Shown here: piece by piece, positions 1 to 64,000 of the stretch
Layout of the letters: each line of letters starts with the position of its first letter
Position numbering within the stretch: position 1 is the stretch's first letter
Assembly (NCBI RefSeq): GCF_008831285.2
Contig: NC_045139.1
Location: 8,278,204-8,342,203 of the forward strand
Source: Nymphaea colorata
Lineage: Eukaryota > Streptophyta > Magnoliopsida > Nymphaeales > Nymphaeaceae
Direction: 5' to 3'
DNA length: 64,000 nucleotides
Notes under the pieces: generated by a model
The model's input: the letters and a program-made list of their open reading frames with translations, nothing else
What the model was told of the DNA's origin: nothing
The model's database searches: none
Made by a program: the position numbers and the translations under genes

Positions 1-281
1 ACATAAATAGAAATATGGAGGACAATCAATTGGATAATATGAAAAGAGAAATCATATTGAAACGTATTTTTATTGATCAATTAGAATTGCCTCCTAGGAC
101 TTATAACTGTCTCAAAAGGTCTAAGATACATACATTGCTGGACCTTTTGAGTAAAAGTCAAGAAGATTTTATAAGAATTGAGCATTTTCGCATAGAAGAC
201 ATAAAAAAAATATTTGACATTCTACAGAAGGGTTTCACAATCGACTTGCTTCAAACTTCAACTCAGTTTGAATCCCGTTGA
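1..281 (+). pseudogene. rpoA: rpoA 3' fragment (plastid RNA polymerase alpha, C-terminal domain)
   Basis: The frame runs in from the left edge and ends at a TGA at 279-281. It encodes the alpha C-terminal domain, recognisable by [14 protein letters not shown] and HTLLDLL followed by [12 protein letters not shown]. In plastids this domain belongs to the bacterial-type RNA polymerase. Only about the last 90 residues are in the window and no internal stop is seen. The ATG at 15 is internal and is not a start. Being inside a NUPT, it is a non-functional copy. Confidence 0.9.
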
Positions 282-1842
<1,561 letters not shown>

Positions 1843-2047
1843 AATCCATCCTCTCCTCCGAGAATCCACTTCAACTGTTCGTATCAAATAAAAAATACTT
1901 TGTGGTTGAAGGGAAATATCCAAATAACATGTCTTATTCTTTTCAATAATCCATATTTATAGCAATGAAATACAAATACTATTTTTTTTGTTCCTACCCA
2001 AACAATATATTATATGATCTATTACAAATACCTATGCTCTGTCTTCT

Positions 2048-2522
<475 letters not shown>

Positions 2523-3953
2523 ATGGAAGGCCGCTTCCAACACCATCCTTACGCTGTCGTCTTCCCTCTAATGGCGCAAGGCCACATGAATCCCATGAAT
2601 GACTTTGCTAGGATCCTCGCTAGCCACGGTTGCAGAGTCACCGTCCTCACCACACCCCTCAACTCCTTCAGGTACGACTCCATGATCGAATGGTCGAAAT
2701 CTCAGGGCCTCAAATTGACTGTGGTCCATTTACCATTCCCATCTAGACAAGTGGGATTGCCGGAAAACTGTGAAAACATGGACTCCATCACCAATCCTGA
2801 TATGTTACTGAAGTTCATCATAGGCACCAAGATCCTTCAGCAGCCGTTTGAAGATTTCGTGATGGAGGATCCACCCAATTGTATCATTTCAGATGCTTTC
2901 TTCCCATGGAGTACCCAAACAGCAGAGAAGGTCAAGATACCAAGGTACGTCTTCCACACCTGCAGTTGTTTCATGTATTGTGTGAATCAACGCATCGGAG
3001 CCCAAGGCTCTAACGAAGAAGAGTTTGTGGTCTCTGGTTTGCCTCATGAAGTTAAGATGAGGAAAGCTTTGAGTCCGCTTATTGGTGCTAGCAGCAGTGT
3101 GGATGCTTTTGTCAAGGAACTGAGAATGTCAGACAAGGCCAGCGCAGGAGTCATCTTCAACACTTCATACGAGATCGAGTCCGCCTATGTCGAACTATTC
3201 AAGTCGATGAGGGGTTGTCAACATCTCTGGACGGTTGGCCCTCTGTCGCTAATCAGCCATCCGAAGGGGAGGAGCAGAGAAGAGAAGCGGGGGAAGGAGC
3301 TGTCCTCCATTGATGAGGATCAATTCTTGAGATGGTTGGACTCTAAGCAACCGAGGTCTGTGATGTATGTATGCTTTGGAAGCATTGCTTCCCTTTCAGG
3401 ACCGCAGCTCATGGAAGTGGGGCTGGGGCTCGAGTCCTCACAGCACCCGTTCATATGGGTAGTCAGAAAAGGGGTGGAAGAAAGGTTTCTGCAGGAATTG
3501 CAGGAGAGGGTGAAGGAGAGAGGGTTGATCATCAAAGGATGGGCTCCCCAACTGCTAATACTCTCACACCCTGCAGTAGGTGGATTCATGACTCACTGTG
3601 GATGGAATTCCTTGATGGAAGGTATAAGTGCAGGCCTGCCATTATTGACATGGCCCATGTTTGCGGAGCAACACGTCAGTGAGAGGCTGGTGGCAGATGT
3701 CCTTGGAGTTGCGCTTCCTGTCGGTAACAAGAAGGTCATGGGACTCTGTGAAGAACAGAAGGCCGAAGAATTGGTAAGACGCGAGCAAATAGAGAGGGTA
3801 GCGACTGCGGTTTTCAGCAATGAGCATGAAGCAAGAGAAATGAGAAGGAAAGCTACAGTGCTTGGTGAAATGGTGCGCAAGTCTGTTGAAGCTGGAGGCT
3901 CTTCTGCTCTCAACTTGAATCTCCTGTTGAAGAAGATCGGCTGTGATGTTTAA
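2523..3953 (+). CDS. UDP-glycosyltransferase, UGT73-like (family 1, flavonoid/terpenoid O-glucosyltransferase type)
   Basis: Single-exon ORF of 476 residues, the usual family length. It should transfer a sugar, probably glucose, from UDP-sugar to a small specialised metabolite in the cytosol. The N-terminal acceptor domain has the catalytic His21 in FPLMAQGHMNP and the activating Asp124 in IISDAFFPW. The C-terminal donor domain carries a complete 44-residue PSPG box at 340-383, from WAPQ through the HCGWNS core to a final Gln383; a final Gln usually goes with UDP-glucose preference. Wording of the box and lack of introns fit the UGT73 group (inference). I chose the ATG at 2523 because the conserved protein begins there; upstream in-frame ATGs encode unrelated sequence. 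No inactivating change is visible. The promoter region is unusual because plastid DNA ends only about 230 bp upstream. Acceptor substrate cannot be told. Confidence 0.93.
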   Translation: MEGRFQHHPYAVVFPLMAQGHMNPMNDFARILASHGCRVTVLTTPLNSFRYDSMIEWSKSQGLKLTVVHLPFPSRQVGLPENCENMDSITNPDMLLKFIIGTKILQQPFEDFVMEDPPNCIISDAFFPWSTQTAEKVKIPRYVFHTCSCFMYCVNQRIGAQGSNEEEFVVSGLPHEVKMRKALSPLIGASSSVDAFVKELRMSDKASAGVIFNTSYEIESAYVELFKSMRGCQHLWTVGPLSLISHPKGRSREEKRGKELSSIDEDQFLRWLDSKQPRSVMYVCFGSIASLSGPQLMEVGLGLESSQHPFIWVVRKGVEERFLQELQERVKERGLIIKGWAPQLLILSHPAVGGFMTHCGWNSLMEGISAGLPLLTWPMFAEQHVSERLVADVLGVALPVGNKKVMGLCEEQKAEELVRREQIERVATAVFSNEHEAREMRRKATVLGEMVRKSVEAGGSSALNLNLLLKKIGCDV

Positions 3954-5364
3954 GGAGAGAAGCCTATTGTGAAGTTCGTGGTATTTCCAATTAGGCTTTA
4001 AGCTGCTTTCACTAGGCAAGCTCCATCTTGTTTACGCTGAAAATTATGTTAAAATAAGTTGGGGATTCGTGAATGCTTGATTTCTATTCTTAGCAGTACC
4101 ATATGTAGATGGAGTGGTGGAAATCATACTTGAAAGTTGGAAGCTTGATTACGCAATCTAACATCAATAAAGTAACCTTGGAAGATTGTCACAAGTTTAA
4201 TCTTTTTTTTTTTCTTTCTATATGGATACAAATACTTTCTATGTGGATACAAATACATCATCACTCTCTTGTAGTGGTCTCAATCGACCAACTATTCAAA
4301 AGAACATATGGTGCATTAATGTTCAATAATCAACTATTCAAAAGAATATATATATACCATTACAACACCGCAGGTGCTCTTCCTGGCACTTCAAAGTGCT
4401 AGGACAAGTCGTTCCCGTTGTGGACTAGAAGGCTCGAGAGATGTATATAGATGGCATGTACAGAATAATCAAAATCAAGGCGATCAGAATTTGCTATAAC
4501 TTAGCTGAGCTGGGTATATGTGATTGGTGTAGAAAATATCAGAATCAAATGTTGTCAACAGCATTTAATATTTTCTTCTTTTTATCAATAATATGCAGTA
4601 AGGCTCCATCTGTTATATAGCAAAACATTATGTTAATGAGAAGCAATTCTATTGCGCATAGCTTCTGCTACATGACTACCGAATTCCTTTCTGCTTCCTT
4701 TGGTTCCCATGTTTTTCGCTGTTTCGATCTGATTAACAAAGCACCTGGCATTTTGCAAAGTGTTATGTAAGGGGAGAACCAGGAACTTTTAGTTGCAGGG
4801 TAGAAGTATACTTTCAAAATTTTAACTAGTTTACAACCTAAACATTTATCCTCCTTTGTCACCAATGCTTTCAAATTAAAAGCTGTTCAAAATTAGATAT
4901 GATATTCATTCATCCTATTCTTTGACAAACAGATCCTACTAGTTTCTCTTTGACTTCAGCAGCTAAATGCAGTACATGTCGAAACGAACATAACATATAT
5001 ATGTATATATGTGTGTGTTATTTGTATACAAAGATACACAAGGAATCCCATTATAGAATCCTTCATAATTCATATCCTTTACAAATAAAGGTTTAAAAAG
5101 AAAACAAAGAAAAAGAAATCCCAGGATGCCCGTGCTGGAACAGAACAGAAATTTGGCCAGCATTTTATAATTGAAAGCAAAAGTCACTTTGTATATTATA
5201 TGATGCAAATGTAATTGGCACCATTCATAAGAACCCATCACATGCAGTTTGATGAAAAAACTTTCCTACACATTATTAATTTAAGTTTCATGGTTGTCCA
5301 CACACTCTACTAGCTACTTACTTCCTGTATTTCCTGAGGAATGTCGTACCATCGAAATTTAAGT
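3954..5364. other. UGT 3' flank, gene-free
   Basis: Begins with the UGT 3' UTR; a possible AATAAA signal lies near 4166. The remainder is AT-rich with no coding ORF, RNA gene or clear element that I can recognise. Confidence 0.5.
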
Positions 5365-5528
5365 TGTAGTTGGCAAACCCATGACTCGAAGTTGAATAGG
5401 CTGAAAACTGGTCATTGAGACAAAGAGTGGACTCGACAACTCAGCTAGGTTGTTTATAAATAGATAAAAAAGGTAAGTCGGTCATGGCTTCATGTTTGAT
5501 TTTTAAATCAACTAAAACTGAATAATCA

Positions 5529-5568
<40 letters not shown>

Positions 5569-5739
5569 TGTAATATTTTAAAAATAAAAAATAAAAAAAA
5601 TGCACTACAAAAAAGAACATGTAATTACTTAATGATCCCACCTGAGTACTCGGCAGGCCCTGACTTGTGACCCAATAGATGACTGATCCTAACTGACTCG
5701 GGCGACATACAACTTAGATCACCGAGATTGCCAACTATG
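5365..5739. mobile_element. hAT-like MITE, family C copy 2
   Basis: About 375 bp with inverted ends: TGTAGTTGGCAAACCCATG on the left and ...GATTGCCAACTATG on the right. The left end matches that of the element at 29193 (ATAGTTGGTAAATCCATGACTC-like). The flanks ATTTAAGT (5357-5364) and ATTGAAGC (5740-5747) match at 6 of 8 positions, fitting a decayed 8-bp target duplication. No coding capacity. A (TA)n run lies inside it at about 5532-5565. Confidence 0.6.
5532..5565. repeat. (TA)n microsatellite
   Basis: Uninterrupted AT/TA dinucleotide run inside the MITE. It produces spurious Tyr-Ile repeat ORFs on the minus strand. Confidence 0.95.
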
Positions 5740-6307
5740 ATTGAAGCATATTTATAACACTTAACATGACAAATATAGACGCGAGGGCTGGCTAGTTTAC
5801 ATGCCATGCAAGCTTGAAAATGTAATTTGTTACATGCTTGCTGGAATATTGCACAAACTATGTTTGTAGGGGGAACTCTTAATTTTATGACATCAAATGT
5901 AACCAAATGTGACCCAAGATGCTGGTAGATTTTTAGAATCTTCCAAAAATAATAGAGCTGACTTACCGTGGAAAAAATTGTTCACATGAAAAGAAATCTC
6001 TTATGACCTGCAAGTTTCCTTGTGAAGGAAAATTTGACAAACAAATAATTGCAAACGCTTAAAACTGCCCAATGACAGTGACATGTGACTTTGCACAAAG
6101 AAAGTTAGTCTAAATGGCTGCCACACCCTTGTCACATTCGTGTTGACGTTGGTGCTAGTAATGGTACTTGTTTGACACAGCACATCCGGTTCAGTCAACC
6201 CAATCCGAGGAAAACTGAGTATTTTAAATGTGCATATAAATAAACTATCTCCAATTAAAAAGGTTTATATGTAAATGTAGATAAATAAGGCCAACTAAAC
6301 AGTTAAA

Positions 6308-6311
<4 letters not shown>

Positions 6312-6358
<47 letters not shown>
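6312..6358. repeat. Compound (TA)n(TG)n microsatellite
   Basis: A TA run of about 14 units followed directly by about 9 GT units. Confidence 0.95.
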
Positions 6359-6359
<1 letters not shown>

Positions 6360-6749
6360 AAAAGTTTGGTTTTTCTAGTGGGGAGAGTTTGGTTTTTCTT
6401 ATGGGGAGAATTATGTTCAAGAAAGTTATGACACCTACAATAAAAGCTATGGCAATTGAAGCCATATAAATATAATTCATAGTAACAAATAACTCAAAAG
6501 GAAAAACGTCTGCCACAGGATAATCGCCAATCGAAGTTTTAAATTTTATATTCAATAATGAAATTAAAATGTAAAATACGTTTTTTCTTCAATGTGTTCC
6601 TCGTCTAGCCTGAACTCGCGTACAAGGGGATATTTTTTAATATTTACTGGAAAGATGCTTTACATGTTAATAATTTGCGAAGCTTTAATTAGATATTTCT
6701 ATCCTTTTTTGTCCATTGTGAATCGACTGATAAGAAAAGCTTCATCCAA

Positions 6750-6786
<37 letters not shown>

Positions 6787-6797
6787 CTCTCTCTCTT
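6750..6797. repeat. Compound (TA)n(CA)n(CT)n microsatellite
   Basis: Three consecutive dinucleotide tracts: TA, then CA, then CT. Confidence 0.93.
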
Positions 6798-7419
6798 AAG
6801 TCCTTCATATTAAATTAAATACTGAAAATCGGTTCCCTTTTCTGTTAAAATAGCATGTATGTCAGATGTTTGGACAAACAGAGAAGCTTCAAAATTAAAT
6901 AACAGTTTATATAGCAATTTTAAAAAGATAGCGAAGAGAAACTTATAGTTGATTGAGTTCGAAGCTCAATCAAAGTCAGTGCAACTTCATTGCATTTTAA
7001 TGTTTTCTCATGCTCAATATCCCTTGTAAGAACTTCTGCTCTTTCTGTGTTGGTAGTTCTCGTTTGGTTAATATCAACTATCGGCAATTCTTCAATTTGT
7101 GCATGTTTTACAGTCGCCTTTTAAATTTTCCAATGTTCCTCTGATAATAATTGCATCAGATAGCTGGCTTAGAGGTCCTTCTGCAGTACTGCCAAGCAGG
7201 ATCGTGTTGCATTGTTGATTTGAGCAAATTAGGAGCTGCACATACAAGAAAAAAAAAGGAGCAGTTAATTTAGTAAGCGCAAGTTATACTTAATCGACCA
7301 TCCAAAACAAACATCATGTTTGATTGTTCAAAACAACAAAAAATAGACTGGCTCTCCACTAAAATTTCTTTTTACTTCAAATTAATATAAATACGGTTCA
7401 TAACTCAGCAAAAGATAAT

Positions 7420-7955
7420 GTATTTAAGGTTCCAGGGACGTATGGAAATACAAACAAAAATACAAGACTTGATCATGGCAACCAAGTGATCTTCACAAAT
7501 ATGACATTAACATTCTTCACAGATGCTCAATCATAGGAAAGAAGCAAGTAGCTAATATAAAGAGAAACTACATTTGTATGCTTGTGTATAAAGGTGCAGA
7601 AATTTCTCTAGAAGGAAGCTGTCCTGATATAGGGTGGACCAGGGGAAGCTTACTTTTTCTAAATCCAAGGCATGTTTGATAAACCACGGAAAAAAAGAGG
7701 GGAAAAGTTTTTGTATGTTAGACAAATAAAAAAGTTTGCCCTGTTCTACAGTCTTTCCCCAAACCCATCAAATGCTACCTAAGATATAATTCATTAAGGT
7801 TTCCAGAATGTATAGAATAGAAACGAAGATACGAGTGCCTAACCATGGGATAATGTCCACAAATAAGGTATTATCATTCCTCAGAAATGCCAAATTACAT
7901 GAAAAAAGTAAGTGGCTAATATAAACAAAAAAAAAACCATTTGTACATATTGTGT
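7420..7955. repeat. Diverged direct repeat, two copies about 360 bp apart
   Basis: 7420-7590 and 7782-7955 share an ordered set of short matches: TTAAGGTTCCAG-type start, ATACAA/ATACGA, CATGG, TTCACAAAT/TCCACAAAT, CATTCTTCA/CATTCCTCA, AAGTAGCTAATATAAA/AAGTGGCTAATATAAA, and ACATTTGTA/CCATTTGTA. This looks like an old segmental tandem duplication. No coding content. Confidence 0.6.
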
Positions 7956-8029
7956 CTTCAATAAGCTGATGATTAACTTTTCGAGCAATATGTTGATGAT
8001 AAGTTTTGATAACTTCTTGGGCAATAAGT

Positions 8030-9110
8030 GCACTCCAGAGCTAAAAGCATCCAACTTTTTGGAGGAAGCAGTGAATAAAGATTACTAAGTTGTGGGAGGA
8101 GGAGATGGGCCCTTGGATGTCCCTTAAGCTTGCGTTCACAAAGTTTAGCCTACGAGTGATAAGCTAATGGCATGACAAGAGACAGGAGGCCAACGAATGG
8201 CCTAAGAAGGTGGTCTGGGACAATGTGCAATCCCTCGTGAGAAGTGGAGCTTACTTTTGGCTCTACAGAGGAGACTGCTTATGATAGACGACAAAAATTG
8301 GATCTTCATCTTGCCGTCGTTGCCGAGGATATAGAAACTGTGGAGCACTTTATTTTGAAATGTAAGGTGGCGTGGTCAATCTGGAGGTTCTTAGAGAGCA
8401 AGTTTAATGTCCATTTAAGGACTAAACTTTCTGTGGAAGAGTTTATAATGGTGGTGGAGCTGTAGGTTTAAGACTAAGCGGGCAGGAAGGGATTGGCAGC
8501 TGTATTTCCCCATGACAGTTTGGGACTGTGGAAGTTCAGAAAGAATGAAGTGCTTAATCAGGATCAGAGATGCTTGTGGAGGATGAGGGTGCATCTCTGG
8601 GATGATGTGAAACAGACAGTTGTTAATGCGAAAAGGAGTACGTCTCAGAATGACGAAATCCCTTCATGGCTGGACGTGGGAATAATGCCTGATCATGGCC
8701 TTCATTTGGGCACTTAGATATGATCGTTCACTGTCTGTATGTGGAAGAAAAGGTAATCAGAAAATAGTGTATCACTGTATCTCCTAAAACTGAGTGGACG
8801 GGAAAGATCATGATTGGGGTTCGATATGTCCCAGAGAGCCCAGTAAGATGGGAAATCTCGTTCGAGAGGAAGAAGAGGTAGTATAGATGAATTTGCGCCT
8901 TCTGAAATTTTGGATTGTAGCCCTGCTTCTGAAAAAGCGGCCTTATAAAGCTTGACGTTCCCCTGTTTTCTGTTCTTAAGCGGGCAACCTCATGTCAAGG
9001 TTTACTCCTGTATTTGGTTGTTGTTGATTCTTGTGTAGTTCTGTAATCATTCTTTTATTCTTCGGTAATAAATGAGAGGACTCTCCTCCTTGCCGATTTA
9101 TATCGGAAGA
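8030..9110 (+). mobile_element. LINE (L1-type) retrotransposon 3' remnant
   Basis: Broken reading frames resemble the C-terminal end of a plant L1 reverse-transcriptase ORF. A zinc-binding (zf-RVT) segment lies at about 8290-8400, with a CRRC-like pair in one frame and ETVEHFILKC...AWSIWRFLES in the next, showing a frameshift. A Trp/Arg-rich tail with RKFRKNEVLNQDQ follows at about 8520-8720. A 3' UTR-like stretch rich in GT and TTCT with an AATAAA near 9067 comes after. No reverse-transcriptase core is present, as expected for a 5'-truncated copy. A poly(A) end and target duplications were not found. Confidence 0.6.
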
Positions 9111-11240
9111 GAATGTGTAGAAAGAACTTTTGAGTTTCTGCAATTATTCTTTTATCTAATTAATTATTTCCCTGTTCTCTCTTATCTTTTTTTTTTCCAC
9201 TGTCCTAACTTATATAAGCATAAGGTTCAAATCATCAAGTGAAAACGAAAGTCACAAGGGACCATTTCAGAAAATGGAAACAAGTTAGTACACGGTCGCC
9301 AGCATGAGATCAGCTGCTTTGAGTTGAGGTATCATAGCCTGTTTAGGAAAAGAAGAAAATCCATTACTCCACAGACCGAGCCGCACACTGTTGCAGTGTT
9401 AATAACACAACTATGGTTTCAAATACTCATGAGCTTAACTTTTTCTTTCTTTGGATGGTTATGAGCCCCTCAAGAGCACACCAGTTCATGATAGATCAGC
9501 CTTTGAGAAGTAAGTAAACGCTGACTGTGCCCCAGTGGCTGTAGACAATACCATGGAAAGCTCATTTCGAGCTTCACCTCTGTACTCGACTCTTCTGTCA
9601 CAACCTGCACCCCAGATGCAGAATTGCAGATAGACTTAGGGCTGTAACCTGTTCCAAGCTGGTAAATCTTGACCTTAGGTCTTTATTTACAGTTAAATTT
9701 TGTGACCTACTGATCAGAAATCAAGAAGATTGACTTCCATTTTAAATCTGAGGTCAAAATATTGGACCTTAAATGAAATTGTTCCTGATACCAAATGTGA
9801 AAATTTTAAATCTAAAGCAGAGACGCCCATCAACTGAAGGAAAAAAAGTTCAGTGCGTGAGGACCACCAAGTGATACAGATCTTGTGACACAAAGAAAAA
9901 GAATGAAAGGGAAATGGCGGGGGTGCAGGAAAACAATTAAATTTGGACAGTGACACCCTCACAGGAGAAGCCACTAGAGCACTTTAGCCTATGTGATATA
10001 GACCTCACGTGTTTGCATTAAAATATGAGTACAAAAATGTTCACGTCATTAGTGATTAAGATGGATAGTGTCTCCTTCCGGGAGATAAACCATCACCATT
10101 ACTGAAATCACGCTGTTAAGAGCCTAAAACTAGTATTTTAAAGCACCTCTGACAGAGAAAAAGGAGGGCTTGAAGAACATGATGAAGATTATAGTTGGCA
10201 CTTAGATGAAGTCTAATGGGGAGGTGATTATATTATCAATTTGTATAGTTTCCGGAGTGGTAATGCAGGGAAGGCTACCATTCAGTGGGGGAAGGTTAGT
10301 GATTTTTTATTTCAACAAATCCCAATTGATTCTCTTAGGGGACGGGAATTCAGAAAGAAGTTGAATTCTGGGCGTCCTGTCTCCGGGATGAGGCTCAGTG
10401 ACCATGTGCACTTCATTACTATTATTATTTTTCTGGGCTCCCACGATCTTTATGATAATCTTCAACAAGCATATGGCTGCCACCATAATAAGGTAAACCA
10501 GGCAAGTTATATTGTTGCTATTATTATTAGTTGACAATGACTTGAGGGGAAGTTGCCATTTGCTTAGTCAGAGGAGTAGTTTATGGATAGATGAGGTGCC
10601 TGAAGTTTTACTGTGCAAAGGCAGAGGTGTGATTGGTTTTGGAATATAGCCAAGTGCTGATCTCATTGTGAGTTATGGGGGTGGTCTTTGTCTGAATTGC
10701 AGAGGGATGGTCGCTCTGAATCTTGAACTATTTTTGATGATTACTTCTGGTTCTGGCCTTCTGGGTATTCTCCTTTCTCTTTCCGATGCACTTTTCTTTG
10801 TTTTTTGTCTTGTCGAAGTGATTGCCTGAATGCCGAAAAAAGGTTGAAAGCTTCTGTCAGTGCCTGTGAGTGTGCACGAGCTTCTTTAAGTGGTTTGATC
10901 CTTTTCCATTTTTTGGCGGCATGTTGATTCTTTCAGTGGATTGAAGGTTGCAATTAGTACTGTGGTAGGTCCAAATATAAGGAAAATTCTGATGGGCGTT
11001 CTGCATTTTCAATTTGGCGCAGATTTTGAGATGACTGCTCTTCTCCTTCCCATGGAAGCAGAGCATGCCTTTTGTTGCGTGCTTCTTGTCAGCTGGCCCA
11101 TGCATTCGTTTCAGTTGCCCACACGCGTCTGAACCTCCTGCTCTTATCTGAACCAGCCCGCTTGAACAGAAATGCGTGGTTATATGGTGATGATCTGTTG
11201 GACCTGAATTTCATGTTCGCAGCGCTTCCGCATCATAGCA
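9111..11240. other. Intergenic stretch upstream of the kinase gene
   Basis: No established gene was recognised. On the minus strand, about 9465-9660 reads as an exon-like open frame (...TEESSTEVKLEMSFPWYC...) without a known domain; it could be a decayed exon or chance. On the plus strand, 10241-10534 is open but unrecognised. The last few hundred bases should hold the promoter and 5' UTR of the kinase at 11241. Confidence 0.4.
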
Positions 11241-14200
11241 ATGGCTTCCTCCGAAGGGTTCTTGCTCGATTCCGAAACAAGTTTCAGTGACGAGTTCTAT
11301 TTGGATTCTAAGTTACTAATAGATCCCAAGCTTTTGTTTGTCGGCCCGAAGATTGGAGAAGGTGCGCACGCCAAAGTATACGAGGGGAAGTGAGTACATC
11401 CGTTTCTTATTCTTCTTGTTCCGTTTCTTTTATGCTTTCCTTGGTTGATAGGTTCAGATCTCTCTTTTATGTATCCGTATCAACAATTTCATATGCCGTT
11501 CGAATAGAAGCAAGTGCGGTACAACTGAATTATCATTCTTAATGGCTGTCAAATTTGATATAAGTCAACTATTGTCCGGCGATTATGCCTTAGCCTCACC
11601 TGAGGCCGATCCTTTTTTCTTTCCGATGCAAGACTGCGGGAGAGTAGGTCTCCCAAACCTTTATTCAAATCGGAAATGAGTTGTACATATAACGACTACA
11701 GAAAACCGAAAAGTTTAGCAGCACTGTTAAAACAAAACACAATGCCCTTGTGCTTTATATCCCAGCGAGAATTAACGGTAAGGTGCAAATTAACAAGTTA
11801 ATCTGTAGCAGAAAAGGAGAAACCAGCTCTGTACATCGGACGGAACAAGAATCTGAGGCCCATCATTTGAATTTGGAAATTGTTCTGTCAAGAATTTCTT
11901 TGAAATGGATCAATTGTATGTATGACAAGTATAACAACGCGGCAGGGACACCTTAAAAGTTAAGAAATATTTGATGATTAGACATATAATAAAACATATG
12001 TAGCCTTTACGCAGGAAAAGATCATGCATTGGAATTTTCATTTTTCCAGATATAAGAACCAGAATGTTGCCATCAAAATAATTCAGAAAGGGGAAGCACC
12101 AGAGGAGATTGCAAAACGAGCAGCTCGGTTTGCCAGAGAAGTGTCTATGCTTGCCAGAGTGCAACATAAGAATCTGGTGAAGGTTTGGCATCTCTGCTAT
12201 TCCAAATTTTGTCCTATTAGACTGAATTCTTTAATTCTTATCATCTTCCTCCTTAATTCTTAGCCGATTCCTTCTGTCATTATTGAAAAGCGACGTAAAC
12301 ATTTATTGCTTTATCCCCTGTAAGTGATGCAAGGTTGTGAATTGTGATTTTTGCTCTGTAAACTTCTAGTGATGGGTGCCTACATGTGAACAGTTTATTG
12401 GGGCCTGTAAGGAACCTGTGATGGTTGTTGTGACTGAACTTTTGTTGGGCGGTTCATTGCGCAAATATTTGTTGAATATGCGGCCGAGATGTTTGGATAT
12501 GCAGGTGGCAGTCAGTTTTGCCCTGGACATTGCTCAAGCAATGGAGTGCCTGCACTCACATGGTATCATTCATCGTGATCTGAAACCTGGTAAAAATTTT
12601 TCCGAAGCACAATACTGCATTTGATTCTGCAGCAAATAAATTGACCTGGGGCTGAAATCGTGATTTTGAATATTTTCAAGCGATTGAAAATAATCAGAAA
12701 CCTATACTAGGGTTAGGCAGGCATTGGCCAGGTTACATGCCTCGGCTATTGTATTCTTGAGACTTGGCCTTAAGGCCCTCAATTCAACCCCCTACCCACG
12801 TGAATCTGAATAGATGTTTCAAACTGATTCTTCACGTTATATACTTTTATATCTTTCTCAGTGCTCAGTTATGCAATATTGATGAGCATTTACTTGGCGT
12901 AGGACGTGATTAATTTCAAAGACTTTTTTTCTGCTACTGGCCAAAAAGTTGTTTCTCTATCCATCCAGCTTCCCTGTGTTTCTTCTCATAATCAGGGATT
13001 CCTTCACTTTGTCTTGGCCTTTATTGGCTTGTATAAGCCTCCAATTATGGTAATTATCATTACTGAATCTACTTAAATGAACTTTAAATGCATGATTCAA
13101 GAGAACGAATTGTTATAATGGCTGCATTCATCTCTTTGTGCATTTGATGCAGATAATGTCTCCTTTTATATGCACTTGTGACCAAAATCTTCTCCTTTTC
13201 TCTTTTCGTTTTTTCTGTTTCTTCTAATCAATTGTATACTCTGTGTCATCCTGTTTTCATGTAATACTGTTTCAGTATTTGAAGTCAATTTCATCACTTT
13301 TTTCCTCTGGCACCACAGTTTTTCCATCTTTTCTTTTCAAGGAGACCACATTATCTCCATGAACTTCAGATGCTAAGTAAGCCATATATAAACTTCATTT
13401 GGTCTTCCAAACAGTGGGTTACGAGAAGATCACCCTGGGAATGCCTCGTAGTTGTATTGGATAATGCCACTACACATTCTGCTTGTTCTGAAAATCGTGA
13501 ATACACTTGAAGAACAGAGGAGGAATGTAACTAAGTCACCAAAATAACTTCTGCCACATGGAAGTGGGCAAAACACTGAATAACCTTGGCCCCTAAAATG
13601 ATGAAGATATCGCATAGAGTTTATATTATGATGTGCATGAAAGAAACCTGTTTACCATTTCAATCAAAGTATGTTCATCAAGCAAATGACCGAGCCCGTC
13701 CATACCTTAAGTTAGATGTTTTATTAAATTGGCAGCTGAGAGTTATAAATCCATTCTGAACCAGGATATAGGCAAAGATGCTCATTAGTCAAAACTTTTC
13801 CATCTGTTTTGCAGATGACTAGCTTTGATGTTTCAGAATTTGCCTACCCCTTTGTCCACGGTGACCTCATGGCTCACTACAGCCATGACTACTATCTGAG
13901 GAAATCCTATCTTGTGCCCCAGCTTTCTGTTCTGGTGAATACAGTAGCAAAATTTTTGTGATTGGAAGACGTCTAGCCATTGATTAGTTAGTAGCAGCAT
14001 TTTGGCCATGTATACAGGCCAAGCTGTCCAGAAGTAAACTACTAAAATAAGACTACTGCTCAACAATGACAGACTTATTTGCATTTCCCTTCACCTGCTA
14101 TCCCTTTGGACATCTATTTAACCTGCACTTTTGTACAAACCCAACTTGGTGGTAATTCGCTGGGATTGGATTTCGTCTTTTCTTATTTTTCTGTTTTTTA

Positions 14201-15218
14201 TGGTTGATTCTGGAAAAATCTTGACTGGATTCACACCATTGTTTAATTTTTGTGGAAGATATTGGTGGAAATAGTTTTTTTAGTTTGACATGTCATGTAG
14301 GCTGGAACAGCAAGTTCTTAGCATTGGAGGCCTACTATATCAAAATTATTGAGCCCTCTGCTCATTTTGCAGGACGATAATTTTTCTAACTGTCTGCGTT
14401 TTTATTTTCCATAGAAAATTTACTGTTAACGGAGGACCATAAAACTGTAAAGCTTGTAGACTTTGGTTTAGCAAGGGAGGAGACTTTAACAGAAATGATG
14501 ACCGCAGAAACTGGAACATACCGATGGATGGCTCCAGAGGTGCTCACTTCTGTTATAAATTTCTTTTTCTTGCTTCTTCTCTAAGCTCCATTAAGTTCCC
14601 AAGTTAATTGGTTCTATTTCAATGAAGTTCTTTTTCTTCTGGGTGTGCTTTTATAGTTGTACAGCACAGTAACTTTAAGGCATGGAGAGAAAAAACATTA
14701 CAATCACAAGGTTGATGCTTACAGCTTTGCAATAGTTTTGTGGGAGCTGTTACACAATCGTATGCCATTTGAAGGCATGTCAAACTTGCAAGCTGCATAT
14801 GCTGCTGCGTTCAAAGTAATCACTATCCTATTGTTTGTCTTTTGTTTCTTGTTGCAGTAGATCTTAGAAATACAGTTTCTTACCAAAAAAATCATTTTGT
14901 CAGAATGTTAGGCCGAGTGCAGACAACCTTCCAGAGGATTTGGCTTCCCTTTTGACTTCATGCTGGCAAGAAGATCCCAATTCACGACCCAACTTTAGCC
15001 AAATTGTCAAGATTCTCCAAGATTTTTTGCACACTATCTCACCTCCAACTTCTGCAGTTTCCTCTCACGTGTTTTCCTCCGACAATGTGCTCCTGCCCCC
15101 AGAATCTCCTGGAACTAGCTCTTTGATGGCTATACGAGATAACTTAGGTGAAATGACAAAGATGAAGTTGGCAAGTAAATCAAAGGGCATTTTTTTCTGC
15201 TTTAAGAAGTGCTGTTGA
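11241..15218 (+). CDS. ATN1-like Raf-related serine/threonine protein kinase
   Basis: Six exons: 11241-11389, 12050-12182, 12394-12589, 14415-14539, 14657-14815, 14904-15218. All introns are GT-AG and the phases join to 358 residues. The product is a compact plant Raf-like (MAPKKK-related) kinase, closest by memory to Arabidopsis ATN1 (At3g27560) and At5g40540. Glycine-rich loop GEGAHAKV is at 39-46, catalytic Lys59 is in VAIKI, HRDLKPEN carries Asp156, DFG is Asp175-Gly177, and [13 protein letters not shown] marks the activation-segment end. It should phosphorylate Ser/Thr in the cytosol; partners are unknown. The tail contains [14 protein letters not shown], conserved in this subfamily, and ends in a Cys-rich FFCFKKCC that might be palmitoylated (inference). 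The start is the first ATG giving the family N-terminus ([20 protein letters not shown]). Intron 3 is the longest (1,825 bp). All catalytic residues are intact. Confidence 0.94.
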
Positions 15219-16130
15219 ATTTGGTAAAGGGAGGAATCTTTGTAAAAGTGCGTGTACATGAAACTTCTGGTAATTATCTGTTCATCATGCACTGCAACCT
15301 TTTGTTTTATTTGTGGAGGGAGAGAGAGAAAGAGAGAGAGAAGTGGTACTCTTTATATATGCCTACGAGGCTGTAGTATTTTCAATATTCTGTCTTCGCT
15401 CTTCTTTGTCCTCATGTTAACATCACTGTTTGTGCGATGTGCAGAAGAAGGTGAGAACTACATTGAGAGCATGGATGCTATCTCAACCCTACATTCTAGA
15501 ATCTAAATGAATCTCAGTAATTGGATTGTGTTTTATCAAGTCACAGAGCATCTGCCCACTGACCTTTCATTGTCTTTGCTTGTTGTTGAGAGGGACTGTA
15601 TCTTTTGCCCCCATTAATGGTATATGAAGCTTTATCTGTTAAAAAAATTTTAACTTCAGATTTTGAAAGCCGACAATGGCTCCATTAGTCTGGTTGGTAG
15701 GACTGCCTTAAAGCCTCTGAGTTGAAGGAGGCCTGAAGTTCTATACCAAGGTGTGTTCTTGCCACAAGTCCAAGTGATGATTGACTTGGGGTTAAGAAAG
15801 CATATTCAGGTGTTTTACATTAACACCGCATATTCAGGTGTTTTACATTAACACCGACGCGAATAGGTCATGGTACATGTGTGCCCATGAGGCAGCAAGT
15901 TGAAACATCCAGGAATACAAAAAAGGATCTGCTGTTATTCATTTGGTCTTTTTCCTGAGTAAATTGGGGCTATGCAGACTCCCAATCAATTTAGGTTTCA
16001 AACATCCGAGTTTCACAATGCAGAAAACCATAAAAAAAAAATTTGTCCTTCTTAAAGCAGTTTATGCCTATGGCTTTTCAGTTGCTCAAGGCACCTAAAA
16101 CTCTTAAGATTTTGTAATATGAGATTATTG
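15219..16130. other. Kinase 3' UTR and spacer
   Basis: Kinase 3' UTR with a GA-rich run at about 15318-15342. No second gene. Ends at the probable LTR of the copia remnant. Confidence 0.5.
15800..15855. repeat. Perfect 28-bp tandem duplication
   Basis: The unit starts GCATATTCAGGTG and ends TTAACACC. It occurs at 15800-15827 and again at 15828-15855 without a mismatch, so the duplication is recent. Confidence 0.93.
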
Positions 16131-16415
16131 TGTCATCCACCGAAGACATGCACAGAAAAACAAGAATGAAAGAAAGAGAAGGGAAGTCCCAAAGGATAGG
16201 GACGGCAACAACAATAATTGTATGTTGAACTCTAAGATTATATTATAAAATCAATCTTTTACACCAGGGACTAATAAGTACTATTAAAACTAAAGAATAT
16301 CACAGCCATGCAATTAATGAGAAAACATAACGTTAAAAAGGAAACACCTAATATGACGTTTGAATTTGGATCCAGATCCAATCGTCATCACCTAAACCTT
16401 ATTCACGTTTTAACA
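16131..16415 (-). repeat. Probable 3' LTR of the copia remnant
   Basis: On the minus strand the purine tract GAGGGAGGG (the expected polypurine tract) is followed by TGTTAAAACGTG, and the block ends ...GGATGACA, giving TGTTA...TGACA ends. The length of about 285 bp is short but within the copia range. The outer boundary is tentative because no second LTR was found for comparison. Confidence 0.45.
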
Positions 16416-19400
16416 CCCTCCCTCAGGTTGTACATGGTCTTGCATAATCTCCAACTTGTTCTCTAGCAACCAGAACCATCCTGTTAATCCTTTAGTAAAT
16501 AAGTCTGCCAGTTTATCTGTAGTTCTAACATGTTGGGGCTCTGTCTTCTTTTCCTCAACCTTTTGTCAAATAAAATGTTGGTCGATTTTAATGTGTTTGG
16601 TCCTACTATGCTGAATGGGATTGAAAACAAAGTTAATTGCATTTTGATTGACATATAGGAGCACTGAGCAAGCAATCTTCTTCCTTAAATCATTCAATAA
16701 ATGTCTAATCCAAGTAGCTTATGTTGTGCCTATATCCATTGACCGATATTTTGCCTCGATACTAGATCATGCCACAACCTTTTGTTTTCAATTGCTCCAA
16801 GACACAAGATTATGCCCTATGAAAATATGATAACCACTGACTAATCTCCTCTCATTTGGTTCACCTACCCAATCGGCATATGTATAAGTGATTATCTCAT
16901 GTCCATGATAAGCATTGTCATTCTTATCATAAACAAGGGCATCTTTTATAATGCCCTTTTATATATCTTAAAATGTGTTTTAAAATGTATTTCACTGCCT
17001 CTATATGACTTTCTCTTGGAGCATGCATAAATTGAGAAACCAAATTAATAACATAAATAATGTTATGCCCAGTAAATGTAAAATAATGTAACATACAAAA
17101 AATGCTTTGATATCTTGTAGGATTGACATAAGCCTCCTCATCTTTAGAACTTAATCTCTGATGTAATACACTAAGAGTAGTAATCGGTCTAAATTTGTCA
17201 GGCCCATCTTTTTCCAAGAGATCAAGAATATACTTTTTTTGCATGAGTGTCAATGTGTCCCCTTGTCTATCAACCTCTACCCCATGAAAGTACTTCAATT
17301 CTCCTAAATCCTTCATCTTAAAGATCTTCATTAAAAATTGTTTTATCTTTCCCACATGCTCATTTGAACTCATTGATATAACAATATAATCAACATATAT
17401 GAGGAGAAGAGCAATGGTACATTTCTTTTGGTAGACAAATAAGGAATAATCTAATGAATATCTTCTAAAACCAAAACCTTGAATCTGTAAAGAAAAACTC
17501 TCAAACTAAGAACGAGTTGCTTGTTTTAACCTATACAGAGACCTTTTCAATTTGCACACCCAAGTGGAAGGATGTTTTTCTGCATATCTTGGGGCTTCTT
17601 CCTTTAAAATTTTGTGTAAAAATGCATTTTTAACATCTATTTGACTGAGTGTCCATCATCAATCAAAAACTAAAGATATGATGATACATATTACACCCAT
17701 TTTAACCAATGGGTTAAAAATTTCATCATAATCTTCGTCATATTGTTGCGTGAAACCCCAAGCAACAAGACGTTCCTTATATCTTTCAATGCTCCTATCA
17801 GGTTTATATTTATTTTATAAACCCATTTGGAACCAACATCGTTCCTTCCTTCTGGTTGTGGTACCACATCCCAAGTCTAACATTCATGAAGAACTTCCAT
17901 TTCTTCATTCATAGGTTCAACCCATTGTCGTGATTTGACAACTTGATTGAGAGAGAGTGGCTCATCTTGCTTTGTGAGTTGAAACATAAATAGTTAAAAT
18001 CAAGAGAAAATGTATGATGACTCACCCATTGTTGAATTGGATGCCGAATACGATTCAATCTTTGGCCTTGTTCAGTAGTGGTTACCTCTAGACTACTTAG
18101 CCCCTTTTCTCTGGCTTGTTTGACATATACTTGTCCAAAAAAGTGCTCAATAAGATGTTCTTCATAGGTCTGATGGTTGCTTAAAACCCTCACTACTATT
18201 CGAGGATGAATCGAATGGTAGATTGACATGTCTGCTCCATATTGGTAAAAAGATCAGCACTCAACCATGGATCATACATCTCCACCATCATGGGTTGCAC
18301 TTGATTTGACACATCCATGCCAAAATCATGTTCATCAAAACCATTTCTAGAGGTTCTAATACATTTTGAAGTGGATCATAACACTGATATCCTTTATACT
18401 TGTTAGCATATCTTACAAATATGCACTTTGCCGCCTTGTCCTGAAACATACTTCTCAAAGATGAATCAAGATGCACATAACTTACACACCCAAAAACACG
18501 TAGTTCATTATAACATAGATGTTGATCAAACAAAATACCATGAGATTTCTTGTTCAAGATGGACACAGGGAGACAATTTATAATGTAGGCTAATATATGA
18601 AAAGCCTTCGTCCAAAGGCTAATGGGCACATTACTGTCATGTAACATGCTCATAATACTTTTTACTATATGACAATGTTTCTTTCTGCAACTTCATTTTG
18701 TTGTGGGGTATATTGGTAAGAAATATGTCGTCCTATTCCATTATCTCAAAGAAAGCAATAAAATTGTTTGACATATACTCTCTCTACCATCACATTTCAA
18801 ATGCACAATATGATAGGAAAATTTTGTTTTAATCATAAAATGAAAATTCTGAAATATTTGAAATACTTCATGCTTATGTTTCATGAAATATATCCAAGTA
18901 TAGCAGGAATATGAATGAATGAAAATGACATAATATCAGCTTCCAGATAAAAAAGGAATAGGAGCGGGTCCCCAAACATCATAACAAACAATTTTAAAAT
19001 GTCTCGACACTCTGTCATTAAGAATATGAAATAGAAGAACGTGACTCTTACAGAGTTCACAACTCGAGCACTTCTTAGACTTAGAAGGAGGTGGCAAACT
19101 AAACTTTGGAATAAGATTGCTAGAAACAAGACTTTCAATAAAACTTCTACTACAATGACCCAAATGATCATGCCAAAGTTTTGGCTTATTACAATAGCTA
19201 GACACTCAACAATTACAATAAAAAGCTTTGACGACTCCCAAGAAGGCTTTGATGGCTCCAACTGAAGAACAAGGATTGAAGAAACTGAAGAGTTGATTGT
19301 TTTCTCCTTGAAAACATACATGTCTCCACGTCATTCCCCCTCAGGGAACATCTCCTTTGTTTGAATATCCTTAACATAGACAAACAAAGAAGCAAATTCA

Positions 19401-20698
19401 ACAGTTGAGTGCATATCATCGACAAGTTTAGCAACAAACACAATATTCTTTTTAATGTTAGGAGTGAGAAGGACATTGAACAAAAGAAGAGATTGCTAAT
19501 ATGACTGATGGAGTGATGAGATCCATCACTTGTAACTATATTACCTTTCCCAAGATAAGGAGATAGGTTAGATAATTTACCTACATCGCCCGTCACATGT
19601 GAGGCTGCCCCTGAATCAACATCACTGTCCTTGATTATTCTGCTTGAACGTCATCTGTGATATGGCTAACAATAAGACCTAATGTATATCTCTTGGTAGT
19701 ATCCTCGTTCCTAGGGAGTTAGCTGGTCTATTTTTAGGCTTTTGCATTTTCCCTTTATTCTGTGGGTTAAACCAATAATTAGCTTTCACATGGCCCCTTT
19801 TATTGCATTGAAAGCATGTAGGGATTCACTTTTGATGTCTTATAGTAGCCTCGAAATGATGGATGTAGGCAAAATGTCTCGTCCTCCATGTCCAAAGCGA
19901 CCTCTACCCTTACCTCCTTGATGTCCTCCATTCTCTCGTTCATAACCTACTAAAGTCTCTGTAGCAAGCACTCAATAAAAACTGGTTGAATCTTTCTCTT
20001 TTGCTCTCTGCTTCACGATATTCTCGTGAAGAAGAAGCTTTGTCTGTAGTTCTTCAAAGTGGGCAGTTGCGGAACAGTGCTATAGTAAGCATGAAAAAAT
20101 CAGGTCCTAAGCCATTTATAAGCTATTGGACTTTGTCCTCATCTGAAATAGCACTACCAATGACTACCAACTGATTGGTGACGGCCTTCATGCAACCAAT
20201 ATACTTTATGATTGACATCGAACCCTTCTTCAAATTCTGAAATTCTTTATTTAGAAATAGAAATTGTACTTCTGATATCTGAGAATAAGTCTGAGATAAA
20301 TTAGTGCATAGCTCTGTTGTAGTGTAATCATCTGAAAGAGTAGCCAATACTTATTGAGAGAGTGTCAAAGTGATGTGGGCAACCAAAGATTGGTCACGTT
20401 TTCTCCAAGATGTATATTCTAGATTTTTTGTGAACTTGGAACGTGTGGCACCTTTCTCATCCTTAGATTCATATACAATAGCCTTCGGTGGTGTTGGAGC
20501 GGAACCATTGAGATGTTTATCGAGATATTGACTCCGTATAAACGAAAGTATTTGTCTCTTCCAGGTCAAGAAATTAGAATGAGCGAGTTTTTCAGTGACT
20601 AGTTGATCCAACACCAACCATCATTCTCATGCACCCAAGAACCAAATAAGCGGGAATCGATCATTATTATCCAAAAGTCCGACCCGCTTTTCTGCCAT
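16131..20698 (-). mobile_element. Degraded Ty1/copia LTR retrotransposon
   Basis: Minus-strand fragments in copia order gag, protease region, integrase, RT, RNase H. Gag lies at about 20617-20100 (LAHSNFLTWKRQI...), with a zinc knuckle at 19771-19820 reading CFQCNKRGHVKANY, so the last Cys is Tyr. The gag-pre-integrase region is at 19205-18960 (KLWHDHLGHCSRSF...CSSCELCK). The integrase C-terminal part is at 18653-18290. RT is at about 17400-16927, where the catalytic YVDD reads YVDY (17386-17397). RNase H lies near 16820-16560 and includes a SSIEAKYRSMA-like stretch and PIQHSRTKHIKIDQHF. Many stops and frameshifts separate these, so the element is dead. No 5' LTR or primer-binding site is visible at its right end. 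Confidence 0.88.
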
Positions 20699-20792
20699 CT
20701 TCTCCAACGGGGATTTGGAGGCGGCAGAAGGTGTGCGGAGCCAGAGGCCTGGCGCTTTGGAGTGTGATCGTAGCAGCCCTGCCGGCGCAGGA

Positions 20793-23700
20793 ATGCAGGA
20801 CTCCGACAGGAAGCGCAAGAGAGGAAAGCGGAAGCGGGAGCTCCGTCATGACGATCCCCCTCCTGCTGACGTCTCTCCGAAGTGCCGACGGCAATCATCA
20901 TCCGCATGCCCTAATCCTAATGCCAAAGGATCGTCCTCTTCTTTTCTCGAGAAGGTAATTCTCAATAATCTCCGTCTTTGTTGTCGTTCATCTTCTCGTC
21001 CCCATCCATTCCGTTGGGTCCTTTTAATTTCTGGGGCGTCCTTTCTGCTGAAAACAAACAACTTGCAGATGAGAGCGAGGCTGTCCGGCGGTCATTTTCG
21101 GATGCTTAACGAGAAGTTGTACACTAGCAAGTGGGTTTCTCCTTCTAGAAGACCTTTCTTTGAGGCTGACTCTTATTTTGTGTAACTGGAACGCTTCTTT
21201 ATGCTTCAGTATATATAGGGATGTTGTACAGTTTTTTTTTTTTCTTTTCTTTTCCAGTAAGGTTTTGTAATGTTTAAAGTTCCCAGTTACTCATTTTGGC
21301 TATAGTACAGTGCATCAGCGCCCTCTTTGTTGTGCTTTAGCTGTGATTGGTTTACTATTGCTAGTTTAAACATTCATGCCTTATGCATGTTATTTAGAAC
21401 GCAGAAGTACTATTTCTGAACTTCTTTTATTCCTGCACTTTTGCTTTTTGTAGTGGAAATGAAGCATTCGATCTTTTCAGGAAGGACCCTGCCCTATTTG
21501 ATGTGGTATCTTCGGACAGCTTACACTTTTTGCATTTTTCTCTTTGTTTTCATTTGATTATTTCTCGTGCGTGATAGAAACTGATGCAACTAGGATAAAC
21601 AGTTTCCATGCCAATACGTTGGGTTCTTTCATATGAACAGTGTTTGAGTACCTGTTTCGTCACGGGATAGAAAGTAAGGAAATCCTGCAGTGGTTGGTTA
21701 TGTGCCCAGAATCTAGATGACCTTCTTACTGTGATGTTCAAGGCTTCAAGCTGAAGCCAAACATTGATGAGTTACTTCGAAATAGTCATGGTTTGTTTCT
21801 CTGTCGGGTCTTCAAGCTGTGACAAGGTTTTGGTCCCATTCGTAACTTGAAGAGAAAAATGAGGGACTATGTTTGCAACTTTTCTTGGATTTTTGAAGCT
21901 GCTGTGATGTTTAGCAAAATGTTGGTCTCTTAAAGCAAACTTGGCCTTTGAAAAGGTTACAAATCTGGCAGTCTCTTTTGAGTATTATTTATTGGATAAC
22001 AATTGCACTGCTTTTTCATTGTGCTCTGCATGCAATTTTGACATATTCTTTCTCCTGCAAATAAAAAAGTTTATGTTAATATGATCAGACTTATGTATTG
22101 TTCACTAGGCTTTCCCTAAAGTTGCGTTGATATCTTTAAGTGTGATCCGTACAAACTACTAAATGCAGAGTTTTTAGGGTCTTAGAAATAATACATTGAT
22201 TGCTATTGAGTGCAGAGTTTTTAGGTTCTTAGAAATAATAAATGATTGAAATCCATAGTAAAAATAAGGTTTCAATCAAATTGAAGAGAAAAAAGAAACC
22301 AAAATCAGATCCAGCTACTTGCAAAGGTCTGAAATCATTTTTGCCAAATTAATGGACCTAGCTGATTGGTTGAACTGTAACAACTTTCAGTTATTGTATC
22401 TTTTTTCTTTTGCAACTGACTTTTGACGTTATGTTAATTCTGACATTATGTGCAGTCCTGAGCCCTTGCTTTATAATACACAATGGGAACTGATAAATGG
22501 AACTCTTTTAAACTTTAAAGTAAGGAGAAAAAGAAACGAAAAACAGATTCAGCTACTTTTGCATACGAAGGTCTGATGTCGTCTCTGTTGAATTAATGAA
22601 CCTAGCTGGTTGTTGAACTGATTCCATTTTTCTATCTCTATTTTTGTTGCATTTATCTTTTGGCATGATGTTACTTCTGATCTTATGATGGAAGGTCCTG
22701 GGTTTAGATAAATGAAACTGAAATGATAAATGGAACTGGGGATAAGTGTTTATTCCTTTGATTTGAATGATGTGATCATGACTGGAGATTAAAAAAATGA
22801 AAATATAATGCATCAGCCTATGCATAGGAACGACTTGAATGTAGTTATATGTTGGACATTTTTAGAAATCTTGAAGGGCTTGTCTAGACACCCATGTCCT
22901 TTTACTATGAATTTTTCATCCTTCTAGTCTTTTTAGGTGTCATGCTGAGATTTGCCATGTTAAGCACTTAAAGCAATTTTGGGTTGGGCCATCACAGTTT
23001 CTAATGAAGCCAAGCTCAACATACGGTCTTGGGTTTCAACATGTGAGAATGTGTATTTAACGCCCTATTTGTGTTAAAAAAAATTTGCATATAGCCCTAC
23101 ATTGAAAATTTAAGAAAGTTTGAATGGATTCTATGCTCATGTCTTATGCTAAAAAAGTGTACTCATGGGTCTTAGTATTTTTGGTTGGGATCTGAAGCTG
23201 ACTAGGATTAGATTGAAAAAATCAACCATAGAGCTATGTCACATAGGTATGGGTACGGGTGTTGGTGTGGGTACCGGTACTGACCATTTTCAAAAAACTT
23301 GGGTGCGGGGGTACGGCCGTATATATATATAAACAATAAGAAATACTTAGAAAATATATATCAAAATAAAGAATATACATCAACATAAACAAATAAATAA
23401 CATAGAAAATATATATCAACGGCTCTTGCAGTAGTGTGTTTTAGAAACCTATGAAAAACTTTAAACATATGGACAACCAAGCAGCCCCTTAGTCAAATAT
23501 GAATAGCAATCAAATTTTCACATCCAAAGAATAGAATAAAAAATAAGGTGAAAAAAATTAAATCAAAGTAAAATTAAGCAGTTTGGATCTATAGGTACCC
23601 AAGTGTCAAAGTACCCATTTTAGGTACCGGTACAGCGACACGGGTATGTGGACCTTACTGAAGTACCCATGTGACTTAGCCATAGAGGGATTTATGTTAA

Positions 23701-26649
23701 TCCTGGATTGGGTTATCACAGGTTTTGAGGAAAAGGTAAACAAATAATTGCAACAGGTTGCTATATGACTAGAAAAAAGAAATGCGGCAGGTCTCTATGT
23801 CTTCTTGGAATGAAAGAGAAGTTCTATTGTCATATTTGATTAAGCAAGGCCATATTTCAATCTTTTGACAGTTCCTAGCCAAAATGTCCATGCCAGTGAG
23901 GAAGTCCAAGTCTGATCTCGTTAAGCTTCTTAAGACTAAGAATGTTAACAATGTTAGAAGCTTGGAAAAGGAAAAGAACATGTGGTTACCATCATTCCCA
24001 TTAACCCTGTTTTCTTTGAAACTTAACTGAAGCTGTTTTCTTTGAAACTTAACTGAAGTAAGAAGGCTTCAATCAAACAGCTGCATGGTTCTGTGAAGTG
24101 TGAACAGATAATGGACACCTCAAAATTTCTTAGAATCCTTGGGATTTTGAATTCATAGAGTTTTCACAAAATTTAAGGTGCTGAAAGAGTCCAATCAAGC
24201 TTGCTTTTCCCTATGGCCCATTTTGGTGGAGTAATATGGCTTTGTATTTAAATTTTCTTGTCAATGTTATTGATTACATTCAGCAGTAGGAGTATGACAT
24301 TAATGTGCACTTCTGAAAATTGATATCTGAAAGCTTTATGCTATATGGCTCAGGCATCTGATCTTCTTATGGTTTCAGTATCATTCTGGATATCAAGAGC
24401 AGATGTCTCACTGGCCAGTACAGCCTGTGGATAGCATAATCAAGTGGCTTAAAGATCACAGCTCTTCGTTGGTGGTTGCTGATTTTGGTTGTGGTAAGTG
24501 TGTGGAGACAGCTTCATGGGCCTGTTGAAAGGATAAATATGTCTAAATTAACCTGATTTTTTGTGGGGTGATAGGTGTAGGTGAAGCCTGTTTCAATATA
24601 TATTCATTTTTTTGTATATAGCAAATGCCTTCGGTGCTTGACTAATCCAATTTAACTGTAGGAGATGCACGCATTGCAAAATCTGTAAAGAATGTTGTTT
24701 TCTCCATTGACCTTGTCTCAAATGATCCGTCTATAATTGCTTGTGACATGTCTAAGGTATGTTTCCTGTGTCTTGGTTGTTTAGTTTGTAATGTGAAATT
24801 GTGAACTATCAAATGCATTATAATGTTTGTAATGCGCTAACATTCCTTCTTGCTTATGTCATCCATAAAAAATGGCAATAGTTGTGCCTTTGTGTCCATG
24901 AATGTGTCATTAGAACTTATAGGTACAGGTGTTTGTGTGCATGATTAAATCCCCTCTTTCTATGTGATTCAACTTGCTTAAGTGTACCTTGCTGTGAAGG
25001 TGTGACAATTATCAGCTTAGGTTGCAAAATATTCTCAATTCTTGATGTTTCTCAGTTCTGTAATCATTTTTTATGATATTATGATCAGATTTAATGCTGG
25101 TCCTGTGTATTTATGGGATGAATTCATAAAAAGATACTTTTTGAGTATCATTCCAATTTTATCAGAAACCTTCGATTCTAAGACTTGGCACTCCTCTCTT
25201 CTTTGTTTCTATTATGTTTCTTGCTTCCGTTTCAGTATTTCTCTTACTTTTTTCCTTAATTATGATCATCTTGTTAGTAGCCGTCTGATTGTGATTCTGT
25301 TGTATATCCTATCTGATGGAGTAATGGCACTGGTCATGAGTTGGAACAAAATCGTCCTGGGTTCAAACCTAATCTTACCATGCATAAGTTGCTGTAATTT
25401 TTGTAATTTTGTCGACCATTGCTTATTCGTTTGCTCAGACAAAGTGTACCAATCTACTCCTTAGTTTTGCAACCCTGAAAACATTTATAAGCTGTTCCTT
25501 TGGCATATGGATGCAAGCTAAGTCTGTTTTCTACTCCTTAGTTCAGTTTTGCTAATAGTTGAAATACAAAATGTGTCGGGTTGTTGATTATCCCTAATTG
25601 GAATCTCTCCTATTGGTGAAGACTGGTTCTGAAAGGCTAAAACTTAGTGCATGCAAACAAACATCCGCATGATTTGATCTTTGTTCTGGAGTCTTTGAAA
25701 ATTAATTTGTTGGCCCTACGTGGAATATCATGGAATTGATCCTCACATTTTTTTATGAGAAATGCTGGTGTCGTTCACTGCTCGTCTCCTGCACCAAGAT
25801 GTTGGCTGTTGACGCATCAAAATGGTGATAAGATTGTACTAGTGGAAAAATTTACAAATTTTGTATATGCATTTCAAGTAACAGTTGTACAAATAATAGT
25901 TTGCTGTGGAGTAACTTGATCACAGGATCAAACTCAATGTCTAGGATTTGCAGTCTCTGGTTCTTGATTGCCATCATTTGCAAATAACTTTTTTTGCTGG
26001 TCTGTTTTATTTCCTCGTGTCATCTTGACCACAGACACCTTTGGCTTCCTCGTCAGTGGATGTTGCTGTATTTTGCCTTTCCTTGATGGGCACAAACTTC
26101 CCAAGTTACCTTGAGGAGGCTCATAGGGTGCTTAAGCCAAGGTTATCAATCTTTTGTTAATTGGGAAAGTTTTCACCTTAGGCAGGAGGATGTCTATGTT
26201 TTCTGAAACTGTAATTTGTTTAACTTTATGTGTCCACTTTATGTCAGTGGATGGCTATTGATAGCGGAAGTCAAGAGCAGGTTTGACCCAAATAATGGTG
26301 GTGCAGATCCTAATATATTCTCTAAATGTGTCCACAAGCTTGGATTCAGTACAGTGTCCAAGGCAAGTGCAAGCATACATGTGTAATTTATAGACCTGTT
26401 TTGGAAAACCTTGTACTAATTGTATGACTACATGCAGGATTTCTCAAATAAGATGTTTATTCTTCTTATATTCCGGAAGATGGTATAGTGCAATATATGT
26501 TGGTTCGTTTGCAATTGCTTGCTGTTTCTAATATGCATAATCTTTAACACAATTTATAAATCGTCTTGCTGATGTTTCAGGAGGCGAATACATTGAAGAG
26601 CAACATTCAGTGGCCAAAATTGAAACCCTGTTTATATAAGCGACGGTGA
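20793..26649 (+). CDS. RRP8: RRP8-type ribosomal RNA-processing methyltransferase
   Basis: Nine exons: 20793-20954, 21069-21130, 21454-21505, 24379-24493, 24662-24756, 26035-26141, 26248-26362, 26438-26482, 26581-26649, joining to 273 residues. Intron 7 (26363-26437) has a GC donor (AAG|GCAAGT); the others are GT-AG. Yeast Rrp8 and human nucleomethylin are SAM-dependent enzymes that make m1A in large-subunit rRNA in the nucleolus. A basic N-terminus ([11 protein letters not shown], residues 5-15) is a likely nuclear or nucleolar signal. [19 protein letters not shown] opens the conserved domain. SAM motif I is [13 protein letters not shown] with DFGCGD at 127-132, followed by [15 protein letters not shown] (175-183) and a [12 protein letters not shown] block. 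It ends [12 protein letters not shown], as in plant homologues. The ATG at 20793 is the only in-frame ATG before the domain. A copia remnant ends about 100 bp upstream. Confidence 0.94.
22138..22625. repeat. Short duplications inside RRP8 intron 3
   Basis: Two duplications. Near 22160-22195 and 22213-22245 the phrase TGCAGAGTTTTTAGG(G/T)TCTTAGAAATAATA recurs. The segments 22285-22380 and 22527-22621 share GAAAAA(A)GAAAC, CAGATCCAGCTACT, AAGGTCTGA and ACCTAGCTG(A/G). Function unknown; probably local duplication. Confidence 0.65.
23234..23679. mobile_element. hAT-like MITE, family B copy 1, in RRP8 intron 3
   Basis: The 446-bp element starts CTATGTCACATAGG and ends CCATGTGACTTAG, giving inverted ends CTATGTCACAT / CTAAGTCACAT. 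It is flanked by a perfect 8-bp repeat, CCATAGAG, at 23226-23233 and 23680-23687, typical of hAT transposition. The interior is AT-rich with repeated GGTAC(C)GGTA-like motifs and a TATA run. It has no transposase. Confidence 0.8.
24007..24058. repeat. Perfect 26-bp tandem duplication in RRP8 intron 3
   Basis: The unit starts CTGTTTTCTTTG and ends AACTGAAG, at 24007-24032 and 24033-24058, with no mismatch. Confidence 0.92.
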
Positions 26650-28163
26650 ATATCAGGGCTTAAAGCAGCACCCTGTGTAGGTAATCTCATTCTAGCAGTT
26701 ATCCGTAAAGCTTGGTGATTCTTTTCCTTCACTTAAGCAGATCTGAAGTGAATACGGGAAATTGGAGCGACTACATTTACGCATTTATGTGCCCTAGAAA
26801 AGAGTTTCTCAACTGGCAGCGCGCTTCTCCCTTCAACTGGCACTCTTGTTGACTTGTAAATTGATTGTGAGTTGGCCATGACACCGTGGAAGTCTACCAA
26901 GTGATGTTACTAGCATCATGATCAAATCTGCAAGAGGTACATGGGTTGGTTGTATGTCCACGGTGTATTCATTTCTCTCTCTCTCTCTCTATCTTTTCAT
27001 TAGCAAGCTTGAGATCAGGCAGACCCCGCAAGTGCAATCTTAGAGTTCGGGTATGTTTATATTTTCAAATGTTAATTTGAAGATGTGAAATATGGCGGCC
27101 AGACTCTGCCATATTACTCAACCATTTGCACATCCAAAAGAAAATGATGCATGGAGTTTCATATACTAACTGAATGTGAATCTGTTAGTAATTTATTACA
27201 ACGGTAAAACCACCTTGAAGTGGGATGCCATGCTGGTTTATCTTTCTATACCCGTAAGATACCCATAGATGGATCCTTTGATAGCTTTCTTTAGAAGATG
27301 AGGAAATTTTTTAAAAAAAAAATCACTTTACCGTGTTTTAGTTGTAGAGTTGGGTATAAGCGAAAGAGAGTAGTAGGCTATCAAAGCGTATATGAGTAAT
27401 TATTGGGATATGACCGTATCTCATTCTTGAGATGTACTGGATAGAGTTTGGTAGCGTTATCAGTACTCTAACACAATCAGTCGGCGGCCATTGTGGGAGT
27501 TAATCTGGTTGGATAAAGGGTTGTCACTGGTTTAATTTGGTTGGTCATACGCATGCTAGCACAGCTCTAGACCTTAGGCGCAAGAGAAAATGCGGGCTTT
27601 AACTTATTGTTCTTGATGGACAATCAATTGACGAGTTTTGATGAAATTGCTTACTTTTGTATCTCAAGCTTATCCAGTTCATGAAGTAAGAGTTTTTCCA
27701 GTTCATTAAGCAAAATCTACTCTAAATTATAAACCCTTGGGGCAGGAGAAAAGGAGGGGCTTTAGCTGCTTGTCCTTATTTGACAATCAACTGCCGAGAT
27801 TTGGCGTAGTGGTAAAGCTGCTCAATCTGTATTTCAGGTGTATTCAGTTCGTGAAGCAAGGTGTTTCAAACATGACTGAGCCTACTGAATGGCCAACTGA
27901 GCTGAGAGCTAGACTCTGCCTATATTTTCTTTTCTAGGCCAGGTAGTTGCTTTCATCCTGTGTAAAGCCCCTAAGGCTATACATACCTTCAAGATTATAG
28001 CTTGAGTAGACTTTTTGTACATTGGAGCTCGTGTGTCGCTTTTGTCATTGTTTGCAGCCAACAAAAGCAATACATTCAAGTGTAAGAGAGACGATGGGAC
28101 CTGTTTGTAAGTTTGAACGAGCACAACTTGTTCATTCTCGCTATCTCTTTTCACACTATTTAG

Positions 28164-28242
<79 letters not shown>

Positions 28243-29192
28243 ATAAACAACTTATTTGGAAGTTTGAACGAGCACAACTTTTGTAAACTGATTTATTTTA
28301 TGAGCCGTTTTAGTTAAACTTGTTAGTCCCCGTTTTAGTTAAACATGTTAGTCCTTATCGAGCAGGTGGATGTAATGAATCTTGATTGCGAGTGATTGGG
28401 AAAATGAACTAGATTTTTTACCAAAAGAGTGTTTGTCACAGTGATAAGGTTTTTAACGATGACTAGATCACCACAGATTGTAGTTTTTAGTGTTTGAATG
28501 ACAAAGACCTTTGGCATCACGAGCAATTAAAGGAGAGTGCTTTGCACAATCACGAATGCAAAGCTTTGCGTGTTGACGTTTTACCTTGCCAGATCTTCTT
28601 TCCCAACGCTTTGCGAGTGTTTTTGTGTCAAACTAAGAAAGAAATATATGCCTAAGGCCACATGCAGGCAAGCAAGTTGTGAAAGAAAGATCTTCCTAAG
28701 GCAAGTTGTGCATGCTAGGAGAAGAGAGTCGCCTTCACTAGCGTGCTGCGCGGTCCCGTCACTTCATTCATACCCTTTAGGCTAGCAAGGAGGAAGAGTG
28801 CAAAATCCATTAATAAAAATTCTCTCGTAGTTAATGAAGCGTTTGAAAGAAGGAAATCGATATCTTCTGTTGATGTAACTTTCACCATACTTCCTCAGCT
28901 AAATTTGGGTGAAGTTTCCACCATAAAAGTTCAGGGAAGAATTCCTATTGAGTTGAAACTTTATGTTTGGTAATAATAATCAAAACCGTCTTAAGCTTAA
29001 GAATTTTCATCCCTGTTTTGCTGCAAGTTAAAATTATTTACACATCTTACTTCCTTCATTCGATGGAGTGCGGAGTTCCAATTACCCTTTCAGGTCGTTC
29101 TGATAAAAAAAAAAAAAATCTTCAAATAAAATAACATCACTGCTCTTAAAATTGAGAGAAAGAGCATAGCACACATAAAAGGACATGCACAC
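26650..29192. other. Intergenic, RRP8 3' flank
   Basis: RRP8 3' UTR followed by gene-free sequence. It holds short CT and TA/GA tracts and a 21-bp direct repeat (AAGTTTGAACGAGCACAACTT) on both sides of the microsatellite at 28164-28239. No gene was recognised. Confidence 0.5.
28164..28239. repeat. Compound (TA)n(GA)n microsatellite
   Basis: About 14 TA units, a short GT AG link, then more than 20 GA units. Both strands give spurious low-complexity ORFs. Confidence 0.95.
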
Positions 29193-29444
29193 CATAGTTG
29201 GTAAATCCATGACTCAAATCGATAGATGATCGGGTTGGTGGGTTGACTCGTGGACTGAGTAAAGTTTTAAAATAACCTGAATCAGACGAGTCAGGATGTG
29301 TCACATCCGAATCCGATTGAGCCAAGGGTGAGTTGGGCGAGTCAAGAGCGAGCTGAGCCAACCTTAACTCAGTAATCAAATCTTCCAGTGACCTGAGCTG
29401 ACTCGAGCGATTCCGGAGCCGAATCAGTGAGTCGGCCAACCATG
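29193..29444. mobile_element. hAT-like MITE, family C copy 1
   Basis: The 252-bp element starts CATAGTTGGTAAATCCATGACTC-like and ends GAGTCGGCCAACCATG, an inverted match. The flanks ATGCACAC (29185-29192) and ATGCGCGC (29445-29452) match at 6 of 8 positions; both differences are A/G transitions, fitting a decayed 8-bp target duplication. The interior is rich in GAGTC/GACTC motifs. Related to the element at 5365-5739. Confidence 0.65.
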
Positions 29445-30027
29445 ATGCGCGCTATTCTTCAACAAAATGCAAAACCCAGTTTAATAAAACCAGAAGGCAA
29501 GGCCGACAAGAGATCGCAGGTTTAAAAACCGTGACTAAATTTCCTTGATAAAAAATGGAAGCCGCAAAACGTCAACAGTTTAATATATTTTTCACTTTAG
29601 GCTATGTCCTGTTGAATAATTGCCGACTTAAGATCCTTTCAATAAAGTTAAGGACGCGTTGGGACAGGCTGCCAAACTCCCAACTTGTTCATATAAAACA
29701 AGAAAATAGTAATAATTTTGCATGGCCTTGTTGCAACCTTTGCACATGGTGAGGAAAAGAAAGTTTGAGTTGGTAGCTTAGAAAAAGCTGGTCGCGGACG
29801 TGATCCTCCGTTTTTTATGTTATGAGCCATTAAGAAAATGGAGCTACCAATGAAAATGGTACCAACCGGATGGAGAGAAGGGGGAGGGCTTTGGCGCTTC
29901 TTCGGGTAGCTTCCGCGCACTCGAAATGAAAACAACACCAATAAATTAATAACACCGTAGATTTTTTTAAGCGCGTAACCCCGGCGCATCTCTACCTCCA
30001 TAAAACTTAGATAAGCTTTGTCAGCAG

Positions 30028-30131
30028 CAGGGGCGGAGCCAAGGGAGGTCTGCAGGAGCCCTGGCCCCCTCAAAATTTTCTTTTTTTAAAAATGTACATG
30101 TATATTTTAAAAACTTTCAGTTGTCCTATAT

Positions 30132-30164
<33 letters not shown>

Positions 30165-30236
30165 TATTTCAGCCCCGTCAAAATTTAGAAACTTTAATTG
30201 GCCCTCCCTCATGAAAAATTTTTAACTTTGCCCCTG
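30028..30236. mobile_element. hAT-like MITE, family A copy 1
   Basis: The 209-bp element starts CAGGGGCGGAGCC and ends AACTTTGCCCCTG. The flanks GTCAGCAG and GTCAGCCG match at 7 of 8 positions. The interior shares GTCAAAATTTAGAAACTTTA and CTCATGAAAAATTT with the copy at 50436, placing both in one family. A (TA)n run is included. Confidence 0.75.
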
Positions 30237-31336
30237 GTCAGCCGGTTATCGAAATGGAAATTTAGATTCAGGAGGACAGTCTGTTAAAATCATGGTTATG
30301 AATCAGCAGAAAAATATTATGATATACCTTTCCCAAATTATAAGAAATCTATAAAGCCCAATTAAAAGACTCTGAAAATATAAAAACTGATTAAAAAAAA
30401 AAAAACAGTATGTGATTACATGTTACCGACATTGGACCAGCGACGAATTGGATCAAGCCAATTTAGGCTGATTTTTACTACCCTTGGATGCCTGGTTCTA
30501 CCAACTTTGAGATTTTGTAAATGAAAGTACTTTTAAGGAGGTTAGAACCTAAGGCCAGCTAACAAATAGTCAGGGCTCCTTCTTAGTCGCGGTAACTCCT
30601 AAAATTCATTCCCTCTTCTGAACTAATTCTACACTTTCTAGGTGAGTATGATGAGTATTCAGAAGAGAGTCGAAGCTCCTACCTAACTTCTTGGTCCAAA
30701 GACCGAAGAAGACATGTTTGACCATAGATCAACCTATTTAGATATGTAAATGGGTTGGATATATCTGACTTCAAATCATTTAGACAGTTTAGTGAATAAA
30801 ATCCAAATCTGACTACTAAGCAGATTCAAATTCAATACAACACTCTGCAACTGAATCTAACTTCGACTTGGGTACCTGACCTAGATTTGATAACCATCAA
30901 ACTCTATTTATACAGAGATATAAAATGGCAGATCTTCTAATGCTAATGGGGTTTCGAATTAGATTCAAATTTTAGATCAAAATCCTCAAACACTTGATGC
31001 ACCTCGGAATTCAAACGGGTTTATGCATCTTGGTTCTAAAGGAAAACGGGCTACGGGATGAAATGGATATTCTTCTATCCATATCCATGATACGAAATCC
31101 AGATCCACGAATCTTACACCTAACGGACCTGGAGCCTCGAGTCGATCCAAGATCTGTATCCAAAAGACTAGCCCCGGTCGCTTAGCTCGGACCCAACCCA
31201 ATGATGAAGCCGAGATAGCTCGCTGCCCGAGATCTGTGGCACGGCCGCTACAGATAACAGAAACAGTACATAAAGCCGCACCTCAGGCTCTCAGGTGCAC
31301 CGCAAGCTCCAAAGAAGAAGAAGAGAAGAGAGAGCG
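30237..31336. other. Gene-free region and GDSL gene A promoter
   Basis: No gene. The last 130 bp before 31337 resembles the region before gene B: a GCTCGCTGCCCGAGA motif, a short AACAGTA(C/T)ATAAA(G/C)C stretch that may be a TATA element, and GCTCCAAA before the start codon. Confidence 0.55.
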
Positions 31337-34300
31337 ATGGGTGGACGGAGAGCATCTTTGGTGGCTCTGCTCCTGCTGTGCGCCGCCGTTGCTGCTCTAC
31401 GAGGTAGAGCAGCAGACGTCATTGGTGGGTCCGATTCTTCTTCTTCTTCTTTGAACAGAAGTGCTGCTTGCGGTTTTCCGGCCATCTTCAACTTTGGGGA
31501 CTCGAATTCCGACACGGGCGCGATATCAGCGGCCTTCAACAGGATTCCTCCGCCAAATGGCATGACGTACTTCCACAGGCCCTCCGGCCGCCCCTGCGAT
31601 GGCCTTCTCATTATTGACCACTTCGGTACACCACCACCTCTCTAACTCTTTTCTTTCTTGTTTCTTTTTTTGCCATTTTTTTGTGTGACGGCGATGTAGA
31701 TGGGGGAGTTCACCGGATTCCGTTCGAATTGTGACAATTGCCATCAAGCCGCAGTAAGCCGGAAAATCGAGCTTCTAGAGTCCAATTAAATCCCTTCTTT
31801 TGAGCTAGAGACTGACTGAGAACCCGGAGCGGAATCGAGTACTATTATTGGCTACAATCGACCGCTCTGACTTGTCCAATCTACTCCTACCAAATATTAA
31901 CTTTCAGATGAGTTCTATAAGCATCAGCTACGCTGAGGAACAGTGTCATGGAGTTTGAGCTTGTTATTTGACCTCTCTGCCCATTTGATAAAAGAAACTT
32001 GCAACTCGAGCTGGCCTGAGTCAGAGGTTTGATATACATATTTAAACATCGTCTCTTTATATTTTTATTTTATATCCTTTTTTATTTCTCTTTATATATA
32101 TATATATATGTATATTCTTTGTCGTGATGCTAACAGCCGAATCCCTTAAAAACTCTTGACATGCTGCCGATGGTTCTCTTTAGAAATTATTGACATGTCG
32201 CTTAGTGCTTCCTTAAAAGTTCTTGATATAAGCCAAGATTTTGGATTGACAGTCGAGCTTTGCCTTGGAACTAAATAAGCCGTGCTTAAGTTGCCAACAA
32301 AGTCTTCAGGCCTATTTGAGCTCAGTGACAGTTTTGCTCACCTGTCATGTAGGCCTTTGGCTCAAAAGCAAGATACTTGTTTGGTTCTTAGGTACAGCGA
32401 TCCAGATTAGGGACTTGGATTATGACTTTCCAAGTTTGAATACCGTGGCTTTGTAAGCCTTGGGATTTGAGTTCTAACAATCTCTTGGAAACTGTTTTTT
32501 TTTTTATGGACGTAAGGTCTCATGTTCTTGGACCTGAACCTTAAAAGTAATCTATGGGTTTCTGTCACGCGTTAAATGCGACTAATAATTAATGTTTTTA
32601 TCGTCACCAAAAGACACCGACCGTATTTTAAAAGCTGGCTTGGTTTATACAAAATGTTGTCTTTAAGCACCATCCAAACATAGGCTTAATTTTTCTTTTC
32701 TTTTTTTAGTATTGCCGTGGAGCAGAACATTGGACTCGGCCTATGGGCCCAATCCAATACAAGTGGAGCTAAACAATTCTAAGGCTGGAGAACTTATACA
32801 TATATATATATATATATATATATATTACTTTTTTTTTGTAAAAAATATGGAGATGGTGTAAGTTTGATACCCTTGGCCGTCCAATAGAAAAACTATCCTT
32901 GCCTACTGTAATGCGTGATAGCATCAACCGTAAATAGTTAAGACTTAAGAGATCACTTTTCTTTCGCATATCTACCACTTTCTTTTCATTTGTTTTTCTC
33001 CTGAGCTTTCTGATAGTTATAGATTTATCCGACAAAAGTGTGAAAATTACAAAACCAATTAGCTACCGACAGCAGTGTTATCTTCAAAATGTGATATGCT
33101 TATATACTCTTCATCATCTAAATAAATGCTGGGGTGAAAGACCTCGACATGCCAATTAGTTTAATCTGTGATATTTGTGCGGGTGTTTGGTAACACCTGC
33201 ATGTTTGGGTAGTATAAATTTCAATATTATTTAGCAAAGTAAATTAGTAATTATAAAGTGTTATGAGTGTGATTCGTTTAAAATACTTTTTAATATAAGT
33301 TTGGATGGACTTGTTTATTTCATGTGTGGTGTGTGTTTGTGTGTGCATGCACGCACGTGTGTATTATACAGCGATCATATTTTCTGCGTAAGACAAGATT
33401 TATATAAGGGAGGAGCAATGATTTTATGTAGCAATATGTGGAAATTTATCATGTATTGCATTATATTCCCGCATAGAGGAGCAGATGTATTATATAAGGG
33501 AGGAAAAATGATTTTAGTAGTAACAAGCGCATGATTAAACAAAATGGGTTGCAATATATATGAGATTTGCTTTGTTTCCTTGCAGCTCAATATCTAGGCT
33601 TTCCCTTCCTGCACCCTTATTTGGACTCCATTGGAGCAAAGTTTCTGCAAGGAGCAAATTTTGCTGCTAGTGGAGCCACAGTTCAACATCTGAACTTGAC
33701 TCTGTTCGATGGTGGTCTGTGCCCGTTTTCTTTAGATTACCAGCTGGCTCAGTTCTCTCAATTGCAAAATCGGTCCAGTGAATGCTACAACGAAGGTAAT
33801 CGAAAATGAGAAGGAAAATAATGTTGTAATCTAGCATGTTATTTTGTGTTTCTTATCAGTTAGCTCAGTTCGTCCAACATCAATTTCGAATACTTCTTTC
33901 TCTTTTTGTCTCGAAAACTTGTAGATTCGCCTCAAAGTAATAGCTTCAATGTTGGCCTTTTTAGGATGCTCGTATAACGGTGAACTACCCAAATCAAATA
34001 TCTTTTCAGAGGCTCTGTACACATTTGATATAGGTCAAAACGATTTAACGAACGGCTTTCGGAAGCTGCCAATGGCTCAAGTTGCTGCCATCATTCCAGG
34101 CGTTCTTGCTCAAGTGTCATACACAATACAGGTAAAAGAAAGCCGGCGCCATTTTTGTATATCTTGTTTAAATTTTCATGATCTTAACATGATATATTGG
34201 CAAAGAACAAGATACAAATTTATATTTTTGACATTAAAGAATATCAAATGCAAACGTGCCAAAAATACAATCAACATCACAGTAAAGTTCGTGGATATTA

Positions 34301-35351
34301 CGGTAGTAAAGTAGTGTGTATCTTCTTCTTGATCATGCAGAGTCTGTACAGGAGAGGTGCAAGGTACTTTTGGATTCACAATACAGGCCCACTTGGCTGC
34401 CTACCTCTCTATGTCATCTATGGTCCTTTCACAAATTTCACCAAGGACAAGCTTGGATGCGCAGTTTATCCAAACAATGTTGCCATGGAGTTCAATCGCC
34501 AGCTGAAGCAATTGGTGAGGGAGCTGAGAACCAAGCTGCCTCTTGCTGCATTGACATACGTCGACATCTACTCCGCGAAGTATAGACTGATCAGTCAAGC
34601 AACTAAGCTTGGTAATTCTCGATCTCCTCTGCTCTTTCTTGATACTAGGATTTCAGAACAGGCAGTCAAGATTGACTATGACAGGATTTGAAAATGTTCA
34701 TGTGCATCAATCTTAAAAAAAGAGTTCACGCAGCTCTATTCTCTGGTCGATCTCCTGGACCCATAGATGAGTTTGTCATGCCATGTAGTTGAGGTGAAGC
34801 AATTTGGTGAAGTGCTTGCTTTTCAAAACAAGAAAACGAGTATAACTGTAAGGTAACTCAGGTTCCGAAGCAGCCCTTAAGCAAGCAAACACATATTGAG
34901 AATTCTATCTTAAACAAAACAATCTGCATGAACTTATGGTAGTGTTTGGACGACAATCCAAAACAGCTTTTCTGAAGAAAAACGATCAGGCTTGTTTACG
35001 AGCTCTGCCAACATAAAATATCAAAAGTTTAGCTTACAAACACATTGTTTGAAGGTTAGGAATTCTTATTACTGGTCACTGAACGTGGTATGTATTGATG
35101 GTGCAGGTTTTGTTGATCCACTGAAGCTCTGCTGCGGTGGAGGTGACAAGTTGATCTACTGTGGATACAGTGCAATTGTGAATGGCGTTGAAGTTGCTGC
35201 TCCTATTTGTGCAGATCCATTGAAGTATGTGAGTTGGGATGGGATACATTATTCGCATGCAGCAAACCAACTGATTGCCAAGCAAGTTGTTGATGGATCA
35301 TTTTCTGACCCTCCAATCGCTCTAGATAAAGCCTGCCATCGTATGAATTGA
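31337..35351 (+). CDS. GDSL esterase/lipase A (FXG1/ENOD8-like, SGNH hydrolase)
   Basis: Five exons: 31337-31625, 33586-33795, 33965-34131, 34341-34611, 35107-35351; all GT-AG; 393 residues. A hydrophobic N-terminus (SLVALLLLCAAVAAL) is a likely signal peptide, so the product should be secreted or sent to the wall. SGNH features: nucleophile Ser56 in FNFGDSNSDTG, Gly119 in GANFAASGA, Asn192 in DIGQND, and the Asp357/His360 pair in SWDGIHYS. The family hydrolyses acyl or acetyl esters; the Arabidopsis relative FXG1 has been reported as an alpha-L-fucosidase, so the substrate here is open. Exon lengths 210/167/271 are shared with gene B. Compared with B it lacks three codons after the CCG(G/R)GDKL block. 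The start is the ATG directly before the signal peptide; there is no in-frame ATG just upstream. Confidence 0.93.
32799..32825. repeat. (TA)n run in gene A intron 1
   Basis: Pure dinucleotide run inside the 1,960-bp first intron. The rest of that intron has no recognised gene; its last 200 bp is homologous to the end of gene B intron 1. Confidence 0.9.
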
Positions 35352-36447
35352 GGTCGGGCCTTTCCACAATCCAAGAGGGAAAGATCATATCTGGGAAAAT
35401 AAATGCTTAGCATATCATGATGTGGGTTCTGTTCCCTTCCCTAAGTATCTATTGTTGCCAAATCACTGTTTTCTGGATCAGTATGATATACCAGTGACCA
35501 ATCGGTTTACCTCAATTACAAAAGAGAAAAAGGACATAATCGATGCGACGGACTCAAGAAAGCTAATGGAGCATATTAAATATCCTGCACACTTGCTTTT
35601 CCTATTAGTAGAAAAACAGATGAAGAGAAAGGCAAAAAGAAGTCTTATACTGATCATTTTGTGTCATTCTTACACATAAGCTTTTATATTCATAAGATCG
35701 GTGATAAAATATGTGAATTAAGTAATTATGAGGACTACAAGCCTGACAACGAGTTATCAGATCAATTGGATTGATTATCTAAAAATGACAATTCGAAGTT
35801 ATTTTTCTCATAAGAGAGATAAGTAGTGATTTGCTCACAACCCATAAAATTTGCTTCACTTATGCACACTAACGTTTTATTATTTATAACTTATTTATAT
35901 TTAAAATTTAAAATAATAGTGCCCCTTAGCTACAATTTTCTGCCTCCACCAGTGTCCATTAATCTAGGCATTTAGTAAGCCTATAACTATGATATGAAAA
36001 TTGAACAGGATTCAATCACCATGACTTGTGAATAATACAAAATGAATTCATGATGCTTAATACAAACGCTCTATTGCGGATATAAACCTGGTTATATGTG
36101 CTATATTGGTGTAGTATAGTTGATGACTAAAATGTTATTAAAAAAAATTGTTCAGACAAAAATGAAAATAAAAAAATAAATAAATAAACTATAAAAGATA
36201 TTTTAATAAATTACCAAAATATCCTTTTTCTTCTCCTTACCGATAAGCCTTTGTCCTTCCATGGGTGATGGGACCGTGCTTTTTGTGCATTCGTGGGACA
36301 TTGGAGCTGCAGCCTTGAATGGATCGACGGTCTATATCCAATTGACCCGACCCGACTTCGCTTGGGTTCATAATTTGTGCGACCGCTCGCTGCCCGAGAA
36401 CTGTTGCCGCTGTGTGTGCGTACAACAAATAACGTCAGAAAAAACAG
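35352..36447. other. Spacer between GDSL genes A and B
   Basis: Gene A 3' UTR and AT-rich spacer. From about 36360 on it resembles the promoter of gene A. No other gene. Confidence 0.5.
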
Positions 36448-36455
36448 TATATAAA
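36448..36455 (+). promoter_or_regulatory. Candidate TATA box of GDSL gene B
   Basis: TATATAAA lies about 60 bp before the ATG at 36517, inside a stretch shared with the gene A promoter, where the element is weaker (ACATAAAG near 31269). Confidence 0.5.
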
Positions 36456-38697
36456 CCAGCGCTCATCTGCACCCGCAGCCGCATAGCTCCAAATGAAGAC
36501 AGTGAGAACGAGAGAGATGGGTGGACAGACAGCATCTCTGGTGGCTCTGCTTCTGCTCTGCGTTGGCGTTTCTGCGCTGGGTGGAGGAGACAGCGTGGTC
36601 GTTCAATCCGAGTCTTCTTCGAGCGCTCGTTGCCGTTTTCCGGCCATCTTCAACTTTGGGGACTCGAACTCCGACACCGGGGGATATCAGCGGCCTTCAA
36701 CAGGACTCCCTCGCCGAATGGCATGACATACTTCCACAGACCCTCCGGCCGCCCCTGCGACGGCCTTCTCATCATCGATCACTTCGGTACACCACCACTA
36801 CCACCCTCCTTCCTCCTCCGCTTTTCTTTTTCCTTCCTTCCTCTTCCTCTTTCTTTGTTTGACTGCCGGTGACGGCGGTGGAGGAGTTAGCCGGATTCCC
36901 GCCGCAATAAGCGTCGAAATTGGAGCTTTCCTCCGAACCCACGTGAGCCGGTGCACTAGAAACTCAAAGAGTCGACGATCCGTCCAATGAGCTTCCCCTT
37001 TTTGGCGCTAAACACGGAGGGAGACTATTCTTGGCTACATCGACGGCTCTCATTTGTCCAATCTCTACACTACGCGATCTCTTGTTTCCTGGATCTCTTT
37101 TCTTTTCGTGGACAGTGTAGATCCAGTGGATGTCGGACCCGACCCGACCCGGCCCACCCCCCCACTAATGGCATTTCCGTATGAACGAGCCCTGTAGTTT
37201 CAGATGAGTGGTGAGTTCATAAGCATCAGCAACAACGACGGAACAGTGTCTGTCACTGCGGAGTTCTGTTAATCATCATGTACCGTATCGGACCATGTCT
37301 TTTAGGCCTCTGACCCGGTTTAAAAAACAAGGTACTTCTTTGGTTTTGAACGTAGTTTTAATTACCTTTTAATTATTTTTTAAATAGGAAAAGAAAGAAA
37401 CTAAATCGGCACGCGTATCGGCTGGGAGGGTAACAAAACTTTTCCCAGACTCCGCCGCTGGTTAGATCAGGGAATTGGAATTGGAATTGGATTCTGACTT
37501 CCGAGTTTGAGTACTCTTGATTTTTAGTCCTTGTAGTTTGAATTCAAAAAATCTCTGAAAACTCTTTTTCCTCTTTTGGGTGAACTTAAGTTTTCACGTT
37601 CCTCAAACTGAACTAGTGATAAAATCTGGTTTTAGATTATCGCCATAAGAAACAAGATGTAGGCTCTGGCCTCTGGTTCGGGCCACTTGTAGGTTCGGGC
37701 CTCTGGTTCGGTTGATGTTAACCCGCTTTCTAACACTTTCGGTTTTAACCCCGCAAAATGATAGGAATTAGGATAACCATCTATTTAATAACCCTCTTTT
37801 ATAAGTTCTTGAAGATGTTCAATGAAAAACTAAATTTTTGACATGTTACACCAATTGTCAACGAAATCAACTTATAGTATTAAATTTCTTCCAATACAAC
37901 CCCGGTGGTTGGCTGGTAATTGCTATTAAATTTCTTAAACAAGCAAAATAAATCTTATATAAGCATCGTAGGTCATGTGACGCTTTCACGCATAAATTTT
38001 ACTATTTAAAATTGGATGGTGGCCATTGGTGGATATCAATGTGGTTCGATCGTGAACTTTTTATTGGATTATGAGCTTTATTGTGGTTTACAAGTATAAT
38101 TTAGTGGAATGCCCTAAAGGGAAAAATTTTGGGTTAAGGGCATTAACTTGTTTTTTTGCTAAAATGATGATTGTTTGCCGAACTCACTTCGATCTGATGT
38201 GAGTACGACATGTGGTTGTAGTTGGACAAGGTGGAGCTTTGTCGCCAGAAAAGATTTCAAAAGCTGGCGTGGGCAGTAGCCCACACTAGTCACACACTAG
38301 CTCCGCTACTGGTGGCCATCAGTTTTATAATCAATGGAGATGAGACACGGTACCAAGTTAAAGGTAGATTATCTCCATTTCGTTCTCTCTTGCAACCCGG
38401 ACAGGAGACTTCGGCTCTCATTTGGGTACCCATAAAGTTTTAGTGGAACAATCAGAAAAATAGATACCTTCAGCCAAAGGGCATGGATTCATCATGAACA
38501 CTTCGCTAATTGCAGGAAAGTGAAAAGTGCATATCCCTTGAGTTTTGAAGTACTTGAAATTTTGACGGCAGAAATACATGTGGGCTGTTGTGGGCCAGCC
38601 CATTAAAATTTGGATTGGAAAACTTAAAATTACAACGTGACAACTCAAAATTTCACATGGGGCACCTACACAGACCTGTGCATGCAGGTGACTCAAG

Positions 38698-39154
38698 TAG
38701 GGACACAACGAGTCGAGCTACTCGAGCTCGACTCGTTTAAGCTCGACTCATAAGCGAGTTCAAGCTGCTTCATTAGTTAAACAAGTCGAGCTCGAGTTCA
38801 CGAGCCAACTCGTTTAACTAATCGAGTCGAGTTCGAGTTCACTCAAGTGGACTCGTTAAAGCTCGACTCGGCTCGTCATTAAAATATCGGTTTTAAAAAA
38901 ACTGGTTCGAGCCTTAGTCGAGCTCACGTATTTTATCCTTAGTCGAGCTCACGTATTCGAGCCTTAGTCGAGCTCGAGCTCAACAAATATGGATGACTGT
39001 AAACGAGCTTATCGAGCATAATCGAGTCGAGTCGAGTTCGACAAGTGACTATCGAATTGAGTTCCAGCCAGGATAGTCGAGCTCGTGTCTTACTTAGTCG
39101 AGCCGAGTTCGAGCTGACCGAGCTAGGGCTCGACTCAGCTCGTGTTCAGCCCTA
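38698..39154. mobile_element. hAT-like MITE, family D, in gene B intron 1
   Basis: The 457-bp element starts TAGGGACACAACGAGTCGAG and ends CTCGTGTTCAGCCCTA; the inverted ends are TAGGG(CTGA)ACACAACGAG-like. It is bounded by a perfect 8-bp repeat, GACTCAAG, at 38690-38697 and 39155-39162. The interior is made of many GAGCTCGA/GAGTCGAG repeats. It has no coding capacity. Confidence 0.82.
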
Positions 39155-39650
39155 GACTCAAGTGCTCCTTGACCAAAAAAATCCTGGCTCCACCATTGGC
39201 CCAAACCCCCGGTCGATGTTTGAATTCAGGCCAGCCACCATTTGGGATTTTTGCAATGAAGAAAATTTCTACTTGTACATATAGTTTTTTGCACAAGAAG
39301 TTTTTTGCTATTTGAGTAAGCATCGTAGAAGAAAGCTGTCGCTGCCTAGCTATGATAACACGGTATTATCAACTATGTATCTGCAAGAGTTCATTTTTCT
39401 TTTCCACATCTACCACTTTTTTTTTTCATTTGTTTCTCGCATGAGGTGAGCTTTCTTATATTTATTGGTGTTTTTTACATTTTAAGAGCCATTAACATTT
39501 TCATGATTAAAATAAGCATTTCAAATCTGAAAAACGATTGACTTGACATACCACCTTAATATCATATCTATAACTAAATTGCACAACAAATAGGCCGATA
39601 ATTTATTTTAAGGGGTTTGGTTTTTGTCTCTGTTGTCAAATACACCTAGT

Positions 39651-39669
39651 TCTCTCTCTCTCTCTTTTA

Positions 39670-39716
<47 letters not shown>

Positions 39717-39761
39717 TTATTTATTTATTTATTTATATTTATATTTATATTTATATTTATG
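39651..39761. repeat. Complex CT / TA / TTTA / TTTATA microsatellite
   Basis: A CT tract, a long TA run, about six ATTT units, then four TTATAT-type hexamers, all within gene B intron 1. Confidence 0.93.
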
Positions 39762-40099
39762 ATTAAAATGACACATTTAAAATCGAAAACCTCATTGACT
39801 TAATACATATATATATATGCATCAAGTCAATCAGGTTTTCGCTTTTAAATGTTTTAACCTTAATCATCAAAAAGTTAACAGTTCCCAAAACAATATAATT
39901 TTGGTACTTAAAAAAAATCAACATTGTTTATGAAACTGATTTAAATTTAAACTTGTTTTACACTAAATTAGTAATTATAAACTGTTAGAATGTTGATCTT
40001 TTGTTACAAATATATTTAAAAGAAAATCAGGTGGTCCTTTTCTTTTTCCTGACATTTATGGTCTGTGTGTATATACATACATACACACATACATATGTT

Positions 40100-40290
40100 T
40101 GTGTGTGTATGTATGTGCATTTGTATAGTGGAAAATTTATCGTATATTGCATCCTATTTTTTTTCATAGAGCAGCAGATTTACATTAAGGAGAAGCAATG
40201 ATTTTATATAGTAATATGTGAAAATTTATCATCTATTTCATCAAATTTTCTGCATAGAGGAGCAGATTTTCATAAGGAACAATGATTTTA
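40100..40290. repeat. Imperfect tandem repeat near the 3' end of gene B intron 1
   Basis: The phrase GTGAAAATTTATC.TCTATT.CATC.ATTTT...CATAGAG(G)AGCAGATTT recurs with a period of about 95 bp (from about 40130 and 40225). A related copy lies in gene A intron 1 (33400-33500), so the repeat predates or accompanied the gene duplication. Confidence 0.6.
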
Positions 40291-42600
40291 GTTAGTAGAA
40301 ATATTCGCATGATTAAACAAAATGATTTGCAATGCACATCTGATTTGCTTTATTTCTTTGCAGCTCAGGACCTAGGCTTTCCCTTCCTGCACCCTTATTT
40401 GGACTCAATTGGAGCAAGGTTTCTGCAAGGAGCAAATTTTGCTGCTAGTGGAGCCACAGTTCAACATCTGAACTTGACTCTCTTTGATGGTGGTATAAGC
40501 CCAATGTCATTAGATTACCAGCTAGCTCAGTTCGCTCAACTGCAAGATCGATCCACTGAATGCCACAAAGAAGGTACTTGAACTTGAAAAGGAAAACAAT
40601 GTCATAACTGAGCACGGGATTGTCTTCGTCTTCTTTTTGATCAGTTGCACAGTTCGCCCATCATCAACGTCACACATCTTCTTTTATTTTTTATCTTCAA
40701 AGATGAACAGTAAAGAAAATTATGTTTTCTATACTAACGCAATTTGAGTTCACTTCTTATAGATTTGCACCAAAGTAATGCCTTCAATATTGGCCTCTTT
40801 AGGGTTCTGGTATGAAGATCAACTGCCCAAATCAGATATCTTCTCAGAGGCTCTGTACACGTTTGACATCGGGCAGAATGATTTAGCAAATGGCTTTCGA
40901 AAGCTGCCAATGCATCAGGTTCCTGCCATCATTCCAGACGTTCTTGCTCAATTCTCATACACAATACAGGTAAAGGCCAAGCACCATTCTTGTATATCTT
41001 GTTCAAATCTTCATGCTTTCAACATGATATAGACAAGATACGTTAGGTTATATTTTTGACATTAAAGAATATCAAATACAATGTGAATGTCACAAAAATG
41101 CAATCAACATTACAGAAAAGCTCATGGACATTACAATAAAGTATATCTGTTTTTTCTTCTTGATTATGCAGAGCTTGTACAGGAGAGGTGCAAGGTACTT
41201 CTGGATTCACAATACAGGCCCAATTGGCTGCCTACCTCTCTATGTTATCTATGGTCCTTTCACAAATGTCGCCAAGGACAAGCATGGATGCGCAGTTGAT
41301 CCAAACAAAGTTGCTATGGAGTTTAATCGCCAGCTGAAGGAATTGGTGATGGAGCTGAGAACCAAACTGCCTCTTGCTGCATTGACATATGTCGACGTCT
41401 ACTCCGCGAAGTATAGACTGGTCACTAGAGCAACTAAGCTTGGTAATTCTTGACATCCTCTTCTCTCTTTTGCTAGGATTTCAGAACTACTCGACTTAAG
41501 ATCTTGTTGCACCATGTAGTTGAAATAAAACAATTTGGTGAAATGCTTGTTTCTGCAAACAAGTGAGCTCAGAGTTGGATTTCTATCTTAATCCCATCAA
41601 TCTGCACTATGTTCTTTGCTCAATAAAAACCCAAATCAACATTGTTCACTGCATCTGCATACAGGCTTGAGTTTTGCTTGCGTTCATGTTCAACAGAGCT
41701 GCCAAGTTTGAATACATCAACTTCAATTCGTCTGGCGCGTTTATGAGCTCTGCCAACATAGAATATCAGAAATTTAACTTTCAAACTCATTGTTTAAAGA
41801 TCAGGTATGTTTATTAGCAGTATCTAAACATGGTATTCATGGTGCAGGATTTGTTGAGCCATTGAAGTTCTGCTGTGGAAGAGGTGACAAGTTAGACATC
41901 TGGGTTGGCTGTGGAAAGAGAGGAATTGTGAACGGCGTGGAAGTTGTTGCTACTACTTGTGCTGATCCGTCAAAGTATGTAAGTTGGGATGGGATCCATT
42001 ACACCCACACAGCAAACAAACTGATTGCCAACCAAATTTTTCATGGATCCTTTTCTGACCCTCCAACCGCTCTACCTGACGCATGCCATCGCATGAATTG
42101 AGATTGTGGCCTTTCTCATGCCACAATCCAAGAGATGAACATATCTTTGATTTGGGCTTATTTTCTATTTTCGAATCCGATCAATTAATCCAACCCCCAA
42201 TCTATCTGATATATATATATATGAGAGAGAGTGGTTCGTAGAAACTAGACCAATAGGTCAGGGACAAAAACCAAACTCTTTAAATATGATATTTAAAATG
42301 TTTTATTTTTTAAATCTATCATTATCAATATTATCTTAAGGATAAGTCGACGTATATATTAAGTTGATCATTTTTTTTTTATCTTAATAGTATTTTTATA
42401 ATAAGGGAAAATGAATGGCTCTCATAACATTAACATTTTGGTAATCGAAAAATCAACACTTTTCATAAAAACAACTTGTTTTAAAGCATGTTTATATGTA
42501 AATAGTATTTTTAAATATATTAAGATGTCTATAGTTTTTATCTCGAACCTAAATGCCTGTTTTACCAATTTCTCTCTCTTCTCTCCCTCCTATATATATA

Positions 42601-42814
42601 TATAGTTTAGATGAATGGTGAGAGGTAAGAAAATATCATAAAAGCTTTAGAAAGATATGTGAAAATCATTCCACATTTGGGGCAGTAGATAAGGCTTAAT
42701 CCCACTATATATAATTTAGATGAATGGTGAGAGCTAAGAAAATATCATAAAAGCTTTAGAAAGATATGTGAAAATCATTCCACATTTGGGGCACTAGATA
42801 AGGCTTAATCCCAC
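42601..42814. repeat. 109-bp tandem duplication upstream of GDSL gene C
   Basis: Two head-to-tail copies, 42601-42709 and 42710-42814. They include TTTAGATGAATGGTGAGAG and ACATTTGGGGCA(G/C)TAGATAAG and differ at only a few bases. Confidence 0.93.
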
Positions 42815-43191
42815 CGGCGGATACCCATTCGGTCCGTTGCTGATAAGCACTTTTCGTGGCCCCTCCCAACCGCACCTTACGATCAAATGTGACCGTTGTC
42901 CTTGTCCCGAATGACCGAAAAAGAAAGAGGAGAAAAGGGACAAAAGCGTAACGGACAAAAAGTTCTGACCTCCGTCGGTTCACCTCAAAAAGGAACAGAA
43001 CCGAACAAAAATGGGCCACCATTTGGTTCCGAACGCCGGGTCCCACCTAAAGCGTATCCGTTGACGGTGAGCCCTAGGCGAGAGAGACGCTTCATCCTCG
43101 TCGGGAACACGTGGCCCTTTTCTTCACTGCTTCACGGACTTGCCGACGCTGCCTTACAAATTCCGAAACTCTCCTGCTATATGCGGCCGCG

Positions 43192-43230
43192 CCCTCCCTC
43201 TCTCTCTCTCTCTCCCTCTCCACTCTCCAG
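43192..43230 (+). promoter_or_regulatory. CT-rich leader before GDSL gene C
   Basis: A pyrimidine tract (CTCTCTCT..., 43192-43224) just before the ATG at 43248 resembles the CT-rich 5' UTR tracts common in plant genes. A regulatory role is inference. Confidence 0.4.
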
Positions 43231-43247
43231 TCTAAGCCCGTCTAGCC

Positions 43248-46200
43248 ATGGCTGCCGAGCTCCGCTTGCTTCTGTTGCTTGTTTGCTGGACGGCGCTTGC
43301 TTCTTCGAGATGTGAATTCCCCGCAATCTTCAACTTCGGCGATTCGAACTCCGACACCGGCGGCCTCTCGGCCTCGTTCGGCGAGGCTGTCCCTCCCAAC
43401 GGAGAGTCCTTCTTCCACGGACCCGCCGGAAGATTCTGCGACGGCCGCCTCGTCATCGACTTCATCGGTACGCTTCCCCCTCTCTTTCCTTGAGCGTTTG
43501 AGTTCTTTCTATCTTTCTCGCCGGCCAAAACAGCGTCAACCTCAAGGGTGACGCTCACTACTGTCACCACGCTCCTCTTTTGAGGCGTGGTGTCCAGGGG
43601 CGGCGCTACACTTTCCTGGCCGTCTCGCGTCGCCCAAGGTTTTGTTTCTCTCTAGTGAGAGCTCCCACGGTTGGAAAAGTTCGTTGCTAAATGGACATGG
43701 ATTTGAAATTCTGGAATCTGAAATCTCAGTTAATCAAACACACACTTGAAGTAATGTTTGGCACAGTTTTGAGGGGCTCCTATCTGAAATCACATGTTTT
43801 TTTTCCTATTGATAATGCTGTGATGTGTATCACTAACATGCATAACCGGCCGATATCTGGCCAACTTTTTCCATTTAAAAATGAACTAATAAATATTTTT
43901 GAAATACTTAACGAAACAAAGGAACACTTATTTTCAATCTACGTATCTGCCAAAGTCTGCAGCTTATTATTCCAAAATAACATTGCCTTCCCTCATCTAC
44001 TTGGCGAAAGTGAAAGAAGAAAACAGGTTAAAGCTGTGCGGGATAGAAAGTCTCTTCATAATTCATATTAGTCGGCAGAGAGAGAAACAAACAAGACGGG
44101 GGTGCTCAAAATTAGGAAGAGGACAAAAAAGGTTTGTTTAAAAATAAAAATAAGGAAAATAAACTAACAAACAAACTGGCTCTTACTTTTTTTGGTCTAA
44201 TATATCGGCTCAGCTTGTCGGACCTGAAACACAATGGTCCTAGCTAAAAATAAGTTAAAATCCTAGGCAGAACATAGATGGGTTCAAGTTTGATCGGGTC
44301 AGCCTCAACTCTTTTTACTGGCACTTGACAATGGAATCATTAAAATAATGTTTCATGAGTTTATCCTAACTAATCTTAAGGCAAAGACAGATTCAGAAAG
44401 CATTAGGATGCAATGTTTAATGAATCTGTTCCTATTTTTTAGAAATAGATTTATGAAACACTATGTTGATTTTTTAGAGAGCATTTGAAAGTTTGGTAAA
44501 ACTATTTATGCATATACATATTTTTCTTGTTTAAACATGTTATTTGAGTAAGTTAAACTATTATGACCCATCACTCAAAAAAGAGAATCGAACCCCTTCA
44601 TGTATATTGAGTTTAGGGCTGCGTCGAAGCCTGCAGGTAACATTGGTGTATGTTCAGCTAAATGCGGCCACCCTTAAAAATATATAAGTCGGACATTTAA
44701 AAAGAACCGGCCGATCATAAGCATCTGACATTTTTTTCACCCGAGAATTTTTTTTTCCGTGAAAAGGTTTACACGATGTTGCGGAACATGAAAATTTTAC
44801 AATTGATGCTATCTTTAAGATAATTGACAACCAAAAGCTTATTTGATATAGCACTTTTGTCATGGTGTTCGATGGGGGAAATATTTCCAGGAAAAATAGT
44901 CAAACCCCATCAGAAAGACATTCAATCGCTGTATTGTTCCTTCAACTTAAAAGATTTCCTCTGCGTACTATTTTCTTCGCGTGGACGTCATTATTGGCAA
45001 AAACTTATTTTAGAACCGTCGTTTTCTAAACCTATTGTGTGGATGTGTTTGATTATAAAAACAAGAACCTACAATTAACCGACACATGCATGTGCCCCTG
45101 CAATTAGGGCCGGGCATCGGCCCCAGTTTGGGCTTGAAAAGACTGGTTTGTGCTTTATTTAATATTATTTTTTATTTTAATAATGATATATATTTTATTA
45201 TTATAAATAAATTTGATATTAAAAATCTTTTATTTTATATTTAAACAGTACTTTTTTGTTTTAACCGAGCTGACTTTGGGCTTGGGTTTTATTTATTTGT
45301 AGTCAGGTCAAATCTTTATTAGATTGCAGTTTGATATTGGATTTGGATTCGAAGTCAGTTATCAAATTGTATATCAAATCCGAAGCCAATCAACAATAGA
45401 TCCAACCATGTAACCTGTTCACTAATCTGAGTCCAAAACTTTGGACCATTGCTCCTCCAAGCTGTTTAAGGTCATGGGCTCAAATCTCATGAGTGTATTC
45501 AGTCATACTGCTTCCAACCTAAAATTTTCTTTTCTTCAAATCACGTAGAGAAACGAGTACTTTATGTCAACTGGAAGAATTTGTATGTCATTTAGTTAAA
45601 TTTAGTATAACTTCCAAGACTAACATGGTCTGGCAGGGTGCATGTAGAAGGCACGTTGCCAACATTCTCGTTCATAAAAAGTCTGAGCATGACATCCTAG
45701 TTCATAGGTGTACCGTACCCCACTCAACTCCTGACCTGTCACATAGGTGCCGGTGCCGGTGCGGCACATTCCCAAAAATTTAGGTGCGGTGAGAATATTT
45801 ATTTGTTATTATTAATTTATTATTATTATTATTATATATATATATATTGTTATTATTAATTTAATATATATATATATATAGACACATATAAGAATTAAGA
45901 AATTTAGAGTATACACTATAATCTATACACTCTACACAACACGTTTTATGAATAAATTATATATGAATATTACATACTTACAAGTTATAATGTATTGTGT
46001 ATATGAATGTAACATATTAAACATTAACATGGTTACAAAGTACAAACATTAAACAAGTAAACAAAAAACAACAAAACCATGACATAACACAGAAATGGAA
46101 AAAAAAATTTAAACCTCCTTTTAACGTTAAAATTTTTAAAAATAAAAAATGTCAAAAAAGGACAAAAATAGTCTTGACGAAGTTTGACCATACATGACTC

Positions 46201-48865
46201 GAGTCAAACGCAAGTCGGGTGTGAATCCAAGCCGCACCCGCACTAGAGTCGTGTAGAGACGGGTGCAGCAGTCAAATTGCAAAGTCAGTGTGACTTAGCT
46301 CCACCAGGACCAAGGTGGGAGAATCAAAGGGCTTCCATGTGTTCGTTATGGTAGGTTGTTAACCTTCCGTTCACCGAAACAAAGTAAAATGCAAATATGA
46401 ATTTATGAATATAAAAATTCATGTTACCTGCAAGGAAGTAGAATTTTAACAAAAATGGAATACATGGAAAAGAAATTTCACTTTACTTTAGGTATGGGTG
46501 ATTGTAGGAAATAAACATCCACCATATATATGTGTGTCCGTGTGGATGTGTAAGTTAAGAAAAAAAAAAGTTAATATATTTTGAGATTATTCTTAAAGCA
46601 GCCAAGATTTTCCTCCAATTGAAAACTGTTGTGTGACCAAACAAGGGTTTGATTTCTAATGCCAAGATGTGCAGCAAGAATTCATTCTCCTTTTACTTGA
46701 AGGTCTTAAGTCCAACTTTCATCTCCATGAACAGAACTTTGTTTGGCCATGGGGAGTCTCCAACTGGGAAATAACAGAACCCAGCTAATCTGTTTCACAG
46801 TAAAACCACTACTTTGAGATGATCAAATGAGAGTTTAAAAAAAAAAATTGAATACAGGACAAATCCATGTATAAACAGGAAAACACTCCAAAATTTGGAT
46901 CATCTCCTATTTAAACCAATTACCCAATTCACTTCTTGATGTTGCAAATTTCATTCTGATATATCTTTGTTACATGTTCCAAACCTTCTGATATGTGTTC
47001 AATTCACTGAACTCCTTTTATTCATTAGCATTATATGATTCTGCTTGCAGCCCAACACTCTGGATTACCATACCTCAACGCCTACCTTGACTCAGTGGGA
47101 TCAAATTTCAGCCATGGAGCCAACTTTGCAACTGCGGGATCAACTATTCTTCGACAGAACACCACCCTTTTCCAGAGCGGGTTCAGTCCTTTCTCATTAG
47201 ATGTTCAGTCATGGCAATTCAATCAGTTCAAAACGCGAGGGGGTGTCGCGTATGGAAAGGGTAAGTTTCCCCATTTCTGTGATTAGCATTCAAGACTCTG
47301 AAATTCTCAATCAGTGTGTTTATCGTTTCTTGGACAGGTGGAGTTTACAGGGAATTGCTGCCCAAGCAACAAGTATTCAGCAAAGCACTCTACACATTTG
47401 ATATAGGCCAGAATGACCTCACATCTGGGCTGTTTCGTAACTTGTCAATAGATGAAGTGAAGGCCTATATCCCTGATGCTCTTGCTCAGTTCTCTGATGT
47501 AGTTAAGGTAAGTACAGCGATGATTACTCTCAAATTATTGTATTACTTGTTACTGTTGTCCTTCTTCTTCTTCTTCTTCTTCTTCATTTAGAAGGGATTT
47601 GAGACCTTCAGAGAGTTATTTTGCTGATTAATGTTCCTTATGAGCAATAGAGATCCATCTTCCTTTGTGGCCCAGGGCACTAATATAAGAAATTAATGGC
47701 CGGATGTTACTAACAGATAGTGGGAATGTCAACTTCTTTCAAGAATATGATTTGGCATATCACATTAATAGGGATCCGTCACTTCATGTTCAACTTTCAC
47801 TAGGGCAGACAAGCCTGTGAAGCACTTTCTCACAAAGAAAGGAGACTGCATTTTCTCATGTGCTGCAAGAGTTGTCAAAATTGTCTTTTCGGAATGTATG
47901 ACTTATTTTTTCATGGGAACTGACAAGCAGAGATGTAGTTTTCATAGGAAAAGCTTTCTCTTCAAAGACCAACATGGTAATCCTCCACTTTCTCACTTGC
48001 AAACATGGCATGGAGATTGGAGAAGTTAAAATTTCCTAGTGACATACTTTCTGCTGTAAACCGCAGTTTGCAGAAATCAGCTAGTTGAATCTGCATGTAT
48101 GGTACAAGGGAAATCTTATGAAAGTGATTGTGGCCGTGATTTTCCAGGGAATATATGATCAAGGAGGGAGGTCATTCTGGATCCACAACACCGGTCCATT
48201 CGGGTGCCTTGCATACGTCTTGGAACGCCTGCCGGTTCTGGCTTCGCAAATAGACCAAGCTGGGTGTGCCACCCCTTTCAACGAGTTGGCACAGTTCTTC
48301 AATGAGAAATTGAATCAAACAGTGGTTCGGCTGAGAAAGCATTTTCCTCATGCAGTATTCACATACGTGGACGTTTACTCTGTGAAGTATGAATTGATTT
48401 CTCAAGCCAAGAAAAATGGTGCGTATGTTATGGGCATCTCTATATATTCACATCTGCATCTGCTGTCTAGATTTTTTACTTTCTTCATATCATCTTCTGC
48501 GCAATGCAATCTTCTTTTCTATGGCTCTATAAAGAGTTAGTAGAACAGGAGAGATGGCTTTCACATCTAATTTCCAGATTTTGGTGTTTCTGGATTTTGC
48601 AGGATTTGGGAACCCCTTGAGGGCATGCTGCGGGCATGGAGGCAAGTACAATTATAATATGAACTTGGGGTGTGGAGGGAAGAAGAAGGTGGCAGGCAGA
48701 CAAGTGTTGGTGGGGAGCTCGTGCGCAGATCCATGGCGTTATGTCAACTGGGATGGAGTCCACTACACGCAGGCCGGAAACAAGTTCGTGTTCGATCACA
48801 TCGTTGACGGCAAATTCTCAGACCCACCTCGGCCCCTGCGGCTTGCATGCCACAAACATATCTAA
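43248..48865 (+). CDS. GDSL esterase/lipase C (SGNH hydrolase)
   Basis: Five exons: 43248-43467, 47051-47260, 47338-47507, 48148-48418, 48603-48865; all GT-AG; 377 residues. Signal peptide-like LRLLLLLVCWTALAS opens the protein, followed quickly by the catalytic block. Ser33 in FNFGDSNSDTGG, Gly96 in GANFATAGS, Asn169 in DIGQND, and Asp341/His344 in NWDGVHYT complete the SGNH set. The conserved CCGHGGKYNYN...GCGGKKKV segment and a DPPRPLRLACHK C-terminus fit the FXG1/ENOD8/At5g14450 group. It has the same exon pattern as A and B (210, 170, 271 nt inner exons) but is clearly more diverged, so it is the older member. Intron 1 is 3.6 kb and holds a MITE. Expected to be a secreted ester hydrolase; the substrate is unknown. 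Confidence 0.93.
45735..46298. mobile_element. MITE-like TIR element, family B copy 2, in GDSL C intron 1
   Basis: The left end CCTGTCACATAGGTGCCGG and right end CAGTGTGACTTAG are related to those of the element at 23234-23679, and the interior has the same GGTGCCGGTGCGG-type motifs and TATATA runs. Target duplications are too decayed to call, so boundaries are approximate. Confidence 0.55.
47560..47586. repeat. (TTC)n microsatellite in GDSL C intron 3
   Basis: A run of about eight CTT/TTC units, not part of any coding exon. Confidence 0.9.
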
Positions 48866-49859
48866 GATCATGCATGATCATGGTCGACACCTCCTCCGAT
48901 ATTTTAAAATTCATGATCATCTTTTTAGCTTTTTTATTGTTTGATTTTAGACTCAAATCCAAACCAAGTAATTAATTTGGTACGAAAAATCATGAATTTT
49001 TATTAGATTTTCTTTTTTTTTACCTTATCCAATAGGTATTTGGTTTATGCAGACATTTTAAATGGATTGCATCCCAAAAAAAATATGAACATAATCCTTT
49101 TAGCATTTTTTTCATATAGAAATTTAAATTCAGTTTCAAGTCAAATCAAGCAATAACTATGTAGTCATATGCAATAGAAACTATATATGGTTCCAACTCA
49201 ATCAAGTGTGAATTGTCATCCTCAAGTATACGCACTTACATGTAAAGATCTTTTCTACATGTGATTCCATAAAAGTGGTACAAGTTTTGGAACCTAACTA
49301 TGTACAATTCACAAAAAAAAAACAAATGCTTTAATAGTGAATGTATTTAAATTTTTAATACATTAAAACTTTATGGCCTTACTTTTTTCAAGTCGGATTC
49401 AAACGGAGAGAAGAATCATATTTAAGGTTCCTTTAAAGATACTTTAAAGCCTTTAAGTGTACGAAAAAAATACCTGCTAATGAGATATACAAGTCAACCT
49501 TTTTGGTGCTTAATTGCCTTATAAATTAAAGGTATAAAGTGAATTTCCACCTTTTCCCCGGAAAAAAAAATCAAATCTGTTGTTCAAACTTCAATTTCAA
49601 ATCATGAACAGCACCGACTTTCCTTCACCTTCTTTTCTAGCCGTTGGGGTGAAAAGTTCCAACGGACTGATTAGAGTTACAAAAGGCTAGGATATGTCAC
49701 AAATAAATAACGCGTAGAAGTGAGATGGAAAATCAAATGGGGACAACAAAATTCCCAAATCCTGTTTTGATTGACAACTAGATCAAGGTGGATGGATATT
49801 GAGAGAACCTTTCTTGTTTTGTTGTTCTTCATCTTCATTTCTTTGATAGAAAAGAGAGG
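48866..49859. other. Gene C 3' flank, gene-free
   Basis: 3' UTR and AT-rich intergenic DNA. No ORF, RNA gene or element was recognised. Confidence 0.5.
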
Positions 49860-50035
49860 CAGGGGCGGAGCCAGTAAGTTTTCAAAGTTTTTAAATTTTG
49901 ATATGGGTCGGAATATCATTTTTCAAATTTTTTATATAAGACAAGTAAAATTTTTTTAAATTTACATATAATTTTTTTAGAAAAAATTGAGGTGGGTCAA
50001 GGTTCATGCGGGTCCCCCTTTGGCTCCGCCCCTTG
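49860..50035. mobile_element. MITE, family A-related copy 2
   Basis: 176 bp with strong inverted ends: CAGGGGCGGAGCCA on the left and TGGCTCCGCCCCTTG on the right. The interior is AT-rich. A clear target duplication was not found, and the interior differs from copies 1 and 3, so it may be a sister subfamily. Confidence 0.65.
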
Positions 50036-50435
50036 CGAGCAGCATATCTTTCAACTAAAGCGATCGTTTGCAATCTAAATAAGTAGTAGCGCCCATGGAA
50101 ATCGAAGACAGAATTTTTACCTGCCCACCTGCCAATCCAACTACGCCGATCGGGGCTGTTATTTTCTTTGTTAGAAACCTAGAGACGTTCATGCAGCATG
50201 AAATTCTTTTCCTTTTGTCAAAACATGCACCACATTGGTCCAACTTTTTGTTTTCTTATTTTCTTTGTTTCTCAAAAGAAAAGACAGCACATGTCTACTA
50301 TATTCAAAAGAATTCTACTATATTCAAAAGGATGTTGAATGAGCAGTTTCCAACTAATGCAAACCCAATTTGACAGACTATGTTGTTTGTTGTTTGCCTG
50401 GTAGCATAAAATTTGAATGCTAGTTCCATTACTGC

Positions 50436-50610
50436 CATGGGCGGAACCAATGGGTGAATCGCAGGGGCTCTAGCCCCCCCTTCAAAACTTTTTTTTTTTA
50501 AATTTACATGTAAATTTTAAAAAATTTGGAAAAATGATGTTTCGGCCTCTGTCAAAATTTAGAAACTTTAATTCAGCCTTCCTCATGAAAAATTTCTGAC
50601 TTCACCCCTG
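50436..50610. mobile_element. hAT-like MITE, family A copy 3
   Basis: About 175 bp. It starts CATGGGCGGAACC, a decayed form of CAGGGGCGGAGCC, and ends GACTTCACCCCTG. It shares an interior GTCAAAATTTAGAAACTTTA segment with the copy at 30028. The flanks ATTACTGC and GTTACTAT match at 5 of 8 positions. Confidence 0.65.
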
Positions 50611-53447
50611 GTTACTATTGTGCCTGGACTTACCTTGGCCAAAAGGTTAACACTCGTGAGAATATGAAAACAAGGAAGCTTGCGCAAAAAGTCATGAGAA
50701 TCAAAGTAAGCAGACTGAGCTCACATGAGCAACCAGCCCAAGCAACTACTTTAAAGCTCTTTAGGCCCATTAAAATGTGCTTGACTGCTTAAAAAATTCA
50801 CAAGTTAGACTTAGGAAATAGCTTATGAATTTAAAACTCGAGGGCTCATCTTATGCATAATAATGTATTTTTATCTGGGAATTTCATAAGAATGAAGATG
50901 GTAGTGGCAATTACTCGGCAGGAATGTAAACTGATTGGATGGCATACTTACTGACCCGAGTTCCAAATTCAGATCCGATTTGCTAAACAACCGATCCACG
51001 AGATCTTGCAACTAATTAGATTCAGGTGCAGCATGCAACTTTGCTTCTTATCTTAATATGAATTAAATCATGTCTAGAACTTGGATCTGATGTTAGTTCA
51101 GCGTCGTGCTTAATTTTATTCAGATCTCATTCAGCTATAATCCTTACTCTGGCCAAGCAGATCTTGTCACAGCTCGGCTTGTCCATGTTTTTGTAATTCC
51201 CTTTAATTTGATAGGCTTTTTGAATTTCTCAATGACGGGACGGGTGAGTGAAGAAATTTCTTTCGGCTAAAAACATCGCATGCAAGAAAGGAAGAAAGGA
51301 GGGGGCACGTGGGGCCCACTCATGTGCCTTGTGTGGTCGTTTTGTGAGATTTACTAGCATGGACCTTCAAAAATGCATGAATGACCGAAACGATCCATCA
51401 TAAACTAATATTGGCATATGAGGGCTGGGTTCACTTTCCGGTGCAAATCGGCTGGGAGAATCACTCCTTCAATTTATTCAAAAAAATTAAAAGAATATAT
51501 ATATAATTTCTATGAAATTTATGTAAAATTATTCATTTGAATGAAGCTAAGAACTGTATTCTCTCTTGTGCCGAGTCCGATGAGTAGGATGCCATGAAAA
51601 AAAATCAGACAAGAGAACGGATGGATTAAAAGTTGATACAAGATCTTGATGTTACGATCTTTATGTTTTCCTCTTACAACTTGTTCGCTTGTACATATAA
51701 TTTATTAAATTCCACGATGCATGTGAAACGAGAAGTGAGATGCAAGCCAAAGCTTGTAAGGATGACATAGATAAGGGCCCAACTAAAAAGTTTAAATTTA
51801 AACAAGAGCATCATTTTTACCCGACATTAACACAAAATTTATTTGTTTATTATGACATTTCACATGCGACGATAAAATTTGTTCATTCAAACTATCACAA
51901 TACCGAAGTCGCTCTCTTGTTATAACACAACATGTATATCAATAAAAGAGAGAATCTAAATCTTACAAGTTATTTTTTTCTTCGATGCTTAGTTTAGCTA
52001 ATCATCTTGGAAGTGTTGTGGAGAGACTTCTTTCACGCCTTCCCACCTTCCCATGACGCATGACATGTTCGGTGAAAAAAGGATTGTACCTTTTGCCTCA
52101 GGAAAAAATGTACACGGACGAGGAGAATTTTAACAGCCTTAGATCGCGACGTTTAGCAAATATTGCCACAAAAATAGCCGTTAACTTTTCGAAGAAATTG
52201 AAAAACAAAACTCAAGTTTGAATCGCTTTGTGCTCAGTTGGCTTAAAGCCTTTGATTTTATGTCTATACAAGATAAGATAAGCAGTTGAACGGACTACTT
52301 TGAAACTTGATTAGTTGTTATTATTTCATTAAAGTTTAGGCGCTTTTCTGTAAAAACTCATAAAAATGGGCAGGATCAGAAGGTAGAGAGAGAGAGAGAG
52401 AGAGAGAGAGACAGCTGTGGTGTATGGACCCCCCAGGCCTCGTAAGGCCGAGTTGGCGAGTTCGGCTCAAGTGGGTGCATCTCCGGTCATCGCCAACTTT
52501 TCTTCCATATCTTCTTCACCATCAATCTGTCACGCAAATTCACAACGCAGGCTGTTCCGTGAAAGACTGATCCTCATCCATCACAACGGTGGAGCCAAAA
52601 AAAAAGTGTTGGAATGACACTAATTCATAGGTTTTTATATAAGAAGGCGCACTCATAAATATAACATACCAAATATTTGAAAATATTGATATAAACATAA
52701 ACAAATACACCAGCACCAGATTGTATGTGGCTGCTATCGTGAAAAATGAAGGTCGGGATCTTAGATCTTCTCTCAAAAATAATTCCACAAGTTTATACGA
52801 TCCCCTCACTGCTTATGCTTCAAATAGACACTATTACAACGTCATAAGTTTTTAAATCCTCAGTTTAAGAGAGACCCTTTGTGTGTGTGCGGGGAGAGAG
52901 AGGAGCATTGAGGAATCTAACAACAGGGAGAAAGGAATGGTTTAGAGCATCAAGGAATCTAACAATGGCATCACATGCATTTACACAGCACAACTTCAAA
53001 GAGAGATGTGGAAACACTTACTGAGTCATCTCTTATCTGCTCCTATATTACCGCTCTTATTCTTTCCTTTGATTTTATTTTATTGTTATATACATATGTA
53101 TATAAATATATAAAAGAGAAAAAGAGGGGAAAGAAGGGGGAGAGAGAGACGTAGTGGCGGTTAACGTTGAAACAGAGGAAGAATTCTGAACGCCCGACTC
53201 TTGTGGGGCGCGTTGGATCTCTCTCCGCGGTTTTGTGGTGGTCTGAAAGCAGCACTCCAGGAGGCCAAAGAGGCGAATGAACGACTACCCACCTTCTCTA
53301 GCGAGAGAGACAAAGGGGAAAGCCGGCGAGGTAGAAAAGACGATGGTAGTGTAGGGGGCTCACCGTACGCGTTCTCCATTGTCATTTTTCCATTCGGATT
53401 TTCGCTTTTTTAACAGTTTGGCATCTGGGTTGTGCGGAAATTGTGGG
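50611..53447. other. Intergenic region upstream of the GT17 gene
   Basis: No gene was recognised. It contains a (GA)n run at 52387-52411. The last 300 bp before 53448 is GC-richer and likely holds the GT17 promoter and 5' UTR; open frames there (about 53200-53410, both strands) show no known domain. Confidence 0.5.
52387..52411. repeat. (GA)n microsatellite
   Basis: About 12 uninterrupted AG units. Confidence 0.92.
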
Positions 53448-55529
53448 ATGAAGGAGTGTGTGCGCGGGATGCCGGAGAATGGGTATTACTCCTGCAAGAA
53501 GACCGATGACATCTGTGAAGACGTCTGCGGCGAGGTAGATTTTCCCATCATAATTTTTTTCCTTCCTTCTTCTTTACTTTATGAAGAATATGAATTTTAA
53601 TCGTGGCATTGTTGATCTTTCTCTTTTGCTTGTTGATGGTTGTTGTCTGATTTGGGCTTCGTGGACTTGTGAAGAAACCCCATTCCTTTGTACTCCTTTT
53701 TCTTTTTTCTACTTTATTTTTATATTTTTTCTTAATGGAAGGAAGAGATGGAGGGAGCTGTGGAGGGCGGTTTTCAAATTTGGGTGGTCTTGTTTGCACT
53801 TTTTTGGGCCATTGTTTTTTTTCTTCCTGGATGACAGACAAGGGAGTGATAGATTCTTGGAATCATGTTGTTGCGCGATGGGTCTGCGGATCTTTCTGGA
53901 CCTCCATTGCTTAAAAGATGTGTTTCGTTCAATGGTGTTTTAACAAAGAATGAAAAAAAGGAAAAGTCGAAGCTAATTTATTCTTTTCCTTTTTATGTAT
54001 TCATTGTTGTTGGTTCACGAGAAGAGGTGCTGAATGTTCTTCTTTCTAATTTAAGTTATTCTGAAAATTGTATCTTTTTTATCTTTCAGATCATGACTTT
54101 GTATTGCAATTAGTGGGCTAAAATCTGGATGAAATTACTGCTGCAAGGTCCTTCTGTGTACGTTTATGTTAGACCATTGAGTTTGGTCCTTCAGTATTTC
54201 ACTAACTACGCTGCCATTAAGTTTCATATTACTGATTTCACTTATTTCTCTTCATGATGAACATCATTTTGTTGCGGTTCTGTTTTTCCTAGTACGATGT
54301 TAAAAATGGGCATGGGATCAGAATTTGAGGCTTTCGGAGCTTTGTGTGATGATTAATAGGAGGATTCTATTATGGGTTGTTAAATCGCTAATTTATCATC
54401 TAATCTGTTACCCATTTCTAATTGATAGGATTCAACTCGGGCCGCAATGAGTTTGTCCAGGATGAAATGCATTTGCAGAGGGTTGAATTTGAGATTGTTT
54501 CTCCTTCTATTTGCTGGTGTTCCACTGTTTATACTTGTGATCTATTTGCATGGACAAAAAGTTACATATTTCCTACGGCCTATATGGGAATCCCCACCAA
54601 AACCATTTAACATGATTCCACATTACTATTACGAGAATGCATCCATGGAGCACCTATGCGAGCTTCATGGATGGGGGATCCGTGAGTCACCAAGGCGTGT
54701 CTTTGATGCAGTGCTTTTCAGCAACGAATTGGATATTCTCAGTATCAGATGGAAGGAGCTAAACCCTTATATATCTCACTTCATTCTCCTTGAATCGAAC
54801 TCCACATTCACAGGTCTGCCCAAGCCTTTTGTGTTCCAGAATAATCGACATAAATTCAATTTCGTAGAGCCTAGACTGACCTATGGAACGATTGCTGGAA
54901 GATTCCGGAAGGGAGAGAACCCTTTTGTTGAAGAAGCATATCAACGGGTTGCTCTCGATCAGCTTCTAAGAATTGCAGGCATAACAAATGATGATCTTTT
55001 GATCATGTCTGATGTTGATGAGATCCCAAGTAGGCACACAATCAATCTCTTAAGATGGTGTGACGAAATCCCTCCTGTTCTGCACCTCCAGCTTCGGAAT
55101 TATTTATATTCCTTTGAGTTCTTAGTTGATTATAAGAGCTGGCGTGCATCAGTACACAGGTATCAAGCTGGTAAAACAAGGTATGCACACTACAGGCAGA
55201 CAGATAATATGTTGGCAGATTCGGGATGGCATTGTAGTTTCTGTTTCCGCCATATTAGTGAATTCATATTTAAAATGAAGGCATACAGTCATGTTGATCG
55301 AGTTAGATTCTCTTACTACTTGAATCCATCAAGAATTCAGGATGTCATTTGCAGAGGGGCAGACTTGTTTGAGATGTTGCCAGAGGAATACACATTCAAA
55401 GAAATTATTGGAAAGTTGGGGCCCATTCCGAGTTCATATTCAGCAGTTAATCTTCCATACTATGTCATTGAGAATGCAGACAATTACAAGTTTCTTTTGC
55501 CTGGTAATTGTTTACGTGAGACTGGCTAA
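53448..55529 (+). CDS. GT17 beta-1,4-mannosyl-glycoprotein beta-1,4-N-acetylglucosaminyltransferase (GnT-III-like)
   Basis: Two exons, 53448-53534 and 54429-55529, joined in phase 0 by a GT-AG intron of 894 bp; 395 residues. Exon 1 encodes the short conserved N-terminus ([21 protein letters not shown]). Exon 2 opens [12 protein letters not shown], then a transmembrane segment at about 52-69 ([18 protein letters not shown]), making a type II, Golgi-style membrane protein. The catalytic domain has [51 protein letters not shown] and a DVDE metal/nucleotide motif at 224-227. The family includes mammalian GnT-III, which adds bisecting GlcNAc; plant members' real acceptor is uncertain. Another in-frame ATG seven codons later (53469) fits the usual family start and may be the true one. 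No damage is seen. Confidence 0.94.
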
Positions 55530-58281
55530 TGTTCAAAATGGGATGAGTGAGAGTTTCCACCTTATTGCTTGGTATTGCTTGTTACTTATGCAAATGTGTT
55601 TGCATATGTATTCAAGAAGGAAATGCTCGTCTCCTCTCCATGCTGATAATTCTTTGGAGGGGGAGTTCTTGAAGACGGGTGATTTTAGTTTCAACTCATA
55701 ACCGGGAGCTTTTTGTATTTGTTGATGCTTGAATTGCCTGCTGTGGCATTTCACTTGCTTGGAGGATGTCTTCATTTGAACTCAAGACTAGCCCTTTGTC
55801 AAATATCATGATACTCTTTGACAGGATGAGCACGAGTAGCATGAGTCTGAGCCTGTTTGCTGCTCACTTTTTTCTGACTAATGTATCTCCTCTTGCAGCC
55901 TCTCTAGGCTAGTTGTCTTTTGGTTTGTAATTACCATCGCAATTCTCTCGAACTTTTCTGTTATGATTCTTTTTTTATTGTTTATATCAATATCACAATA
56001 TCCAAGTTCTTTCTATCAGCTGGAACTTCTGAAACTTGTGGGTCGGCTGGAGTCTAAAATGCTTTGAGTGATATCATTGACTTAGAAGGGTCTTGAACTG
56101 CTTCTGTTTCTCTCTTGCTTGCTTTTACAGCACTCTATATGGTACCATGAGAGCTGTAACAATGTATGGTGTCCTTTTGTTCGTCAGCTACATATTGTCC
56201 TTTTGTTCGTTAGTTACCTAATGTTGCGATCTTGTGGAATAGTTGATCTTAGGGGCTTCTCAAGACTGTTGTGTAGCCCAATCTCTAGAAATCTTTGTGA
56301 GTAGCCAGTTTTGGTTTGTGCTTCAATCCCATCAAAAGTACCTCCGTCCGTTTCAGCTTTCAGGTGAGAAGTTCCGGTTTCCTTTTTCTCTATTTAAAAT
56401 GTTCTTTTTTAAGCAAGCAGTGAAGTAACGGCATGGGGTTTGCACCAGAGACCTCCTGAGTATGATGGAGGTAACCCAGCGACTGGCTATTTCATTCTTC
56501 CTCTTCTCCTAATTATCTGATGGCGACTGTTATTCTACTGGAAGGTGGTGACCTACAGAGAAAGTTCGGTGTAATCTATTTTATTTTGCTTCATTGTCTA
56601 TGCTGACAAATGAAGACAGCTGTTGCGTTTCAAAAGTTTAGAAAATGGAAATAACAATTATTCATGTAAACATATTTTCCTTTTTTTTTCATTTTGGATA
56701 AGTTCTGACTCTGAACCGTTCAGGACCGAATGAGTGCAAATGTCCCGGAGGAAATTATCACTTGGTGTAAAACACTTTCGCCGTCTTGTATGGAATATTA
56801 AATTGTTGAAGGCACATGACAATAAGTGGACTGAAGCCTGCAAGCCTTAGAATATTCAGTGGAATCAGATTCCTTGTGTGGTTGGTAGGTGATGAAAGTC
56901 TGCAACTAAGCACATTCAGATCTGAAATCCGCACATAACATAAAATAATTGGTTCTTCGAAGTTCATGTGACATTGATATTACTTGCCGTATATCAGCAC
57001 TGCTTTTCTTTCCACGAAAGGCTGCTTTTTTCCTCTCTTTTTTAAAACAGAAATGGAGAAATTTCTCTAAGAGAAGGTGAGACATCTACTGACACTAGTT
57101 TGGCAGATCTTTCTTACAGAGTTACAATCATCTCTCTGACAACCCGAAACTAGGGGTTGGAGGTCCTTGTGCCTCAGATTTCTTGCCTGGACTGAATCGC
57201 TGTTTTTGTGTAAAAAATAAATCCCCCTTACTTCTTTCTCTTTTCCTTTGGCACATACATCGTCGAGTGCTCGCAGCATGAGAATTATGTTCGAATTGTT
57301 TTCTATAAGTTCCTCAACCGCAACTGAAAATATCTACCATATAAACATAATTGCTACAACTTGGAGAATTATAGCCGTCTAATGTAAGTGATGTAAGAGT
57401 GATTTAAAAATATGTATGAAGCAGCACTGCATGTGCGATGGTCACCCATCTCGACACCTTTGGTTAGAGGAAAAAAAAAAGAGGAAGTGCAGAGCACCTC
57501 CTTCTCATTTTCCTTCTGACATGGGGAACAATGATAACTAGTCGCCGCCTCATTTGGAGAAAGAACTTCCAATCCATATCAAGGACATGCCATTTTGACC
57601 ATGTTCGGTAGAATTTGAAATTTATGAAACAGGGACGCGCTATTGTGAATGTTTTCTTCCGGACCGCAAGGACTCATCAATGCTCCTGCAGGGATCTTTT
57701 TTTTTTAATATCGTTAACAGTGTTCCAGTCTTTGCTTTTTTGCAATATATATAATTTCAAAACATGCTGCTTTATTTTAATTTAAGACATTTAGTTATTG
57801 CATGTTCTGGTGTCCCATTTTCCAATCAAATATTATATCTTCATGTCCTTGTAGTTGTACCATAGTGGCCTGGCATAATGCCAGAATTGAAGGGCCTTTG
57901 GGAAGGAAGGACGGCAGAAGGATCCACTTTTGGTTGATGGGGACGACCTGGTTAATGTGAAAACTAATTAACCATGTCGTATAAAAATATTGTACAGTTT
58001 TTCTGTGTTTTCGTTTTCACATTTCTAACTTCGGTTCTTGTAGGGCACTTGATTTTTCTTTTCTACATAATGAAGAGTTTGTATGTATAGTAACTTTCAT
58101 TTAGATTTGAAGTTAAATATGATATTCAATTATCATGCAATTGGACTTTCCCCAACAAAAATCTGACATGATCCGCCACTCAGTCTGGTTCGATATCCCA
58201 TAAAATCTGCACCATTTCCACCCCAGCTATATCCAGCAATCTGTTAAACTCTATCCAATTTCAAATTAACAAAAGACCATA

Positions 58282-58312
<31 letters not shown>

Positions 58313-59464
58313 GTGATAAGGATGGGAGGAAAATAGTAGATTTGTAGATTTACTCGATAGGGCAATTACAACACTAACATAAATTTTAAATCGCTGATTA
58401 TCAATATAGTTAATGGACTAGCAATTACCAAAAAAACCCAGTGAGCAGAGGTCAACCTACTGCCCAGCTGAAAGGTGAAGCCTTCTTCTTTCTCCTGCCT
58501 TTTAAGGTCAAAGCAGGAGACAGCTATTTGCAGCTCAAAAGAGTATTTCTAGGAATAAAACTGAGGATGCATTGTTTAGTGTGCCAACAGATTTCCAGTT
58601 ATGCTATACCACTTGAAAATCACTAAAATAATGTATCAAATAGTTAACCAGTTATGGACGAAAGGGTTATCTATGCTTTGGCATGTGATTCTCAGTTCTC
58701 ACAGGCTTTTATACTAGAAATTTGTAAAAGTAAACTTGACCTGCGACAGAGAATCACTGGTTAAGATATCACTGCTGTGACTCCTCATGATGTGAAATCT
58801 GTACCAACAAATTTACCTAAAATTTTTTTTGCTCTTTTTTGGTTGGTGCAATCTTCTATATAGGGAATGATCTTAGTTGAATCAAGAAAGACCCGAACAG
58901 GCCAACGGCAAGCTTTTCGACTTTCATTTGGGTCAGTCACCAATACCACTCCAAAGCATCGTCGTTCTTTTTTCATAGTGCTCGTCTCAAAGCAGTGGGG
59001 TCACCCTCCTGCTCACCAACAATCCTGCTCACCCAAAAAAAAAGAGGAGCTTCAATCCACCAAACACTTCTGGGTGAGGGCCCCTTTGTTTTTTCAATCC
59101 TCAGTTTGGCAGTCCAAGGGCCGAGAGAAACAAATTTTCTATTCCTTGCCTATTAATTCTCTACCAACCTTCACAACGAATGAGCGGACGCTCTCATCCA
59201 TTACATAAGCTAAACCATGGCGCAAAACCTGAATCATCTGCTAGAATTATTTACTTTGTTTTTAAGGGTAAAAGCAAATGAAATACCACCTCACATCGAT
59301 CCATCAAGTATACAATCAATGGTCAAGAAGGGACTAGGAAAAATAACAGATATACAACTTAATTTTTCAAAGAATTACATGTATAACTTATAGGATTAAT
59401 GTTTTGACAACGCCAGGAGACACCAGTTGATGCCGGAACCACATGAGTTGGCGAAGGTTGATGC
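55530..59464. other. Spacer between GT17 and PPR genes
   Basis: Starts with the GT17 3' UTR and, at the far end, includes the 3' flank of the minus-strand PPR gene. The remainder is gene-free, with a (CT)n run near 58281-58310. ORFs up to 113 codons occur (for example 58867-59208) but have no recognisable domain. Confidence 0.5.
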
Positions 59465-61597
59465 TTACCAGTAGTCATTACAAGAACAAGAGCCGTTTCT
59501 GAAATGGTGGAAACGATTGCGGTCCCTAACAACAATTTCCCTATTAAAAACCTTCGAGATCATTTTCGTTGCAGAATGGCAATCATTACAAACTCGGAGG
59601 TTCTTAGATATGCGGATTGTGGTTCCAGGTAAAGTATGAATAAGGCCGAAGACAATTGCTAATTTCTCGCTATGATGAGACACAGATATTTCTTTATCCT
59701 CTTCATCTGCATCTAATCTGGCTTCTGCTGTGTTCGGTACATAGCCAGAAGCCTTCAGCTTCTGCATCATGTCCTCAACTGCAACATAGATTTCCTTGGA
59801 TTGGGGGTGCATGATATCCTCAGCAAAGAATTCATGAATCACACCATCCACCTCAATCAAGCTACATCCTGGGATCTTCTTTATGCCTCTTTTCTTCATC
59901 TCGGATCTCATCCTCAGTGAATCGTCCCACCTACCTGCCGAAGCATATATACTTGACAGAAGGATATAATCCCCACTGTGTTCAGGTTCCAGCTTCATTA
60001 TATGTCTTAACGCATCTTCAGCTACTTCAACGTTGCCATGAACTTTACAAGAAGCAAGCAGGGTTCTCCACACAATTGCATTAGGTGGAATTGGCATGTT
60101 TTTGATGAAGCAGTGTGCTTCTTCAATCATACCAGCTCTACCAAGCATATCAACCATGCATCCGTAGTGCTCGATTCTTGGTCGAATCCCATAATCTTTA
60201 CTCATGCTAGCAAAGTACCTCCATCCCTCGTCTACCAGCCCAGAATGACTACAAGCAGAGAGAACTCCTATGAACGTAACGTCATTAGGCTTCACATTCT
60301 CTTTCTGCATCCGAGAGAACATGGCAATAGCCTCCCTCCCCTGTCCGTTATTAGCAAGACCCTGTATAATCACACTCCACGACAAGACATTCCTCTGCCG
60401 CATTCTCTCAAAAACTTTGAGCGCATTATCTATTGATCCGCATTTAGCATAGAAATCGATAAGCGCCGTACCAAGGTTCACAGTCATTCTCAATTTATTC
60501 TTCTCGACATAGAAATGAACCCACTTTCCATTTTCAAGGGCACCCAGCACGGCACAAGAAGAAAGGACGCTCACCATGGTGACTTCATTGGGTGGCACCT
60601 TGGCAATTTGCATTTCGTTAAATAATGCAAGAGCATGTCTGCAGCGGCTCCATTGATTATAAGCAGAAATCATTGCGCTCCAAGCAACAACATCTCTCTC
60701 AGGCATTCCATCGAACAATTGTCGTGCAGTATCGAGCTGCCCGCATTTCCCATACATATCCACCAATGCAGTCACCAAATTCCTACTAGGCTTCACTCCC
60801 ACCTCTTTTATGTGACCATGAATCCACTCACCCAGTCCTAAATCCCCTACTCGCCCACATGCCGTGAGCACACAGATCAGAGTTACCTCGTCCGGCTGAA
60901 TGTCCAAAACACGCATCTCTCCAAACAACCTCACAACCTCCGCCCAATCACCATTCTTCGCATATCCAGCAAACATGGAATTCCAAGCAACCACATTTCT
61001 CTCAGCCATTTCGTCAAACAATTTCCGCGCGGAATCGACATACCCAAAACTCGCATACGCATGAATCAAGGTGTTGCGGACGAAGGCGGATCCATCGACG
61101 CCAAACTTCACGACGAGACCGTGAATCCCTTCGCCCAAGTCAACGGCAAACAATCTGGAAGAGGACTTGAGGGCGCAGGAGAAAGAGTGGGCGTCGGGCT
61201 CCACCGGATCCTCGAGCATCTGCAAGAACAAGGCGATGGCGTCGCGTGGGGAGTCCTTGGCCGTGTACCCTCTCATCATGACGTTGTAGTGGGCAGCCAC
61301 CGGGAACTCGAGATGGCTGAAAACCAGGCCGGCTTCGTCCATGGCATCGGGGAAAGTGATAGCGAGGAGCTCAAGGAGGTTTCCGGCGACAAACGGGTTG
61401 CGGATATGGCCGGTCTTGATGATGTCGGCATGGAGCTGACGGACGTGATTGATGGTCTTGCATCGTGATAAGAGGCTCTTGGGGTTGCGGGCAGTGCCGA
61501 CTTGTGGTAGCGGCGGCGGCGGTGGCTGCTTGTGGCGGTAGGGTAGGAGTGAAGTGGTGGCAGGAGGAGTTGAACTTGAAACTGCAGCGACTCGCAT
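59465..61597 (-). CDS. PLS-class pentatricopeptide repeat protein with E and DYW domains
   Basis: Intronless, 710 residues from the ATG at 61597 to a stop at 59465-59467. PLS-class PPR-DYW proteins bind organellar transcripts and direct C-to-U editing in plastids or mitochondria. The N-terminus (VAAVSSSTPPATTSLLPYRHK) is Ser/Thr/Pro-rich and basic, like a transit peptide. Tandem PPR motifs follow from about residue 80 (for example NTLIHAYASFGYVDSARKLFDEM and TALVDMYGKCGQLDTARQLFDGM, trimmed here to their repeat type). An E/E+ region contains a GCSLIEVDG stretch. The DYW domain keeps the deaminase-like zinc signature: HSE with His642/Glu644 and CNDC with Cys670/Cys673, and ends CNDYW. Translation starting further upstream would need a non-ATG codon, so 61597 is preferred. 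The target site cannot be told by eye. Confidence 0.94.
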   Translation of the reverse strand: MRVAAVSSSTPPATTSLLPYRHKQPPPPPLPQVGTARNPKSLLSRCKTINHVRQLHADIIKTGHIRNPFVAGNLLELLAITFPDAMDEAGLVFSHLEFPVAAHYNVMMRGYTAKDSPRDAIALFLQMLEDPVEPDAHSFSCALKSSSRLFAVDLGEGIHGLVVKFGVDGSAFVRNTLIHAYASFGYVDSARKLFDEMAERNVVAWNSMFAGYAKNGDWAEVVRLFGEMRVLDIQPDEVTLICVLTACGRVGDLGLGEWIHGHIKEVGVKPSRNLVTALVDMYGKCGQLDTARQLFDGMPERDVVAWSAMISAYNQWSRCRHALALFNEMQIAKVPPNEVTMVSVLSSCAVLGALENGKWVHFYVEKNKLRMTVNLGTALIDFYAKCGSIDNALKVFERMRQRNVLSWSVIIQGLANNGQGREAIAMFSRMQKENVKPNDVTFIGVLSACSHSGLVDEGWRYFASMSKDYGIRPRIEHYGCMVDMLGRAGMIEEAHCFIKNMPIPPNAIVWRTLLASCKVHGNVEVAEDALRHIMKLEPEHSGDYILLSSIYASAGRWDDSLRMRSEMKKRGIKKIPGCSLIEVDGVIHEFFAEDIMHPQSKEIYVAVEDMMQKLKASGYVPNTAEARLDADEEDKEISVSHHSEKLAIVFGLIHTLPGTTIRISKNLRVCNDCHSATKMISKVFNREIVVRDRNRFHHFRNGSCSCNDYW

Positions 61598-64000
61598 CCC
61601 CTCCCCTGCTGCCCCTGCTTGGAACGCTATTGGTTTGCAAATGGCCGGCGGGCAGGCAACACGAAACAGGCGAACAAGGTCTTCGGTTCGGGTTGGAAAC
61701 GGATTCAGATTAGTATTTTGAATCCGTTGTGTCTGGATAATGCTGGTGGTGGAAAACTGAGCCTCAGCTCGGCTCAATTAAATTTAAAAATATTTTTTTA
61801 AATAAAAAATTATATAAATATAATTAATCATAATAATAATATATATTAATAAAAAAATTTAAAAAAACTAAATATCGAGCCGGTACGGTTTCTTTTTTTC
61901 CGAGTCCAGGCTTGAGTCAAACCGGGTAGCCGCCGACGACGGCCCACCCGGTGTCTAGGCTTACTTGCTTCATCAAAAATTCAGTTTTTTGTATTTAATA
62001 CTTTTTTGTATTTATTACATATTGATAAGAATTACTTTAATGGCTCGATTGCACGACAAAAGCAATGAATGGAGATAATAATATTTATGATTTGCAAAAC
62101 AAAACATATTTCATCTCTTAACCATTGTAGAAAAATGAAAATTATAAGCAGACAGAAACATTGTGAATAAGAATCCAGTATTTTGCAATATAGTTAAAAG
62201 TAATGAGCATGGGTAGGAATAACCATTTTATATATATAGTGTAGGAGGAGTATTTCATCTTACTTGAAGAAGAATAGTTAAATTCTCAGCAACCCCCTTG
62301 TCCTCTTACAATGCATGTTTTTGGTATATCGGGGTGTCGCGTCCATCATACTCAAAGAAGTTGATGTCTTTGAAGATTCAAAATAAAAACTTGTGGCGAC
62401 CACGACAATTGCGTCAATCCTTTTCAAAATTTTTGTTTATTTGCTTTGCTTGGCTTTCAAGCATTCTACTTCATTTTTCGCGCATTGAATACTTTTATTT
62501 TAATAAGTCAACCGAATATTGATTTAATGATTCATAACAAACAAGAAGAAGAAGAGTTGAATTATAAATAGAAAACTTCAATCTACAACGACTTTGCGGT
62601 CACTTTTAACGTGGATTTATGCTTGTGTTTTTTTCTCATGAAAATCGTCACGGAAGAGCTTCTTCTTTTCGTTTTTTTTTAAGCTCAAGTTAGAATATCA
62701 ATGAAGTATCTTCTTTTTTCGAGCTTTATCTTTTCCTAAAATTTGAAAGCGGCCAACTTTTCATTAGAAAAGCTATCGAACAGTTTTAAAAGCCAAAAAA
62801 TGTTTACTGAAACAATAAAAAACATAATTGAGTGACAGAGAATAAAATTGAACGAAACCTGCATCTGACTTTTTTTTTATTTTAAACAAAAAGGCTCATT
62901 AACATTTTCTTCTTTAAATGTGAAATTAAAGTACTTTTGTAGTTTAAACGGATTATACTGGAAGCCATTAGTGCTTACGTATTTCAAAACGACATTATTG
63001 AACCTGGAACTCGTTTTTGGTAGTCGCTAGCAAAAGACCTTTTAATAGAAAAATTCGAAAATAGCAGGCCTGGTTTGGCATTACAGCTAAAAGGCACACA
63101 ATTAAAATGACATTTTTTTCTGACAATATTTCCCAAAAAAGAGTAGGTGTCAAGTAAGGCTTGAATCCAAATCCTTATAGTATTATCCAATCGAGTGGGT
63201 CAGATCCAAATTATGAATAAAGTCTCACAAACAGACGAATAAAAGGCTTCTCACTAAAACCCGCATTTGGATATGAAGGGTCCGACCCGTTCATGAGGCC
63301 AAGAATGCTGGTGTATAATTAATAATGTGCATTAAAAATTAATATGTGTTAGTATGTGTATATATATATATGGTTTTGCTCTTTAATCTTCTGATTCACA
63401 AGTTATTAATTTTACTAAATAGATTTTAAGTTCTGGTAGATATTTAGTAGCATTATTTTAAATTGAATAAGTTTATTTTTTCTAAAAGAAGCTTTCGTTC
63501 GACAGTCCAATTGCATGATATATTTATATTTTAGCATTAAACTTACATACTAAAACAATAACTGCTTTATGGTATTTGCGAATGAGATCTATGCAGATGT
63601 CATCTATAAAATCATCTTGATAAAAAAAAAACCTTTTCAATTGGTGAAATGCATATGCATTTAAGTTCTTTTTTAATAATCCAAAATTGATATATGAAGT
63701 GGTTGTTTGACAATTGTAAACCTGTTTCAGTTTAAAATTAAAATTTTAGGATAGATTCATGAAACATGCATCTACTTTAATTTACAAATTTATGAAACAA
63801 TAATAATTTGTTATTTTTTAGAAACTATTAAAAGAACGGAATTGTGACTATGCCGACATTGGCCCCATGAAAGTAAATCAATTTTGTATTTAGATCAAAT
63901 ATTTATATTCGTCACAAAGGGTCCCCTTCCTTTTTGAGCATTGGAACGCCTTTTTCTATTTTAATAAGTTCGTGAAGGACCGAACATTGGTCGACTGATT
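61598..64000. other. PPR upstream region and right-hand intergenic DNA
   Basis: The first few hundred bases should hold the PPR promoter. An AT-rich stretch (61780-61870) and a GC-richer patch near 61880-61960 follow. The remainder to the window edge is AT-rich, with a short TA run near 63358-63370 and no recognised gene. Confidence 0.5.

Follow-up and report, generated by a model that had tools for sequence, protein, structure and literature searches.

Our results suggested that the row of genes in the window (the whole stretch of 64,000 nucleotides of Nymphaea colorata DNA analysed here) is an inherited gene neighbourhood that was fractionated after duplication, and not a functional cluster, a reading that we consider probable. 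We also favour, a little less firmly, the more specific proposal that one early-angiosperm block survives as two remnants: this row (8.29-8.33 Mb of the window's contig, C2) on one side, and two pieces of the contig with the partner region (C3, 3.39-3.59 and 5.10-5.53 Mb) on the other. This block would have held at least eight families (ATN1, RRP8, GDSL, GT17, SGF29, CFM9, DUF707 and a SOG1-type NAC) and would have at least four descendant regions in Arabidopsis, namely At3g27, At5g40, At5g14, At3g01 and perhaps At1g67. A literature search found no publication naming this block, and no published candidate-gene tables combining four of six block families.

The gene models in the window were derived from splice signals and homology. 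As the first-pass annotation had claimed, ATN1-like, RRP8, GDSL and GT17 genes follow one another in this order and on one strand, which both the exon models and the Pfam matches bore out: the kinase, RRP8, three tandem GDSL genes and GT17 all lie on the + strand, within 44 kb. The ATN1-like (Raf-like MAPKKK family) protein kinase gene (11241-15218, 358 aa, intact; PF07714/PF00069) has six exons, at 11241-11389, 12050-12182, 12394-12589, 14415-14539, 14657-14815 and 14904-15218. A conserved non-coding block at 10984-11122 (+), 119-257 bases upstream of its start codon, is 77% identical to the C3 partner described below, where the kinase exons match at 77-84%. The RRP8-type methyltransferase gene (20793-26649, 273 aa; PF05148, E 2e-82) has nine exons and is intact, with a GC donor at one intron. 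The GT17 (beta-1,4-N-acetylglucosaminyltransferase-type) gene (53469-55529, 388 aa) is also intact, and here the ORF at 54429-55529 described previously had been taken without the first of the gene's two exons, 53469-53534; exon 2 is that ORF and carries the PF04724 match (E 2e-183). Judging from family membership, the products would be a kinase, an rRNA-processing methyltransferase, an esterase and a glycosyltransferase.

Between the kinase and RRP8 lie the remains of a copia-type retrotransposon (16927-19650, - strand), of which the reverse transcriptase was matched by Pfam (16930-17505) and the rest was assigned by eye; a search for its LTRs found no direct repeats in 15300-20700 that reached 40 bases. 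The flanks, outside the tested block, contain a UDP-glycosyltransferase (UGT) gene (2370-3953, +) and a DYW-type PPR gene (59465-61777, -), each a single ORF. Plastid DNA has been inserted in the nucleus at 696-1282 (-), comprising a petD exon and domain V of its group II intron, with the petD piece at 696-1259. No tRNA was found in a search of the window.

The GDSL esterase/lipase genes, G1 (31337-35351, 393 aa, intact), G2 (36517-42101) and G3 (43248-48865, 377 aa, intact), all with five exons and PF00657 matches on the + strand, are adjacent homologues in one orientation and thus a tandem array. Compared with G1, exon 1 of G2 is one base short immediately after the GDSNSDTG codons, which breaks the frame, while exons 2-5 are open. 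G1 and G2 are tandem sisters (82.5% aa, Ks 0.32) that form a young pair; G3, about 50% identical to both, is an older duplicate. The closest GDSL relatives are a pair at C3:5.17 Mb, with which G1 and G2 grouped with a support of 99 in a tree that left out the relatives on C1, C5, C7, C8 and C10 and in which G2, C3b and the outgroup were partial rows.

In support of a duplicated region, the closest paralogues of two of the neighbouring genes were found together on C3. That of the kinase lies at C3:3391677-3397836 (84.6% aa over 350 residues; Ks 0.90, 350 codons, NG86) and that of GT17 at C3:3509110-3511043 (87% aa; Ks 1.18, 359 codons, NG86), 111 kb apart, and the chance expectation for a random place so near is 0.0006. 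Four families side by side are in themselves little proof, but this pair of paralogues is not due to chance. The C14 GT17 gene was rejected as the partner of the window's GT17, with 61% aa identity and saturated Ks. PMC7015852 describes a whole-genome duplication in the N. colorata lineage itself, with a Ks peak of about 0.9 from an estimator other than NG86. The kinase and GT17 values are near this peak, as in collinear blocks of the Nymphaealean duplication, where closest paralogues likewise sit on two chromosomes. The GDSL genes are off it, since their Ks between C2 and C3 is 1.7-2.7 or saturated, which makes them look older than the duplication. The pairing also differs from those blocks in having only two anchor pairs in the compared stretch, plus the distant GDSL genes, and in being rearranged: ATN1 and GT17 differ between the two copies in order and in strand relation, the strand-relative order being reversed, so that gene order is not kept over several consecutive pairs. 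For blocks between genomes PMC7015852 required four consecutive pairs, which this pairing would not reach.

The C3 stretch (C3:3390501-3521653) contains ATN1, a weakly AI-2E-like ORF, a lectin kinase, NPH3, NAC, CRM and GT17. When compared with the window plus 20 kb flanks, only ATN1, GT17, repeats and general kinase-domain matches were shared, and tblastn (E up to 0.01) found no RRP8 or GDSL relics in it. A second RRP8 was not detected in the genome search, which gave two exon matches, both in the window's RRP8. These results do not bear out the proposal that the window is the intact ancestral state, and we rejected the idea that it represents, on its own, the unduplicated arrangement, with a partner region present on C3. 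What the window holds is a rearranged half of a duplicated region. Against an intact ancestral state stand the genome's own duplication, the lack of a detected RRP8 in the partner, the position of the partner's GDSL genes 1.66 Mb farther along C3 than the kinase and GT17 paralogues, the strand-relative order of ATN1 and GT17, which differs between the copies, and the young tandem pair among the three GDSL genes.

Four marker families chosen from the Arabidopsis neighbours, DUF707, SGF29, copine and GHMP kinase, were then located in the genome. DUF707 was found on C3 64 kb beyond GT17 (chance expectation 0.002), and SGF29, with a sole match in the genome, 74 kb from the C3 GDSL pair (0.0004). 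Copine, one of about six plant-like loci, lies on C3 345 kb from GDSL, a loose linkage. GHMP kinase, predicted beside GT17, is absent from C3 and not near the C2 copy; a match at C1:37.10 Mb has a further SOG1-type NAC (C1:37.18 Mb) at a distance of 85 kb, and C1 may therefore be the source of the At5g14470-14490 fragment. None of the four families was found near the window on C2, where the nearest DUF707 is 2.9 Mb and the nearest GHMP kinase 10.3 Mb away and where SGF29 and copine have no match at all. The failed GHMP kinase prediction, the absence of markers near the window and the lack of any match to the C3 CRM, NAC and NPH3 genes within 20 kb of it all count against a single tidy block. 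The first two would also fit an assembly by chance or in this lineage only, in which a rearrangement joined the families here and the Arabidopsis pairings are coincidences among multi-copy families. Some pairing is indeed expected of families as large as GDSL (at least 70 PF00657 exon matches in the genome) and the kinase (119 matches to the query), and C2 and C3 differ in gene order. We nevertheless regard this explanation as unlikely, since small families (GT17 with three full genes, RRP8 and SGF29 with one detected locus each) or their neighbours still co-locate, with the low expectations on C3 given above for ATN1 near GT17, DUF707 and SGF29.

A functional, co-regulated cluster held together by selection, for example in cell-wall or glycan metabolism, would agree with the conserved block upstream of the kinase and with FXG1-type GDSL and GT17 proteins both acting on glycans by family. 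This we think very improbable, given that no known pathway links the kinase, the rRNA methyltransferase, SGF29, the CRM splicing factor and DUF707, and that the partner copy has come apart.

The Arabidopsis comparison supports inheritance of the neighbourhood. We take At5g14480 and At1g67880 to be GT17 genes, At5g14450 to be a GDSL gene, At3g27470 to be a DUF707 gene and At1g67900 to be an NPH3 gene; locus names for DUF707 were not found in the literature search, and At1g67900 appears in print only as a 'signal transducer'. Five of the eight loci on which the first-pass annotation relied have a fitting published identity: At3g27560 is ATN1, At5g40540 a kinase, At3g27540 GT17 (as is At3g01620), At1g67830 FXG1, and At5g40530 a ribosome-assembly/rDNA-heterochromatin gene, not named RRP8 in print. 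Published too are CFM9 (At3g27550), NAC085 (At5g14490), NAC044 (At3g01600) and SGF29 (At5g40550 and At3g27460), the last adjoining ATN1/RRP8 by locus number. The C3 order DUF707, GT17, CRM, ATN1 is that of At3g27470, At3g27540, At3g27550 and At3g27560, and on C2 ATN1 adjoins RRP8, so the linkage of At3g27460-At3g27560 and At5g40530-At5g40550 recurs here. The differences are that C3 lacks RRP8, that its SGF29 is 1.6 Mb from GT17, and that NAC, NPH3, the lectin kinase and the AI-2E-like ORF lie in between. Note that the C3 CRM, NAC and NPH3 genes were assigned to Arabidopsis loci by family resemblance, after the C3 genes had been seen.

The second comparison set (At5g14420-At5g14490, At3g01600-At3g01650 and At1g67800-At1g67900) comprises RGLG copine, FXG1-type GDSL, GT17, SOG1-type NAC and NPH3. 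By locus number, NAC085 and NAC044 are near the GT17 genes At5g14480 and At3g01620, respectively. The likeness consists of GDSL and GT17 in the window and of NAC and NPH3 near GT17 on C3, whereas copine is only loosely linked to the C3 GDSL genes and GHMP kinase is elsewhere. The ancestral-block idea is well supported for the At3g27 and At5g14 regions and weakly supported for the At1g67 fragment.

Another eudicot pointed in the same direction. On apple chromosome 9 (0.68-5.35 Mb; Table 6 of PMC3953208), genes with best matches in At3g27-29 and At5g13-16 are interleaved, which also argues against chance assembly. The table is its authors' selection of notable genes: nine of its 26 rows match At5g13-16 and six At3g27-29, so that 15 of 26 fall in two regions named earlier, and 20 of 26 with two added segments, At3g01-02 (four) and At5g39 (one); no row matches At1g67. 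A GT17 gene (best match At3g27540) stands among these genes, while ATN1, RRP8 and FXG1-type GDSL are absent from the printed selection (PMC3953208). The claim that the Arabidopsis fragments derive from one block is supported in part, with genes of separate fragments meeting on C3 and on apple chromosome 9, and with the observations given above that count against a tidy single block.

Beyond the genes themselves, the C2-C3 paralogy of ATN1 and GT17, the missing RRP8 and the gene content of C3, all of which are shown here, we infer a common ancestral block and the following course of events. On an early angiosperm chromosome, ATN1-like, RRP8, GDSL, GT17, SGF29, CFM9-type CRM, DUF707 and probably SOG1-type NAC genes would have been close together, and the whole-genome duplication in the water-lily lineage would have produced the C2 and C3 copies. 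The C2 copy, in the window, would have retained ATN1, RRP8, GDSL and GT17; the C3 copy would have lost RRP8 and would survive as two pieces about 1.5 Mb apart, one with ATN1, CRM, NAC, NPH3, GT17 and DUF707, the other with SGF29, GDSL and copine. Separate duplications and losses in the Arabidopsis lineage would have left today's fragments. The gap between the C3 pieces, the NAC and GHMP kinase paired at C1:37.1 Mb and the GDSL pair that looks older than the duplication could also mean that two or three ancestral neighbourhoods (ATN1-GT17-CFM9-DUF707, GDSL-copine-SGF29 and NAC-GHMP kinase) were partly joined in the water-lily lineage, on C2 and C3. We see this as a possible but distinctly weaker account: the window unites ATN1, RRP8, GDSL and GT17 in 44 kb, apple interleaves the At3g27-29 and At5g13-16 genes, and SGF29 lies with ATN1/RRP8 in Arabidopsis (by locus number) and with GDSL on C3, which is simplest if all were once together.

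Conserved and fractionated blocks are already well known, and no concept is changed by this one. The genomes of early-diverging angiosperms fix the gene order that preceded many later duplications. A block that ties together several Arabidopsis regions and has members that are single in the genome (RRP8, SGF29 and the CFM9-type gene) offers a checkable anchor, and lets orthologues of GT17, GDSL and ATN1 be told from duplicates. If the reading as one block is true, it would serve as an anchor for reconstructing the ancestral gene order of angiosperms.

Gene models derived from protein families and splice signals showed that the first-pass annotation had placed and ordered the genes of this window correctly, and all four families were confirmed by Pfam. 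The ATN1-like kinase (11241-15218) has six exons and encodes a complete 358-residue protein, and RRP8 (20793-26649) has nine exons and encodes 273 residues. The three GDSL genes, G1 (31337-35351), G2 (36517-42101) and G3 (43248-48865), have a common five-exon plan. In the middle gene, G2, the exon 1 frame is broken by one base fewer than in its tandem sister, directly 3' of GDSNSDTG (36660-36690), while the other exons are open; this frameshift reflects either a recent pseudogene or an assembly error. Ks between G1 and G2 is 0.32. GT17 gained a first exon (53469-53534) in addition to the ORF already annotated (54429-55529), giving 388 residues in total. The flanks carry a UGT, a PPR gene, copia remains and a plastid petD piece. 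This last is plastid DNA in the nucleus (696-1282), comprising petD with a group II intron domain, and a long rpoA-like ORF, recognised by eye, lies immediately left of the window (locus L036, 9349-9999). Between G2 and G3, a 109-base unit is present in two head-to-tail copies with 97% identity (42597-42814).

The window occupies positions 8278204-8342203 of contig C2. The genome searched comprises 407,766,735 bases in 783 contigs, of which C1 to C14 each measure at least 12.6 Mb by stated length or match position. The published Nymphaea colorata genome spans 409 Mb on 14 chromosomes, and its whole-genome duplication shows as a Ks peak near 0.9 (PMC7015852). This species, proposed by the first-pass annotation for comparison, is, we infer, the window's own, and it carries a later duplication. 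Small contigs also gave matches in four of the genome searches: on 14 of 15 (C54, C571, C250, C221, C137, C507, C671, C136, C726, C517, C658, C300, C75 and C226) the matches have in-frame TAG or TAA and never TGA, and on the fifteenth, C467, there is no stop. This would fit a ciliate-type code and thus contaminating contigs in the assembly.

The closest relatives of the window genes lie on contig C3. GT17 is represented in the genome by three full genes, besides three short fragments; the copy closest to that of the window is at C3:3.51 Mb (87% amino acid identity, Ks 1.18), and the C14 copy shares only 61% identity with the window gene. The fragments, at C1:18.20-18.28 Mb, are apparently one or more decayed genes. 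For the kinase, the best-matching paralogue lies at C3:3.39 Mb (84.6%, Ks 0.90), 111 kb from that of GT17; the expectation for such proximity by chance is 0.0006. A non-coding block upstream of the kinase (10984-11122) is 77% identical to C3:3398007-3398143, near the exon identity. No GDSL or RRP8 match was obtained in all 131,153 bases of C3:3390501-3521653 (tblastn, E up to 0.01). In a tree of eight GDSL sequences, three of them partial, G1 and G2 group with two genes at C3:5.17-5.19 Mb, far from GT17 (support 99); their C2-C3 Ks of 1.7-2.7 is near saturation. The genome search detected no second RRP8, its two exon matches both being the window gene; since it saw just two of nine exons, a decayed copy may lie elsewhere. 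The paralogue positions and these searches therefore indicate that C2, the window's contig, and C3 carry a duplicated region, with RRP8 missing from one side. On either contig ATN1 and GT17 share one orientation; read along it, however, they come in opposite orders on C2 and C3, so rearrangement occurred besides duplication.

Between ATN1 and GT17, C3 carries an NPH3 gene, a SOG1-type NAC and a CRM-domain gene, whose Arabidopsis matches were spotted post hoc from reading the C3 sequence; a lectin kinase and an ORF matching the AI-2E family below the Pfam cut-off are also present. We take the NAC to resemble SOG1/NAC044/NAC085 and the CRM gene to resemble CFM9; the nearest relative of the latter in the genome reaches 51% at most (ten matches). 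The C3 order is DUF707-GT17-CRM-ATN1, and Arabidopsis presumably has a DUF707 gene at At3g27470, for which a literature search by combined terms gave no support in the text it returned. CFM9 is At3g27550 (PMC7352785), flanked, by the locus numbers in print, by GT17 At3g27540 and ATN1 At3g27560. The first-pass annotation had linked the window to four Arabidopsis pairs, At5g40530/At5g40540, At3g27540/At3g27560, At5g14450/At5g14480 and At1g67830 (FXG1)/At1g67880. Five of the eight loci appear with a fitting identity in the published text retrieved, At5g40530 as a ribosome-assembly gene only; the literature searches did not return At5g14480, nor At5g14450 and At1g67880 when paired with other terms. 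At3g01620 is annotated as a beta-1,4-N-acetylglucosaminyltransferase family gene, which is GT17-type, and At1g67900 appears in the text retrieved only as a 'signal transducer'.

Marker families predicted from Arabidopsis neighbours were chosen before each search: DUF707, copine and SGF29, with GHMP kinase added as a fourth. DUF707 (one of about seven loci) lies on C3, 64 kb beyond GT17. SGF29 gave a single match in the genome, separated by 74 kb from the two GDSL genes on C3, and the Arabidopsis genes are reported as At3g27460 and At5g40550. Of about six plant-like copine loci in the genome, one lies at C3:5.533 Mb, at a distance of 345 kb from the same GDSL genes; RGLG1, RGLG2 and RGLG5 are reported as At3g01650, At5g14420 and At1g67800. 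None of these three markers was found near the window on C2. The GHMP kinase prediction failed, as none of its six matches is on C3 and the C2 match is 10.3 Mb from the window. One, at C1:37.10 Mb, has another SOG1-type NAC 85 kb away, at C1:37.18 Mb (C1:37095583-37182775); this NAC type has five loci at the threshold used. We take this pairing to resemble At5g14470 and At5g14490, and its proximity points to C1 as a possible origin of the At5g14470-14490 part.

The segments At3g01-02 and At5g39, which we take to be duplicates of the two named Arabidopsis segments, were added to the apple count after the table was read. That table, its authors' own selection with one locus repeated, lists notable genes of an apple chromosome 9 interval (PMC3953208); a formal probability computed from such a list is not to be read literally. 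The best Arabidopsis matches of its 26 rows fall in At5g13-16 (nine), At3g27-29 (six, one being GT17, At3g27540), At3g01-02 (four), At5g39 (one) and elsewhere (six), and the At3g27-29 rows (1.45-3.22 Mb) sit among the At5g13-16 rows (0.68-5.01 Mb) (PMC3953208). Descent of the Arabidopsis fragments from one neighbourhood is supported for At3g27/At5g40 and At5g14/At3g01, and weakly for At1g67, which has no row in the table (PMC3953208).

The proposal that the window preserves the ancestral state was too strong, because the window is one copy of a pair, both altered, and more of the Arabidopsis order survives on C3. Common descent best accounts for the block, each lineage having inherited a common block that would then have undergone its own duplication, loss and rearrangement.
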